Shown here: one piece after another, positions 1 through 43,433 of the stretch
Layout: each line of letters begins with the position of its first letter
How positions within the stretch are numbered: position 1 is the stretch's first letter
IMG/VR virus record: IMGVR_UViG_3300038701_001358
Span: 1 to 43,433 of that record
Strand: one strand, 5' to 3'
Source: a virus
Length of the DNA stretch: 43,433 nucleotides
Position numbers and translations under genes: made by a program
The notes under the pieces: generated by a model
What the model saw: the letters and a program-made list of their open reading frames with translations, nothing else
Told to the model about the DNA's origin: nothing
Databases searched by the model: none

Positions 1-2
1 GG

Positions 3-134
3 CTGGCGGACGCCATCCGGGCGAAGTGCTCGGCGCTCGAAGTGATCAGCGAAGAGTACTGCGCATGCGGCAGGCGGCCCGCGGACTGCGACGGAACTCG
101 TCGCGAGTGTCGAGGGCGAAGGGCTGAGCAATGA
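3..134 (+). CDS. C-terminal end of an unknown Cys-rich protein (5' truncated by window)
   Basis: An open frame enters from the window edge and ends at a TGA that overlaps the next ATG in an ATGA junction, which is the standard gene junction in this genome. The visible 43 residues contain a CAC motif followed about 7 and 14 residues later by further Cys residues, so a small metal-binding tail is possible. The N-terminal part is missing and no family is recognised. It is too short to be certain; the ATGA coupling is the main support. Confidence 0.5.
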   Translation: MADAIRAKCSALEVISEEYCACGRRPADCDGTRRECRGRRAEQ

Positions 135-370
135 CCGAAAACACGAAAAACCTAACCGACCGACAAGAAGACGCGCTTCTGTTCCTGCGCCTCTACATCG
201 AGGAGCACGGATGGGCGCCTACGATGCGCGAGATGGCCGTGGGCATGGGCTTCAAGGAGCATTCGACGTTTGCTGTCAAAGGCCTTCTCGACGCCCTTGA
301 GGCGAAGGGCCACATCAAGCGCAAGAAGGGTGCGGGGTCGTCTCGGGCGATCTCGCTGGTGAAGCGATGA
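131..370 (+). CDS. LexA-type winged-helix DNA-binding protein lacking the protease domain
   Basis: The 79-residue protein matches the N-terminal DNA-binding domain of LexA: LTDRQ near residue 8, a hydrophobic helix, the GWAPTMREMA segment around residues 27-36, a recognition-helix region and a basic wing. LexA repressors are about 200 residues with a C-terminal Ser/Lys self-cleaving domain; here the protein ends after the basic wing, so it cannot autocleave. The start is an ATG coupled to the previous stop by ATGA, and its stop overlaps the next gene the same way. Likely role (inferred): a small regulator of phage or SOS-responsive promoters. Family fold is confident, function is not. Confidence 0.85.
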   Translation: MTENTKNLTDRQEDALLFLRLYIEEHGWAPTMREMAVGMGFKEHSTFAVKGLLDALEAKGHIKRKKGAGSSRAISLVKR

Positions 371-582
371 CGCATTTCACGTTTGATGCGGAGATGGTCT
401 GCACGATGTGCGAGGAATCGGCGCGTGTGGTCGTGGTTTCCACGTTCGGCCCGAGTCCAACGAACAGAATCTCAAGCGTATCGTCCGATGAGTTGGAAGC
501 GGCTGGCTGGCTGAACATGGCGACCGTTCATTGGTTCTGCCCCTCATGTCGAAAGGCCCATGTGAAGGGGGGCGGCAAGTGA
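367..582 (+). CDS. small putative zinc-ribbon protein
   Basis: A 71-residue protein with two CxxC pairs, CTMC near residue 12 and CPSC near residue 59, an arrangement typical of zinc ribbons. The start ATG overlaps the upstream stop (ATGA) and the stop overlaps the following GTG, placing it in a run of coupled small genes. A DNA-, RNA- or protein-binding role is plausible but not shown. Confidence 0.7.
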   Translation: MTHFTFDAEMVCTMCEESARVVVVSTFGPSPTNRISSVSSDELEAAGWLNMATVHWFCPSCRKAHVKGGGK

Positions 583-848
583 CCCCCTCAGCACGAGCCG
601 GACGCCCCGTGGCCCAGAATCCCGGCTATAAGGAGGCTGTCGAGCGCTTGGTCCTCATTGGCCTTGCGTGGGGTCGCTCGCCCATGAACATCGCTAGGAA
701 GGGCGCGAATGACCACGTCTTCCCTCATGCGACGGCATATGCTGAGGTGCTCAACGCGCTGAGTCGCCTGGAGGCTCGCGGGCTTGTCGCGGGCAGCAAG
801 TGCCGGGGATATTGGGCGCTTACGGAAGAAGGAGAGAAGGTTGCCTAG
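579..848 (+). CDS. small winged-helix-like protein
   Basis: An 89-residue protein read from a GTG that overlaps the preceding TGA (GTGA), behind a purine-rich AAGGGGGGC ribosome site. A longer in-frame ATG lies 48 bases upstream but falls inside the previous gene, so the GTG is preferred. The C-terminal half (LSRLEARGLVAG, then YWALTEEG) looks like the last helix and wing of a MarR/PadR-type domain, in which the wing often ends in xLTxxG. Probable DNA-binding accessory protein; the target is unknown. Confidence 0.65.
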   Translation: MTPSARAGRPVAQNPGYKEAVERLVLIGLAWGRSPMNIARKGANDHVFPHATAYAEVLNALSRLEARGLVAGSKCRGYWALTEEGEKVA

Positions 849-1419
849 GGAACTCATCGCCAGCACCCTGGCCGCGTTCGTGCTCTTCGGCGCCGTCGCG
901 GTCCATTCGCAGGGCCCGGCAGACTGGGACGCGCTGGCCATCGCACGCCTTGCGGTCAACGAAGCCGGATTCGAGCCCACGGACGACATCGCCGGCATCT
1001 ACGCCGTGGTTGCCCGTCGCGCTCGCCTCTCTGGCATCAGCATTGATTCGGCGGCGCGTATCCAGTCGCCTCGGGTCTACACGCGGAGGCGTTGTGAGGC
1101 CGGGGAGAGGTCGACGCGAGAGCGGCCGTGCAGGCGTCGACGTCTCTACGTGCCGTTCTTGCCGTTTGACGGCCACCGTCCCAGGCGCTGGCCCCGTCGA
1201 ATGGAGTGGCCCCGGGATAAGTGGATGGCGTTGCTTGCGCGGGCTCAGCGGCTTGTGAGCGGCCAGGAGTCGCACGGATGCTCAGAGGAGCCGAGGTGGT
1301 GGGGCGGCCCCGTCGTCGATCGCGCGAGCATTGACAGAAACATCGCGAATGGTACATGGCATATCGTGGACTGCGGGCGCACGGAGAACGTGTTCTTGGC
1401 GCCTGGAAGGGGTGAGTGA
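841..1419 (+). CDS. secreted muramidase/transglycosylase-like protein
   Basis: Read from TTG 841, which follows AAGGAGAGAAGG, giving 192 residues. Residues 5-22 form a hydrophobic signal or anchor segment, so export is expected. The following LAIARLAVNEAGFE segment, with Glu in a helix, and the C-terminal WGGP...DCG segment resemble the catalytic Glu region and the end of small phage lysozyme/SleB-like proteins. The middle is rich in Arg. The next genes include a TIM-barrel glycosidase-like protein, so this could be half of a lysis pair. The start is uncertain because an in-frame ATG exists at 784. The enzyme assignment is by motif resemblance only. Confidence 0.5.
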   Translation: MPRELIASTLAAFVLFGAVAVHSQGPADWDALAIARLAVNEAGFEPTDDIAGIYAVVARRARLSGISIDSAARIQSPRVYTRRRCEAGERSTRERPCRRRRLYVPFLPFDGHRPRRWPRRMEWPRDKWMALLARAQRLVSGQESHGCSEEPRWWGGPVVDRASIDRNIANGTWHIVDCGRTENVFLAPGRGE

Positions 1420-1658
1420 TGACCGAAGGCGAGAAGATGGTTTGGGCTGCGGCGTTTGTGGCCAGGCTGAACAGGTACCGAGACGAGCCGCCGCCTCCGA
1501 ATACTAGCGCGGAGGAGAAAGGCGCTGAGGCATCGGACGCTGCGTGGGCGGCCGTCTACATTATGCGAAGGGCTCTCAGCGAAACCGATGAACAGTACCT
1601 TGGACGCCCTGACGCCTTCATCCTTCATCAGATGATGGTGAGCGGAGAGTCAGAATGA
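1419..1658 (+). CDS. hypothetical protein
   Basis: A 79-residue protein starting at an ATG that shares a base with the previous stop (TGATG); a GTG three bases earlier is an alternative. It is helical in character with an acidic, Pro-rich loop near residues 24-35. Its last codons overlap the next gene (ATGA). No family is recognised; it sits between two putative cell-wall enzymes, which hints at but does not prove a lysis-related role. Confidence 0.65.
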   Translation: MTEGEKMVWAAAFVARLNRYRDEPPPPNTSAEEKGAEASDAAWAAVYIMRRALSETDEQYLGRPDAFILHQMMVSGESE

Positions 1659-2863
1659 CCATCAGCAAAGACGGCAAGTCGCTTCCGGAAATACTGGAAG
1701 ATCGCGCAAGGGCCATGCGCGCGGAGCGGCCGTGGCCCGAGGCCTTCGACGCGTCGTGCGCGGAGTTTCAGGCCATCGAGGCCGAAGAGGAACTTGCGCA
1801 GGCGCATTCGGAGGCCACCGAGGCGACTCGCGGGGAACGCGAAATCGAGCGCGCCTCTTACGACTGGCTGACAATGGATATTTTCGACGCGAAGAAAAAT
1901 ATGTCAGAGGAAGATGCAATCGCTCACGCAAGGTCGCTCGTTGGCGACGACTTCGCCCACAACGTCACCGAACTGCCCCCCACGGGCCTCGGCTTCTACA
2001 TTCGCGACCTGACGCGCTACTTCCGCGCCAAGTGGCCGCCCAAGAAGCTGGCCAAGTATTTGGCCGACCACGGCACCAAGCATGCCTACCTCTTGGCGTG
2101 CTGGCAGGACCACAAGGGCCACCGCGAGTTCAACGAGAAGCACGCGCCGGCATACGCCGAGGCCTTGGCCGCTGCGGGCATCCGCGTGGGCCTGTGGGGC
2201 TTTCCTCGCCCCGACATGCTCGGTGAGTACGTGGAATCGTTCGCTGAGCGTACCCAGGCGTGCGGCGGCGGCACGATGGACGGCGGCCCCATCTCGACGT
2301 GGCTGCATGACCCCGAGCTGCCCTGGAAGGTCAAGGGCGCCAAGCAACAGGCCCGAGGCCTCCGCGGCCAGGGCGAGGCCATCAAGGGCGACGGCATCAT
2401 CGACTCGTTCGAGGAGCTTCAGGACGCCGCCGAAGACCTCACGTGGCTTGAGGGGCAGGCTCGGCAGTATGAGGGCGTTCCTGACGTCGGCTGGACGTCT
2501 TACGGCATGGCCAAATGGCACCGCATCCCGTATGCGGAGTTCCTGGCGCGCTTCGGATGGGGCTCACCTCAACTCTACTCGGTCAGCCCGGCACAGGTTC
2601 GCCAGGGGCTAGCTCAGTGGCGTGAGCTTGGGGCTCAGGCGTTGCTCCCCAGCGTACCCGTCTTCGGCAAGAACTCGGGCGCTCGCCTGACGCATCACCT
2701 CAACGCCTTCGTGCCGCAGTCGCGCGCGTTCGATGACGAGGGCTCGCCCGTCGAGATGCCGAAGATTGGCGGCGTCGTCGTCTGGTCGTTCCACACGTCG
2801 CAGATTCAGCACGGCGAGATGCGGCAGCTGCATGCGTTTGCGGAGAGGCAGGGGTGGGCGTGA
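1655..2863 (+). CDS. TIM-barrel glycoside-hydrolase-like protein, possible endolysin
   Basis: A 402-residue protein. The first ~100 residues are charged and helical. From about residue 135 a series of hydrophobic strand-turn-helix units follows (YLLACWQD, RVGLWGFPRP, GGPISTWLHDPELPW, GWTSYGMAKWH, PQLYSV, LLPSVPVFG, VVVWSFH), the pattern of a (beta/alpha)8 barrel. The Asp-x-Glu pair in HDPELPW sits where GH25- and GH18-like enzymes carry catalytic acids. Starts at an ATGA overlap. Following the exported muramidase-like gene, it may be the peptidoglycan-degrading enzyme of the phage, but a sugar-modifying role is also possible. Fold is moderately sure; substrate is inferred. Confidence 0.65.
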   Translation: MTISKDGKSLPEILEDRARAMRAERPWPEAFDASCAEFQAIEAEEELAQAHSEATEATRGEREIERASYDWLTMDIFDAKKNMSEEDAIAHARSLVGDDFAHNVTELPPTGLGFYIRDLTRYFRAKWPPKKLAKYLADHGTKHAYLLACWQDHKGHREFNEKHAPAYAEALAAAGIRVGLWGFPRPDMLGEYVESFAERTQACGGGTMDGGPISTWLHDPELPWKVKGAKQQARGLRGQGEAIKGDGIIDSFEELQDAAEDLTWLEGQARQYEGVPDVGWTSYGMAKWHRIPYAEFLARFGWGSPQLYSVSPAQVRQGLAQWRELGAQALLPSVPVFGKNSGARLTHHLNAFVPQSRAFDDEGSPVEMPKIGGVVVWSFHTSQIQHGEMRQLHAFAERQGWA

Positions 2864-3312
2864 GCAACGACAAGTTCAAGGAGTTAGAGGCTCGCGTTGA
2901 GGCCATGAGCGATGATGAAAAGGCCGATTTGCTTGCGAAAATCGGAATGGCCATCGGCGAGATCGACATGGCTGAGTCGCCTGACGAGGTGAAAAAGCCC
3001 GCAAGTGTCACCAAGCTGTTCGGGGGCGGGCGCCACCCAAGCGGCGCTCAGTACGCGAATCGGATTGACCGAATTTCCCGGTCTGTGCGCGCAAGCGAAT
3101 GCACGGCGTTCATCTTCGTAGGCGTCATGGGCGATGGCGAGGTCGTGAGCGGCTCGTGCTGGATTCCCAACGAGGACTCCACGGGTCCCATGTATCCTGA
3201 AGCGGCTTCTCTATGCGCCACCGTGGCAAGTTCGGCCGCTGACGTGTTCGCCCAGGACGTCTGGCACACGGTTCACAAGAGCATCCGAGATGAGGAGGGC
3301 CTCAATGACTGA
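2860..3312 (+). CDS. hypothetical protein
   Basis: Read from the GTG overlapping the previous stop (GTGA), giving 150 residues; a second GTG six bases upstream is possible. The first 50 residues form an acidic helix-rich arm, and the rest is an alpha/beta domain with a hydrophobic strand AFIFVGVMG. No known family is recognised. It is the last gene of the first coupled cluster; about 80 noncoding bases separate it from the Thg1-like gene. Confidence 0.6.
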   Translation: MSNDKFKELEARVEAMSDDEKADLLAKIGMAIGEIDMAESPDEVKKPASVTKLFGGGRHPSGAQYANRIDRISRSVRASECTAFIFVGVMGDGEVVSGSCWIPNEDSTGPMYPEAASLCATVASSAADVFAQDVWHTVHKSIRDEEGLND

Positions 3313-3393
3313 CGTAGATTGGGTCTGGCCCCGCCGCTAGCCAGCGTGCTATACAGCGCCTGCGCAAGTGGGTGTGATTTGAAGGAGGAGAAG

Positions 3394-4125
3394 ATGGAGA
3401 GGAGTTCTTTGGGAGATCGCATGAAGGCCTACGAGACGGCTTCAAGAAGCGTTCTGGTGCCACGGATGCCGGTCATCGTGCGAGTGGACGGCAAAGCGTT
3501 CCACACGTACACGCGCAGCCTATCAAGACCATGGTCGGAAGAGTTGATGCTCGTCATGGACACAACAGCGGCCCAGCTGTGCTCCGAAGTGGACGGGGCG
3601 ATCGGCGCCTACGTTCAGAGCGACGAGATTTCGATACTCATCCATCCGTATCGTTCGTATGAGCAACAGCCGTGGTTCAGGGGGCAGATTCAGAAGGTGG
3701 TGAGCGTCACGGCATCCATAGCCTCGGCCACGTTCACGGCGTTCTCCCCAGACATCTTCGGCGAGGTGCGCCCGGCCTACTTCGACTCCCGCGCCTTTGT
3801 GCTCCCTGAAAAGGAGGTGTGCAACTACTTCATCTGGAGGCAACAGGACTGGGAGCGCAATAGCGTGCAGATGCTAGCCCGATCAATGTTCTCCCACAAA
3901 TCATTACATGGCAAGGGGCGCCGGGATATCTTGCCCATGTGCCATGACGCGGGGCAGCCATGGGGAGACCTTCCCACATATCTGAAGCGTGGGCGATGTG
4001 TCGTCAGGGAGAAGTTCGAGCACGAAGACGGCACGACTCGCAATCGATGGGTGGTCGATCGGGAGATCCCAATCTTCAAGGAAGATCGTCGATTCTGGGA
4101 ACGGCACTTCGAGTCGGAGGAATGA
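3394..4125 (+). CDS. Thg1-like 3'-5' nucleotidyltransferase (tRNA-His guanylyltransferase family)
   Basis: A 243-residue protein. The family adds nucleotides to RNA 5' ends in the 3'-to-5' direction: G-1 of tRNA-His in eukaryotic Thg1, and repair of truncated tRNA 5' ends in bacterial and archaeal Thg1-like proteins. The metal-binding residues are present: Asp in VRVDGKAFHTYTR (about residue 33) and Asp-Glu in QSDEISILI. The segment WRQQDWERN...RSMFSHK aligns with the Thg1 WRQ region, but the eukaryotic HINNLYN motif is replaced by ERNSVQM, as in Thg1-like proteins. The start is the ATG behind GAAGGAGG; an upstream in-frame ATG (3319) would add unrelated residues. TATACA at 3350-3355 could be a -10. 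No tRNA gene is seen nearby. Confidence 0.92.
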   Translation: MERSSLGDRMKAYETASRSVLVPRMPVIVRVDGKAFHTYTRSLSRPWSEELMLVMDTTAAQLCSEVDGAIGAYVQSDEISILIHPYRSYEQQPWFRGQIQKVVSVTASIASATFTAFSPDIFGEVRPAYFDSRAFVLPEKEVCNYFIWRQQDWERNSVQMLARSMFSHKSLHGKGRRDILPMCHDAGQPWGDLPTYLKRGRCVVREKFEHEDGTTRNRWVVDREIPIFKEDRRFWERHFESEE

Positions 4126-4406
4126 TGGACAAGGCATATGAACTAGGAGAGGCGCATGGGCTGCTCGCGCGAACGTTTCCAGAGCTAACGTTCCGAGAGT
4201 TCACGCTTGAACTCAGGCGCCGTCGCTGGATTAGCGCGTCTGAAAAGTGGCCGTTCGCTCTGAGGCGTGGCGCGCAATACGGGTACGTCGTTGACCGCGG
4301 GAAAGTGCATGAGTGGTTTTTTGGTCAACCGTATACGCAACAACAGGCGCACCTCACCAGCAAGGGCCTACAGAAGTGCGCTGACATCTTCGGGGAGCTG
4401 ACGTGA
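4122..4406 (+). CDS. KilAC-like antirepressor C-terminal domain protein
   Basis: A 94-residue protein starting at tandem ATGs overlapping the Thg1-like stop. The pattern (helix with LGEAHGLLARTFPELTFREF, a short RRRRWI strand, a Tyr-rich stretch, then THLTSKG-like HLTSKGLQKCADIF) resembles the KilAC/ANT domain at the C-terminus of phage antirepressors, where a late T-x-KG turn precedes the last helix. Antirepressors normally have an N-terminal BRO or Rha domain, absent here. It could bind DNA on its own. Family assignment is moderate. Confidence 0.6.
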   Translation: MMDKAYELGEAHGLLARTFPELTFREFTLELRRRRWISASEKWPFALRRGAQYGYVVDRGKVHEWFFGQPYTQQQAHLTSKGLQKCADIFGELT

Positions 4407-4552
4407 GACTAGACCCCATCATTGCCCTAGCCATCGCCTTCCTGATGGCCGCTATCCCCGAAATCGTGCGTCCGCCAGAAAAGTTCTTGCGCAAGTGCGC
4501 AGCATATGGCATCAAGGGTGGGCGCTGTTGGCGCGGAAGGAGTGAGCGATGA
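4403..4552 (+). CDS. small single-span membrane protein
   Basis: A 49-residue frame begins at a GTG overlapping the previous stop (GTGA) and ends in a TGA overlapping the next ATG (ATGA); coupling on both sides strongly supports it as a real gene. Residues 5-18 (IIALAIAFLMAAIP) are hydrophobic enough for one membrane span, followed by a basic tail with two Cys. No family is recognised. Confidence 0.7.
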   Translation: MRLDPIIALAIAFLMAAIPEIVRPPEKFLRKCAAYGIKGGRCWRGRSER

Positions 4553-4794
4553 AGTCAGATATTACGGTAACGTCCCATTTGAACAACGAGTGGGAGCAAG
4601 GCGATGTTGTGATCGACGGGGACGACGACGTTTTCATTCGAGTCCGCTCGACGAGCGGCGTTGTAGGATGGGTGTGCCTTGCTTCTCCTCTAGGGTCATC
4701 GACCGTCGGGATTATGTCGCCAGATGACGAAACTACTTTCATTCAACCCGTGCGAAAGGTTGAAGATCCAGTCATCGTAGGGGCCGCCAAGTGA
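4549..4794 (+). CDS. hypothetical protein
   Basis: An 81-residue, beta-rich protein with an acidic turn (DGDDD) and a GWVCLASPLG strand, compatible with a small SH3- or OB-like barrel. Start and stop overlap both neighbours by four bases. No family is recognised. Confidence 0.7.
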   Translation: MKSDITVTSHLNNEWEQGDVVIDGDDDVFIRVRSTSGVVGWVCLASPLGSSTVGIMSPDDETTFIQPVRKVEDPVIVGAAK

Positions 4795-5042
4795 CCCTGT
4801 CCCCCAAGCAAGCCCGCGTGCTCCTAGAGCTTTGCCGCCTGGCCGCACGCAGCCCTTCGTTCGAGCACCTGGCCCGTACGCCGGAGTTCGGCAAAATCTA
4901 CGCCCTGGCCCGCGCCCTCGTTGAGAAGGGCGAAGCGGAAGGCGGCATAGGTCGCTCGGCGCTTCACCCGCCGCGTGCTCGCGCGAAGCCGGTCGGCGCG
5001 TTCTTCGGCATCGTTCCTGGCGGGTCGAGGAGCGATCGATGA
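4791..5042 (+). CDS. hypothetical protein
   Basis: An 83-residue protein from a GTG overlapping the preceding stop. The N-terminal 50 residues are amphipathic helices (KQARVLLELCRLAARSP); the C-terminal third is basic and Pro/Gly-rich. Coupled to both neighbours. Function unknown. Confidence 0.6.
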   Translation: MTLSPKQARVLLELCRLAARSPSFEHLARTPEFGKIYALARALVEKGEAEGGIGRSALHPPRARAKPVGAFFGIVPGGSRSDR

Positions 5043-5236
5043 TGCGCCGATACGACTGCCGAACAGGAGTGGACAAGGGATACCTGAAGGTGTCCCATTG
5101 GATGGGCGGATGCGCCTCGGTCTCCCTTCACTCGGAGGGCAAGATTGAGAACATGTGCGTGATCGTCGCCAAGGAAGACATCCCCGACCTGATCGACACG
5201 CTGCGCGCCATCTCGTGCATGTGTGGCGTTGAGTGA
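5039..5236 (+). CDS. hypothetical protein
   Basis: A 65-residue protein with ATGs at 5039 and 5042; the first overlaps the previous stop. It has beta strands (YLKVSHW, CVIVAK) and a final helix with DLIDTLRAI, and four Cys in the C-terminal half. No known family is recognised. Confidence 0.65.
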   Translation: MMRRYDCRTGVDKGYLKVSHWMGGCASVSLHSEGKIENMCVIVAKEDIPDLIDTLRAISCMCGVE

Positions 5237-5252
5237 CAGGAAAGGCAAGGAA

Positions 5253-5642
5253 ATGAACATCGAAGAGAAGATTGAAGAGGCCAAGGCGCTCTTGGCTGAC
5301 CTTGAGCTGATCGCAGAAATGCAAAAGGCCAAGGTCGCCAGAGCGAAATGCGAAGGCGACTACTTCGTGGTCTGCACGAAGGCGCGCGGCGTGTTCTGCG
5401 GATTTTGTGAGGACCCCGATGCGCGGCCTTTGACGCTGACGCGATCTCGACAAGTGTTGTACTGGTCGAAGGGCACCGGAGGATGGCTTGGCATTGCGGA
5501 AAGCGGCCCGGCTGACGGGTCGCGAATCAGCAAGGAGCTTTCCACGTCGCTCGTGTTGGAAGGCGTAACTGCCGTGGCTCAATGCACTGACGACGCTCAG
5601 CGCGTGATTCGGGAGTTTGAGGATGCCGGAAGCGATGGCTGA
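5253..5642 (+). CDS. DUF6948-like protein
   Basis: A 129-residue protein from ATG 5253 behind AAGGCAAGGAA. After a 35-residue helix, the segment FVVCTKARGVFCGF, then LTLTRSRQVLYW, then LVLEGVTAVAQCTDDAQRVI, follows the order seen in the DUF6948 family of small phage and bacterial proteins (Y/F-V-x-GVFxG, LxxARxxxYW, and a C-terminal strand ending in the start of a helix). The biochemical role of that family is unknown to me. Its last bases overlap the Gly-Tyr-Asp gene. Confidence 0.65.
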   Translation: MNIEEKIEEAKALLADLELIAEMQKAKVARAKCEGDYFVVCTKARGVFCGFCEDPDARPLTLTRSRQVLYWSKGTGGWLGIAESGPADGSRISKELSTSLVLEGVTAVAQCTDDAQRVIREFEDAGSDG

Positions 5643-5784
5643 CCTGGATTGGGCGTCTGCTGATTCCGGCTACGGCGACGGCGACGGCTACGGCGACGGC
5701 GACGGCTACGGCGACGGCGACGGCTACGGCTACGGCTCCGGCTACGTCGACGGCTCCGGCTACGGCTCCGGCTACGTCGACTGA
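5635..5784 (+). CDS. tiny Gly/Tyr/Asp repeat protein
   Basis: A 49-residue frame starts at ATG 5635, overlapping the end of the DUF6948-like gene. After MADLDWASADS it consists of GYGDGD repeats, then GYGYGSGYVD and GSGYGSGYVD. The repeats are almost entirely GGC, TAC and GAC codons. Low-complexity Gly/Tyr proteins of this kind are predicted to be disordered and may phase-separate or coat surfaces; no function is established here. The coupled start and clean stop support a real gene. Confidence 0.6.
   Translation: MADLDWASADSGYGDGDGYGDGDGYGDGDGYGYGSGYVDGSGYGSGYVD
5668..5721 (+). repeat. three perfect 18-bp tandem repeats (GGCTACGGCGACGGCGAC)
   Basis: Three adjacent copies encode GYGDGD each; related degenerate units continue to 5781. 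Such arrays change copy number by slippage, so length variation between related phages is expected. Confidence 0.85.
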
Positions 5785-5821
5785 CGACACGGGCCAACCT
5801 GCACCAAAGCGCCCCGTGTCT

Positions 5822-5865
5822 GCCCCCATCCTGGCGATTGCGTCGGGGTGGGGGCGCCCCTTTTT
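5822..5865 (+). terminator. putative intrinsic terminator
   Basis: GCCCCCATCC pairs with GGGGTGGGGGC (one wobble) around a 14-base loop, followed shortly by TTTTT. It separates the first gene cluster from the next promoter. Confidence 0.5.
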
Positions 5866-5871
5866 CTGGGC

Positions 5872-5877
5872 TATGCT
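5872..5877 (+). promoter_or_regulatory. -10-like hexamer TATGCT with SD-containing leader
   Basis: TATGCT lies directly after the terminator T-run. Predicted transcription starts about 6-7 bases downstream, giving a leader of roughly 30 bases with GAGGAG before ATG 5917. No good -35 is visible. Confidence 0.45.
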
Positions 5878-5916
5878 TTCCCCGCTGGGGCGCAAGACTC
5901 TGGCGAGGAGAGACAA

Positions 5917-6273
5917 ATGGATACGACTGTGAAGATCAATGGCTTTCGCTATGGGCAGCCCAACTCGGACTTTTCGCTTTTTGAAGGCGGCTACACGTGG
6001 GACGACAAGCCGCACAGTGACGCTCCCAGCGCATACGAGCTGGCGCTACGCATGGTGTTCCGAGACGAGAAGCAGGAGCGTACCTACTTCATCCTGTACA
6101 TGAACGAAGAGATCGCGAACGCTGAGCTTTCCATGGCCGTATCAGAGGTCCATCGCGCGATCGCTGCCGGAGAACCCGTAATGATTGAGTCAAACGGGTC
6201 GGCCTCCACGCGCAGGTATTCCCTGGCCGCGGGGCACGTGCGTGAGGTGTGGCCCTATTCGGGCGAGGGCTGA
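5917..6273 (+). CDS. hypothetical protein
   Basis: A 118-residue protein; ATG 5917 is preferred because GAGGAG precedes it and the longer reading would run into the terminator. It has a beta-rich first half and an alpha/beta second half (YFILYMNEEI, then a long helix with MAVSEVHRAI). No known family. It is the first gene after a terminator and a -10-like element. Confidence 0.65.
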   Translation: MDTTVKINGFRYGQPNSDFSLFEGGYTWDDKPHSDAPSAYELALRMVFRDEKQERTYFILYMNEEIANAELSMAVSEVHRAIAAGEPVMIESNGSASTRRYSLAAGHVREVWPYSGEG

Positions 6274-6291
6274 GCGCTCACCCCAGACCCG

Positions 6292-6300
6292 TGATACGCT
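6292..6300 (+). promoter_or_regulatory. extended -10 TGATACGCT, leaderless start
   Basis: TACGCT ends six bases before ATG 6307 and carries an upstream TGn. No Shine-Dalgarno lies between it and the ATG, so the transcript is predicted to begin at the start codon. Confidence 0.65.
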
Positions 6301-6306
6301 AGCAGC

Positions 6307-6726
6307 ATGAGGAAGACACTTTTCGCGCTCGCGCTACCGCTCATGCTGCTAGCGGGCTGCTCTGCCAACGCGGCGACCGTGCAGGTACGCACCGCAGGCG
6401 CGGCCCACCCGGCCATCCATCAGGCTCACGACGAAATCATTGCGGCTCGTGAGGGCCGCATGACCGGTTGCGTTGAAGAGCACGAGACGCGGCGCGAGGC
6501 CGAGGCCTGCATTCGCGACGTTGAGTCGGATTTCGAGCCTGTGCTCGGCGGCTACGAGATCGCGCGCCTTGCGTATGAAGCCTGGGTCGACGCTGCCGAA
6601 CGCGCAGTGCGTGACGGCGAAGGCGTCTCGGGCGCTGACGTGGCTGCGGTGGCATTCGCGACCGAATGGGCCAATCTGCTACGCGCGATGAGCGCCCTCG
6701 GCATCAACATGGGAGGTCGTCCGTGA
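6307..6726 (+). CDS. phage lipoprotein
   Basis: A 139-residue protein with a type II signal peptide: MRKT, a hydrophobic core and the lipobox LAGC, so Cys 18 would be lipidated. The mature part is helical and acidic with two further Cys (CVEEHE and ACIRDVE) that could form a disulfide. It could be an outer-membrane component (for example an o-spanin or superinfection-exclusion lipoprotein) or a regulator of adsorption; the sequence does not decide. It starts a unit with a leaderless-type promoter, and the next gene overlaps its stop. Confidence 0.75.
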   Translation: MRKTLFALALPLMLLAGCSANAATVQVRTAGAAHPAIHQAHDEIIAAREGRMTGCVEEHETRREAEACIRDVESDFEPVLGGYEIARLAYEAWVDAAERAVRDGEGVSGADVAAVAFATEWANLLRAMSALGINMGGRP

Positions 6727-6992
6727 ACGAGATTCTACGCACCATCCTCGGCGGCGTTGGCCGTGGCCTCGCCGCACAGCGCTCCATCCCAGGCCCCGTC
6801 GGCGTGGCAAGCCGCATGGGCGGCGCTATCCTGGCCGGCATCATGGACCGACTCGAAAAGGGCGAAACGCCTGAGCAGGTCTTGGCCCGCATCGACGCGG
6901 ACCCGGTTCCGAACATCTTCCTGTCGGCCCAGCAGTCCGACGCACGCATTGAAGAGCTTCTCCGTCAGAAGTTCGAGCACGGAGGCGACTGA
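6723..6992 (+). CDS. hypothetical protein
   Basis: An 89-residue protein from GTG 6723, overlapping the lipoprotein stop (GTGA). It contains a Gly/Ala-rich stretch (residues 8-42) that may be a weak membrane or packing helix, then an amphipathic C-terminus (QQSDARIEELLRQKF). It lies between a lipoprotein and virion-like genes. Function unknown. Confidence 0.65.
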   Translation: MNEILRTILGGVGRGLAAQRSIPGPVGVASRMGGAILAGIMDRLEKGETPEQVLARIDADPVPNIFLSAQQSDARIEELLRQKFEHGGD

Positions 6993-7390
6993 TGCACATC
7001 GATGTGAAGCGCACCATCACCAACGGTGTGACCGACCCTGACCCCATCGCTAACCCCGAGTTGGTCGTGGGCGCTCTAGTGACGCACATCAAGACACGCC
7101 AGGTGTCGGCCGACATCCTCGCGGAGCGCATGATGTTTGCGCTCGATGCGCCGGTTGCCGAAACGCTGACGGTCAGCGTGTATGCGCTCGACCAGGCCAA
7201 GGAGCCTGGCGCTAATGCCGTCTGGTACATCGTGGCGACTGGCGAAACCGTCACGGGTCGCACGCTGTCCTTTGTGGATGTACCGCCGACGAACTCGCAG
7301 TCATTCAAGGCTGGCTCGGCCATTTACGTGCGCGTCACGACCAACAATCTGACCGTGCCTCGCGTGCTCGGATTGGCCGCTGTCCAGTAG
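6992..7390 (+). CDS. putative small virion beta protein
   Basis: A 132-residue, beta-rich protein (for example LTVSVYALDQA, VWYIVATGETV, AIYVRVTTNN) with the look of a jelly-roll or Ig-like fold. Start ATG shares a base with the previous stop. It directly precedes the tailspike-like gene, so a virion or fibre-associated role is likely by position only. Confidence 0.6.
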   Translation: MHIDVKRTITNGVTDPDPIANPELVVGALVTHIKTRQVSADILAERMMFALDAPVAETLTVSVYALDQAKEPGANAVWYIVATGETVTGRTLSFVDVPPTNSQSFKAGSAIYVRVTTNNLTVPRVLGLAAVQ

Positions 7391-7411
7391 GCGCGTTGAG
7401 TCCCGATGGGC

Positions 7412-7417
7412 TATGCT
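7412..7417 (+). promoter_or_regulatory. -10-like TATGCT, leaderless start
   Basis: Six bases separate this hexamer from ATG 7424; no Shine-Dalgarno is present. Confidence 0.6.
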
Positions 7418-7423
7418 CCGAGC

Positions 7424-8893
7424 ATGGCCCAGTTCGTCGTTACGCAGCGGTTTGTTGACATCGTTCGGGAGTTTGACGCAGGTACGGTGCTGGATAGCCG
7501 CCAGTACGATATTGACGCTCTCCGTCGCGCCGGATGCTCGCTGGTGCCGTATAGCCCTGGCGAGCAAGGGGATGCTTTAGTCGCGTTTCTAGCGGCGCAG
7601 AAGGCCGTAGGCCGAGATTCGACGTTGTCATTCATCGATACGCTGACGTCTTTTGGCGTTCCGCCTTCGTCGTCTCGCGCGACGTATGGCCCGGATACGG
7701 TGATCGTGGAGTCCGCTGACGATTTCCCGGCGCCGAATGGGAGCGGCGTGCGGCATCTTCAGGACGCCGTATACATCGTGCGAGGGACCGTCGTTTTGCC
7801 GGACGGGGAGCGCCTTGTATGCAGCGCGTCGACGGATATCATCGGGCGTCTGGCGTCTCAGGATTTTTTGACCGGCAACGTAGATGGTCCTTTCATCACG
7901 TATGCGCATGACAACGGCGGCACGTTTCGTCCGGTCGAGCTGAACATCACGAATCTAAGCACGGGGCCAAGTGCTGTGTCGCTGTCGTTCTCTGGAGTAG
8001 GGACAAACTACAACTCTTCATTTGTCTCCTACTTTGGACCCGTGGAAGTCGGCGAATGCAACTCGTGGATTTACGAGAGCGGGTTCATTTCTGCGCCAGA
8101 GAACAGGGCCGCGGTTCGGTTCAGTGGTCCCGTGCGCACAGTGGCGATGTCTAGCTATGCGGCCATGCTTTCTGGCCTAAACGCTGTCGGCGTCCTCTTT
8201 GACAGCGGAGCTAGCGTCTCTGGCGCTTACACGTCAAGCCGCTCGGTGAGCGTATTTTCGGATGCGTCCCAGATTGGGTTTCGGCAAGAAGTTGGGGCCA
8301 ATGTCGTAAGTGGCAACATCGTCAGGCCAACGGCTGCCGGCGCGTCTGGAACGCTGCTAAGCGGGTTTTCGGAGACTGACCCCAACTGGGAGATTACGCA
8401 GTCCCCCACTATCCCGGATTCGGCAACGGGTGGCGGCGTGGCGCTTGGCACGACAATCACGACTCAGGCGGTCGCCCAGGGAACGTACACGGATTTGTCT
8501 GACGGGAGCACGTCCGCTTGGGCGACAAGCCCGAACTCGGCGCGTGTGGCTGTTGCTGATGAGGTAACTGGCGAATTGGAGTTTGATGGCATCACGCCCG
8601 CGCGATGCGTTGTTGCGGGCGGCATATCGGCCACTCGCACCGATGGGGGGTCTCCGCAGTTTGAGTTGGCGCTGTTCTATAGGCCCAATGCGGCTGGCAC
8701 GTTCACGGAGATTCCGTTTACGGCCAGGCAGCGGGATTTGACAGCCCGTTCGGGCGCAATGGACATTCTGCAAGCCGTTGTCACCCTCTCTCGGGGCGAC
8801 CGTCTAAAGCTGATGATTCGCAACAACGACGGCGCCAATCGGGCGACGATAACTGCGGCGTCGCTGAGCTTGCATAAGATCGCATCGCAGTAA
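7424..8893 (+). CDS. tailspike/tail-fibre-like beta-helix protein
   Basis: A 489-residue protein. The first ~75 residues are a small alpha/beta head. From about residue 85 it has the signature VIVESADDFP...VYIVRGTVVLPDGERL, seen at the start of phage right-handed beta-helix adsorption proteins, followed by many short Ser/Gly/Thr-rich strands. The last ~140 residues (from about PTIPDSATG) look like a separate beta-sandwich tip. Such proteins bind or digest host surface polysaccharide. The start ATG 7424 is chosen because it sits six bases after TATGCT; an in-frame ATG 18 bases upstream overlaps that element. Unusually for a fibre it lies upstream of the portal gene. Confidence 0.65.
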   Translation: MAQFVVTQRFVDIVREFDAGTVLDSRQYDIDALRRAGCSLVPYSPGEQGDALVAFLAAQKAVGRDSTLSFIDTLTSFGVPPSSSRATYGPDTVIVESADDFPAPNGSGVRHLQDAVYIVRGTVVLPDGERLVCSASTDIIGRLASQDFLTGNVDGPFITYAHDNGGTFRPVELNITNLSTGPSAVSLSFSGVGTNYNSSFVSYFGPVEVGECNSWIYESGFISAPENRAAVRFSGPVRTVAMSSYAAMLSGLNAVGVLFDSGASVSGAYTSSRSVSVFSDASQIGFRQEVGANVVSGNIVRPTAAGASGTLLSGFSETDPNWEITQSPTIPDSATGGGVALGTTITTQAVAQGTYTDLSDGSTSAWATSPNSARVAVADEVTGELEFDGITPARCVVAGGISATRTDGGSPQFELALFYRPNAAGTFTEIPFTARQRDLTARSGAMDILQAVVTLSRGDRLKLMIRNNDGANRATITAASLSLHKIASQ

Positions 8894-8927
8894 CGAGATC
8901 GCCTGCGCTGCCTGTGGGCATGTGTCG

Positions 8928-8936
8928 TGGTAGAGT
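8928..8936 (+). promoter_or_regulatory. extended -10 TGGTAGAGT, leaderless start of portal gene
   Basis: TAGAGT ends six bases before ATG 8943, with TGG immediately upstream. No Shine-Dalgarno; CTGCCT at 8908 is a weak -35 candidate at 17-base spacing. Confidence 0.6.
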
Positions 8937-8942
8937 GCGACC

Positions 8943-10634
8943 ATGGCAAGCCCGCTGCCCGCATTTGCGCAGTCTGACGAGACGACGAGCCTTATCCCGC
9001 TTCGGCGCGTGAGCCTGCCCGACCTTACGCAGGCTCCGCGCATGTACTCCATGGCGAAGTCCGCGAGCTATTACGCTTGCACCCAATACGAATATCGCCC
9101 GTTCTCGTGGTCCGGCGGTCTCGTCACGACCAACCCGGACGTCAAGGTGGCGCCCACGGGATATGTCCCGATGTTTCAGCGGCGCCCGTCGTCGCGACTC
9201 AACCTGGCCAAGGTCATCGTCGACCGCCTGACCGAGATGACGTTTGGCCAGGGGCGTTTCCCGAGACTGGAAGTCCCCGGAGACTCTGAGGCGACTGACT
9301 GGCTCCGGGCGCTCGCTAAGGAGGGCCGCATGCTCTCCAAGATGATTGAGCTGCGCAACAAGGGCGGCGCGCGCGGCTCGGCGTGCCTATCGTGGGGGTT
9401 TGTGGGCGGTCAGGTCCGTATTGACGTGCACGCAGCCGAGCAGGTCAACGTGCTTGAATGGGCCGATTACGACCGACGACGCCCCGCCAAGGCCATCAAG
9501 TCGTACAAATATCAGCGCCGCGTATTCGACCCGCGCGACGGCAAGCCCAAGATGGTGACGTTTTTCTACGTCCGATATTGGGACCAAACGATTGACGTCG
9601 TATGGGACGCCATCCCGGAGGTCATCGCACGTTCTCCCAAGTGGTCTGAGTACACGGAGGGTCGCCGCCTCGTCACCCACAACCAGGGATTCTGCCCGGT
9701 CTATTGGTGCCAGAACATCCCCGACTCCGATTCGGTCGACGGTCTCAGCGACTACGCAGGCCAGGAGGAATCGCTAGAGGAACTCGACGAGCTCGCGTCG
9801 AGCGTGTCGACAGGTGCGAAAGCGACTGCGCAGCCGACCGTAGTCATCAAGGAAGAACCGGGCCTCGGGGACGATGAGCCCGTCCGCACGGGCGCGGGCT
9901 GGACCATCTACGCCAAGGGCGGCGCTGACTACCTCGAAATCAACGGCCAGAGCATCAAGGCTGTCAAGGAGTGGATCGCCGAACTCAAGCAAGCGCAACT
10001 CGACCAGTCTGGCGTTGTGCTCCTTGACCCGCAGAAGGCTGGTGGCACCGCCATGGCCGCCAGCGCCATGAAGCAACGCTATGCGGTCATGATGAACCGC
10101 GCCGACATCTTCCGCGCGCAGTACGGCGAGCTTTTGCAGCAGGTCTGCGAGGACATGCTCAAGACGTCTCAGGCGCTCAACGAGGGCGACGACGACAACC
10201 AGGCGTGGTCGCGCGTGAAGCTCCCGCCGCGCATTGAGTACGTCGAGGTCGAGCCCGAGGAAGACGAAGAAGGCGAGGCTGAGGTCAAGCGCGAGCGCGA
10301 GCCTAAGGAGGTCAAGCGCAGCCCCGGGAAGTCCACGCAGGTCACGCTTTCGTGGCCTCCGTACTTCCAGGCTGGCTGGGAAGACCGCAAGATGGCCATC
10401 GATGCCGTGCGCGCCGCCACTGGCAACAAGGCCATCCTGAGCCAGCGCACCGCAGTCGCTTCGGTTGCCGACCTCTTCGGCGTGACCGATGTGGACGCCG
10501 AGCTTGGCGAAATGGATGCAGACGCCGAGCGGGGCGCTACGGTTGCCCAGAAGGCGTTTGGGGCCGCTGGGCCCGAAGAGGAATCGGCGCCTGTCGCCGA
10601 GGAAGAGGAGACCAATGAAGAGCAACACGATTGA
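8943..10634 (+). CDS. portal protein
   Basis: A 563-residue protein that would form the dodecameric DNA gate at one capsid vertex and dock the terminase. Support: length, position before the MuF-like and capsid genes, the N-terminal fold with RLNLAKVIVDRLTEMTFG, the central WDAIPEVIARSP to HNQGFCPVYWCQNIP segment typical of SPP1-type portal cores, a long helix containing AMKQRYAVMMNRADIFR, and an acidic C-terminal tail. Residues around 435-460 are an unusually charged Glu/Lys/Arg insertion. Confidence 0.85.
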   Translation: MASPLPAFAQSDETTSLIPLRRVSLPDLTQAPRMYSMAKSASYYACTQYEYRPFSWSGGLVTTNPDVKVAPTGYVPMFQRRPSSRLNLAKVIVDRLTEMTFGQGRFPRLEVPGDSEATDWLRALAKEGRMLSKMIELRNKGGARGSACLSWGFVGGQVRIDVHAAEQVNVLEWADYDRRRPAKAIKSYKYQRRVFDPRDGKPKMVTFFYVRYWDQTIDVVWDAIPEVIARSPKWSEYTEGRRLVTHNQGFCPVYWCQNIPDSDSVDGLSDYAGQEESLEELDELASSVSTGAKATAQPTVVIKEEPGLGDDEPVRTGAGWTIYAKGGADYLEINGQSIKAVKEWIAELKQAQLDQSGVVLLDPQKAGGTAMAASAMKQRYAVMMNRADIFRAQYGELLQQVCEDMLKTSQALNEGDDDNQAWSRVKLPPRIEYVEVEPEEDEEGEAEVKREREPKEVKRSPGKSTQVTLSWPPYFQAGWEDRKMAIDAVRAATGNKAILSQRTAVASVADLFGVTDVDAELGEMDADAERGATVAQKAFGAAGPEEESAPVAEEEETNEEQHD

Positions 10635-10935
10635 GCTGAACGGGCACGACACCATCGTTGACGAAGCGGTGCTCCTGGCAGCGGGGCACGCGGTGTTCAT
10701 TGGCGGTCACGAGGTATGCGTCGGCCTTGAACTAGGTGCCACCATTCATATTGACGGGGTGGTGATTGGCGTCGAAGACCTGGAATCCATCTTGGCCAAC
10801 GGGAAGAGAGCCATCTCGGTTGCAATCGACGAGGGACAGCGGCATATCCATGACAAAATGGAGCGCAGGCCAACACTGCACGCAGTTCCGCCGAACGCAG
10901 ATTCCCAGGCCGAGGAAGAGGAGGCCGAGGAATGA
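10615..10935 (+). CDS. hypothetical protein
   Basis: A 106-residue protein from ATG 10615 with GAAGAGGAG in front, overlapping the end of the portal gene by 20 bases. The first 55 residues are hydrophobic beta-rich (VLLAAGHAVFIGGHEV), the rest is charged and ends in a poly-Glu tail. It may be a portal-associated accessory; unknown family. Confidence 0.6.
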   Translation: MKSNTIELNGHDTIVDEAVLLAAGHAVFIGGHEVCVGLELGATIHIDGVVIGVEDLESILANGKRAISVAIDEGQRHIHDKMERRPTLHAVPPNADSQAEEEEAEE

Positions 10936-11129
10936 TTGGGCCGGAGGATGAATCCATCGCGCTCTACAACGAAATCGTAAGACCCGACGCGACAGCATCA
11001 GACGCGGGGCTCCTGTGCCACTACGTCTTCAGCGCGGAGACCATGCGTGACCTTGACGAGCGGTCGCGGCACGCAGAGGCTCACCCGGGGCTGGTCGCGC
11101 TGTTTAGGGAAGAGGAGCTAGAAGAATGA
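10932..11129 (+). CDS. hypothetical protein
   Basis: A 65-residue acidic protein, coupled to both neighbours by ATGA. Helical, with ETMRDLDERSRHAEAHPG. No family recognised. Confidence 0.6.
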   Translation: MIGPEDESIALYNEIVRPDATASDAGLLCHYVFSAETMRDLDERSRHAEAHPGLVALFREEELEE

Positions 11130-11362
11130 ACGCAGAGCTAGTACAGGAAGCCGCTGAGGCGCTTCGGTGCAATCAGATGGCGGCTAAGGATGGTGGATTT
11201 CAAGTGAATGTCCCCGAGCGACTCGCAAGCATCTCGGCCGCCATGGTCCTCTCTGACAAGAGGGCCGGCATGGAGACCGAGATGTATGAAGAGGGCGAAC
11301 CTCTGAGCGATGAAGAGTTGCGGTCGCTGGCAGAAGGTTACCCGTATGGCCATCCTGGCTAG
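11126..11362 (+). CDS. hypothetical protein
   Basis: A 78-residue acidic helical protein (NAELVQEAAEALRC at the N-terminus; SDEELRSLAEGYPYG at the C-terminus). Last gene of the portal unit; a -10-like element follows. Function unknown. Confidence 0.6.
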   Translation: MNAELVQEAAEALRCNQMAAKDGGFQVNVPERLASISAAMVLSDKRAGMETEMYEEGEPLSDEELRSLAEGYPYGHPG

Positions 11363-11372
11363 CGCATCTTTG

Positions 11373-11378
11373 TAGAAT
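11373..11378 (+). promoter_or_regulatory. -10-like TAGAAT before the MuF-like gene
   Basis: TAGAAT lies 27 bases before ATG 11406, so a leader of about 20 bases is predicted. A second AT-rich element TATAAG (11388-11393) is an alternative. No clear Shine-Dalgarno. Confidence 0.4.
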
Positions 11379-11405
11379 CTCGGTTTCTATAAGAACCCGC
11401 TAGAG

Positions 11406-12473
11406 ATGCCCCCGACCCTCACGGCCCCCGAACTAGACGCCATCATCGAGCGATACATCGCCGAGATGGACGCCACGGGCACGCTCACGGACTCAGCGGG
11501 CATCCGGCTGCGCGAGGAACTTCGCCGCGCTCTCGTTCGCGCTGACAAGCAGCTAGAGGCGCTCATCGATGGCGTTGGTGAGACGACGGGAGGCCTCGAC
11601 GGCCTTGCGACGCCCGCTGCCGTGCTCGCGCTCCTGGCTGGCGCCAACACGCTCCTAGACGCGCTCGAATCCCGCATCGTGCGAGCCATCGAATCCAACG
11701 CTTCTCGGTCAGCCAGAGACGGACTGCGTCGATCGTTGCGCATCCATGATACGCTCAACAGACGCTTTGGCGAGAGCACGCCGTCAACACGCGGCATCGA
11801 GGGTGACGTATTGCCGGTCGTTCGCGCAGGCATGGCCGACCGCATCCGAAACAGCATCGCTCGATATCGCGTGTGGATGCTCGGGAAGGTGCAGACAGCA
11901 GCCACGAACGCCGTTGCCGAGGGCTCGGCGGTGTCCGCCGTCAAGAAGTCCCTTGAACGCATCTTCATCAGGCGCAGAGGCACCGTCACACGCGCAGCGC
12001 GCACCGAGGTCACGCGAGCGGCGAACTGGGCGATTCAGCGCGGCACCGTAGCGCTCCAAAGTATCATCCCTGATATGGGCCGAAAGATACTCGCGACGTT
12101 CGACAGCCGGACGGCCTACGACTCCATCGGCGTTCACGGACAAGTGCGCGGGCCGAACGAAAACTTCATCGACGGTGCAGGTCGAGAATACCTCTACCCT
12201 CCCGCGCGCCCGAATGACCGAGAGGTGACCATCCCTTGGCGCCTGGCGTGGCCTGAGACGACGATGACGCGGCCCAGGTCAGCGCGAGAGATTGCCGCGA
12301 TGCCCAACGTGCCCGCATCGCGCCGAGAGGCCGTCCAGCGCCGCGCGCAGGAGTCTCGCGAGCAGAACACGCAGTCACGAGAGCAGGGCCGAAACGAAAT
12401 GCGCGTCGACGGTGTGCCTCGGCCTCGTCTTGGGCGTCGCCGGGGGCGTGCTGCACGCCGCCCACGCTCGTGA
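11406..12473 (+). CDS. MuF-like minor head (head morphogenesis) protein
   Basis: A 355-residue protein. The central region TRAARTEVTRAANWAIQRGTV followed by DSRTAYDSIGVHGQ and the terminal YLYPPARP...PWRLAWP segment match the Mu gpF / SPP1 gp7 family, whose members sit inside the procapsid near the portal and may travel with the DNA. The first 200 residues are helical, and the last ~60 are Arg-rich and disordered. Position after portal and before scaffold/capsid agrees. Confidence 0.8.
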   Translation: MPPTLTAPELDAIIERYIAEMDATGTLTDSAGIRLREELRRALVRADKQLEALIDGVGETTGGLDGLATPAAVLALLAGANTLLDALESRIVRAIESNASRSARDGLRRSLRIHDTLNRRFGESTPSTRGIEGDVLPVVRAGMADRIRNSIARYRVWMLGKVQTAATNAVAEGSAVSAVKKSLERIFIRRRGTVTRAARTEVTRAANWAIQRGTVALQSIIPDMGRKILATFDSRTAYDSIGVHGQVRGPNENFIDGAGREYLYPPARPNDREVTIPWRLAWPETTMTRPRSAREIAAMPNVPASRREAVQRRAQESREQNTQSREQGRNEMRVDGVPRPRLGRRRGRAARRPRS

Positions 12474-12479
12474 TAGCCT
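12471..12479 (+). promoter_or_regulatory. extended -10 TGATAGCCT, near-leaderless start
   Basis: TAGCCT ends five bases before ATG 12485, with TGA upstream that is also the stop codon of the MuF-like gene. No Shine-Dalgarno. Confidence 0.45.
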
Positions 12480-12484
12480 TTGGC

Positions 12485-12676
12485 ATGCCCAGCTACCCGC
12501 CCCCGAGCCCCGACAAGCCCTGCCTAGATGGCACGCTGCCCGAGGGCCTCAACGTCAACGGCCAAGCCTCTGAAGCCTGGGAAGACGCCATTCGCAAGCA
12601 GTCTGGCGGCCTCTCTGACGCCTGGATGCCTACCGAAGCGGTCACCAAGACGCCGTATACGCTGCGTGACGACTGA
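12485..12676 (+). CDS. small Pro-rich hypothetical protein
   Basis: A 63-residue protein that begins MPSYPPPSPDKP. The ATG at 12485 is preferred over the upstream ATG at 12470 because it fits the -10-to-ATG spacing used elsewhere. No recognised domain; a virion accessory role is possible. Confidence 0.6.
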   Translation: MPSYPPPSPDKPCLDGTLPEGLNVNGQASEAWEDAIRKQSGGLSDAWMPTEAVTKTPYTLRDD

Positions 12677-12821
12677 GGAATACGCCTACGAGGAGCGCGC
12701 CGCCGTCCTCGAATACGACGCTGGCATGTCCCGAAAGGACGCCGAGCGAAGGGCGCGCGAGATGCTGGCGCATGACGCGGCGAAGGGCGAGCAGCTAGGC
12801 ATGTTCGCCGAATCAGACTGA
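12666..12821 (+). CDS. small helical protein
   Basis: A 51-residue protein from GTG 12666, overlapping the end of the preceding gene. EERAAVLEYDAGMSRKDAERRA is a pattern I associate with short phage and plasmid proteins linked to replication genes, where the DAG-M/L-xRxxAE turn joins two helices. Role unknown. It is the last plus-strand gene before the convergent hairpin pair. Confidence 0.6.
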   Translation: MTTEEYAYEERAAVLEYDAGMSRKDAERRAREMLAHDAAKGEQLGMFAESD

Positions 12822-12824
12822 AGT

Positions 12825-12846
12825 CCGAACGGGAATGCTCGTTCGG
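12825..12846 (+). other. stem-loop 1 of a twin pair (loop GGAATGCT)
   Basis: CCGAACG pairs with CGTTCGG around the loop GGAATGCT. It lacks its own T-run and is followed five bases later by a second hairpin with the same loop. Confidence 0.75.
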
Positions 12847-12851
12847 TCAGT

Positions 12852-12884
12852 GCCCCGCGGGAATGCTCGCGGGGCCTTTCTTTT
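12852..12884 (+). terminator. intrinsic terminator; stem-loop 2 of the twin pair
   Basis: GCCCCGCG pairs perfectly with CGCGGGGC around GGAATGCT, followed by CTTTCTTTT. It lies between the convergent plus gene ending at 12821 and the minus gene ending at 12883, so it may serve the plus-strand unit. Confidence 0.8.
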
Positions 12885-13080
12885 ACCACCAGTACCAAAA
12901 GTTAGTACCCGTCTCGCCTCGCTCGGTCGGTATATGGTCCCACTTCTCCGCGCGCACGAGCTGCCTGTTGCGAGACCTCTTTGCACGCTTCCGTAGCTGC
13001 ATATGGCCATGGGGCTCCTTCCGCGTGAATCGATGGCTCTTACGCTTGCCGCCGCTGTGCCTCTTGCTGTTCCAGGCCAT
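12883..13080 (-). CDS. small very basic protein
   Basis: A 65-residue protein on the minus strand, rich in Arg/Lys (SKRHSGGKRKSHRFTRKEP near the N-terminus) and ending in WYWW. It overlaps the end of the upstream minus-strand gene by 41 bases, with GCGAGG ahead of its ATG, so the two are likely co-transcribed and coupled. Nucleic-acid binding is suggested by charge only. The aromatic end and dense basic residues argue against chance, but the gene is not certain. Confidence 0.55.
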   Translation of the reverse strand: MAWNSKRHSGGKRKSHRFTRKEPHGHMQLRKRAKRSRNRQLVRAEKWDHIPTERGETGTNFWYWW

Positions 13081-13213
13081 CGAGTTGCCTCGCTTTCCTC
13101 TCTTGCATTGCCTGAGCTTTCCGCGTGCCCTTCACGCCGTTGGCCTTGTGAGGCTTGCAGAGCAGGCATCCAGCACGCCGGTTCTTGGGGCGTCGTCGCT
13201 TGTGGTTAGCCAT
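13040..13213 (-). CDS. small basic two-Cys protein (RRRPKNRRAGCLLCKPHK type)
   Basis: A 57-residue protein on the minus strand. It begins with a basic stretch and a CLLC pair (residues 16-19) followed by KPHK, then a helical charged tail. I recognise this N-terminal pattern as a widespread short bacterial and phage protein of unknown function; the CxxC could bind metal with the nearby His residues. The ATG lies exactly six bases after TATGAT on the minus strand, the same architecture as the plus-strand unit starts, which supports it as a real gene. Below the usual length cut-off. Confidence 0.7.
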   Translation of the reverse strand: MANHKRRRPKNRRAGCLLCKPHKANGVKGTRKAQAMQERKARQLDGLEQQEAQRRQA

Positions 13214-13241
13214 TGACCCATCATAGCGTCTGCGCTAGTGT
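13213..13241 (+). promoter_or_regulatory. sigma70-like promoter TTGACC-N17-TAGTGT
   Basis: TTGACC (13213-13218) and TAGTGT (13236-13241) have 17-base spacing. The predicted leader of about 28 bases contains GAGAGGAG before ATG 13275. It overlaps the divergent minus-strand promoter and start codon. Confidence 0.6.
13220..13225 (-). promoter_or_regulatory. -10-like TATGAT, leaderless start of minus-strand pair
   Basis: On the minus strand TATGAT is followed by GGGTCA and then the ATG at 13213. It shares DNA with the divergent plus-strand promoter, so the two may be mutually exclusive. Confidence 0.6.
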
Positions 13242-13274
13242 GCAGCACCCGGCGTGGCCGGAGAGGAGAATGTG

Positions 13275-13478
13275 ATGAGCGTAGAAGATGATTGTGACGA
13301 CCTTCGCGAGAGTCTGCTTGAGTGGCGCGGCAAGTACTGGGCGGCAAAACGCTATATTGAAGCGCTTGAGCGAGCATTGCACGGCCATTCCAAGGATTGG
13401 AGGTACACCGCCTCAATCGATGAGGTCGATGAGTTCGACGGGGCCGCTTCGGGGTGGCGCGAATGGAGCGGAACATGA
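13275..13478 (+). CDS. hypothetical protein
   Basis: A 67-residue protein from ATG 13275, with GAGAGGAG upstream. The N-terminal 45 residues form an acidic coiled-coil-like helix (CDDLRESLLEWRGKYWAAKRYIEAL has a heptad look), then a Trp-rich tail. Coupled to the next gene by ATGA. Function unknown. Confidence 0.7.
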   Translation: MSVEDDCDDLRESLLEWRGKYWAAKRYIEALERALHGHSKDWRYTASIDEVDEFDGAASGWREWSGT

Positions 13479-13759
13479 CCAACCCCAACGAAGAAATCCC
13501 CGCCATCCTGCGCCAAATCCTTGGCGTGCTTGAGGAGATTCGGGATCAGGGGCGCGTGGACCCGGAGATCACCCTGTCTCTCATACGCAAGGGGATCGCA
13601 CGGGAGGGCTTTCCGGGCGAAGTGCTCATCAACGGCATTCCGCCATATGGCTCCGCTTCCAACGATTCAGGATACCCCCAGGAACACATCGGCGGCGATT
13701 GGTCGCCTTTCTATGGACTGCCGGCACCGGCCATTGACAATGGTCGTCCCGACGAATAG
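13475..13759 (+). CDS. hypothetical protein
   Basis: A 94-residue protein starting at an ATGA overlap. The first 25 residues are an amphipathic helix (AILRQILGVLEEIRDQ), followed by a Gly/Pro-rich, probably extended region. No family is recognised. It is the last gene before about 640 bp without a convincing coding frame. Confidence 0.65.
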   Translation: MTNPNEEIPAILRQILGVLEEIRDQGRVDPEITLSLIRKGIAREGFPGEVLINGIPPYGSASNDSGYPQEHIGGDWSPFYGLPAPAIDNGRPDE

Positions 13760-13794
13760 CCTTGCATCCCCATGCCATCGGGATATCATGATGG

Positions 13795-13897
13795 CGCGCA
13801 TGAGCTGGAGATGAGAAAGTCACCGGCTACACCACCCCCGACGGCCCGGGGGCGCTGGCCGAAGCCCCGCAAGGATCCCCATCCCTGCGGGGTTTTT
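13795..13897 (+). ncRNA. possible small structured RNA or attenuated leader
   Basis: TATCAT at 13783-13788 could start a transcript near 13795 that ends at the strong terminator at 13865-13897. Hairpins GCCATC/GATGGC (13774-13795) and CCCCCG/CGGGGG (13835-13852) precede it. No good coding frame fits. The evidence is structural only. Confidence 0.25.
13865..13897 (+). terminator. intrinsic terminator
   Basis: CCCCGCA (13865-13871) pairs with TGCGGGG (13886-13892), followed at once by TTTTTC. It ends the unit containing the two small plus-strand genes. Confidence 0.85.
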
Positions 13898-13899
13898 CT

Positions 13900-13928
13900 T
13901 TGCGCTATCGGAGACGTCTTGGTACACC
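13900..13928 (+). promoter_or_regulatory. possible promoter of the structured noncoding region
   Basis: TTGCGC (13900-13905), a 17-base spacer and TGG-TACACC (-10 at 13923-13928). The -10 lacks the final T, so it is weak, but its position straight after one terminator and before the structured region fits an independent RNA. Confidence 0.35.
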
Positions 13929-13934
13929 GTGGTG

Positions 13935-14402
13935 GCAGCAGTGGTGTTGCAGCCCTCTCGGCCCTGGCGGAGAGGTGGCCCCGACGGCGACTAGGGGCGG
14001 GTGGAGAAAACGGCTACGGCCTGACTCCCCGATACGTTTGAGCCGGCAGAAGGCGCCGAAATACGGTTAGCCTGAGACGGGGTCCATAAACTCCCCGTCG
14101 ATGCCCGAGGCCCGAGAGGGTGGCGCGTCCGGTGGCTTCCAGCTTTATCGCTGCCCAACGGGTTCCCCGATGACGCTATGGGGCAAATGGCGGCCAGGGT
14201 TTTTCGTAAGGTGCCCCTACCTGACTACCGTTTTCGTGTTTTTGGCTCATTGGAGGGGAGGGGCTTCCAGACCTCTCCGGCTGCCTAGCATGATAGGCTC
14301 CCATCCGGCGGCGCCTGAGGCTCAGAGATGGCCGCTGGGGGCTCAGGCTTTTATCGGCGCGGCTCGCGCCTCTGTCGAGCAAGTATGCTCGACGTTCTTT
14401 TT
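13935..14402 (+). ncRNA. candidate large structured noncoding RNA (~470 nt)
   Basis: No convincing gene covers this stretch: possible frames lack ribosome sites and read through hairpins. It contains many good stem-loops: CCTCTC/GAGAGG (13954-13975), GACGGGG/CCCCGTC (14076-14099), GGGGAGG/CCTCTCC (14255-14278), GCCTA/TAGGC (14283-14298), GCCTGAG/CTCAGGC (14313-14348) and GGCGCG/CGCGCC (14356-14370). It ends with a perfect terminator. Phages are known to carry large ornate RNAs such as GOLLD and ROOL; I cannot assign this one to either. An untranslated leader or a degenerate gene are alternatives. Confidence 0.45.
14374..14402 (+). terminator. intrinsic terminator
   Basis: GTCGAGCA (14374-14381), loop AGTA, TGCTCGAC (14386-14393), then GTTCTTTTT. 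A textbook hairpin plus T-tract, 13 bases before the next start codon. Confidence 0.85.
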
Positions 14403-14415
14403 GGGAGGATAAGGG

Positions 14416-14661
14416 TTGAAGAAGTTCAAGAAGAGGCCAGCGAAAGTGCACTCATATCGAGTCGGGCGAGCATGCAGCGCTATCAACGGCATGGTCGTGG
14501 CTGCCGAACGACGAGGCGCAAAGCCGAAAGAGTGGCTGAGGAGCAACGAGGACGAAGACGTCACCTGTCAGATTTGCGAGGTCTTCTTGGACGCTGACGA
14601 AAGCGAACTGATGAGGGCACAGATTGACGCGGGCGTTCGTGAGCTGGACAAGCGCGGATGA
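14416..14661 (+). CDS. small basic/acidic hypothetical protein with CxxC
   Basis: An 81-residue protein from TTG 14416, chosen because GGGAGGATAAGGG precedes it and the protein opens with a basic MKKFKKRPAKV stretch. The first half is basic, the second acidic, with a CQIC pair near residue 51. The ribosome site lies directly after the terminator T-run, so expression would depend on readthrough or on an unseen promoter. No family recognised. Confidence 0.6.
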   Translation: MKKFKKRPAKVHSYRVGRACSAINGMVVAAERRGAKPKEWLRSNEDEDVTCQICEVFLDADESELMRAQIDAGVRELDKRG

Positions 14662-14663
14662 CG

Positions 14664-14692
14664 TTGCCCGGTCGCTCGCCCTCGGGTACTAT
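14664..14692 (+). promoter_or_regulatory. promoter TTGCCC-N17-TACTAT, leaderless start
   Basis: TTGCCC (14664-14669) and TACTAT (14687-14692) are 17 bases apart, and TACTAT ends six bases before ATG 14699. No Shine-Dalgarno. One of the few unit starts here with a recognisable -35. Confidence 0.65.
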
Positions 14693-14698
14693 GCGGGC

Positions 14699-14941
14699 AT
14701 GGCCACCATGAAGCCCAAGTTCCTCCGCGGCGGCGCGGGGATGTCGATGTCTGACGGCATGGGTCCGGCGACCCTCCCCGGTCGCGACGTCCACGATGCA
14801 GCCCCCGGAGGTGAGACCACGGCGGATGCGATGCCTCTCCGGCGTCGGCCGATGCCGGTCACCACGGACGGCTTCACGTGCGGCGATGACCAGCCCATGC
14901 CGGGCGGCATGGACCCGCAGACGCTACCGGGTCGTAGCTGA
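14699..14941 (+). CDS. small Met/Gly/Pro-rich protein with internal repeat
   Basis: An 80-residue low-complexity protein. DGMGPATLPGRD and GGMDPQTLPGRS are two copies of one motif, about 45 residues apart. Start ATG 14699 is set by the -10 spacing. It begins a unit of probable virion proteins, so it may be a short capsid- or connector-associated peptide; no function is established. Confidence 0.6.
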   Translation: MATMKPKFLRGGAGMSMSDGMGPATLPGRDVHDAAPGGETTADAMPLRRRPMPVTTDGFTCGDDQPMPGGMDPQTLPGRS

Positions 14942-14948
14942 GGTCTAA

Positions 14949-15683
14949 ATGACCACCGTCGTCGAACTTGTCGGCAACCTGTTTGAGCAGGGGCAGGGCT
15001 GCAGTAGCAGTACGGCTGGGAACGGATGTCCGATCCCGCTTGGCCTCGGCGCGCCCGGATGTCCTGGCAAGGTGTTCTACGAGAGCACTACGCAACAGGA
15101 CGGCATCCGCATTGAGACGGCCGGGGCCATCGGTCAGAACTTCGTGGATATCGACTGTCTCGACAGTTTCGCGCAGATTGAGCTGCTCTACCTGCGCTCG
15201 ACTGCCGAGGTCGCGGCGAGGCTCAACGCCGTCCCCGCCGTCTTCACTGGCTCGGGAGCCACTTTCCCGACCGGGTTCTCCGGCGGGGAAACGCTGACGC
15301 CGACAATCGATACCACGACGTTTGTGGTCACGTTTGACGCGGCAGACCAGAACATTGAGCAGGTGCTTGCCCGCATGAATGCGGCCGCCGCTCTCGCCGG
15401 TCTCTCCACGCCCGTGTTCACGGCGGTCAGCAATCAAATCCAGGCCCGAGGGTCTGACACCTCCAGCGCGACAGGCACGATCTCGTTTGCCGGTGCTGGC
15501 GCCGTACAGGACCAACTTGGTCTAACCAACGGCACGCTTGTGGCGGCTCAGGGCCGCGACATCCCGGTGAACGGCTCTCTACTATTGGAGAGTCCGCGAA
15601 TCGGGGACAACGTACTCACCAAGGTTCAAATCAGCGGTCAGGCTGTCATCGACGTCTATGGCGCCGGCCGCACAAGTGTCTGA
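14949..15683 (+). CDS. putative virion protein with flagellin-hook IN-like domain
   Basis: A 244-residue protein from an ATG behind GAGGTCTAA. The N-terminal third is Cys-containing and Gly-rich. Residues ~110-200 (TFVVTFDAADQNIEQVLARMN, then a short strand, then AVQDQLGLTNGT) resemble the flagellin-hook IN motif: strand, helix, strand, small loop. A similar domain occurs in the sheath protein of this phage. Position before scaffold and capsid suggests a head fibre, decoration or whisker-like protein. Function is inferred from context. Confidence 0.55.
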   Translation: MTTVVELVGNLFEQGQGCSSSTAGNGCPIPLGLGAPGCPGKVFYESTTQQDGIRIETAGAIGQNFVDIDCLDSFAQIELLYLRSTAEVAARLNAVPAVFTGSGATFPTGFSGGETLTPTIDTTTFVVTFDAADQNIEQVLARMNAAAALAGLSTPVFTAVSNQIQARGSDTSSATGTISFAGAGAVQDQLGLTNGTLVAAQGRDIPVNGSLLLESPRIGDNVLTKVQISGQAVIDVYGAGRTSV

Positions 15684-15692
15684 GGAAATATC

Positions 15693-16352
15693 ATGGTTGA
15701 CACCTTCAAGGATGGCCTGAATCGCGGCAATCAGAACGACTTGGGCGCTCTCGCTCAGGGCGTGCACCTGGGCAACGCGCTCGGCCAGGCCGCGCGTACC
15801 GTCTCGGTTGCCGTCGCTTCTGACGCCGCGACTCTCCCCGACAACGCCAAGGCGCTCGCGCTCATCGAGGTGTTTGCCACCGCCGGCACCACGCCCGGTC
15901 GCAAGACCATCGTGGCCGCGGAGACTGCCCCGAGCGCTGGCGAGGCTGCGGTCGGCCCGACTGGAGATGTGCTCTTCAACGCCGCGGACGCGGTGACGGC
16001 TGCGGTCATCACCTACACCTCGGTCGAGGGCGCCGTCATCAGCGAGCAGATTCAGGTTGCCGCCGCTGGTACTGGGACGCTTCTCCAGTCGCGTCAGGCC
16101 CAGAAGCTCCTGAGCGCCAGCCTGGACGCTGGCACTGTCGCCGGCACCAAGGCCATCATCGCGCGTGGCGACGCGGCCCCGGCTACTGGCCAGGCCCGTC
16201 TCAACCTCGATGGCGTGACCGTGGAGTTCCTGGCGGCTGACGTCGGCGCGAGCCCGGTCACCGCGACCATCACCTATCTGGCGGTCCCCGGCACTGGGGG
16301 CACCCTTTCGAGCGTGAGCGACGCGCTCGGCTCGCAGTTCACCACGAGCTGA
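15693..16352 (+). CDS. putative capsid-associated protein with duplicated domain
   Basis: A 219-residue Ala/Thr/Val-rich protein. Two similar ~60-residue beta modules follow each other: one from GRKTIVAAETAPSAGEA to ITYTSVEG, one from GTKAIIARGDAAPATGQA to ITYLAVPG, so it is an internal duplication. The start follows GAGGAAA. Ala-rich beta modules next to the scaffold gene suggest a head decoration or fibre protein; this is inference. A terminator follows. Confidence 0.6.
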   Translation: MVDTFKDGLNRGNQNDLGALAQGVHLGNALGQAARTVSVAVASDAATLPDNAKALALIEVFATAGTTPGRKTIVAAETAPSAGEAAVGPTGDVLFNAADAVTAAVITYTSVEGAVISEQIQVAAAGTGTLLQSRQAQKLLSASLDAGTVAGTKAIIARGDAAPATGQARLNLDGVTVEFLAADVGASPVTATITYLAVPGTGGTLSSVSDALGSQFTTS

Positions 16353-16360
16353 TTTCGCGC

Positions 16361-16391
16361 GCCCCGGTCCACTAACGGGCCGGGGCGTCTT
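16361..16391 (+). terminator. putative intrinsic terminator
   Basis: GCCCCGG (16361-16367) pairs with CCGGGGC (16380-16386); TCTTTGT follows, so the T-tract is imperfect. Confidence 0.6.
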
Positions 16392-16414
16392 TGTATCTGG
16401 AAGAGGAGGACCAC

Positions 16415-17116
16415 ATGACAACCGAAGGAATGCCCCCAGAGGGCAATGCGACCGCGCCTGCGACGCCCCCAGTAGCCGACCCCACTCAGGCGCCGGCACC
16501 TGCGCCCGAGAGCGATAAGGCATGGCTCAACGATCGCATCGCCCAGGCTCAGAAGAGCGCGCGCGCAAGCCTGCTAGAAGAGCTTGGCTTGAAGAGTGCC
16601 GACGACCTCAAGGCGATTCGCGAAGAGCAGGCACGCCTTGCCAAGGAGGCTGAAGAGCGCGCCGCCGCTGAGCGCACCGAGCTTGAGCAGGCACGACACG
16701 AAGCCGAGCAGGCTCGCAAGGAGGCCGAAGAGGCGCGGGCAGAGGCCGCCCAGCGAGCCGAAGAGGCTGAGACGGCCCGCTATATCGCGGACCTTCAAAA
16801 GCTCGCGGCCAGCCACGGCGTGAAGGATTTCGACTACATGCTGTATGCCTTCGAGAAGAAGGCGTCGACGCTTGCCGAGGGCGAGGACATCGCCGAGGCC
16901 GATTACCTCAAGGAGTTGGTCGCCAACCCTGCCGAGGCGTACAAGCTCGGCATCGCTGCGGAGGCTCCTGCGGCTGCGCCGCCCCCGGCGGAGTCCTCAG
17001 CGTCCGCCAATGGCCCCGCGCCCGCACCCAATAGCACGGAGCCCTACGACGCGTTCAAGGAGAGCGCATCGGAGTTTCAGAAGAAGCTCCAGGCGATGGG
17101 CGTCACGTCGACGTGA
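16415..17116 (+). CDS. capsid assembly scaffolding protein
   Basis: A 233-residue protein from ATG 16415, behind GAGGAGGA. A Pro/Ala-rich start is followed by a long charged coiled coil (residues ~60-130, rich in EEARAEA-type heptads), a short globular segment and a charged, disordered C-terminus. Small, highly helical proteins with these features directly before the major capsid gene are scaffolds that template procapsid assembly and then leave. No protease gene is seen nearby, so it may exit intact. Confidence 0.8.
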   Translation: MTTEGMPPEGNATAPATPPVADPTQAPAPAPESDKAWLNDRIAQAQKSARASLLEELGLKSADDLKAIREEQARLAKEAEERAAAERTELEQARHEAEQARKEAEEARAEAAQRAEEAETARYIADLQKLAASHGVKDFDYMLYAFEKKASTLAEGEDIAEADYLKELVANPAEAYKLGIAAEAPAAAPPPAESSASANGPAPAPNSTEPYDAFKESASEFQKKLQAMGVTST

Positions 17117-17121
17117 TAGCG

Positions 17122-17150
17122 GGGCACTTCGGTGCCCTTGCTTCGTTTCT
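17122..17150 (+). terminator. stem-loop with TTCG tetraloop, partial terminator
   Basis: GGGCAC-TTCG-GTGCCC is very stable; the following TTGCTTCGTTTCT is only partly T-rich. It could attenuate transcription before the capsid gene. Confidence 0.6.
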
Positions 17151-17166
17151 GATACCCAACTAAACT
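17138..17166 (+). promoter_or_regulatory. sigma70-like promoter TTGCTT-N17-TAAACT for the major capsid gene
   Basis: TTGCTT (17138-17143) and TAAACT (17161-17166) are 17 bases apart. Start near 17173 gives a leader of about 100 bases that contains a GGGCC/GGCCC hairpin (17250-17263) and AGAGG before ATG 17275. Confidence 0.5.
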
Positions 17167-17274
17167 GAAACTGACCCGAGCCGCTCTCTGCGACTCCGCC
17201 CGCATGTTCTAGGCGCGTACCAGGCAGAAGGTCATGAAACCCCTTTGACGGGCCAAGAGGCCCAGAGGTGCATC

Positions 17275-18672
17275 ATGGCACTTGCAGGTACCGGGCTGAA
17301 CCCCCAGCTCGCAAACATTCTCCAGGAAAACACTCTTGAGCGCGCGTATCGTGACGCGCTCTTCCCCCGTCTCATGTATCGCGGTGACGCGATGCCGAGC
17401 CGCTGGCAGGCCAACATTGGTGAAGAGCTTCTCTTCACGCGCGCTGGTCTTCTGCCGGTCGTGACGGATCCGTCTGTTCCGGGTCAGGACCCCACTCCGC
17501 AGAACGTCCAGTTCGAGCAGTGGCGCGCCATCGCCAATCAGTACGATGGCACCGTCGATACGAACATGGTCGACAGCCGCACCGCGCTCGCGCCGAAGGT
17601 CATCCGTGACGCGCAGCAGCTCGGCATGCAGGGCGGCCAGTCGCTCAACCGTCTTGCGCGGAACGCCTACTTCCGCGCGTACCTGAGCGGCAACACCGTG
17701 ACCGCGGCAGCGGCTTCGTCGGGCGCCACCTCCATTCAGGTTGCCAGCGTCAGCGGCTTCCTTGAGCGCCTGAACCCGGTTCGCCCCACTTCGGTGTCGG
17801 CGGCCAACCCGCTTCCGGTTTCGTTCGCGGGCACCGCAGATCCGGTCAACGTCATTGGCGCAATCCCGGACAACGCGGCACAGCCCTTCGGGCGAGGCAC
17901 GCTTCTCCTTGATGCGGGTCTTTCGGCGAATCTCCCGATTCGCAATGCGGTCCTCGCCGACAACCGCGCGGTCATCAGCCGCGTTGGCGGTGCGGCCACG
18001 GTCGACGCGCTCACCACGAGCAGCACGCTCACGATGCAGGAAATCATCGACAGCGCGCTTGAGCTTGAGGCCAACCTCGTTCCCAAGCACGTTGACGGCC
18101 GGTATCACTGTCACCTCGACCCGCGCAGCCTCGCGCAGCTCTTCCGTGACAACCAGTGGCAGCGTCAGTTCCAGTCGCTCCCCGACAGCGACCCGTACAA
18201 GAACCTCGCCATTGGCGAGTACATGGGTTGCCTGTTCTTCAAGAACACGGAGAGCCCGAGCCCGCGCAACACCTCGACCGGCAACAACCCGCTTGTCGGC
18301 AGCGGCAACGATGCGCAGGTCTCGAACGAGATCGGCGGCGAGGTCCGCAACGCGAGCGGCGTGGCCATCGGCCGCGTGCTCATCACCGGCGGCGATTCGC
18401 TCGTTGAGAAGTACATTGACGAGTCGGAGTACATCTCGGAAGCGGGTGTGACCGGCAAGATCGGGAACTTCTCCATCACCAACAACGGCATCATGGTGAT
18501 GACCCAGCGCATTCGGTACACGATGCGCGCTCCGCTGGACCGCAAGCAGCAGAAGATTGCCCAGACCTGGTCTTGGTCGGGTGACTTCGTTGTGCCGTCG
18601 GACCAGCTCTCCGAGACGAGCCCGGCGCGCTACAAGCGCTCCATCGTCATCGAGCACGGCGCCACCGGCTGA
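17275..18672 (+). CDS. major capsid protein
   Basis: A 465-residue protein after the scaffold gene, with its own promoter and leader. The N-terminal region (LERAYRDALFPRLMYRG...) through the QLGMQGGQSLNRLARNAYFRA helix and the C-terminal region (GVTGKIGNFSITNNGIMVMTQR, MRAPLDRKQQ) fit an HK97-fold capsid protein with a long N-arm, spine helix and P-domain. A Ser/Pro-rich insertion lies near residues 150-185. ATG 17275 is preferred over the earlier frame start because AGAGG lies seven bases upstream. Assignment rests on position, size and pattern rather than a specific motif. Confidence 0.78.
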   Translation: MALAGTGLNPQLANILQENTLERAYRDALFPRLMYRGDAMPSRWQANIGEELLFTRAGLLPVVTDPSVPGQDPTPQNVQFEQWRAIANQYDGTVDTNMVDSRTALAPKVIRDAQQLGMQGGQSLNRLARNAYFRAYLSGNTVTAAAASSGATSIQVASVSGFLERLNPVRPTSVSAANPLPVSFAGTADPVNVIGAIPDNAAQPFGRGTLLLDAGLSANLPIRNAVLADNRAVISRVGGAATVDALTTSSTLTMQEIIDSALELEANLVPKHVDGRYHCHLDPRSLAQLFRDNQWQRQFQSLPDSDPYKNLAIGEYMGCLFFKNTESPSPRNTSTGNNPLVGSGNDAQVSNEIGGEVRNASGVAIGRVLITGGDSLVEKYIDESEYISEAGVTGKIGNFSITNNGIMVMTQRIRYTMRAPLDRKQQKIAQTWSWSGDFVVPSDQLSETSPARYKRSIVIEHGATG

Positions 18673-18772
18673 GTCCGCGCGTCGCTTCTCATAGCCCTAT
18701 GGCCGGGCTCACCGTATCAATGCGTGTCCTCCTCTTCCCTGGGTGCGTGCGGTGGGCTCGGCCATACCCTTG

Positions 18773-18781
18773 TGGTACGAT
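18773..18781 (+). promoter_or_regulatory. extended -10 TGGTACGAT, leaderless start
   Basis: TACGAT ends six bases before ATG 18788; TGG is immediately upstream. No Shine-Dalgarno. Confidence 0.65.
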
Positions 18782-18787
18782 GGGCCC

Positions 18788-19207
18788 ATGAGCACGTTCG
18801 ATGAAATGAGCGACGACGAGCTTCGTGATTTCGCTCGTGAGCACAAAATCCCGCGCGCCGGCCGCAAGAAGCGGGAGACGCTTCTCCTTGAGCTTCGCGA
18901 GCTTGTGGGCGAGCCCGAGCCCACCCCGCCGATTGAAGAGCCTCCCGCGCTTGACGACGACGCCGCGGACGCCACCGCATCCCTTGATGCGCTGATGCCT
19001 GGCGACGATGAGGGCCCCGAGCCCAGCGAGCCGGAGATTGAGGTGGTCGTGGAGCCCGAGCCGCCCAAGGCGTTCAAGCTCAGCAATGACGTCACCATCG
19101 TCAACAACGGCATGCTGGCGACGGTGCGCGCAGGCACCATCGTGCGTCAGGGCACGTTTGACGTGGGCAAGATTCGGGCGGCGGGTGGTCGCCTTGTGGA
19201 GGTTTGA
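18788..19207 (+). CDS. head-neck region protein with N-terminal HeH/SAP-like helix pair
   Basis: A 139-residue protein. Residues 5-40 (MSDDELRDFAREHKIPRAG, then KKRETLLLELREL) form a helix-turn-helix pair like the HeH/SAP/Rho-N motif found at the N-terminus of some phage connector-region proteins. Residues 45-95 are acidic and Pro-rich, then a C-terminal beta segment (VTIVNNGMLATVRAG) follows. It lies between capsid and connector genes. Function unknown; the fold guess is moderate. Confidence 0.65.
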   Translation: MSTFDEMSDDELRDFAREHKIPRAGRKKRETLLLELRELVGEPEPTPPIEEPPALDDDAADATASLDALMPGDDEGPEPSEPEIEVVVEPEPPKAFKLSNDVTIVNNGMLATVRAGTIVRQGTFDVGKIRAAGGRLVEV

Positions 19208-19210
19208 GTC

Positions 19211-19462
19211 ATGCCGCTTCGCAAGGGCTATAGCCGCGCGACAATCGCCAAGAACATCGCCACCGAGGAGCGTGCTGGGCGCCCGCGAAAGCAAGCGCTA
19301 GCGATTGCCCTCAACACGGCGCAGCGTGCGGCTCAGAAGGCCGGCAAGCCCGCGAAGGGCCCTGGTCCCGACCCGAACGCGAAGAAGTCCAAGAAAGAGC
19401 GCGGGGGCCTTGGCCGTCGCGCCGAGATGCTGCGGCGCATCCGTCGCCGCCAGGGGCGCTAG
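19211..19462 (+). CDS. DUF6496-like small basic protein
   Basis: An 83-residue protein. MPLRKGYSRATIAKNIATEERAG followed by RKQALAIAL matches the DUF6496-like pattern of short phage proteins (G-x-S, ISxNI, G-x-x-xxQAxAIAL). The C-terminus is a strongly basic KKSKKERGG tail. Such proteins recur near capsid genes and may be packaged with DNA; the role is not established. Confidence 0.75.
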   Translation: MPLRKGYSRATIAKNIATEERAGRPRKQALAIALNTAQRAAQKAGKPAKGPGPDPNAKKSKKERGGLGRRAEMLRRIRRRQGR

Positions 19463-19465
19463 GTC

Positions 19466-19894
19466 ATGAGCGGAGGAACGCATCCGTTCACCAAGACGGA
19501 ACAGGCGGAAATCCTCCGCTATCTCGGGTATGCCGACTGGCAGGACCTGGCACAGTCGTTTCAGCTTGGTCTGCCGGCGGACAGCCAGCCGGAGTTCTTG
19601 GTACGCGAGGGCTTCGATCGCATTAGCCCCGAGGCGCGGGCGTTGGTGCGTCGAGACGTCTGCGAGCTTCGCGATATCGAGCTTCAGCGGTCCCAGGCGC
19701 GTCGTCGCGCGGTGGCTACGAAGGTCGGAGACTTGATGGTCGATACGCGAGAGGAAATCAAAATCCTCAACGCTGAGCGCACCTACTGGACCAACAAGCT
19801 CGCGAACGACATGGGGAACGTCTACTACAATCTGTGGGCGGCTGACCGCGTGGGCGGCTATAGCCAGCGCAACCGTCGCACGTACTTCGATTGA
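19466..19894 (+). CDS. head-tail connector (adaptor-like) protein
   Basis: A 142-residue helical protein. The opening helices (TEQAEILRYLGYADWQDL) and the long charged helix (ELRDIELQRSQARRR) fit the helix-bundle adaptor that binds under the portal in SPP1 gp15 / HK97 gp6-type connectors. Position agrees (capsid, small proteins, then adaptor, stopper, tail-completion). Direct family proof is lacking. Confidence 0.55.
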   Translation: MSGGTHPFTKTEQAEILRYLGYADWQDLAQSFQLGLPADSQPEFLVREGFDRISPEARALVRRDVCELRDIELQRSQARRRAVATKVGDLMVDTREEIKILNAERTYWTNKLANDMGNVYYNLWAADRVGGYSQRNRRTYFD

Positions 19895-19896
19895 TC

Positions 19897-20490
19897 GTGA
19901 CTGACACTCCCCGAAATCCTCGCGGGCGATACGCGAATACAGATGGCACCGGCCGCGAGCTTGTGCCAAACCAGGGGCTGTCGTCGCTCTATGAGTCGCT
20001 GGGGGATACGGTCGACATCGCGCGACAAATCCGTGTCGACCTCGGGGGCCGTCCGTATCAGGTCACCGCTGTGCGGGTCCGGTGGTCGGGTGGCTCCCGG
20101 GGTCGAGGAACGGCAGAGCGCGTGTTTGAGACGCCGCTTGTGCCTACGCCTCGCGTGGTCAATCTGGAGGCCGTCATTCGAGAGACCCACGAGGCGGGCC
20201 TGCGCGAGCGTGGGGACATCCGGATTGACGAGATTTCGCCACGGTACACCGAGGCGCAACTGCTTTCGTACTTCGGTCCCGAGATGGACAACGAGTCCGA
20301 AGAGGGGTTCATCGAGATTCAGATTGACGATCGAGACGGGCAGACCGTTCGGCGCCGGTTCGTCATCGAGGGCGTCCCTGTTAGGCGCCCAGATCGCTTT
20401 GACTGGACCATCCGGCTCAAAAAGCAGGACATGGATCGAAACGATGACGGGTCAGTGCCCCAGGGCGACCGGCCCTGCGCGACGCTCTGA
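19897..20490 (+). CDS. head-closure region protein
   Basis: A 197-residue protein from GTG 19897; TTG 19891, which overlaps the previous stop, is an alternative start, and neither has a strong ribosome site. Beta-rich with a ring-like character (YQVTAVRVRWSGGS, FIEIQIDDRDGQTVRRRF). Placed between the adaptor and the HK97 gp10-like gene, so a stopper or neck-ring role is plausible. The family is not recognised. Confidence 0.6.
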   Translation: MTDTPRNPRGRYANTDGTGRELVPNQGLSSLYESLGDTVDIARQIRVDLGGRPYQVTAVRVRWSGGSRGRGTAERVFETPLVPTPRVVNLEAVIRETHEAGLRERGDIRIDEISPRYTEAQLLSYFGPEMDNESEEGFIEIQIDDRDGQTVRRRFVIEGVPVRRPDRFDWTIRLKKQDMDRNDDGSVPQGDRPCATL

Positions 20491-20984
20491 TGCCCCGCAT
20501 CATCTCGCCGCGTGAGTTCGCCCGGAAGCTCCGCACGCTGCCGACTGACCTAGCCAAGGCCATGAACCTGGGCACGCAGAAGGCCGCCATTGACCTAGCG
20601 AGCGAGGTCAAGCGCCAAATCATCGCGGCAGACGCCGTCGCCTCGGGCGAGATGGCCGAGAGCGTCGACGTTCGCAAGAAGCTGCTACGTGGAGCGAGTG
20701 TCGTGGTTGATACACCGTATGCGCGGTACGTCAACGATGGGACTCGGCCCCATATGCCGCCGGTTGAGCCGCTCAAACAGTGGGCCATTCAGAAGGGTCT
20801 CGCGCGTGACGAGCGAGAGGCCGACCGGATTGCGTGGGCTGTGGCGAAGAAAATTGCGAGAGACGGGACGCGGCCTCGCCATTTCATGGAGAAAGCCATG
20901 GCAGCGTTCAAGGCGCAGGATAAGCTCGGCGTCAACATCCGACCGGAGCTAGGCAAGGCTGCTAGGATTAGGGTGAGACGATGA
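20490..20984 (+). CDS. HK97 gp10-like tail-completion/neck protein
   Basis: A 164-residue protein. The N-terminal helix pair (REFARKLRTLPTDLAKAMN...KAAIDLASEVKR), the VVDTPYARYVNDGTRPHMPP turn and the RPRHFMEKAMAAF end match the HK97 gp10 / DUF646 family, which sits at the head-tail interface. The Y-A-x-Y-V-x-x-G-T-x-P-H element is characteristic. Start shares a base with the preceding stop (TGATG). Confidence 0.8.
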   Translation: MPRIISPREFARKLRTLPTDLAKAMNLGTQKAAIDLASEVKRQIIAADAVASGEMAESVDVRKKLLRGASVVVDTPYARYVNDGTRPHMPPVEPLKQWAIQKGLARDEREADRIAWAVAKKIARDGTRPRHFMEKAMAAFKAQDKLGVNIRPELGKAARIRVRR

Positions 20985-21724
20985 GCAGCCTAGATGCACT
21001 CCCCGAGCCCGGAACGCTTCTCCAGACGCGATGGCTTCATCCGCTTGCGCGGCGCAATGTCATCGGCCCGCGCAAGGCCATGGCGGAGGCGCTTGCGGCC
21101 TATTTGCTATCGCTGACGTTTCGTGTTCGGAGCGAGGTGCGCGGCGTCTGTGACACCGAGTTCAAGCTGAAGGCGGTACAGCCTCAGTGGCCCGATTCGG
21201 ATGTGGAGCTGAACTATCCGGCCGCGAGCATCATTGAGGTGGCTGGCACGGCGCGCGAGGCTCACAGCTTCACGCCAACGCCCATTGAAGAGACGTTGGG
21301 CCAGTTTGACGACCTGGCGATGCCTGGCGTGCTGAAGGCGGGCCAGAGAACCGTGCTCTGGAAGGAATCTGAGGCGTCTGTGACGTTCCAGGTCGACTTT
21401 TGGAATGATGAGGTCACGGACCGAGAAGCTGTAGAGGCTGGCATCGACCAGGCGTTCGCGCCGACTGAGACACGATACGGCGTGCTGCTTGCGGGGATGC
21501 GGGAGTATTACGGGCGCCCAGTGCGCGCGACGCTGGAAAATGCGGCGTATCTAGACGAGACATCGACCGTGTTCGAGAAGGAGCGAAGGCTTCGCGCGAG
21601 CATTCGGTGCGAAATGGATGTCGTCAGCCTTCGAGTGGGCAGCCTCATCATTCCGGACGTGCAGATTTGCGTGGATGTCGTCGACCCCAACGATCCTACG
21701 AATCCGGCACCAACCGAAGCATGA
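20981..21724 (+). CDS. putative tail terminator
   Basis: A 247-residue protein overlapping the gp10-like gene by four bases. Mixed alpha/beta with TVLWKESEASVTFQVDFWNDEVTDREAVEAGI, resembling the strand that precedes the helix in tail-terminator (gpU-like) folds, though it is longer than the usual ~130-180 residues. It is the last gene before the sheath, the usual terminator slot. TAGGAT at 20963-20968 lies upstream but inside the previous gene. Confidence 0.5.
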   Translation: MSSLDALPEPGTLLQTRWLHPLARRNVIGPRKAMAEALAAYLLSLTFRVRSEVRGVCDTEFKLKAVQPQWPDSDVELNYPAASIIEVAGTAREAHSFTPTPIEETLGQFDDLAMPGVLKAGQRTVLWKESEASVTFQVDFWNDEVTDREAVEAGIDQAFAPTETRYGVLLAGMREYYGRPVRATLENAAYLDETSTVFEKERRLRASIRCEMDVVSLRVGSLIIPDVQICVDVVDPNDPTNPAPTEA

Positions 21725-21752
21725 TGCACTAGCCCCGTCGCTGCCCGTGGGG

Positions 21753-21758
21753 TAGGAT
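21753..21758 (+). promoter_or_regulatory. -10-like TAGGAT before the sheath gene, with SD leader
   Basis: Predicted start near 21765 gives a ~24-base leader containing AAGAGGT before ATG 21789. This is the leader-containing version of the element used elsewhere. Confidence 0.55.
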
Positions 21759-21788
21759 GGGGGCAGGCTCTCTAAGAGGTCTCATCCT

Positions 21789-23990
21789 ATGCCGCCTTTT
21801 GTCACTCGCCGAACGTTTGTCCCCTCTGTCGAGCAGCTCACGAGCATCGAGCAGATCGCTATCGTGGACCAAGCGCCCACCACCCCGGCCACGGGGGTGG
21901 GAACTGGCGCAATCCTGTGCGTTGGCGAGTATGAGGATGGGCCCTTTGCCATGCCTCGCGAGGTCTTCGGGGAGGATGACCTTGCGTCTCAGTTCGGTGG
22001 CTTTGGGTATACCTACGGGTCTCTGGTGCATCAGAACCCGTCGGCCCGTCGGCGTGCGCAGGAGCTTTGGAATGGCAACGCATATCTGAAGCTCAAGAAC
22101 CTGCGTCCGCGTCGCCTCATGGTCACGCGAGTGGACACCAGCGTGGGCAACCTGATTGGCGGCCTTCGCGCGACGGTGCGAAGCGCTCCGGGGCCTTGGC
22201 GCTTGGACACGACCGACCAGCTTGACGTGTCCTTTGATGGCGGCGGCGCGGTCAGCCTTCCCGTTCTCGCGGCAGGCGTTGCTCAACTCAACGGGTCTGG
22301 CGCGAGCTTCCCGGTCGCGCTTGCTGGGCAGATCGTTGGCGTCCGCATCGACAACGGCGCCGAGGTCAACGTTCAGTTGCCGATTGGCTCCACGAGCCTC
22401 GCCGATGTCATTACGACGTTCAACAACGCGCTTGGATATACGGCGGCGAGCGATAACGGCGGCCAGCTTCGTATCAGCGGTATTCAGCAGGGCACCGGAG
22501 GCCGGGTTGTTCTTCGGCAGGTATTTGGCAACTCGTTGGTTGCGCTGGGCTTCACCATCGACGGTGCGGGCGAATCGTCGGCAAGCGGCACGGGTGATGT
22601 CGCCGATATCGATGCCGTAACTGCGACTGAGGCGAATGCTGCGTGGAGCGGCACCATTTTGGGCGCCGGTGGCATTTCCGTAGTCACCGACGATGGGCGC
22701 CTTGCGATTGGGTCGACCACCACCATTCAGGTTTCCGCAGGGAACTTCCAGCAGGTCATGGGCTTCGGCACTGACCAGGCGACACGAGCCGCTCAGACGG
22801 CATTCAGCATTCCTGCGGGAACGCGAGTCACTGCGAACAGCATCGACTTTGTCACGATGCAGACGGTGAATATCCCGGTGGGTGGCGGCACTGACGCGCT
22901 CATCCTTCCGGTGAGGCATGCCTTTGACGATGGCTCTGGCGCGGCTGTGGCGGCGAACACGACGGCCACGTTTGTTGACCAGCCTCTCCAGATTCTTCTT
23001 GGCGCCGTGGATGCCAACGGCCTCACGGCCGCGCTGACCGAGCCTCAGATGGACGCGCGGTACGAGGCGGCATTTGACTCGACGCTGGATATCAACAGCG
23101 TGGCTCGCGATGCTAACTTCACGCTCTCGGCGCGCCGAACCGCTGCGACCATGCGAGCGGGTCGGTCCAATGCGATTCGAGCAAGCGAGAACGGTCTGCG
23201 TGGTCGCGTTTTCCATGGTCGCGCATCGTTCGGCATCAGCCCGTCCGACGCGATCACGGACGTCAACCTGTACCGCTCTGACCGAGTGTTCTACACGTAC
23301 CCTGGCTGGCAGTCGCAAATCAGCGAAATCGCCACCGTGGGCAACACTGGCGGCCTGGGCTTCAACGATTCGGGCACGATCACGATCGGCGGGGACGGCC
23401 CTCTGGCCTACATCAACTCGGTCCTCAACCCCGAGGAGAACCCTGGCCAGCAGACGGGGCTCCTGACGTTCGTGCAGGCGCTAGAGCCTATCCCGAGCTT
23501 CCAGGCTGCGACTACCTCTCTGGAGGGCCCCATCGCCCTCTACACGCAGTTCAAGTCTGCGGGCATCTGCGCGCCGCGATTCGGGCGTGATGGGCAGGCT
23601 GCGTACCAGTCCGAGGTCACCACGAGCCTTGAGCCTGGCCGTACCACGCAGAAGCGTCGGAAGATGGCGGACTTCATCCAGGATTCGCTCGCGAACCTGA
23701 TGATTCCCTTCTCCAAGAAGCTGGCGACGGATGCGCGTGAGGCGGCTATCACGGCCACCATCAACAGCTTCCTAGTCATTCTCCTTTCGGACAACTTCCC
23801 CGAAAACCAGCGCATCGCTGCATTCGGGGTGAGGAACATCAACGCATCGAACCCGGATTATGGGCGCCTGGGGATCTCGGCGCGCAAGGTCCAAGTGCAG
23901 ATACTGAACAGCCTGGACACGATTCTCCTGGTCACTGAGATCGGCGAAGGCGTGGTCGTGGTCAACGACGCGGCGGCCGCGGCTGCCTGA
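21789..23990 (+). CDS. tail sheath protein
   Basis: A 733-residue contractile sheath subunit. Diagnostic features: the conserved C-terminal core (YTYPGWQSQISE, then the MADFIQDSLANLMIPFSKK helix and IRNINASNP-like VRNINASNPDYGRLGISARKVQVQI) and the N-terminal domain. Between residues ~140 and ~400 it carries added beta domains, including a flagellin-hook IN-like module (QLPIGSTSLADVITTFNNAL, then RVVLRQVFGNSLVALGF), making it longer than typical 450-550-residue sheaths. The stop codon TGA abuts the next -10-like element. Confidence 0.9.
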   Translation: MPPFVTRRTFVPSVEQLTSIEQIAIVDQAPTTPATGVGTGAILCVGEYEDGPFAMPREVFGEDDLASQFGGFGYTYGSLVHQNPSARRRAQELWNGNAYLKLKNLRPRRLMVTRVDTSVGNLIGGLRATVRSAPGPWRLDTTDQLDVSFDGGGAVSLPVLAAGVAQLNGSGASFPVALAGQIVGVRIDNGAEVNVQLPIGSTSLADVITTFNNALGYTAASDNGGQLRISGIQQGTGGRVVLRQVFGNSLVALGFTIDGAGESSASGTGDVADIDAVTATEANAAWSGTILGAGGISVVTDDGRLAIGSTTTIQVSAGNFQQVMGFGTDQATRAAQTAFSIPAGTRVTANSIDFVTMQTVNIPVGGGTDALILPVRHAFDDGSGAAVAANTTATFVDQPLQILLGAVDANGLTAALTEPQMDARYEAAFDSTLDINSVARDANFTLSARRTAATMRAGRSNAIRASENGLRGRVFHGRASFGISPSDAITDVNLYRSDRVFYTYPGWQSQISEIATVGNTGGLGFNDSGTITIGGDGPLAYINSVLNPEENPGQQTGLLTFVQALEPIPSFQAATTSLEGPIALYTQFKSAGICAPRFGRDGQAAYQSEVTTSLEPGRTTQKRRKMADFIQDSLANLMIPFSKKLATDAREAAITATINSFLVILLSDNFPENQRIAAFGVRNINASNPDYGRLGISARKVQVQILNSLDTILLVTEIGEGVVVVNDAAAAAA

Positions 23991-23996
23991 TAGGAT
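23988..23996 (+). promoter_or_regulatory. extended -10 TGATAGGAT overlapping the sheath stop codon
   Basis: The TGn element is the TGA stop of the sheath gene. TAGGAT ends six bases before ATG 24003. Confidence 0.65.
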
Positions 23997-24002
23997 AGAA
24001 GC

Positions 24003-24437
24003 ATGGCACTTCGCATCAAGGGACAGGAAGTCAGCGTGGCGCTTACCACGGCGGCTGGGCTTCAGGACCACATCGTCGACATTCAGTCGGTGGATATCAC
24101 CTTCATGCGTGACATCCTGTCCGAGGGCTACATTGGCCAGGGCACCGAGCAGAAGGACGACATTTTCAACGGGGTTGAAGGGTCGTTCGAGATGCACGCC
24201 CGTGACGGGCGATTCCTCGACGTGGCGCAGACGATCAACGATATCTCTCGCCGACGCTTGCCGGGTGAGCAGATTGAGATTGCCTGCACATACAACTTTC
24301 CGCAGCTTGGCAGCCGGCGCATCATCGTGCCCGACTGCAAGTTCGGTGAGATCCCGATTTCGACCGGGGGCCGCAGCGATTACGTGATGACCACGTTCAA
24401 CTTCGCTGCGGATGACGCGCGCATCGTGTCTGTCTAA
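24003..24437 (+). CDS. tail tube protein
   Basis: A 144-residue protein directly after the sheath, the expected size and place for a contractile-phage tube subunit (gp19/XkdM/Hcp fold). A beta-rich pattern with an early strand (QEVSVALTTA), DIFNGVEGSFEMH, a helix (DVAQTINDISRRR) and a final strand ending TTFNFAADDARIV agrees with that fold. Leaderless-type start. Confidence 0.85.
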   Translation: MALRIKGQEVSVALTTAAGLQDHIVDIQSVDITFMRDILSEGYIGQGTEQKDDIFNGVEGSFEMHARDGRFLDVAQTINDISRRRLPGEQIEIACTYNFPQLGSRRIIVPDCKFGEIPISTGGRSDYVMTTFNFAADDARIVSV

Positions 24438-24460
24438 GACACTTCACCCAGGGAAGAGAC

Positions 24461-24916
24461 ATGATTGAAAAGACTGAGACGCTGATGGCGTCTATGAAGC
24501 CCGTGAGCGGCGAAGAACTGAGCTTTGACCCCCGCGCCTTTGAGGCGATGATGGGCAAGTTTTCCGCGAACGCTTCGGAGGGCGGCCAGCCCAAGAGCAT
24601 GCCCGTTCGCAAGGTGGACGTCATCATTGACGCCCGCATGTGCATTCCCGGCACGTTTGACACGGACATCAAGGTGCGACTTCACAGCCTCACGGCGAAC
24701 GATGAGCTTGCTGAGATGGAAAACGTGAAGGGCGCTGGAAGCCTCGCTCATCGCATGGCCAAGCGCTCGATTCATTCGTGCAATGGTCGCGTGCTCAAGG
24801 ATTACGAGGTGGACATGCTCTGGAACGCCATTGGCTTCGCCGGTCGTGCCGAGCTGGCCAATAAGTTCATGGAGCACTGTACCGGCGCGCTGCCGGTGGG
24901 AAACTCCGAGAACTAG
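24461..24916 (+). CDS. tail assembly chaperone, G-type short product
   Basis: A 151-residue protein behind GGGAAGAGAC. Its length, its place between tube and tape measure, and an in-frame slippery heptamer three codons from the end match the G/GT tail assembly chaperones, which coat the tape measure during tail assembly. The alpha/beta N-terminus (VDVIIDARMCIPGTFD) and a helical C-terminal domain (MAKRSIHSCN, LWNAIGFAGRAELANKFMEH) fit. Most ribosomes would stop at TAG 24914 and give the short form. Confidence 0.85.
   Translation: MIEKTETLMASMKPVSGEELSFDPRAFEAMMGKFSANASEGGQPKSMPVRKVDVIIDARMCIPGTFDTDIKVRLHSLTANDELAEMENVKGAGSLAHRMAKRSIHSCNGRVLKDYEVDMLWNAIGFAGRAELANKFMEHCTGALPVGNSEN
24898..24904 (+). 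other. -1 programmed ribosomal frameshift site (G GGA AAC)
   Basis: The heptamer is in the correct phase of the G-type frame (codons GGA AAC). Slippage to GGG AAA moves reading to the -1 frame, which is open to TAG 25174. The lambda G-T site, GGGAAAG, differs by one base. Confidence 0.85.
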
Positions 24917-25176
24917 GCCCGTATGCGGCGATGTCCGTGCTTCACGCCTTCGTGCATGCGTGGTTCCCCGAGGACCACGAGAGGCGTGAGCGGGACATTT
25001 ACCGGCGAGTGGCATATGCGATGCGCTACTCGAATGGCGGCGTGACGGCTGTCGATGCGCTCGGCATGCCCTTCCGCATGCTAACCAATATCAACGAGTC
25101 ACTAGAGCAGCTCATGCAGGATGAGGCTGATTTGGCGGAACGTGAAGCGCAGAAGGCGCGAGGGCGCCGAAGGTAG
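24904..25176 (+). CDS. tail assembly chaperone T-type extension (-1 frame)
   Basis: After the shift, reading continues LRELGPYAAM and on through a helical, basic domain ending in KARGRRR, making a fused product of about 238 residues (148 from the first frame plus 90). An ATG at 24931 exists but has no ribosome site, so independent translation is unlikely. In lambda, the T domain recruits tube subunits to the tape measure. It stops immediately before the tape measure promoter. Confidence 0.8.
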   Translation, partial: LRELGPYAAMSVLHAFVHAWFPEDHERRERDIYRRVAYAMRYSNGGVTAVDALGMPFRMLTNINESLEQLMQDEADLAEREAQKARGRRR

Positions 25177-25182
25177 TAGACT
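25177..25182 (+). promoter_or_regulatory. -10-like TAGACT, leaderless start of tape measure
   Basis: Begins directly after the TAG stop of the T-type frame and ends six bases before ATG 25189. AGGGG lies in the gap, so an SD-assisted start cannot be excluded. Confidence 0.55.
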
Positions 25183-25188
25183 AGGGGC

Positions 25189-27213
25189 ATGGCTGAGGAG
25201 GTCTACACCGTACGCGCTAGCTTGGACGTCGATGCGGCGCGGGCGAATGCTGGACTCAGCCAGGCTAACCGCAATCTCAACCAGGTTGGCCGCAACGCCA
25301 CAAGTGCCTCATCTGCGCTAAACCGCATGGTGGGGCGCGTTGTGGCGGTGGGCGCGGCTTACGTCGGCGTGAGGACGCTGGCAGCCGGCTTGGGCGCTGT
25401 GGGGCGTGCTGCGCTGGAGACGAACGTGGCCTTGGAGCGCATGGAGTTGCGCATGGGCGGCGTGATCTTCGGCATGAACGAAGTGAACCGGACGCCGATT
25501 TCGTTTGACCAGGCAAGACAGCAGGCCCGTGGACTCGTTCAGGAATTGGAGCGAGTTGCCGTCACCTCTCCGGCCACAGGCTCAGAACTCGCGTCGATTA
25601 GCGCAGGTCTCATTTCATTCCAGCGCCAAGCCGGGATGGCAGACGATGCGATTGCCGGGTTTGCGGCCCAAGCGGCATCCGTTGGGCTCATTGCCGACAT
25701 CCCGCTAGAGCAGGTCGCGTCAGACCTTTCCCGCATGGCTCAGGGCGCCGCTGGCGCGGAACAGCCGTTCTTCAAGTTCCTGCAGGCCCAGGGACTCATT
25801 ACCCAAAGCACTCAGGAGTTCAATCGGCAAAATCCCGCGGAAATCATGGAGCAACTGGCGGGAATCATGGATCGGATTGGCGGCCCCGCTTCTGAGGCGC
25901 TGGCTACCAGTTGGGGCGGACTTACCTCGACCATTCGCGGTCTTGGCGAGGTGTTCTTGCGTACGTTCGGGGGCGCCGCATTCGACGCCGTGAAGAACGC
26001 GCTCAAGACCTCGGCGGACCTTCTCGTCAACAATCAGGATGCCATCAAGGCCTTGATGGAACGCTTCGGGGATCGCGTTGGTCGCGCAATCGTTCCCCTT
26101 CTTGAAGGCGTCGTGAATGCGCTTACGTGGGCGCTAGACAATCTGGACCTCATCGAAGCCAAGATGAACGCGGCGTTTGACACGCTAGCGGGCGCGGCCA
26201 GCGTGCTGTCCGGACTCATGCCGGTCATCGCAAAGACTGCTGCGATGTTCTTGGCGTTCCAGGCCGCCACGAGCGCCGCGGGCACGCTTCAGGGCGTTGC
26301 AGCGGCAGGGATGGCACGTAGGCGCGCGGGAAGCGCCGCAGGCACTGCCGCCACAGTTGCGGGAGGTGCCGCTGGATTTGGTCCCATGCTGGCGGGCCTA
26401 GGCACGGCCATCAGCGGGGGTCTTTCGGGCATTTTTGCGGCGATATCCGCGACCCTTGCACCGCTGATGGTACCCCTTGCTATCTTGGCTGGCCTTGTGA
26501 TTGCCGTCGTTGCGGCGTTCCGCCTGTTTGGGGACACGCTTGGGCCGATGGTCACGCGAACGATGGAGCCGTTTGAGCGCGTCCTAGATGGCCTATTCAG
26601 CATCTTTGAGGGCATCTACGCGGTGCTTGAGCCCATCCTTGGTTTGCTCGGGTCCGTGTTCTTGGGTTTGCTCCTTCCATTGCTCCAGGCGTTCGGTCTC
26701 GTTCTCCAAATCATCCTCGCTCCGTTCCAACTCTTCTTCGGGCTTCTGCGAGAGCTGGCCACCAACGTGCTCAAGCCGTTTATTCAGCAGCTTGGCGGCG
26801 ACCTATTGCCGACGTTCGATGAGCTGTCCACCATCGTCTCCGAAGCGAGCCGAGAGCTTTCGGCGTGGGTCGATAACATGATCGCCGCCTTTGCTAGGTT
26901 CTCGCGGTGGATTGGCAGCCAAATAGGAGCATCAGGCCCCTCGGGTGGCCAAATCATCGATGCGGCCGAGTCAAGAAACGCGGAACTCCAAGAGCGACTT
27001 AGGGCGCTCACTGGAGGGGGTGCTGGCGGCACTCCTGGGGGTCGTCGCCCTGGAGGCGGTCGCGGAACCACCGTCAACATCAACAACCTGAACATCAAGC
27101 AAGAGTTCAGGCAGGCGGACCCGGACGCTGTGTGGGTTCAGATTCGAGACGCTGTCGAGCGTGAGTCTGTGCAGCAAATCCGATCGGGCTTCGTGTCGCC
27201 GCTGTCGAGGTAA
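25189..27213 (+). CDS. tape measure protein
   Basis: A 674-residue protein after the chaperones. The N-terminal 60 residues are heptad-rich (ARANAGLSQANRNLNQVGRN), followed by Gly/Ala helices and hydrophobic segments at about residues 340-365 and 385-445 (for example LAILAGLVIAVVAAF) that could insert in membrane. A Gly-rich linker near 610-630 leads to a short beta tail. Tape measures set tail length; at roughly 0.15 nm per residue this would give a tail of about 100 nm (inference). Confidence 0.9.
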   Translation: MAEEVYTVRASLDVDAARANAGLSQANRNLNQVGRNATSASSALNRMVGRVVAVGAAYVGVRTLAAGLGAVGRAALETNVALERMELRMGGVIFGMNEVNRTPISFDQARQQARGLVQELERVAVTSPATGSELASISAGLISFQRQAGMADDAIAGFAAQAASVGLIADIPLEQVASDLSRMAQGAAGAEQPFFKFLQAQGLITQSTQEFNRQNPAEIMEQLAGIMDRIGGPASEALATSWGGLTSTIRGLGEVFLRTFGGAAFDAVKNALKTSADLLVNNQDAIKALMERFGDRVGRAIVPLLEGVVNALTWALDNLDLIEAKMNAAFDTLAGAASVLSGLMPVIAKTAAMFLAFQAATSAAGTLQGVAAAGMARRRAGSAAGTAATVAGGAAGFGPMLAGLGTAISGGLSGIFAAISATLAPLMVPLAILAGLVIAVVAAFRLFGDTLGPMVTRTMEPFERVLDGLFSIFEGIYAVLEPILGLLGSVFLGLLLPLLQAFGLVLQIILAPFQLFFGLLRELATNVLKPFIQQLGGDLLPTFDELSTIVSEASRELSAWVDNMIAAFARFSRWIGSQIGASGPSGGQIIDAAESRNAELQERLRALTGGGAGGTPGGRRPGGGRGTTVNINNLNIKQEFRQADPDAVWVQIRDAVERESVQQIRSGFVSPLSR

Positions 27214-27216
27214 GTC

Positions 27217-28314
27217 ATGGCTGGCTCCGAGAGATTCACCATCACCGAACTCACCGGCAGCGGACGCACGGTTATCATCCGCAATCGTGCGAATCCGTAT
27301 CGCGGGGTTGGGTGGTCGGGCGAGCAGCACAGCAAGCTCACGTGGTACCCCGGCAACCCGGTTGGGACGCTCCAGGTCTTGGGGCCCCGGGAGCTTCCAA
27401 CGACGCTCAACGGCACATGGAAGAGCCGCTACCTTCCCGGCAACGTCACCCTTCGCGGGTTTGACGACATCCCGAACGGTCGCACGGACACGGAAGGCCT
27501 CATCACGTCGGAAGGCCTACACCTGGTGTTCGAGCGTCTTCGCGTCTCTGGGAACTATCTGGAGGTCCGATGGGGGCCGAACGTGCGCCGGGGCATCCTC
27601 AAGCAGTACGAAGGCCGCTTTATGCGTGCCGAGGACGTCGAATGGTCTGCCACGTTCGAGTGGAACGCTCGCGAAGAGGGCGACCTTGCCGAGGCGCCGC
27701 GCGCTGCCGTCGTTCGCAACCCTCTGACAGACATTCAAGGCTCAGCGGCCGCGCTAGAGATGGCGGCAAGTATGGAGCCGCAGAACCTTTTGCAGGCGGC
27801 GAGAGATCCAATCGAGTCGGGCGTGCGTTCGGTGCGCACCGCGCTTCAGCGGACCAACAACGCTGTGCGTCAGATTCAGAGCACGGCGACCGATCTTGAA
27901 GCGCGTACGGCCCAACTTCGGTCCATCGTGGGCCAGACCGTGGACGCTGCTCGTTCGCTTCGCTCTGGGGCCATTGACCTCCCTTACAGTGAGTTCAGCG
28001 TGTTCAACGACGTGCCGAGCATCTTCAACGTTGAACTGTGGCGGCGCGAGGTCGGTGCGAGCGCTCGGCAGACGCAGGTGGCATCTGTCGATTCGGTGCG
28101 ACGTGTCGAAACTCGCGTGCAGCCTGGTATTCAGCGTGTGGTCATCCTCAACCAGAACGAGACACTTCGCGATGTTGCGCGTCGCGAGTACGGCAATGTA
28201 GATGGTTGGATTGTGATTGCTGACGCCAACGGCCTCACGAGCGCCGTGCAGCCTCCGGGCACACGCTTAGTCATTCCGCGTCAGCCGGCAGGTCAGGCGG
28301 GCGGCCCGCTGTGA
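27217..28314 (+). CDS. baseplate protein with C-terminal LysM domain
   Basis: A 365-residue protein in the slot of T4 gp53 / PBSX XkdP. The N-terminal ~150 residues are beta-rich (FTITELTGSGRTVIIRNR, WYPGNPVGTLQVLG), followed by a helical linker. Residues ~305-350 (VVILNQNETLRDVARREYG, then WIVIADANGLTSA, then PGTRLVIP) form a LysM motif that would bind glycan or stabilise the hub. Start after a 3-base gap from the tape measure. Confidence 0.8.
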   Translation: MAGSERFTITELTGSGRTVIIRNRANPYRGVGWSGEQHSKLTWYPGNPVGTLQVLGPRELPTTLNGTWKSRYLPGNVTLRGFDDIPNGRTDTEGLITSEGLHLVFERLRVSGNYLEVRWGPNVRRGILKQYEGRFMRAEDVEWSATFEWNAREEGDLAEAPRAAVVRNPLTDIQGSAAALEMAASMEPQNLLQAARDPIESGVRSVRTALQRTNNAVRQIQSTATDLEARTAQLRSIVGQTVDAARSLRSGAIDLPYSEFSVFNDVPSIFNVELWRREVGASARQTQVASVDSVRRVETRVQPGIQRVVILNQNETLRDVARREYGNVDGWIVIADANGLTSAVQPPGTRLVIPRQPAGQAGGPL

Positions 28315-30230
28315 GTCAGTTCCGGCCGTCCTCCGTCGTGCGGTTCATCCTGCGCACGGAAGAGTTCACGGATACCGAGGGCCTAGATTCTCGCGTCGAG
28401 GATGTTAACATTGACGCCGAGACGGTCACGGCTGCGCGGCCCCTCGCGGTGTCAGGCGTTACGCCGCCCAATACTCCGGCCGAGCGCATCGAGGGCATCA
28501 ATGAGGCGTTGAGGGACCTTCAGCGGAGGCGTGACGGGCTTAGCGAAGAGGCGTTCCAAGCCGAGCTTGCGGAACTCGTTGGGCAGCTCAACGCCGCTGT
28601 TCGAGGCGAGCCGCTAGAAGAAGAGCCGCCCGAGGCGGTGAGTGGAGCATCCAACGATGGGCTCACCGTGCTGGCCACGATGATTCCTCGAAATGTCTCG
28701 GTGGAGAGGAACGGTCTGACCAGCGCGGACACATGCAGCATCACTCTAGACGCCGAAGACGGTTTCGCGTTTGACCCTCGCGTACTTCGCTCGTGCGCCG
28801 TTGAGGTCGTCGTGTCGATCGTGCCAGAGGACGATTTCGAGGCCGGCGTGGAGCGGCAAGAGCGCCGCGCAGACGGATCTTTGTTGTCCGTGGCGTCTGT
28901 GCAACCCGACGCAAGCGTGTCCGGGTTCTCTCGGTTCGTTGGAGTCGTTGATGATTGGGCGCTCCAGTACAACGAGAACGGAAATGAGGTTCAGTTAGAG
29001 TGCCGAGATATCTCGGCGATACCACGCGACCTTCAGCTTCTGCCTGGGGAAAGCATCGATCTGAGCCTACGCATCGACGAAGGCGTCCGCGATTTCTTGG
29101 AGCGCCATCCGGCCACCCGAGGCATCAACGTCATCTATCGTGGCGATGGCGTGGCGCCGACGCCCACGAGTTTGATCCGAGAGCGGCAGCCTAGGCGCGG
29201 GCGTCGACGTCGGCGCGTGCGGCGTGGCAACCAGAAGATGAGCCGATGGGATCATATCACCGACGTGGTCTTGCAACTCGGCCTCGTCGTCTACATCGAT
29301 GGGTTCGACGTGATCATCAATGATGCGCGCACCCTGTTCTCCCGCGAGGGCGTTCGGAGGATGGTCTACGGCCGTAATCTCTCCGAGTTGTCGTTCTCGC
29401 GTCGCCTCGGTGGCGTGAAGACGCCGACGATTGAGGTACGCAGCCTCGACACGGACATCGGGCGCACGCGGTGGGCTCGCTTTCCGGTGCCAGACGGCGC
29501 GCGTCGCAGCGGCATCCTTGGGGAGACCAATCCAGACCCACCAAGGCGCGCCAACAACGTGACGCCGAGCGGAACCAACCCAACCGAGGAAATCCGAACG
29601 CTCAACGTGAGCGGCATCCGTGACCCGGCGGCGCTTGAGCGGTACGCGGAAAATGCGTTCAACGAGATTGGGCGCCAGGAGATCGAAGGGACGTTCAAGA
29701 CAGACGACGCGTCGAGCTTCCAAGTGCCCCAGCAGGCGGGTGACCTTCTCTCACTGGTTGCTGGTGACCCGGTAGAAATCCTCATCGCGCAGTTTGACCC
29801 TAACGATCGCGTGGGTCCCGAGACGTCGCTTGCCGTGCTCCAGGCGTATTCGCGCGAGCGGCGAGCCGAATACCTCCGCAGCGTGGGGTTTGCCGATGAC
29901 GTGGCAGAGCGCTTTGCGGCGCTCCAGGATGAGGTCGCCTATCAGACCGTATTCCGCGTTGTGGATTCTCGCGTGGAATGGGACATCGACGATGGCCTTT
30001 CGGTCTCGGTGGACTTCCAGAACTACATTACGCTTCGCGAGGAGGCGTCCGCGAGCACCGTCGAGGTCGACGTTGGCGAGATCGAAATCGGTGGCGTGAC
30101 TGCGGAGATTGGAGAGATCGAGGTTTCTCTATCTGGCGAGGGTTTGCCGTCCGTGCCTGAGTCGCCCCCCATCGTCAACGTGGAAGTGGGCATCGGAGAG
30201 ATTGTCGTGAGCGGAGAGCCAGATGCCTAG
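28311..30230 (+). CDS. baseplate hub protein (gp27/gpD-like)
   Basis: A 639-residue protein from GTG 28311 (GTGA overlap). Position after the LysM protein and size fit the XkdQ/gp27/Mu gp44 hub that joins tube to spike. Features: an early domain with Ala/Glu-rich helices, a hub-type beta core (VVVSIVPEDDFEAG, FVGVVDDWALQYNENGNEVQLECRD), a basic RRGRRRRRVRRG loop near residue 300, and the RDPAALERYAENAFNEIGRQEIEG helix that is typical of hub domains. It ends with repeated EIGEIEV-type strands. Confidence 0.75.
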   Translation: MSQFRPSSVVRFILRTEEFTDTEGLDSRVEDVNIDAETVTAARPLAVSGVTPPNTPAERIEGINEALRDLQRRRDGLSEEAFQAELAELVGQLNAAVRGEPLEEEPPEAVSGASNDGLTVLATMIPRNVSVERNGLTSADTCSITLDAEDGFAFDPRVLRSCAVEVVVSIVPEDDFEAGVERQERRADGSLLSVASVQPDASVSGFSRFVGVVDDWALQYNENGNEVQLECRDISAIPRDLQLLPGESIDLSLRIDEGVRDFLERHPATRGINVIYRGDGVAPTPTSLIRERQPRRGRRRRRVRRGNQKMSRWDHITDVVLQLGLVVYIDGFDVIINDARTLFSREGVRRMVYGRNLSELSFSRRLGGVKTPTIEVRSLDTDIGRTRWARFPVPDGARRSGILGETNPDPPRRANNVTPSGTNPTEEIRTLNVSGIRDPAALERYAENAFNEIGRQEIEGTFKTDDASSFQVPQQAGDLLSLVAGDPVEILIAQFDPNDRVGPETSLAVLQAYSRERRAEYLRSVGFADDVAERFAALQDEVAYQTVFRVVDSRVEWDIDDGLSVSVDFQNYITLREEASASTVEVDVGEIEIGGVTAEIGEIEVSLSGEGLPSVPESPPIVNVEVGIGEIVVSGEPDA

Positions 30231-31011
30231 GAATATCGCAGCGGGCGCACGCTACGGCACTCGGCGCCGTGTCGACATGACGCGACTCGCGGACGCCGTT
30301 AGCGGTCCGGGCATCGACACCGATTCGTGGACCAACATGGGCCGCATCGATGACGACCCGGACGCGATGGTGTGGGATGAGCAGCTTGGCTGGCTCGTGG
30401 ACGTGACTTTCGTGGGCGGCAAACTCGACGGGGAGGGCCCCGTCCTCTGCCGATACTCCACGGGCGCAGCCAACCAGGGAGGGCGTCATCGTCCGCCAAG
30501 CGCAAACTGCTATGTGCTGTGTGACATTCCGGGAGACCCAAATGATGACGTCGTCATCGTGGCGGAGGTGCACACGACCACCGACTGCGTGGCTCCGACG
30601 ACCATCAACGGTGATGAGATTGTCGAGCGTGACGCCGAGGAAGGGCAGGTCAGCGCGGCGGAAACGCACATGGCGGTCTTCCCGACGCAGGATGCGGATG
30701 AAGAATGGCGCGAGCGTCGGGTGACGACGTCTGGTCTCCATCGTCTCCATGGCGAGAACATGGAGCTTGGCGTAGCTAATGCCGACCAGCCATACGTACG
30801 CGGCACCAACAAGGCCGACGCAGACGAGGCCATTTGGGATGCGTTCAACGACTTGCTGACGGCCATCAACACGGCGATTACAGCGGCCTCTGCCACCACT
30901 GCAGGCGGCGTGGTGATTGATCCCGTGTCGCTCACAGCGTTTAGCGCCGCCCTTGAGCAGTTTGGGCAGGCTCGCAACACCTACCTATCCTCGCGCATCA
31001 TGGGCGACTAG
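30223..31011 (+). CDS. putative baseplate spike/hub-tip protein
   Basis: A 262-residue protein overlapping the hub gene by 8 bases. After a basic N-terminus, residues 15-150 carry a beta-rich region with a CRYSTG turn and VWDEQLGWLVDVTFVGG, compatible with the OB-fold of gp5/gpV/gp45 spikes. The C-terminus is an Ala/Thr helix that may trimerise. Position supports spike; no metal-binding His-x-His tip is seen. Confidence 0.6.
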   Translation: MPRNIAAGARYGTRRRVDMTRLADAVSGPGIDTDSWTNMGRIDDDPDAMVWDEQLGWLVDVTFVGGKLDGEGPVLCRYSTGAANQGGRHRPPSANCYVLCDIPGDPNDDVVIVAEVHTTTDCVAPTTINGDEIVERDAEEGQVSAAETHMAVFPTQDADEEWRERRVTTSGLHRLHGENMELGVANADQPYVRGTNKADADEAIWDAFNDLLTAINTAITAASATTAGGVVIDPVSLTAFSAALEQFGQARNTYLSSRIMGD

Positions 31012-31020
31012 CGACCCTCA

Positions 31021-31029
31021 TGGTAGAAT
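31021..31029 (+). promoter_or_regulatory. extended -10 TGGTAGAAT
   Basis: TAGAAT is nine bases before ATG 31039, so the leader would be about three bases. TGG precedes the hexamer and no Shine-Dalgarno is present. Confidence 0.55.
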
Positions 31030-31038
31030 GGCAGCGAA

Positions 31039-32025
31039 ATGGCCACCGTCCCCGACGATTCAAATACGTATCCCGATAAGACCGATGCCATTCCCGTAAC
31101 AGACCGGGACACTCAGGCGACGGCGGAGGATTTCAACAACCTCAAGAATGATTGGGGCACGACGCTCGCCAATGAGGTGACGTCGGTTGAAAACGACGTG
31201 GGCGACCTTCAAACGGAAGTGACCGACCTGACGGACGTGGTCAACACGCAGGTTGGGCGCATCAATGACCTTGAGGCGGCTCCTGGCGCGCTCGTGTGGG
31301 AGTGGAACGGCTTGGACCTGTCGCAGTTCGATGGGTCCAACGCATATGAACAGAACGTTACGACGGCCGGCGTCTCGGTCGTCGCTCGGGACGGCTCCAT
31401 CAAGGGCAATGTCATCCGCGTTGACTTGACCACTAGTTCGTTTGGCGGATTTGTAAGGCTCATTCAATCTAGTGAGATTCCATCGAGTGTGATTCCGGCA
31501 AGTGGTTTCCCTGCGCGGTTTCGGGTGGAGATCTCAATACGGCCGGTGGAAGCGCCCGATACTGCGCCGGACAGCGGGAACCGCCGTGCTGGCGCTATTC
31601 ATACATGCAATGGCGGTGCCGGAGCGGACTTTCGCGCGTTGGGTATCATGGGCCCTCGTGGCGGCGGCAATGTCACGGGGTCTGCGCAGGCCACCAAAAT
31701 AGACGCATCTGTAGGTCCCCCTATTTCGGTTGATGCACTAGCGGTGCCGGTAAATAGCACGAGTCTTTCCCCGGTAACGTATTCGGTCCGATCTGCGCGT
31801 GCGGCGTCGACAGACCCAGCGGTCAACGGTGTCGTGGCTCAGGCTGGCACTATCGGGTCTGCCGATTCAAGCGCTAGCACGCCGGGCGATGGGTGGGGCA
31901 ACAACACATTCGGAGGCCTTTGGCAAACGGCCAACCTGAACAGAATTGGGTTTGGCGTTGTGGATATCGTGGCCCTCTCCGGCCAAATCTACATTGAAGA
32001 TATCCGAGTGTTCCGAGACGCATAA
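31039..32025 (+). CDS. putative tail appendage: coiled coil plus beta-sandwich tip
   Basis: A 328-residue protein. Residues ~35-80 form a coiled coil (LANEVTSVENDVGDLQTEV), the trimeric stalk of many phage fibres, followed by a beta domain of about 220 residues rich in Ser/Gly/Thr. This fits a short tail fibre or baseplate appendage with a lectin-like tip. Composition in the tip is less GC-rich than its neighbours, which can indicate exchange of receptor-binding domains. Confidence 0.6.
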   Translation: MATVPDDSNTYPDKTDAIPVTDRDTQATAEDFNNLKNDWGTTLANEVTSVENDVGDLQTEVTDLTDVVNTQVGRINDLEAAPGALVWEWNGLDLSQFDGSNAYEQNVTTAGVSVVARDGSIKGNVIRVDLTTSSFGGFVRLIQSSEIPSSVIPASGFPARFRVEISIRPVEAPDTAPDSGNRRAGAIHTCNGGAGADFRALGIMGPRGGGNVTGSAQATKIDASVGPPISVDALAVPVNSTSLSPVTYSVRSARAASTDPAVNGVVAQAGTIGSADSSASTPGDGWGNNTFGGLWQTANLNRIGFGVVDIVALSGQIYIEDIRVFRDA

Positions 32026-32810
32026 TGGCAAGCCTCGCGGCAACACTTGCGGCGCCCCTAGGCGGCCCGGCATCGGGACCCACAGTCACGGGCACTCGTC
32101 AGCGGTCCCTCAGCACCGTTGAGGTTTCGTTTAGCGAAGACGTGGTACAGATCGACAACACCATGTCAGGCGACGCGCTGAACCCGGCGCAGTATTCGAC
32201 GAACCCCGTGAGGCGGATTCTTCGCGTGGATTCGGTCGATAGCCAAACCGTGCTCGTTGTGTTCGACGCTCCGCTTGATTCGGGCGTCTCGTATGAGTTC
32301 ACGGTGACTGGCGTTATCGCTGTGGCCACAGGCCTTCCGATGTCCACGCCATTTGTTACGACGTTCGTCGCTCTTGGCGTCGCACGTGCCGCCACGCCGG
32401 GACTTCCGAACATTCCCGCTAACCTTGACCTGGCCAATCCACAGACGCCGCGCGATGGCGCCGAAGGCGAGCTTGGAACGCTTCAGGTTGATGGCACTGG
32501 CGACCTTGCCAATGACTCTGGCCGCGCTCAGTTGCGAAAGCGTATATTTCGGCGACTGTCAACGAGGCCTGGCGGCTTCTACCATCTCGACAACTACGGA
32601 TTGCGCGTTCCGGCCAAGCGACTGCTCACAGCTGATGAGCAACGTCAGCTAGAGCTTGATTCGGTGTTCCAGGTGCGACAGGAGCCGGAGGTGGTCGCTG
32701 CGTCGGCTACGGTTACACGGCTGGCCATTGGAACGTACGTGTTGAACTTGCGCATTCAGGACAATATCGGCACGTTCGATATGCAGTTCGCAGAGGACCC
32801 CGATGCCTGA
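32025..32810 (+). CDS. gp25-like baseplate wedge protein with N-terminal Ig-like domain
   Basis: A 261-residue protein. Residues ~20-125 resemble a bacterial Ig-like domain of the Big_5/SbsA type: TVEVSFSEDV, ALNPAQYST, SQTVLVVFDAPLDSGVSYEFTV. Residues ~135-261 (QLRKRIFRRLSTRPGGFYHLDNYGL, then a helix and VVAASATVTRLAIG) match T4 gp25 / P2 gpW, the wedge protein that docks the sheath. Such wedge proteins are usually only ~110-140 residues, so the Ig-like part is an addition, perhaps exposed on the baseplate. Start shares a base with the preceding stop. Confidence 0.75.
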   Translation: MASLAATLAAPLGGPASGPTVTGTRQRSLSTVEVSFSEDVVQIDNTMSGDALNPAQYSTNPVRRILRVDSVDSQTVLVVFDAPLDSGVSYEFTVTGVIAVATGLPMSTPFVTTFVALGVARAATPGLPNIPANLDLANPQTPRDGAEGELGTLQVDGTGDLANDSGRAQLRKRIFRRLSTRPGGFYHLDNYGLRVPAKRLLTADEQRQLELDSVFQVRQEPEVVAASATVTRLAIGTYVLNLRIQDNIGTFDMQFAEDPDA

Positions 32811-33933
32811 TTTTCCGACACGCCCACAGCTTTTCGAGATCGGACGCTCGGATATCCTTGTGCGGTCCGAGGGACGCCCTCCGTCGCGTCGTGTGTCTCC
32901 CGACCAAATCGACACGCCCGGCTCTGACATCAACCTTATCCTGGCCGGCGTTACTGCGATGGCGGAAGAGGTTGTGAGGCAAGGCCAACGATGCGTGTTT
33001 GACCAGACGCTGTCCGGCGCGCGAGGGGCACAGCTTGACCGCGTAGTGCAGGAGCGCACGGGCGGCCAGATTACGCGCAAGGAAGCGGCTCCGTCGCTGG
33101 TGTCTCTCACGCTGACACGGCCCAACAACACGGGCGGCGCCGGAACCTATCCGGCAGGCAGCAGCGTACAGACTGAGGGAGGCGTTCGCTTCCGTACGCT
33201 TCAGAGCGCGACGTTTACGGCATCCGGGCTCGGGCCGGTCACAGTCAACGCAGAAGCGGAGGAGGCGGGCCTGCAGGGCAACGTTGCTGCGGGCACCATC
33301 ACTCGGTTCCTCACGATCCCGTTTGACCCGTCGATCCAGGTCACCAACCCGGCAGGCGCGACCGGCGGCGATGATACCGAGAGCGATGCAAGCCTCGTTC
33401 AGCGCACCCAGGACTTTTTTGAGGGCCTTGGCGCGGGCATTGCGAGCACGGTGCGCCTTGGAGCGCTCGGCGTTCCTGGCGTAAGGCAAGCGACGGTTGA
33501 GGAGCTTGTTGACAGTAACGGCCTCACGACTGGATTCACGGTACTCTATATCGCGGACGCGAACGGGCAGGCCAACCAGCAGCTCATTGACCGCGTGCGC
33601 ATCGGCATCAACGACAGCCGCGCATACGGTGCGGCGCTCGACATCATCGGAGCGACGCCGCGCTTTGTTGAGATTCAGTACCGGCCCCGGTTCACGACTG
33701 GAATCGACACGTCAGCAGCGTTCGAGACGCTCAGGCAGGCCACGGTTGCCAACGTCGCTCAGCTCTCACCCAACGCCATATTGGAGCGCTCGCTGCTCTT
33801 TGATGTTGGTCGTCAGGTGACGGGCCTCATTGTGTTGGATGATTTCGTCGTCGACCCGGCCGGCGATGTCGTGCCGGCCGCTGGCGAGGTGCTGCGGACG
33901 CGCCTTGACCTCATCACGGCGGCTGCCCCGTGA
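32803..33933 (+). CDS. baseplate wedge protein, gpJ/gp47 family
   Basis: A 376-residue protein. It has the Mu gp47 / P2 gpJ order: an N-terminal SDINLILAGVTAMAEE helix, an ARGAQLDRVV helix, beta strands with AGTYPAGSSVQT and GLQGNVAAGTIT, the TESDASLVQRTQDFFEGLG helix, then VPGVRQATVEEL. It forms baseplate wedges with the next protein and controls contraction. Overlaps the gp25-like gene. Confidence 0.85.
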   Translation: MPDFPTRPQLFEIGRSDILVRSEGRPPSRRVSPDQIDTPGSDINLILAGVTAMAEEVVRQGQRCVFDQTLSGARGAQLDRVVQERTGGQITRKEAAPSLVSLTLTRPNNTGGAGTYPAGSSVQTEGGVRFRTLQSATFTASGLGPVTVNAEAEEAGLQGNVAAGTITRFLTIPFDPSIQVTNPAGATGGDDTESDASLVQRTQDFFEGLGAGIASTVRLGALGVPGVRQATVEELVDSNGLTTGFTVLYIADANGQANQQLIDRVRIGINDSRAYGAALDIIGATPRFVEIQYRPRFTTGIDTSAAFETLRQATVANVAQLSPNAILERSLLFDVGRQVTGLIVLDDFVVDPAGDVVPAAGEVLRTRLDLITAAAP

Positions 33934-35198
33934 GCGGACCCGTTACCATAGATTCTCTGCTGAACGTGTGGCGCCTCTCTATGGATGAGGCGTACACGGA
34001 CCCGTTTGAAGAAGAGGGCGGCGAGGTCTCGCTTGACGTCATCAATGCGTCTGCGGCCATCCTCGCTCGTGTAGGTGAGGCGCTCAACACGACCACGCAA
34101 GCGGGATTCATCAAGCCGCATACGGCGCAGACGGCGCCACCCGCAACGGGTGAGCGGCGGTCTATGGGCCAGGTGACCATTCGCCGAAATGGAGACACGG
34201 CAGGCCAAATACAGCTCATGATGGGCGACCTGCTCATGGTCCAATATCGTACGCCCGATGGCACCCTTGCTCAGGGGCCAGAGGTTGAGCTTTCGGAAGA
34301 CCTGCTGATTCCCGCTGGAGTCGGCGGCGAGTTCACGGTGAACGTGCAGAGCGTTCGCCCCGGATTCGACGCGAACGTACCGGAGGGGCGCCTAATCGAC
34401 TTCGCGCCCTATGGAACCGCTGTCATTCCCAACGCCACCGCGAGCGGCAATACCATCACGGACTCCGGCGTAGCCGATCGCTTCACAGTGGCGATGCTCG
34501 GCCGGTTCGTTCGCTTCACCACTGGGCCGAATGCAGGCACGCCAGCGCGACGCATCATTGGGGCTGCGACGACGGGTCAAGTCGAGGTCGACGGGGCACC
34601 TGTGGCGGCGGGGTCCGGCAACGCGGAAATCGTGGAGCTTTCCACCCTGGGCCTTGTGTTGGAGACGGCAACGGAGCTTACGGGCGGCTCTGCGCCATGG
34701 CTGGATCTCCTTGCAGCGGAACGAGGCACGACGCGAGCAGAGCGCGAAAGCGACCAAGAGCTATGTGACCGCATATTTCCGCTGGCAGACGTCGTCACGG
34801 AGGGCGCGATTCGCCGTGCCGTGGGCCGCGTGCTCAACCCTCTCGGCATCAGCTTTGAACTCAAGGAAGTGCGCACCGACTTCGGAGGCTTTACGTTCGA
34901 CGGCGGAGGCGATGACCCTGACTTCTTCTTCGACAATGGAGAGATGCTGTCAGGCTGCCGTCTCAATCGGTACTTCAAGGTATGCCTGACCGGCCAGGGA
35001 TTGGACCTTGGCGAGACGGGGCTATGGTTTGACGGGACGGCCCCGTCCGGCCTGGACCCGAACAACCCCATTGGGTTCTACGATAATGGCGCGTTTGATG
35101 GCGAGCCATGGCAAACTAACGACGCGCTCGCTGCTCTGCGAGTGGACCTAGACCGCATCAAGGCGCTCGGCGTCTGCTACGATTTCGTGCGAGGATAA
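33930..35198 (+). CDS. second gpJ-like wedge / gpI-type baseplate protein
   Basis: A 422-residue protein from GTG 33930 (GTGA). It carries J-like elements (LLIPAGVGGEFTVNVQSVRPG, VPEGRLIDF, ERESDQELCDRIFP), then a C-terminal segment with FDGGGDDPDFFFDNGEM. Two J-family-like proteins in a row suggest a duplicated wedge, or replacement of the usual gpI. Family resemblance is weaker than for the preceding gene. Confidence 0.65.
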   Translation: MSGPVTIDSLLNVWRLSMDEAYTDPFEEEGGEVSLDVINASAAILARVGEALNTTTQAGFIKPHTAQTAPPATGERRSMGQVTIRRNGDTAGQIQLMMGDLLMVQYRTPDGTLAQGPEVELSEDLLIPAGVGGEFTVNVQSVRPGFDANVPEGRLIDFAPYGTAVIPNATASGNTITDSGVADRFTVAMLGRFVRFTTGPNAGTPARRIIGAATTGQVEVDGAPVAAGSGNAEIVELSTLGLVLETATELTGGSAPWLDLLAAERGTTRAERESDQELCDRIFPLADVVTEGAIRRAVGRVLNPLGISFELKEVRTDFGGFTFDGGGDDPDFFFDNGEMLSGCRLNRYFKVCLTGQGLDLGETGLWFDGTAPSGLDPNNPIGFYDNGAFDGEPWQTNDALAALRVDLDRIKALGVCYDFVRG

Positions 35199-35202
35199 GA
35201 GC

Positions 35203-36690
35203 ATGGGCGACCGCTTCATCTACAACACCAACGAGCGCGCAAGCTCCGAAGACTTCGTCAACGAGCAAGACCTTATTGCAGGCGTGCATATCTCGGCATA
35301 TGCAGACCGCGATGACGTCGTTCAAACCCCGCTCCAGTTTGGCGGCACTCAGAACGTGCGCCGTTCGATGGTGGTCACGCAGGGTCTTGAGATTGGCAAG
35401 GGCGGCGGAAATGTTATCGTCATCCAGCCGGGCACGCTCATCCAGCGTTCGGCGACGATCCCAGCAGCTCAGCGCACCTACGAGAACATCCGACGTATCG
35501 GCACGACTCGCTCAGCGGTCAACATCGCACTTCCTGCCGATAGCTGGGCCATCGTTGAGGCGCAGGTGGAAGATGTCACCGCGCTGACCACCCCGCGAGA
35601 CGTGCTCACGGGAGGCGTGAGCGTGCCCACGAACGTTCCCAAGATCGTTCGACGTCAGCTTCAGTTCCGCGTGCGAGCGGGAACGGCCACCAACTTCCCG
35701 GCCCCGGAAACGGACTTTAGCTGGGTGCCTCTCTGGGCTATCCAGGTGAGCGGCGCGGACTTTGAGGTGACGGAGGCGATCGACCTTCGCCCCATGCCTC
35801 ACCAGTTTGACCGGCGCGCCAGCTCTCCGAGCGGCCCCAGGGACCGTGGGCCGTTCCGCCTTGAAGGCATTGGAGACGCCATCGTCACCGGCCCGACGAT
35901 GCGCGCTCAGTTCGGAGCCAAGGATAACTTTGTGGAGATGAGCTTTGAGGGCACCTTCGACCCCTCGGACGCCATCTACCTTGATCCGGGCACGACGCTG
36001 ACGAACGGCGAATGGTACTACCTCTACCTGGTCTCCATCGACGTTGAGCAGAACGGCATCCAGGGCGACCGAATCGCGCCGCGGAATCCCTATCGGCACT
36101 CCAGCATCAATGAGCCGTTCGCCGTGCAGGGCCTTCTCGTGGCAAGCGGCGTTGCGCCCACCGGCCTTGACGGCGCAGGGCAGCCCAGCGCGCTCCCCGC
36201 ACCGTTCAACAACTGCCAGGCATCCGTGGGCGTTCACGTTGGCTGCGTGCGTCGCGCGGCTGGCGGATGGACGCTACAGAACGTGTCTTCCGCGGGGGAA
36301 GCCTACTATACGCCGACGCTCTCCGATTTCGTCATGGAGACGGTCACAAGCGGGAGCCCGGCCAATGGCGCGACGCTGAGCCTTGATACGAGTAATCGCG
36401 CGCCCCGTGGCGTCGAAGCGCTCATCGTGGCCGAAGTTGACGTCATCGACGCCGGCCAGACGGGCACGAAGGAGTTTACTCTTCGGCATCCGAGCAACGG
36501 AAACAACGCCTCTCGCCCGATGAACGTTGGCTTTGGCGCCACGATGATGAGCGCGCCGAGCGCCCTTGCATCGCGTGACCAGAGGACGTTTGACCGATAC
36601 TTCGAGACGGGTGGCGTGCTAGCGGATCCGGCCCCTGGCAACTTCGGTTCGGCTCAGGTTCAGATCCGCGTCGCCGGTTACAGGTTCTGA
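35203..36690 (+). CDS. putative tail fibre / baseplate-attached protein
   Basis: A 495-residue protein. An N-terminal ~200 residues (YNTNERASSEDFVNEQ, VNIALPADSWAIVEAQVE) resemble the part of tail proteins that attaches to the baseplate, followed by beta-rich domains, and the last 120 residues form a separate beta region. Last gene of the baseplate run. It is assigned by position and composition. Confidence 0.6.
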   Translation: MGDRFIYNTNERASSEDFVNEQDLIAGVHISAYADRDDVVQTPLQFGGTQNVRRSMVVTQGLEIGKGGGNVIVIQPGTLIQRSATIPAAQRTYENIRRIGTTRSAVNIALPADSWAIVEAQVEDVTALTTPRDVLTGGVSVPTNVPKIVRRQLQFRVRAGTATNFPAPETDFSWVPLWAIQVSGADFEVTEAIDLRPMPHQFDRRASSPSGPRDRGPFRLEGIGDAIVTGPTMRAQFGAKDNFVEMSFEGTFDPSDAIYLDPGTTLTNGEWYYLYLVSIDVEQNGIQGDRIAPRNPYRHSSINEPFAVQGLLVASGVAPTGLDGAGQPSALPAPFNNCQASVGVHVGCVRRAAGGWTLQNVSSAGEAYYTPTLSDFVMETVTSGSPANGATLSLDTSNRAPRGVEALIVAEVDVIDAGQTGTKEFTLRHPSNGNNASRPMNVGFGATMMSAPSALASRDQRTFDRYFETGGVLADPAPGNFGSAQVQIRVAGYRF

Positions 36691-36710
36691 CACGCGCATT
36701 ACCGTATTCC

Positions 36711-36719
36711 TGCTAGTAT
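36711..36719 (+). promoter_or_regulatory. extended -10 TGCTAGTAT, leaderless start
   Basis: TAGTAT ends six bases before ATG 36726; TGC precedes the hexamer. No Shine-Dalgarno. CTGACA lies at a poor 21-base spacing. Confidence 0.6.
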
Positions 36720-36725
36720 GCAGCC

Positions 36726-37142
36726 ATGGGCGGCATTGAAGAGCAAATGTTTGAGGGCCAGACACTTCCCGTCTGGCTCCTTATCTGCATTGCGCTCATC
36801 AAGTGGCTCGTTCAGGCGCTTGCCGAGAAGAGCAGCGCAGAGACGCCGCAGTCGCCAAATGCGAATGACATCGTCGCCGAGCTAGACCGACGCGCGGTCA
36901 TCGCGCAGGTTCGCGAAGAGCTTGCGGCCCTTGGCATGGCTGTCGAGACGGTTCGCGCAATGCTGGACTCGCGAGAAATCCGAGTGCAGAAGGCTCTGGA
37001 GGAAATTTCCGCAGCCATTGCAAAGCTGCGCGCCAAGAGCGACGAATCACACCGCGATGCCATCGCGGTCCTAGAGGATATCCGGACGCGCGTCGCAAAT
37101 CGCGCGAGCCAGGGAGAGGAGAACGACCGATGGACGCAATAA
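36726..37142 (+). CDS. membrane-anchored coiled-coil protein (spanin- or holin-associated?)
   Basis: A 138-residue protein. Residues 14-32 (LPVWLLICIALIKWLVQAL) form one membrane span; residues ~50-120 are a charged coiled coil. That topology resembles i-spanins, but spanins usually have the span right at the N-terminus and partner with a lipoprotein, which is not adjacent here. It is followed by a holin-like gene, so a lysis or membrane role is likely. Confidence 0.55.
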   Translation: MGGIEEQMFEGQTLPVWLLICIALIKWLVQALAEKSSAETPQSPNANDIVAELDRRAVIAQVREELAALGMAVETVRAMLDSREIRVQKALEEISAAIAKLRAKSDESHRDAIAVLEDIRTRVANRASQGEENDRWTQ

Positions 37143-37339
37143 TCGCATGGGCACGTGATAACTGGGAAATCCTCGCCGAGGCCGGCGTTGGCCTGTGGGT
37201 GGCAGCCTCTGCCATCGTCGCGCTGACGCCGACCAAGGAGGATGACAAGGTTCTGCGCAAGATCGCACAGTATCTCTCGCCCATCGTCGGCGGACGGTTC
37301 AGCCTACCGGGCACGCGGCCCGACCCTAGCGACGACTGA
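37130..37339 (+). CDS. putative small holin
   Basis: A 69-residue protein overlapping the previous gene by 13 bases. One hydrophobic stretch (LAEAGVGLWVAASAIVALTP, residues 15-34) is followed by a short basic segment (KEDDKVLRKIAQYL). Single-span small proteins ending in this way are seen among phage holins. The lytic enzyme is not adjacent; candidates are the muramidase-like and TIM-barrel genes at 841-2863. Confidence 0.6.
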   Translation: MDAIIAWARDNWEILAEAGVGLWVAASAIVALTPTKEDDKVLRKIAQYLSPIVGGRFSLPGTRPDPSDD

Positions 37340-37343
37340 TTGG

Positions 37344-37378
37344 GCAGCGGGCGCGTTTTTCTCTTGTGCGTCCGCTGC
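37344..37378 (+). other. strong 12-bp stem-loop with T-rich loop
   Basis: GCAGCGGGCGCG pairs with TGCGTCCGCTGC (two wobbles) around TTTTTCTCTTG. No T-run follows, so it may be a processed, non-canonical or attenuating terminator between the lysis and recombination units. Confidence 0.55.
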
Positions 37379-37428
37379 TCATGTGCACAATAAGGGTCCG
37401 TGGCGCTGAGACCCGGAAGGAGAAGAAG

Positions 37429-38034
37429 ATGGACACGAAGAAGATTCTCGGAGAGATGCACGCCTGCGACGAGGCGATGGAGTGGTTCGCCAAGCAGGAT
37501 GGCAGCGACTACGCGAAGTGGCGCCGTTGCGAGCGAGGCGACTGGCTGATTTGGCTGGCGAGCGAGCTGAGGCTGGACGTGCCGTGGCACCTCATCGGCG
37601 CGGACATCGCAGAGACGGTGCTGCCGATTTGGGAGAAGAGCGCTCATCTGGTCGACGAGGAGCACCGTGACGCGCCGAGGAAGGCGATTGAGGCGGCGCG
37701 GGCGGGGGATGCTAAGGCCGCCGCCGACACCGCCTCAATCGCCGCCGCCGACACCGCCTACGCCGCCGCCTACGACGCCGCACGCGCCGCCGCCTACGCC
37801 GCCGCCTACGCCGCCTACGCCGCCGCACGCGCCGCCGCACGCGCCGCCGCCTACGCCGCCGCCTACGCCGCCTACGCCGCCGCACGCGCCGCCGCACGCG
37901 CCGCCGACACCGACGCCGCCCGCGGGGGCGGCGCCCCCGACGCCGCCCAGCGAAAGATCCAAGCCAAGATCGTGAGGCGATACGTCCAGTGGTCGGTGGT
38001 GAGGGACGCGCTCAAGGTGAGGCTGGAGGCGTGA
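37429..38034 (+). CDS. Ala/Tyr/Arg-repeat protein with conserved N-terminal domain
   Basis: A 201-residue protein from ATG 37429 behind GGAAGGAG; the earlier frame start is rejected. The first ~85 residues (HACDEAMEWF, CERGDWLIWLASE) form a helical domain of a type seen in many phage and bacterial putative immunity-like proteins. Residues ~95-165 are a near-perfect Ala-rich helix with Tyr and Arg every 3-4 residues, containing a 57-bp direct duplication. The C-terminus (KIQAKIVRRYVQWSVVRDALK) is basic. Function unknown; a membrane- or peptidoglycan-facing scaffold is one possibility. Confidence 0.7.
   Translation: MDTKKILGEMHACDEAMEWFAKQDGSDYAKWRRCERGDWLIWLASELRLDVPWHLIGADIAETVLPIWEKSAHLVDEEHRDAPRKAIEAARAGDAKAAADTASIAAADTAYAAAYDAARAAAYAAAYAAYAAARAAARAAAYAAAYAAYAAARAAARAADTDAARGGGAPDAAQRKIQAKIVRRYVQWSVVRDALKVRLEA
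37786..37899 (+). repeat. perfect 57-bp direct duplication encoding an Ala/Tyr/Arg repeat
   Basis: Two adjacent identical units (37786-37842 and 37843-37899), each coding for AAAYAAAYAAYAAARAAAR. Related Ala-rich codons flank both sides. Such an array can expand or contract by slippage. Confidence 0.85.
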
Positions 38035-38837
38035 CCGAAGCCATTGCCATCGACGGCATGACCAACGCCGAGTATCACGCGCGCCCGGAGCTTTCAGCGT
38101 CCGGCCTGACGTGTGCGATCAATCAATCGCTGCTCCACTACTGGTCTCAGTACGAGTCGCCGGAAGACCAGCGCCAGGAACGAACGGAGACGCCGGCCAT
38201 GGCGTTCGGTACGGCGTTCCACACGGCCATCCTTGAGCCCAAGCGATGGCGTGAGACGTATATCGCAGACCCGGGGCCCGGGAGCCGAAAGAAGGCGGAC
38301 ATTGCGGCCCATGCGGAATGGGTGGCTTCGCTTCCCGAGGGCGCCGTCCGCATCAAGCCCGAGACGAGATCTCAGATTGACGCGATGCGCGGGGCCGTGA
38401 TGGCGTCGCCATTCGTGGAGGACATGCTCGCGGCAGCGGAGGCCATCGAGCAGTCTCTCTTCTGGGAAGAGGACGGCATCGCGTGCCGAGCGCGCCCCGA
38501 CCTGCGCACGCGAAACGTGCTCATCGACTTCAAGACGAGCGCAGATGCGAGCCCTTACGGGTTCCGGCGTAGCGCGGCCAAGCTGCGGTATGACGTGCAG
38601 ATGGCGCACTACGCGTCCGGCGTGGAGGCTATCACCGAGCGCCCCGTCCAAAAGTGCGTCTGGGTCGTGGCCGAGAAGAAGCCGCCTTTCGCGGTGGGAA
38701 TCTACACCATTGACGCGGACTGGCTGGATTCGGCCTTGACGCGCCGAGAGGCCATGATGCAGGATATCGCAAAGGCTCGGCGGACGGGTCAGTGGGCTGG
38801 CTACGGCTGCCGCACGCTGTCCGACCCGGGCTGGTAG
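38031..38837 (+). CDS. RecE-like exodeoxyribonuclease VIII (PD-(D/E)XK)
   Basis: A 268-residue protein from GTG 38031 (GTGA). The opening AEYHARPELSASGL and FGTAFHTAILEP elements, the catalytic core with RARPDL and VLIDFKTS (D...D-x-K) and YDVQMAHYA match the phage exonuclease VIII / RecE-like family. It degrades duplex DNA 5'-3' to leave single strands for the annealing protein encoded next, so the two form a recombination pair. Confidence 0.88.
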   Translation: MTEAIAIDGMTNAEYHARPELSASGLTCAINQSLLHYWSQYESPEDQRQERTETPAMAFGTAFHTAILEPKRWRETYIADPGPGSRKKADIAAHAEWVASLPEGAVRIKPETRSQIDAMRGAVMASPFVEDMLAAAEAIEQSLFWEEDGIACRARPDLRTRNVLIDFKTSADASPYGFRRSAAKLRYDVQMAHYASGVEAITERPVQKCVWVVAEKKPPFAVGIYTIDADWLDSALTRREAMMQDIAKARRTGQWAGYGCRTLSDPGW

Positions 38838-38846
38838 GAGGAGAAG

Positions 38847-39755
38847 ATGGAAGAGGCAGAGATTGTATCGGTGACGACGCCGAGCATGCGTCTAGCGAAG
38901 GCTGAGCAGCAGGAGCGGGAGCGTATCGACCTCATCAAGCGCACCATCTGCAAGGGCGCTACGGATGATGAGCTAGCGTTCTTCATGGAGACGTGCCGAC
39001 GACTAGGGCTTGATCCGCTGGCGCGCCAAATCTTCGCGGTAGGCCGCTGGGACAGCCGGGCCAAGCGCGAGGTCATGAGCGTTCAGGTCAGCATTGACGG
39101 CTTCCGGCTCGTGGCTCAGCGCAGTGGCGAGTACTGCGGCCAACATGGCCCGCATTGGTGCGGCGAGGATGGCAAGTGGGTGGACGTGTGGCTTAGCAAC
39201 AAGCCGCCCGTTGCCGCTCGCGTGGGCGTGTACCGGAAGGGATTCACGGAGGCTCTGTTCGCCGTGGCCAAGTTCTCATCATATGCGCAGAGGAAGAGGG
39301 GCGGGGACCTCATGGGCCTTTGGGCCAAGATGCCTGATCTCATGATCGCGAAGTGCGCCGAAACCCTCGCCCTCCGGCGTGCGTTCCCCGCCGAGCTTTC
39401 CGGCCTCTACACGGTCGATGAGATGGCTCAGGCGGACCGTAACGCTCCCCCTCCCGTGGAGACGCGACAGCAGGAGTCGACGCCCCAGGCGCAGCCCGTC
39501 ACCAACGAGCACAAGCTATCCGCCGAACGCCTTGAGGCCGAGTTGAGCGTTATGCTGGACGCCGCCAATGATGAAAATCTGAGCGAAAAGCAAATGCGCG
39601 ATTGGGTCTTGAAGAATAACGCCGACTTTGGCAGTCTGCCTCGTCAGCTCAAGGGCCCGTGCTGGGCGCTGTTGGCTGAGGTGTGCGCCACGATTGGCAT
39701 TGAGAACCCGGCGGCCTGGTGTCGTCGCGTAGCAGAGGAGAATGACGATGCGTGA
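38847..39755 (+). CDS. bet: single-strand annealing protein, Bet/RecT family
   Basis: A 302-residue protein. It has the Red-beta type core: the [20 protein letters not shown] helix, [13 protein letters not shown], the [19 protein letters not shown] strand and the [16 protein letters not shown] helix, followed by a flexible acidic C-terminal third. It would bind the single strands made by the adjacent exonuclease and anneal them. AGGAGGAG precedes its ATG. Confidence 0.92.
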
Positions 39756-40008
39756 TCCGGTAGCCGACAGGGTCTCCGCGAGGATTGGCCTGCGAATGAC
39801 GGTCGTGAGCCGCTTGCACCCCGAGTACAACTCGCTACATGAGGCATACGGCATCTTGGCCGAAGAGGTGGCCGAGTTCTTCGATGAGGTACGCCAGCCG
39901 GAAGGCGCAGAGCGTGACGAGCGCGCCCTTGAGGAGCTGATTGACATTGCCGTGGTGGCGATCCGCGCGGCGCATACCATTCAGAGGAAGTTGGACGAAA
40001 ATGGCTGA
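39748..40008 (+). CDS. MazG-like NTP pyrophosphohydrolase domain protein
   Basis: An 86-residue protein; ATG 39748 is chosen because GAGGAG is seven bases upstream, versus one base for ATG 39742. The [11 protein letters not shown] and [12 protein letters not shown] pair is the metal-binding ExxE...ExxD pattern of all-alpha NTP-PPases. Likely role (family knowledge): cleaning modified or excess nucleotides, or affecting alarmone pools during infection. Overlaps its neighbours. Confidence 0.8.
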
Positions 40009-40438
40009 GGGACTGAACAAGGTCATCCTGTTGGGCAACCTGGGCGCCGAGCCCGAACTGCGTACGTTCGATTCGGGCACATCCAAGCTGACCATGCGGC
40101 TGTGCACGTCGCGAAAGCACAAGAACCGAGACGGCGAGTTCGTTGAAAAGTCGAACTGGCATAACGTGGTCATCTGGGGCAAGCGCGCCGAGGGCCTCAA
40201 CAAGCTCGGTCTCGCCAAGGGGGACCGCATCCTCGTTGAGGGGTCGGTTGAGTACGGCTCGTACGACAAGGATGGCGTCACGGTCTACACGACCGACATC
40301 AACGCCTACAACGTCGTCTTGAACGGCCGTGGCTCGGGCGGCGGAGGCGGAGGCCAGAAGGCGCCCACCGGCAACGGCGGCGGAAGTTCCAGCGAGTGGG
40401 ATGACGTGCCCTTTGCTCCCATGGAGCCCATCGGGTGA
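40001..40438 (+). CDS. ssb: single-stranded DNA-binding protein (SSB)
   Basis: A 145-residue OB-fold protein: NKVILLGNLGAEPELR at the N-terminus, NWHNVVIWGKRAE, GDRILVEGSVEYGSY, and a Gly-rich linker. The tail holds WDDVPFAP, like the bacterial DDDIPF tip, but continues for four residues (MEPIG region), which may weaken binding to the usual partner proteins. It overlaps the MazG-like gene, and the next gene starts in a GTGA overlap. Confidence 0.93.
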   Translation: MAEGLNKVILLGNLGAEPELRTFDSGTSKLTMRLCTSRKHKNRDGEFVEKSNWHNVVIWGKRAEGLNKLGLAKGDRILVEGSVEYGSYDKDGVTVYTTDINAYNVVLNGRGSGGGGGGQKAPTGNGGGSSSEWDDVPFAPMEPIG

Positions 40439-40635
40439 ACAACCTCAAGCTAGCGGCCAAGCTGGTCAGCGGGCCGGCGTCTGTGTTCGAGGCTCGGCGC
40501 ACCGGACCCAAAAGCGCGGAGCATGACTGGTCCGACGAGAGGGGCACGAGGTGCCTGCGGTGCGGCATGCACGAGGACTGGCCGGGCGCGTCGGGCAACT
40601 GCCTGGCAAAAGCCATGAGCCTGCCGAGGACGTGA
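40435..40635 (+). CDS. small hypothetical protein with Cys residues
   Basis: A 66-residue protein from GTG 40435. Residues ~40-57 contain CLRC and a further Cys, with His and Asp, suggestive of a small metal site. Coupled to the SSB gene. Unknown function. Confidence 0.6.
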   Translation: MNNLKLAAKLVSGPASVFEARRTGPKSAEHDWSDERGTRCLRCGMHEDWPGASGNCLAKAMSLPRT

Positions 40636-40636
40636 C

Positions 40637-41209
40637 ATGTCGGAGCCGTGGGCAGAAACGCTCGCGCTCACGCTGACGAGGATTGGCGCCGCGGCCCTGA
40701 GCGGGGAACTTACCCCCGAGCAGGCCGCGAGCCGCCTCACAGCGGGGGCTGAATGGCTCAAAGCGGGCGGTGCCCAGAAGGAGGAGGAGAAGGCGAAGGA
40801 GAAGCCCAAGCGCAAGCGGATTCAGGCGTCCATGGACGATGTCCGCGAGGTGTTCGAGCACTGGCGGGAGCGCACGGGCAAAAGCAGGGCGCGGCTCAAC
40901 GAGCAAAAGGTCGGATTCATACGGCCGAGGCTCAGGAGCTACAGCGTAGAGCAGCTCAAGCGGGCTATTGATATCGGACTGTCCGATGCGGGCTACCAAG
41001 AGGGCGGCTACGACGGGATTGACAATCTGCTTAGGAACGACGAACGTGTGGAAAAGTGGCTCTTGCGGGAGCCAGAGGACATGGCGCCCCGAGCGCCTGA
41101 AGATGAGAAGACGAGACAGCTCAGCCTCCTTGCGGCTGAGGCGCTAGAAAGAGGGGATGCAGGTGAATACGACAGAATCCAAGACGAAATCGCCAAGCGA
41201 CGCCGATAA
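40637..41209 (+). CDS. replisome-organiser-like protein
   Basis: A 190-residue protein. A helical N-terminus and a Lys/Glu linker precede a domain (VREVFEHWRERTGKSRARLNEQKVGFIRPRLRSYSVEQLKRAIDIGL, then GIDNLLRNDERVEKWL) that fits the conserved C-terminal domain of phage replisome organisers: an RLxxYSxEELxxAI helix and a closing xxLLRxxxxVExWL element. Members load the replicative helicase or primosome at the phage origin. The initiator N-terminal DNA-binding domain is not obvious here. Confidence 0.7.
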   Translation: MSEPWAETLALTLTRIGAAALSGELTPEQAASRLTAGAEWLKAGGAQKEEEKAKEKPKRKRIQASMDDVREVFEHWRERTGKSRARLNEQKVGFIRPRLRSYSVEQLKRAIDIGLSDAGYQEGGYDGIDNLLRNDERVEKWLLREPEDMAPRAPEDEKTRQLSLLAAEALERGDAGEYDRIQDEIAKRRR

Positions 41210-41816
41210 GGTAGATCGCGTCATCGGGGGCATGATGCGGGCCACCTATCGAGCCAAGCTCGCGATGGACCCGCGCAACAAGAAGAAGGCGCTAGATGAC
41301 CTGCTTATCCACCAACTTGCGGTGTTCGATGAGTTTTCGTGGCCGACCATGGCCGCGCGACGTCGACCCAAGATGCCTGGGATGCCCGGTGAGTTCCGTG
41401 GCCGTGACGACGAAGAGCTGATGGACCATCTGGAGAAGCTCCGCACCTCAACGTCTGACTATGACGGGGATGAGCTTCGCCGGTTCAATGATTGGCGCAT
41501 GTGGATCCTACGCCTAGAGGACAAGGCGCTTATGAACTGTTTCACGCTCATGAATGACACGGTGCTCCTCCGCACGGTGGGAGATTCGCGGTTCGAGCGG
41601 GTGTCTGAGTTTCTGGCCGAACAGTACGCGGTGCCCGGCGACAAGGTTCCTGCGAACCGCGAAAAGCGTTACGCGCTCGCCGGGTTCATGGCTGAGTTCT
41701 TCTCTTCGGAGGTGGGCCTTGTCGGCGACCTCCGCCGGGGTCGACGCTCCCCGCAAAAGGCCAAGGGCCTTGAGCGAGCAGCCGACGTGCTCATGCACTC
41801 CAAGGTGTTCTCATGA
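41163..41816 (+). CDS. hypothetical protein in replication cassette
   Basis: A 217-residue protein from GTG 41163, with GAGGGG seven bases upstream; ATG 41157 in the same frame is an alternative. A predominantly helical protein with basic N-terminus (AKLAMDPRNKKKALDDLL) and a Trp/Met-rich middle (DWRMWILRLEDKALMNCF). It overlaps the preceding gene by ~45 bases and the next by four. No family recognised; context implies replication or recombination. Confidence 0.65.
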   Translation: MNTTESKTKSPSDADKVDRVIGGMMRATYRAKLAMDPRNKKKALDDLLIHQLAVFDEFSWPTMAARRRPKMPGMPGEFRGRDDEELMDHLEKLRTSTSDYDGDELRRFNDWRMWILRLEDKALMNCFTLMNDTVLLRTVGDSRFERVSEFLAEQYAVPGDKVPANREKRYALAGFMAEFFSSEVGLVGDLRRGRRSPQKAKGLERAADVLMHSKVFS

Positions 41817-42415
41817 TGAAACTCAGGCCGTTCGGCTGGCAGCCGACCATCGTGGAGTGGCAGAAGCGCGACGCGGCTGGCATTCGCGAGATGACCATTG
41901 ACCGCCCCGTCGTCGTGTGCGACCCGGGCGCCAAGGGCGCGGCTGGACTCTTCCGACCTGGCGAACTTACGGCCGATGAGTGGATCGCGTTCGACGACTA
42001 TCGAGGCATCGCGGCCATGCAGAAGATTTGCCGCAAGGCACCAACGCTGCTCATTGAAAACCAGTTCATCGGAAGCGGTCGGAGCGGACAAAACGGCGCC
42101 AGCCTCTACAAGCGCGCGGGATGGGCGGAAGGCATCGCCATGATGGCCCGGTGCCCGAATGAACTCACTATCGTCCGCGTGCCTCCTGCGACCTGGCAAT
42201 ACGCGCTAGGACGGAAGCGCGGCGAGGACACCAAGGCGTGGTCCATGGAGCGCGCCGAACCGCATCTGCTCCCCATGGTGCGCCGCTCCAACAAGGTCAT
42301 TCGCGAGGCGTGCAGCGATGTGACCAATATGGCCGAATGGTTCTGGACGATCGTGAATGTTCCGGGTACTGTAGGGGCGAAGGAGTTGGATGATGTTTGT
42401 AGCGCGAAGCGATAA
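41813..42415 (+). CDS. RuvC-like Holliday junction resolvase
   Basis: A 200-residue protein with an RNase H fold pattern: VVVCDPGAKGAAGLF (first Asp), TLLIENQFIG (Glu in strand 4), the GASLYKRAGWAEGIA helix, VPPATWQYALG, and a late SDVTNMAEW with Asp. These match phage RuvC-like endonucleases that cut branched DNA before packaging. Tandem ATGs at 41813 and 41816; the first overlaps the previous stop. Confidence 0.82.
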   Translation: MMKLRPFGWQPTIVEWQKRDAAGIREMTIDRPVVVCDPGAKGAAGLFRPGELTADEWIAFDDYRGIAAMQKICRKAPTLLIENQFIGSGRSGQNGASLYKRAGWAEGIAMMARCPNELTIVRVPPATWQYALGRKRGEDTKAWSMERAEPHLLPMVRRSNKVIREACSDVTNMAEWFWTIVNVPGTVGAKELDDVCSAKR

Positions 42416-42614
42416 GCAGCGGCGAGACCCAATACGCTGGTCATGCATCCTCGCCGAGGGCGGAACGATCATATCGGAGGATGGATCTAAGTGGGCTCTA
42501 CGCGACGGTGTTCTTGCCCTGATTGCGGGCGACGGCATCACCGACATACAAGAACTCCGTGACATTACGCGCGCCTGTGAAGAAGCGCGAGGCATTCTCT
42601 GTGAACGCGCTTGA
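42390..42614 (+). CDS. hypothetical protein
   Basis: A 74-residue protein from ATG 42390, overlapping the resolvase end by 26 bases, with GGAG about six bases upstream. Beta hairpin-like start, then a helical region (DITRACEEARGILCERA). No family recognised. Confidence 0.6.
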   Translation: MMFVARSDKQRRDPIRWSCILAEGGTIISEDGSKWALRDGVLALIAGDGITDIQELRDITRACEEARGILCERA

Positions 42615-42945
42615 CGAGTTGGACGCGCAGGCCTGGCAGATTCTCTGTCACGCCACCGTGCGTGCCGTGGCTCGTACGGCGGACCTTCCGCCGACCGACC
42701 TGATGACGCAAGAGCAGCGCATGGGCATCGTTCACCCAATGGCGGGGGCGCTCTCGGCAGACGCGGCAGCCTTTCGCACGCTTCTACGCCAAGCCTACGA
42801 AGCTGGCTGCACGGCCGTATTCGACCAACTCCATCAAAGCCCGGCCATCGATGGCGAAATGCTCGCCCAGGCCATGGAACACGTAAACGACGACCTGGGC
42901 GAATGCCCGATTTTCGAGGTGCCTACGGGCATCGCCTATTTGTGA
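42601..42945 (+). CDS. hypothetical protein
   Basis: A 114-residue protein from GTG 42601, overlapping the previous gene. The longer open frame (from 42523) would overlap most of that gene. Helical with LDAQAWQILCHATVRAVART; the middle DAAAFRTLLRQAYEAG and a Met-rich region follow. Function unknown. Confidence 0.6.
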   Translation: MNALDELDAQAWQILCHATVRAVARTADLPPTDLMTQEQRMGIVHPMAGALSADAAAFRTLLRQAYEAGCTAVFDQLHQSPAIDGEMLAQAMEHVNDDLGECPIFEVPTGIAYL

Positions 42946-42953
42946 GGGAGAAG

Positions 42954-43325
42954 ATGAGCACCACTGTAATCCGACGACGCGAACGAGACCCGGCAGCGTC
43001 AGAGCGTACGCGACTGAGCAAGTTGATTTCTGTTGGGGACCGAAAGCTCCAGCATACGCAAGAGAAGATCGACGAAATCCAGAGCAACGGACGGCAGACC
43101 GGGGCGCTCAGTTACTACATCGCCGAGCATGGCTACTTCGAGCAAACGCTTGATATGCTCCATGAGAAGATGGCGCAGCATGTCGCAGGGGTGACCCCGG
43201 AAGAGGCGCTGTCCGCGCTATACGCTGAGCTGAAGTCGCTTGATATGCCGTACGACAGCGACGACCATGACGGCCTGTCAGAGGCCATGGAGCGCGCACG
43301 TCGCGTGTTGGGGGCGGAAGCGTGA
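42954..43325 (+). CDS. hypothetical protein
   Basis: A 123-residue protein from ATG 42954, behind GAGGGAGAAG. Starts with a basic stretch, then long helices (LISVGDRKLQHTQEKIDEI and FEQTLDMLHEKM). No family recognised. Overlaps the next gene by GTGA. Confidence 0.65.
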   Translation: MSTTVIRRRERDPAASERTRLSKLISVGDRKLQHTQEKIDEIQSNGRQTGALSYYIAEHGYFEQTLDMLHEKMAQHVAGVTPEEALSALYAELKSLDMPYDSDDHDGLSEAMERARRVLGAEA

Positions 43326-43433
43326 CCCAGCCCAAGAGCGGAAGCCCAGGTCGCAGTGTCCGGCGCAAGACTAAGGCGAAGCATGATGAGCGCGCCAAGG
43401 CCCTGAAGAAGTACAACGGAGTGCCCGTTGAGT
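43322..43433 (+). CDS. N-terminal part of an unknown basic protein (3' truncated by window)
   Basis: From GTG 43322 overlapping the previous stop. The first 37 residues are strongly basic (PGRSVRRKTKAKHDERAKALKKY), then the window ends. The remainder cannot be judged; a DNA-associated protein is possible. Confidence 0.55.
   Translation, partial: MTQPKSGSPGRSVRRKTKAKHDERAKALKKYNGVPVE

What the first reader, a model, noticed from the sequence alone, without database searches (positions are those of the whole stretch)
6292..36726. Recurrent TANNNT-N6-ATG element: predicted leaderless promoters at phage unit starts
Nine starts share a -10-like hexamer ending exactly six bases before the ATG: 6307, 7424, 8943, 13213 (minus), 14699, 18788, 24003, 25189 and 36726. 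Two more have gaps of 5 (12485) and 9 (31039). Seven of about a dozen carry an upstream TGn, most lack a Shine-Dalgarno, and the base before the ATG is C in eight of nine. Internal operon genes use AGGAG-like sites or coupling instead. The predicted transcript start is the A of the ATG. Leaderless mRNAs with TANNNT -10 elements are known in Actinomycetota and Deinococcota; a phage programme built on them at nearly every unit is notable. The minus-strand instance makes codon bias an unlikely explanation.
Basis: partly seen in the sequence, partly recalled or inferred. Interest (0 to 1): 0.8.

Follow-up and report, generated by a model that had tools for sequence, protein, structure and literature searches.

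The report
Phage promoters making leaderless messenger RNAs
This phage places a minimal host-type promoter exactly six bases before the start codon of about ten of its genes, so their messages should begin at the start codon itself with no ribosome-binding leader, an arrangement already known from phages and bacteria of the Deinococcus-Thermus group.

Summary
TANNNT ends exactly six bases before the start codon at the nine starts listed, plus one unlisted (20981). On the + strand this is 9 of 137 candidate starts against 0.44 expected (p about 9e-10); no other spacing from 0 to 25 exceeds two, and 2,000 shuffles never exceeded six at any spacing. Features not used to pick the sites agree: TGn upstream in 7 of 11 (8% of TANNNT genome-wide), C before the ATG, ATG only, random-level Shine-Dalgarno, Ala second codons and no -35.

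Leaderless transcription by the host housekeeping RNA polymerase is the best explanation. "Nearly every unit" is too strong: 9 of 18 gap-preceded starts in the virion arc carry the element and 0 of 11 elsewhere.

It is not a new kind. The same counting finds the same sharp peak in Thermus phages phiYS40 (middle/late mRNAs reported leaderless) and Lalka27a, and a 6-7 peak in Meiothermus and an actinobacterium, but no k=6 peak in P23-45, four actinophages or 40 unrelated phages. In IMG/VR, 38 of 80 loci with one specific version have it at a called gene start. The host is unknown; Deinococcota is favoured. The TGn richness, shared with phiYS40, is the one distinctive feature.

The parts
6292..6309 (+). 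TGA-TACGCT-N6-ATG, leaderless promoter of the 139-aa gene 6307-6726 (head of 6307/6723/6992)
7412..7426 (+). TATGCT-N6-ATG (no TGn); start of the 489-aa gene 7424-8893 (terminase-like by position; the alternative upstream ATG at 7406 lies before the element)
8928..8945 (+). TGG-TAGAGT-N6-ATG, leaderless promoter of the portal gene 8943-10634 (phrog_64, 1.5e-15)
12471..12487 (+). TGA-TAGCCT-N5-ATG before the 63-aa gene 12485-12676 (gap 5, weaker case)
13211..13225 (-). TATGAT-N6-ATG on the minus strand; start of a conserved 57-aa basic CxxC protein (13040-13213)
   Evidence: gene confirmed by 61 relatives
14687..14701 (+). TACTAT-N6-ATG (no TGn, but the only site with a -35-like TTGCCC at 17 bp); start of the 80-aa gene 14699-14941
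18773..18790 (+). TGG-TACGAT-N6-ATG before the 139-aa gene 18788-19207 (head-tail region, after the capsid gene)
20960..20983 (+). TGC-TAGGAT 12 bases before, and TAGGGT 6 bases before, ATG 20981; ambiguous because the gene overlaps the upstream stop and has an SD-like GGTGA
23988..24005 (+). TGA-TAGGAT-N6-ATG before gene 24003-24437; the TGA of the element is the stop codon of the 733-aa upstream gene
25177..25191 (+). TAGACT-N6-ATG before the tape-measure gene 25189-27213 (phrog_1272, 4e-7)
31021..31041 (+). TGG-TAGAAT-N9-ATG before gene 31039-32025 at the head of the baseplate operon (gap 9: at most a very short leader)
36711..36728 (+). TGC-TAGTAT-N6-ATG before gene 36726-37142, at the border between tail genes and the RecE/RecT arc
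35175..35205 (+). TGC-TACGAT extended -10 lying 19 bases before ATG 35203, with an SD-like AGGA in the gap: a short-leadered variant of the same promoter type (inferred)

Best explanation
Each element is an extended -10 promoter (TGnTANNNT, no -35) recognised by the host's housekeeping sigma factor. The last T of the hexamer is at -7 and transcription starts on the A of the ATG, with pyrimidine C at -1. The mRNA therefore begins with AUG and is translated leaderless by 70S ribosomes or the IF2-dependent route. Downstream genes in each unit are leadered (AGGAG-type sites) or translationally coupled. The phage uses these promoters mainly in the virion arc (6.3-36.7 kb) to restart transcription at terminase, portal, tape-measure, baseplate and other unit heads. 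Shown here: the spacing, the composition, the depletion of SD sites and the match to known leaderless genomes. Inferred: recognition by host sigma, the exact start site, leaderless translation and timing. Host phylum (probably Deinococcota) is a weaker inference.
For: Spacing peak at k=6 only. TGn in 7/11, with T at -3 and G at -2 of the hexamer as the most informative upstream columns (1.15 and 1.25 bits) and no -35 signal. C at -1, ATG only and random-level SD. Ala second codons. Controls with the same gene caller: Meiothermus (k6=8, k7=19; 1.2 expected), Glaciibacter (9 and 6; 0.5 expected), phiYS40 (24; 8.2 expected) and Lalka27a (10; 0.2 expected) are positive at k=6; P23-45, phiC31, Gordonia Guacamole, a M. 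abscessus prophage, PA6 and 40 RecT-sharing phages show no k=6 peak. With annotated starts: Lalka27a 9 of 50, phiYS40 9 of 59 and 12 of 59 at k=6. Published: TANNNT acts as a -10 region 6-7 bp from ORFs in D. radiodurans (PMC12340547); phiYS40 middle/late mRNAs lack leaders (PMC3594737). Minus-strand gene confirmed by homology. For the host: RecT matches three of 111 Deinococcota genomes at E about 1e-77, against a best of 8e-39 in 296 Actinomycetota; baseplate and SSB genes match Lalka27a.
Against: No mapped transcript ends. No close relatives, so site-by-site conservation could not be tested. Several sites are weak individually (four lack TGn; 12485 and 31039 have other gaps). At 7424 and 14699 alternative upstream in-frame starts exist. 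The host is not known; an Actinomycetes MAG also carries a RecT at 58%, and structural proteins match no genome closely.
Confidence: 0.85

Rival explanations
1. Chance or composition: TA-containing stop codons (TAG/TAA) close to the next start create TANNNT hexamers at this spacing.
For: At 24003 the TGA of the element is the upstream stop codon, and at 25189 the hexamer directly follows a TAG stop.
Against: No hexamer's own TA comes from the upstream stop codon. 6307, 7424, 8943, 14699, 18788 and 36726 lie 33-115 bases past the previous stop. The shuffle maximum was 6 against 9 observed, and the effect is absent at k=7 and 8 and at other start-like codons.
Confidence: 0.02
2. The element is a translation signal or start-associated sequence (a non-SD ribosome site or an RNA-binding site) rather than a promoter.
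For: It sits where an RBS would sit and replaces the SD; start-associated sequences of this kind are known in some mycobacteriophages (from memory, not tested).
Against: The informative columns are those of an extended -10 (TG, TA, T), with TGn upstream. The same motif at the same spacing was shown by reporters, RNA levels and sigma interaction to be a -10 region and not an RBS in D. radiodurans (PMC12340547).
Confidence: 0.05
3. The promoters are real but transcription starts a few bases upstream of, or inside, the start codon for some of them (very short leaders, or internal starts), so only part of the set is truly leaderless.
For: Gaps of 5 and 9 at 12485 and 31039; in M. tuberculosis the -10 is centred 7-12 bp from the start site (PMC3898074); 35203 looks like a short-leadered version.
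Against: Sharp k=6 peak with Y at -1 and A at +1 at nearly all sites.
Confidence: 0.15
4. A phage-encoded factor (a sigma factor, an RNA polymerase or a gp39/AsiA-like sigma-4 displacer) dictates the TGn-rich, -35-less promoter class.
For: TGn in 5/9 window sites at k=6-7, 15/30 in phiYS40, but 2/27 in Meiothermus and 1/15 in Glaciibacter cellular genes. P23-45 middle/late promoters are extended -10 and tolerate gp39 (PMC7403470).
Against: No sigma factor or RNA polymerase family match among the proteins scanned; no gp39 or gp76 homologue. Lalka27a has the leaderless arrangement with little TGn (2/13).
Confidence: 0.15

Closest known systems
Thermus phage phiYS40 (NC_008584) middle/late leaderless transcription
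   Same: Sharp TANNNT-N6-start peak (21 of 118 annotated starts checked), half TGn-extended; middle/late mRNAs reported leaderless
   Different: 152-kb AT-rich genome (33% GC), not homologous in the proteins compared; here 43 kb, 63% GC and transcripts unmapped
Thermus phage Lalka27a (PQ109076)
   Same: Contractile-tailed phage with k=6 elements at 9 of 50 annotated starts (for example portal); distant homologues of baseplate and SSB proteins
   Different: 71% GC, TAGGGT-type hexamers, TGn rare (2/13), genes on both strands
-10-motif leaderless genes of Deinococcus-Thermus (PMC12340547) and leaderless genes of Actinobacteria (PMC3160421, PMC3898074)
   Same: TANNNT about 6-7 bp from the ORF, no -35, no SD
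   Different: Cellular genes; TGn rare (7% in M. tuberculosis; 2/27 in Meiothermus here) against 7/11 here, and the gap is 6 or 7 rather than strictly 6
Thermus phage P23-45 extended -10 middle/late promoters with gp39
   Same: Extended -10 class without reliance on -35, read by host polymerase
   Different: No leaderless spacing peak in our count; the window has no gp39/gp76 homologue

Membership tests
Bacterial leaderless-gene promoters (TANNNT -10 adjacent to the ORF) | TANNNT hexamer enriched at about 6-7 bp before start codons | tested here: met
   9/137 candidate starts at k=6 against 0.44 expected; shuffle test
Bacterial leaderless-gene promoters (TANNNT -10 adjacent to the ORF) | No Shine-Dalgarno at the same starts | tested here: met
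   SD match of 4 or more: 20%, equal to random 23%, against 52% of other genes
Bacterial leaderless-gene promoters (TANNNT -10 adjacent to the ORF) | Transcript 5' end at the start codon | not testable with these tools
   needs 5'-end mapping; only C at -1 and A at +1 are consistent
Extended -10 class promoters | TGn directly upstream of the -10 and no -35 | tested here: met
   7/11 against 8% of all TANNNT; -35 matches at background except 14699; four sites lack TGn
Leaderless phage programme as in phiYS40 | Same element at many phage unit starts | tested here: met
   restricted here to the virion arc
Leaderless phage programme as in phiYS40 | Deinococcota host | tested here: inconclusive
   RecT and distant baseplate support it; no prophage or close structural homologue found
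P23-45-type promoter switching | gp39/gp76-like RNAP-binding proteins | tested here: not met
   phmmer of both against all window ORFs of at least 40 aa: no hit

The most novel reading that the evidence does not exclude
The strict six-base gap and TGn richness reflect a phage strategy: virion genes are given strong -35-independent leaderless promoters that stay active when a yet unrecognised phage factor disables -35-dependent (sigma-4) recognition and perhaps shifts translation towards leaderless mRNAs, coupling a transcription switch to a translation switch.
Probability: 0.12. Interest if true: 0.7.

Novelty: new member of a known kind. Interest (0 to 1): 0.4.

Why it matters
It gives single-base predictions of transcription and translation starts for a phage with no known relatives, and bears on start calls at 7424, 12485 and 14699. 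It also shows that leaderless expression of virion genes, documented experimentally in very few phages, is readable from sequence alone and recurs in environmental viral contigs: 38 of 80 examined loci carrying one specific version of the element have it at a called gene start. It is also a usable clue to the host of uncultured phages. The excess of TGn over cellular leaderless genes raises a testable question about promoter switching during infection.

Tried and rejected
Close relatives for a site-by-site conservation test: portal, capsid and terminase proteins found none in IMG/VR; near DNA search of phages found none. Forty phages sharing RecT share almost nothing else and served as negative controls. 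Host by prophage: portal protein gave one weak hit in 111 Deinococcota genomes (6e-4) and none in 396 Actinomycetota. Host by CRISPR-type DNA matches in Deinococcota: only low-complexity-like noise plus RecT. Leaderless signal conserved at homologues of the minus-strand gene: no, 29 of 50 relatives have an SD and 3 of 50 have k=6. A -35 element: not found. A phage RNAP: only one D.DGD motif, in a 219-aa protein, taken as chance. Stop-codon artefact considered and rejected. IMG/VR enrichment: 66 hits at k=6 includes the seed sites; without seeds the high-GC contigs still show k6=13 and k7=11 against 2.5 expected. The primary P23-45 transcription paper (PMC3018760) is not held.

Full report
What the window is. 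The window is the whole of a 43,433-bp virus record, 63% GC. An ORF starting at 43322 runs through the joined ends to nucleotide 134 and overlaps the next ATG at 131, so the record looks like a complete, circularly permuted genome. Portal (phrog_64, 1.5e-15), capsid (phrog_1357, 7e-9), tape measure, baseplate wedge (phrog_6, 6e-34), RecE-like exonuclease and RecT (phrog_2780, 3e-70) are recognisable. They describe a contractile-tailed phage. No close relative was found.

The observation. Every coordinate and spacing in the finding is correct. Counting TANNNT at each distance from ATG over the + strand gives 9 at distance 6, against a typical 2-3 elsewhere. Restricting to start codons of mechanically called genes makes the signal sharp: k=6 has 9 of 137 candidate starts, expected 0.44, and the neighbours k=7 and k=8 have none. 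The maximum over all spacings in 2,000 shuffles of the same upstream sequences was 6.

Independent correlates. The sites were chosen by hexamer and spacing only, so other features are independent evidence. TGn lies upstream in 7 of 11, against 24 of 288 TANNNT genome-wide (p 3e-6). A logo of the 11 sites has its information at the TG (T 8/11, G 10/11), the TA and the T, with no -35 signal. C precedes ATG in 9 of the 10 + strand sites against 17/48 at other starts. All ten are ATG (30/48 elsewhere). SD matches are at the random level. The second codon is GCN in 7/11 against 5/37. A pyrimidine at -1 and a purine at +1 is the usual bacterial start-site preference (general knowledge), so it fits a transcript beginning at the A of ATG.

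Extent. Of 29 starts preceded by a gap of at least 12 bases, 9 carry the element; of 29 tightly packed starts, 1 does (p 0.006). All lie between 6.3 and 36.7 kb, the virion arc, where they are 9 of 18 gap-preceded starts. None of the 11 gap-preceded starts in the remaining arc has it. So 'nearly every unit' is too strong, and the element looks like a virion-module promoter class. The element at 36726 sits at the border and could also feed the recombination genes. Strong terminator-like hairpins at 12852-12875 and 16359-16388 suggest that the virion arc is divided into several units, which is where such restarts are useful. Classical -35/-10 matches are no commoner than in shuffles.

The minus-strand case. 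The gene read from 13213 encodes a 57-aa basic protein with a CxxC. It has 61 relatives in viral contigs, so the gene is real without reference to the promoter. In its relatives it is mostly SD-led (29 of 50) and only 3 of 50 have k=6: the element belongs to this phage's expression style, not to the gene family.

Comparators. The same caller and count give a k=6-7 peak in Meiothermus granaticius (8 and 19, expected 1.2) and in Glaciibacter (9 and 6, expected 0.5). Phage phiYS40 gives 24 at k=6 (expected 8.2) and Lalka27a 10 (expected 0.2). P23-45, phiC31, Guacamole, a M. abscessus prophage, PA6 and 40 RecT-sharing phages show no k=6 peak. With the depositors' annotated starts Lalka27a has 9 of 50 and phiYS40 9 of 59 and 12 of 59 at k=6. 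In IMG/VR, 83 stretches carry TGNTAGGATNNNNGCATGGC; in 38 of the 80 I profiled it sits at a called gene start, and high-GC contigs among them have further k=6-7 sites beyond the seed.

Known biology. In D. radiodurans the TANNNT motif 6-7 bp upstream of ORFs was shown to act as a -10 region and not as an RBS (PMC12340547). Leaderless genes are estimated at 39% in Deinococcus-Thermus and 19% in Actinobacteria (PMC3160421). phiYS40 makes most middle/late mRNAs without leaders (PMC3594737). P23-45 middle/late promoters are extended -10 and tolerate gp39, which displaces sigma region 4 (PMC7403470). In M. tuberculosis only 7% of TANNNT promoters have TGN and those are the strongest (PMC3898074).

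Host. RecT is closest to Deinococcota genomes (three of 111 at E about 1e-77) against 8e-39 at best in 296 Actinomycetota, although an Actinomycetes MAG has a RecT at 58%. Baseplate and SSB proteins have distant homologues in Lalka27a. A Deinococcota host is favoured but not shown, and recombinases travel between phages.

Verdict. The element is real and best read as a host-sigma extended -10 promoter for leaderless mRNAs (0.85). It is a new member of a known kind. What is distinctive is the strict gap of six and the TGn richness relative to cellular leaderless genes, shared with phiYS40 but not with Lalka27a, which leaves open a phage-imposed preference for -35-independent promoters.

Noticed in passing
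window 13040-13213 (-): 57-aa basic CxxC microprotein (MANHKRRRPKNRRAGCLLCKPHKANG...) with 61 relatives across viral contigs, yet no Pfam, PHROG or NCBIfam match; function unknown, possibly a small zinc-binding nucleic-acid protein.
   Followed up: partly
window 3319-4125 (+): Phage-encoded tRNA-His guanylyltransferase (Thg1-like; phrog_4717, 2.8e-60) in a genome without tRNA genes.
   Followed up: no
window 131-370 (+): Stand-alone LexA N-terminal DNA-binding domain (PF01726, 2e-16), 79 aa, a candidate repressor or regulator.
   Followed up: no
window 43322-43433 joined to 1-134: An 81-aa ORF reads in frame through the joined ends and overlaps the next ATG at 131, so the record looks like a complete circularly permuted genome.
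   Followed up: yes
window 35175-35205 and 20960-20983: Extended -10 sequences 19 and 12 bases before start codons with SD-like sequence in between: possible short-leadered variants of the same promoter.
   Followed up: partly
L124, L119, L113, L079, L121, L104, L085, L101: High-GC environmental or prophage contigs with several TANNNT-N6 gene starts each; candidates for phages with the same leaderless programme.
   Followed up: partly
L149 (Thermus phage Lalka27a): Nine of 50 annotated starts carry TANNNT at exactly six bases, mostly TAGGGT without TGn; at 8942 and 14659 in-frame or nearby starts at 8951 and 14647 with the element suggest start-call corrections.
   Followed up: partly
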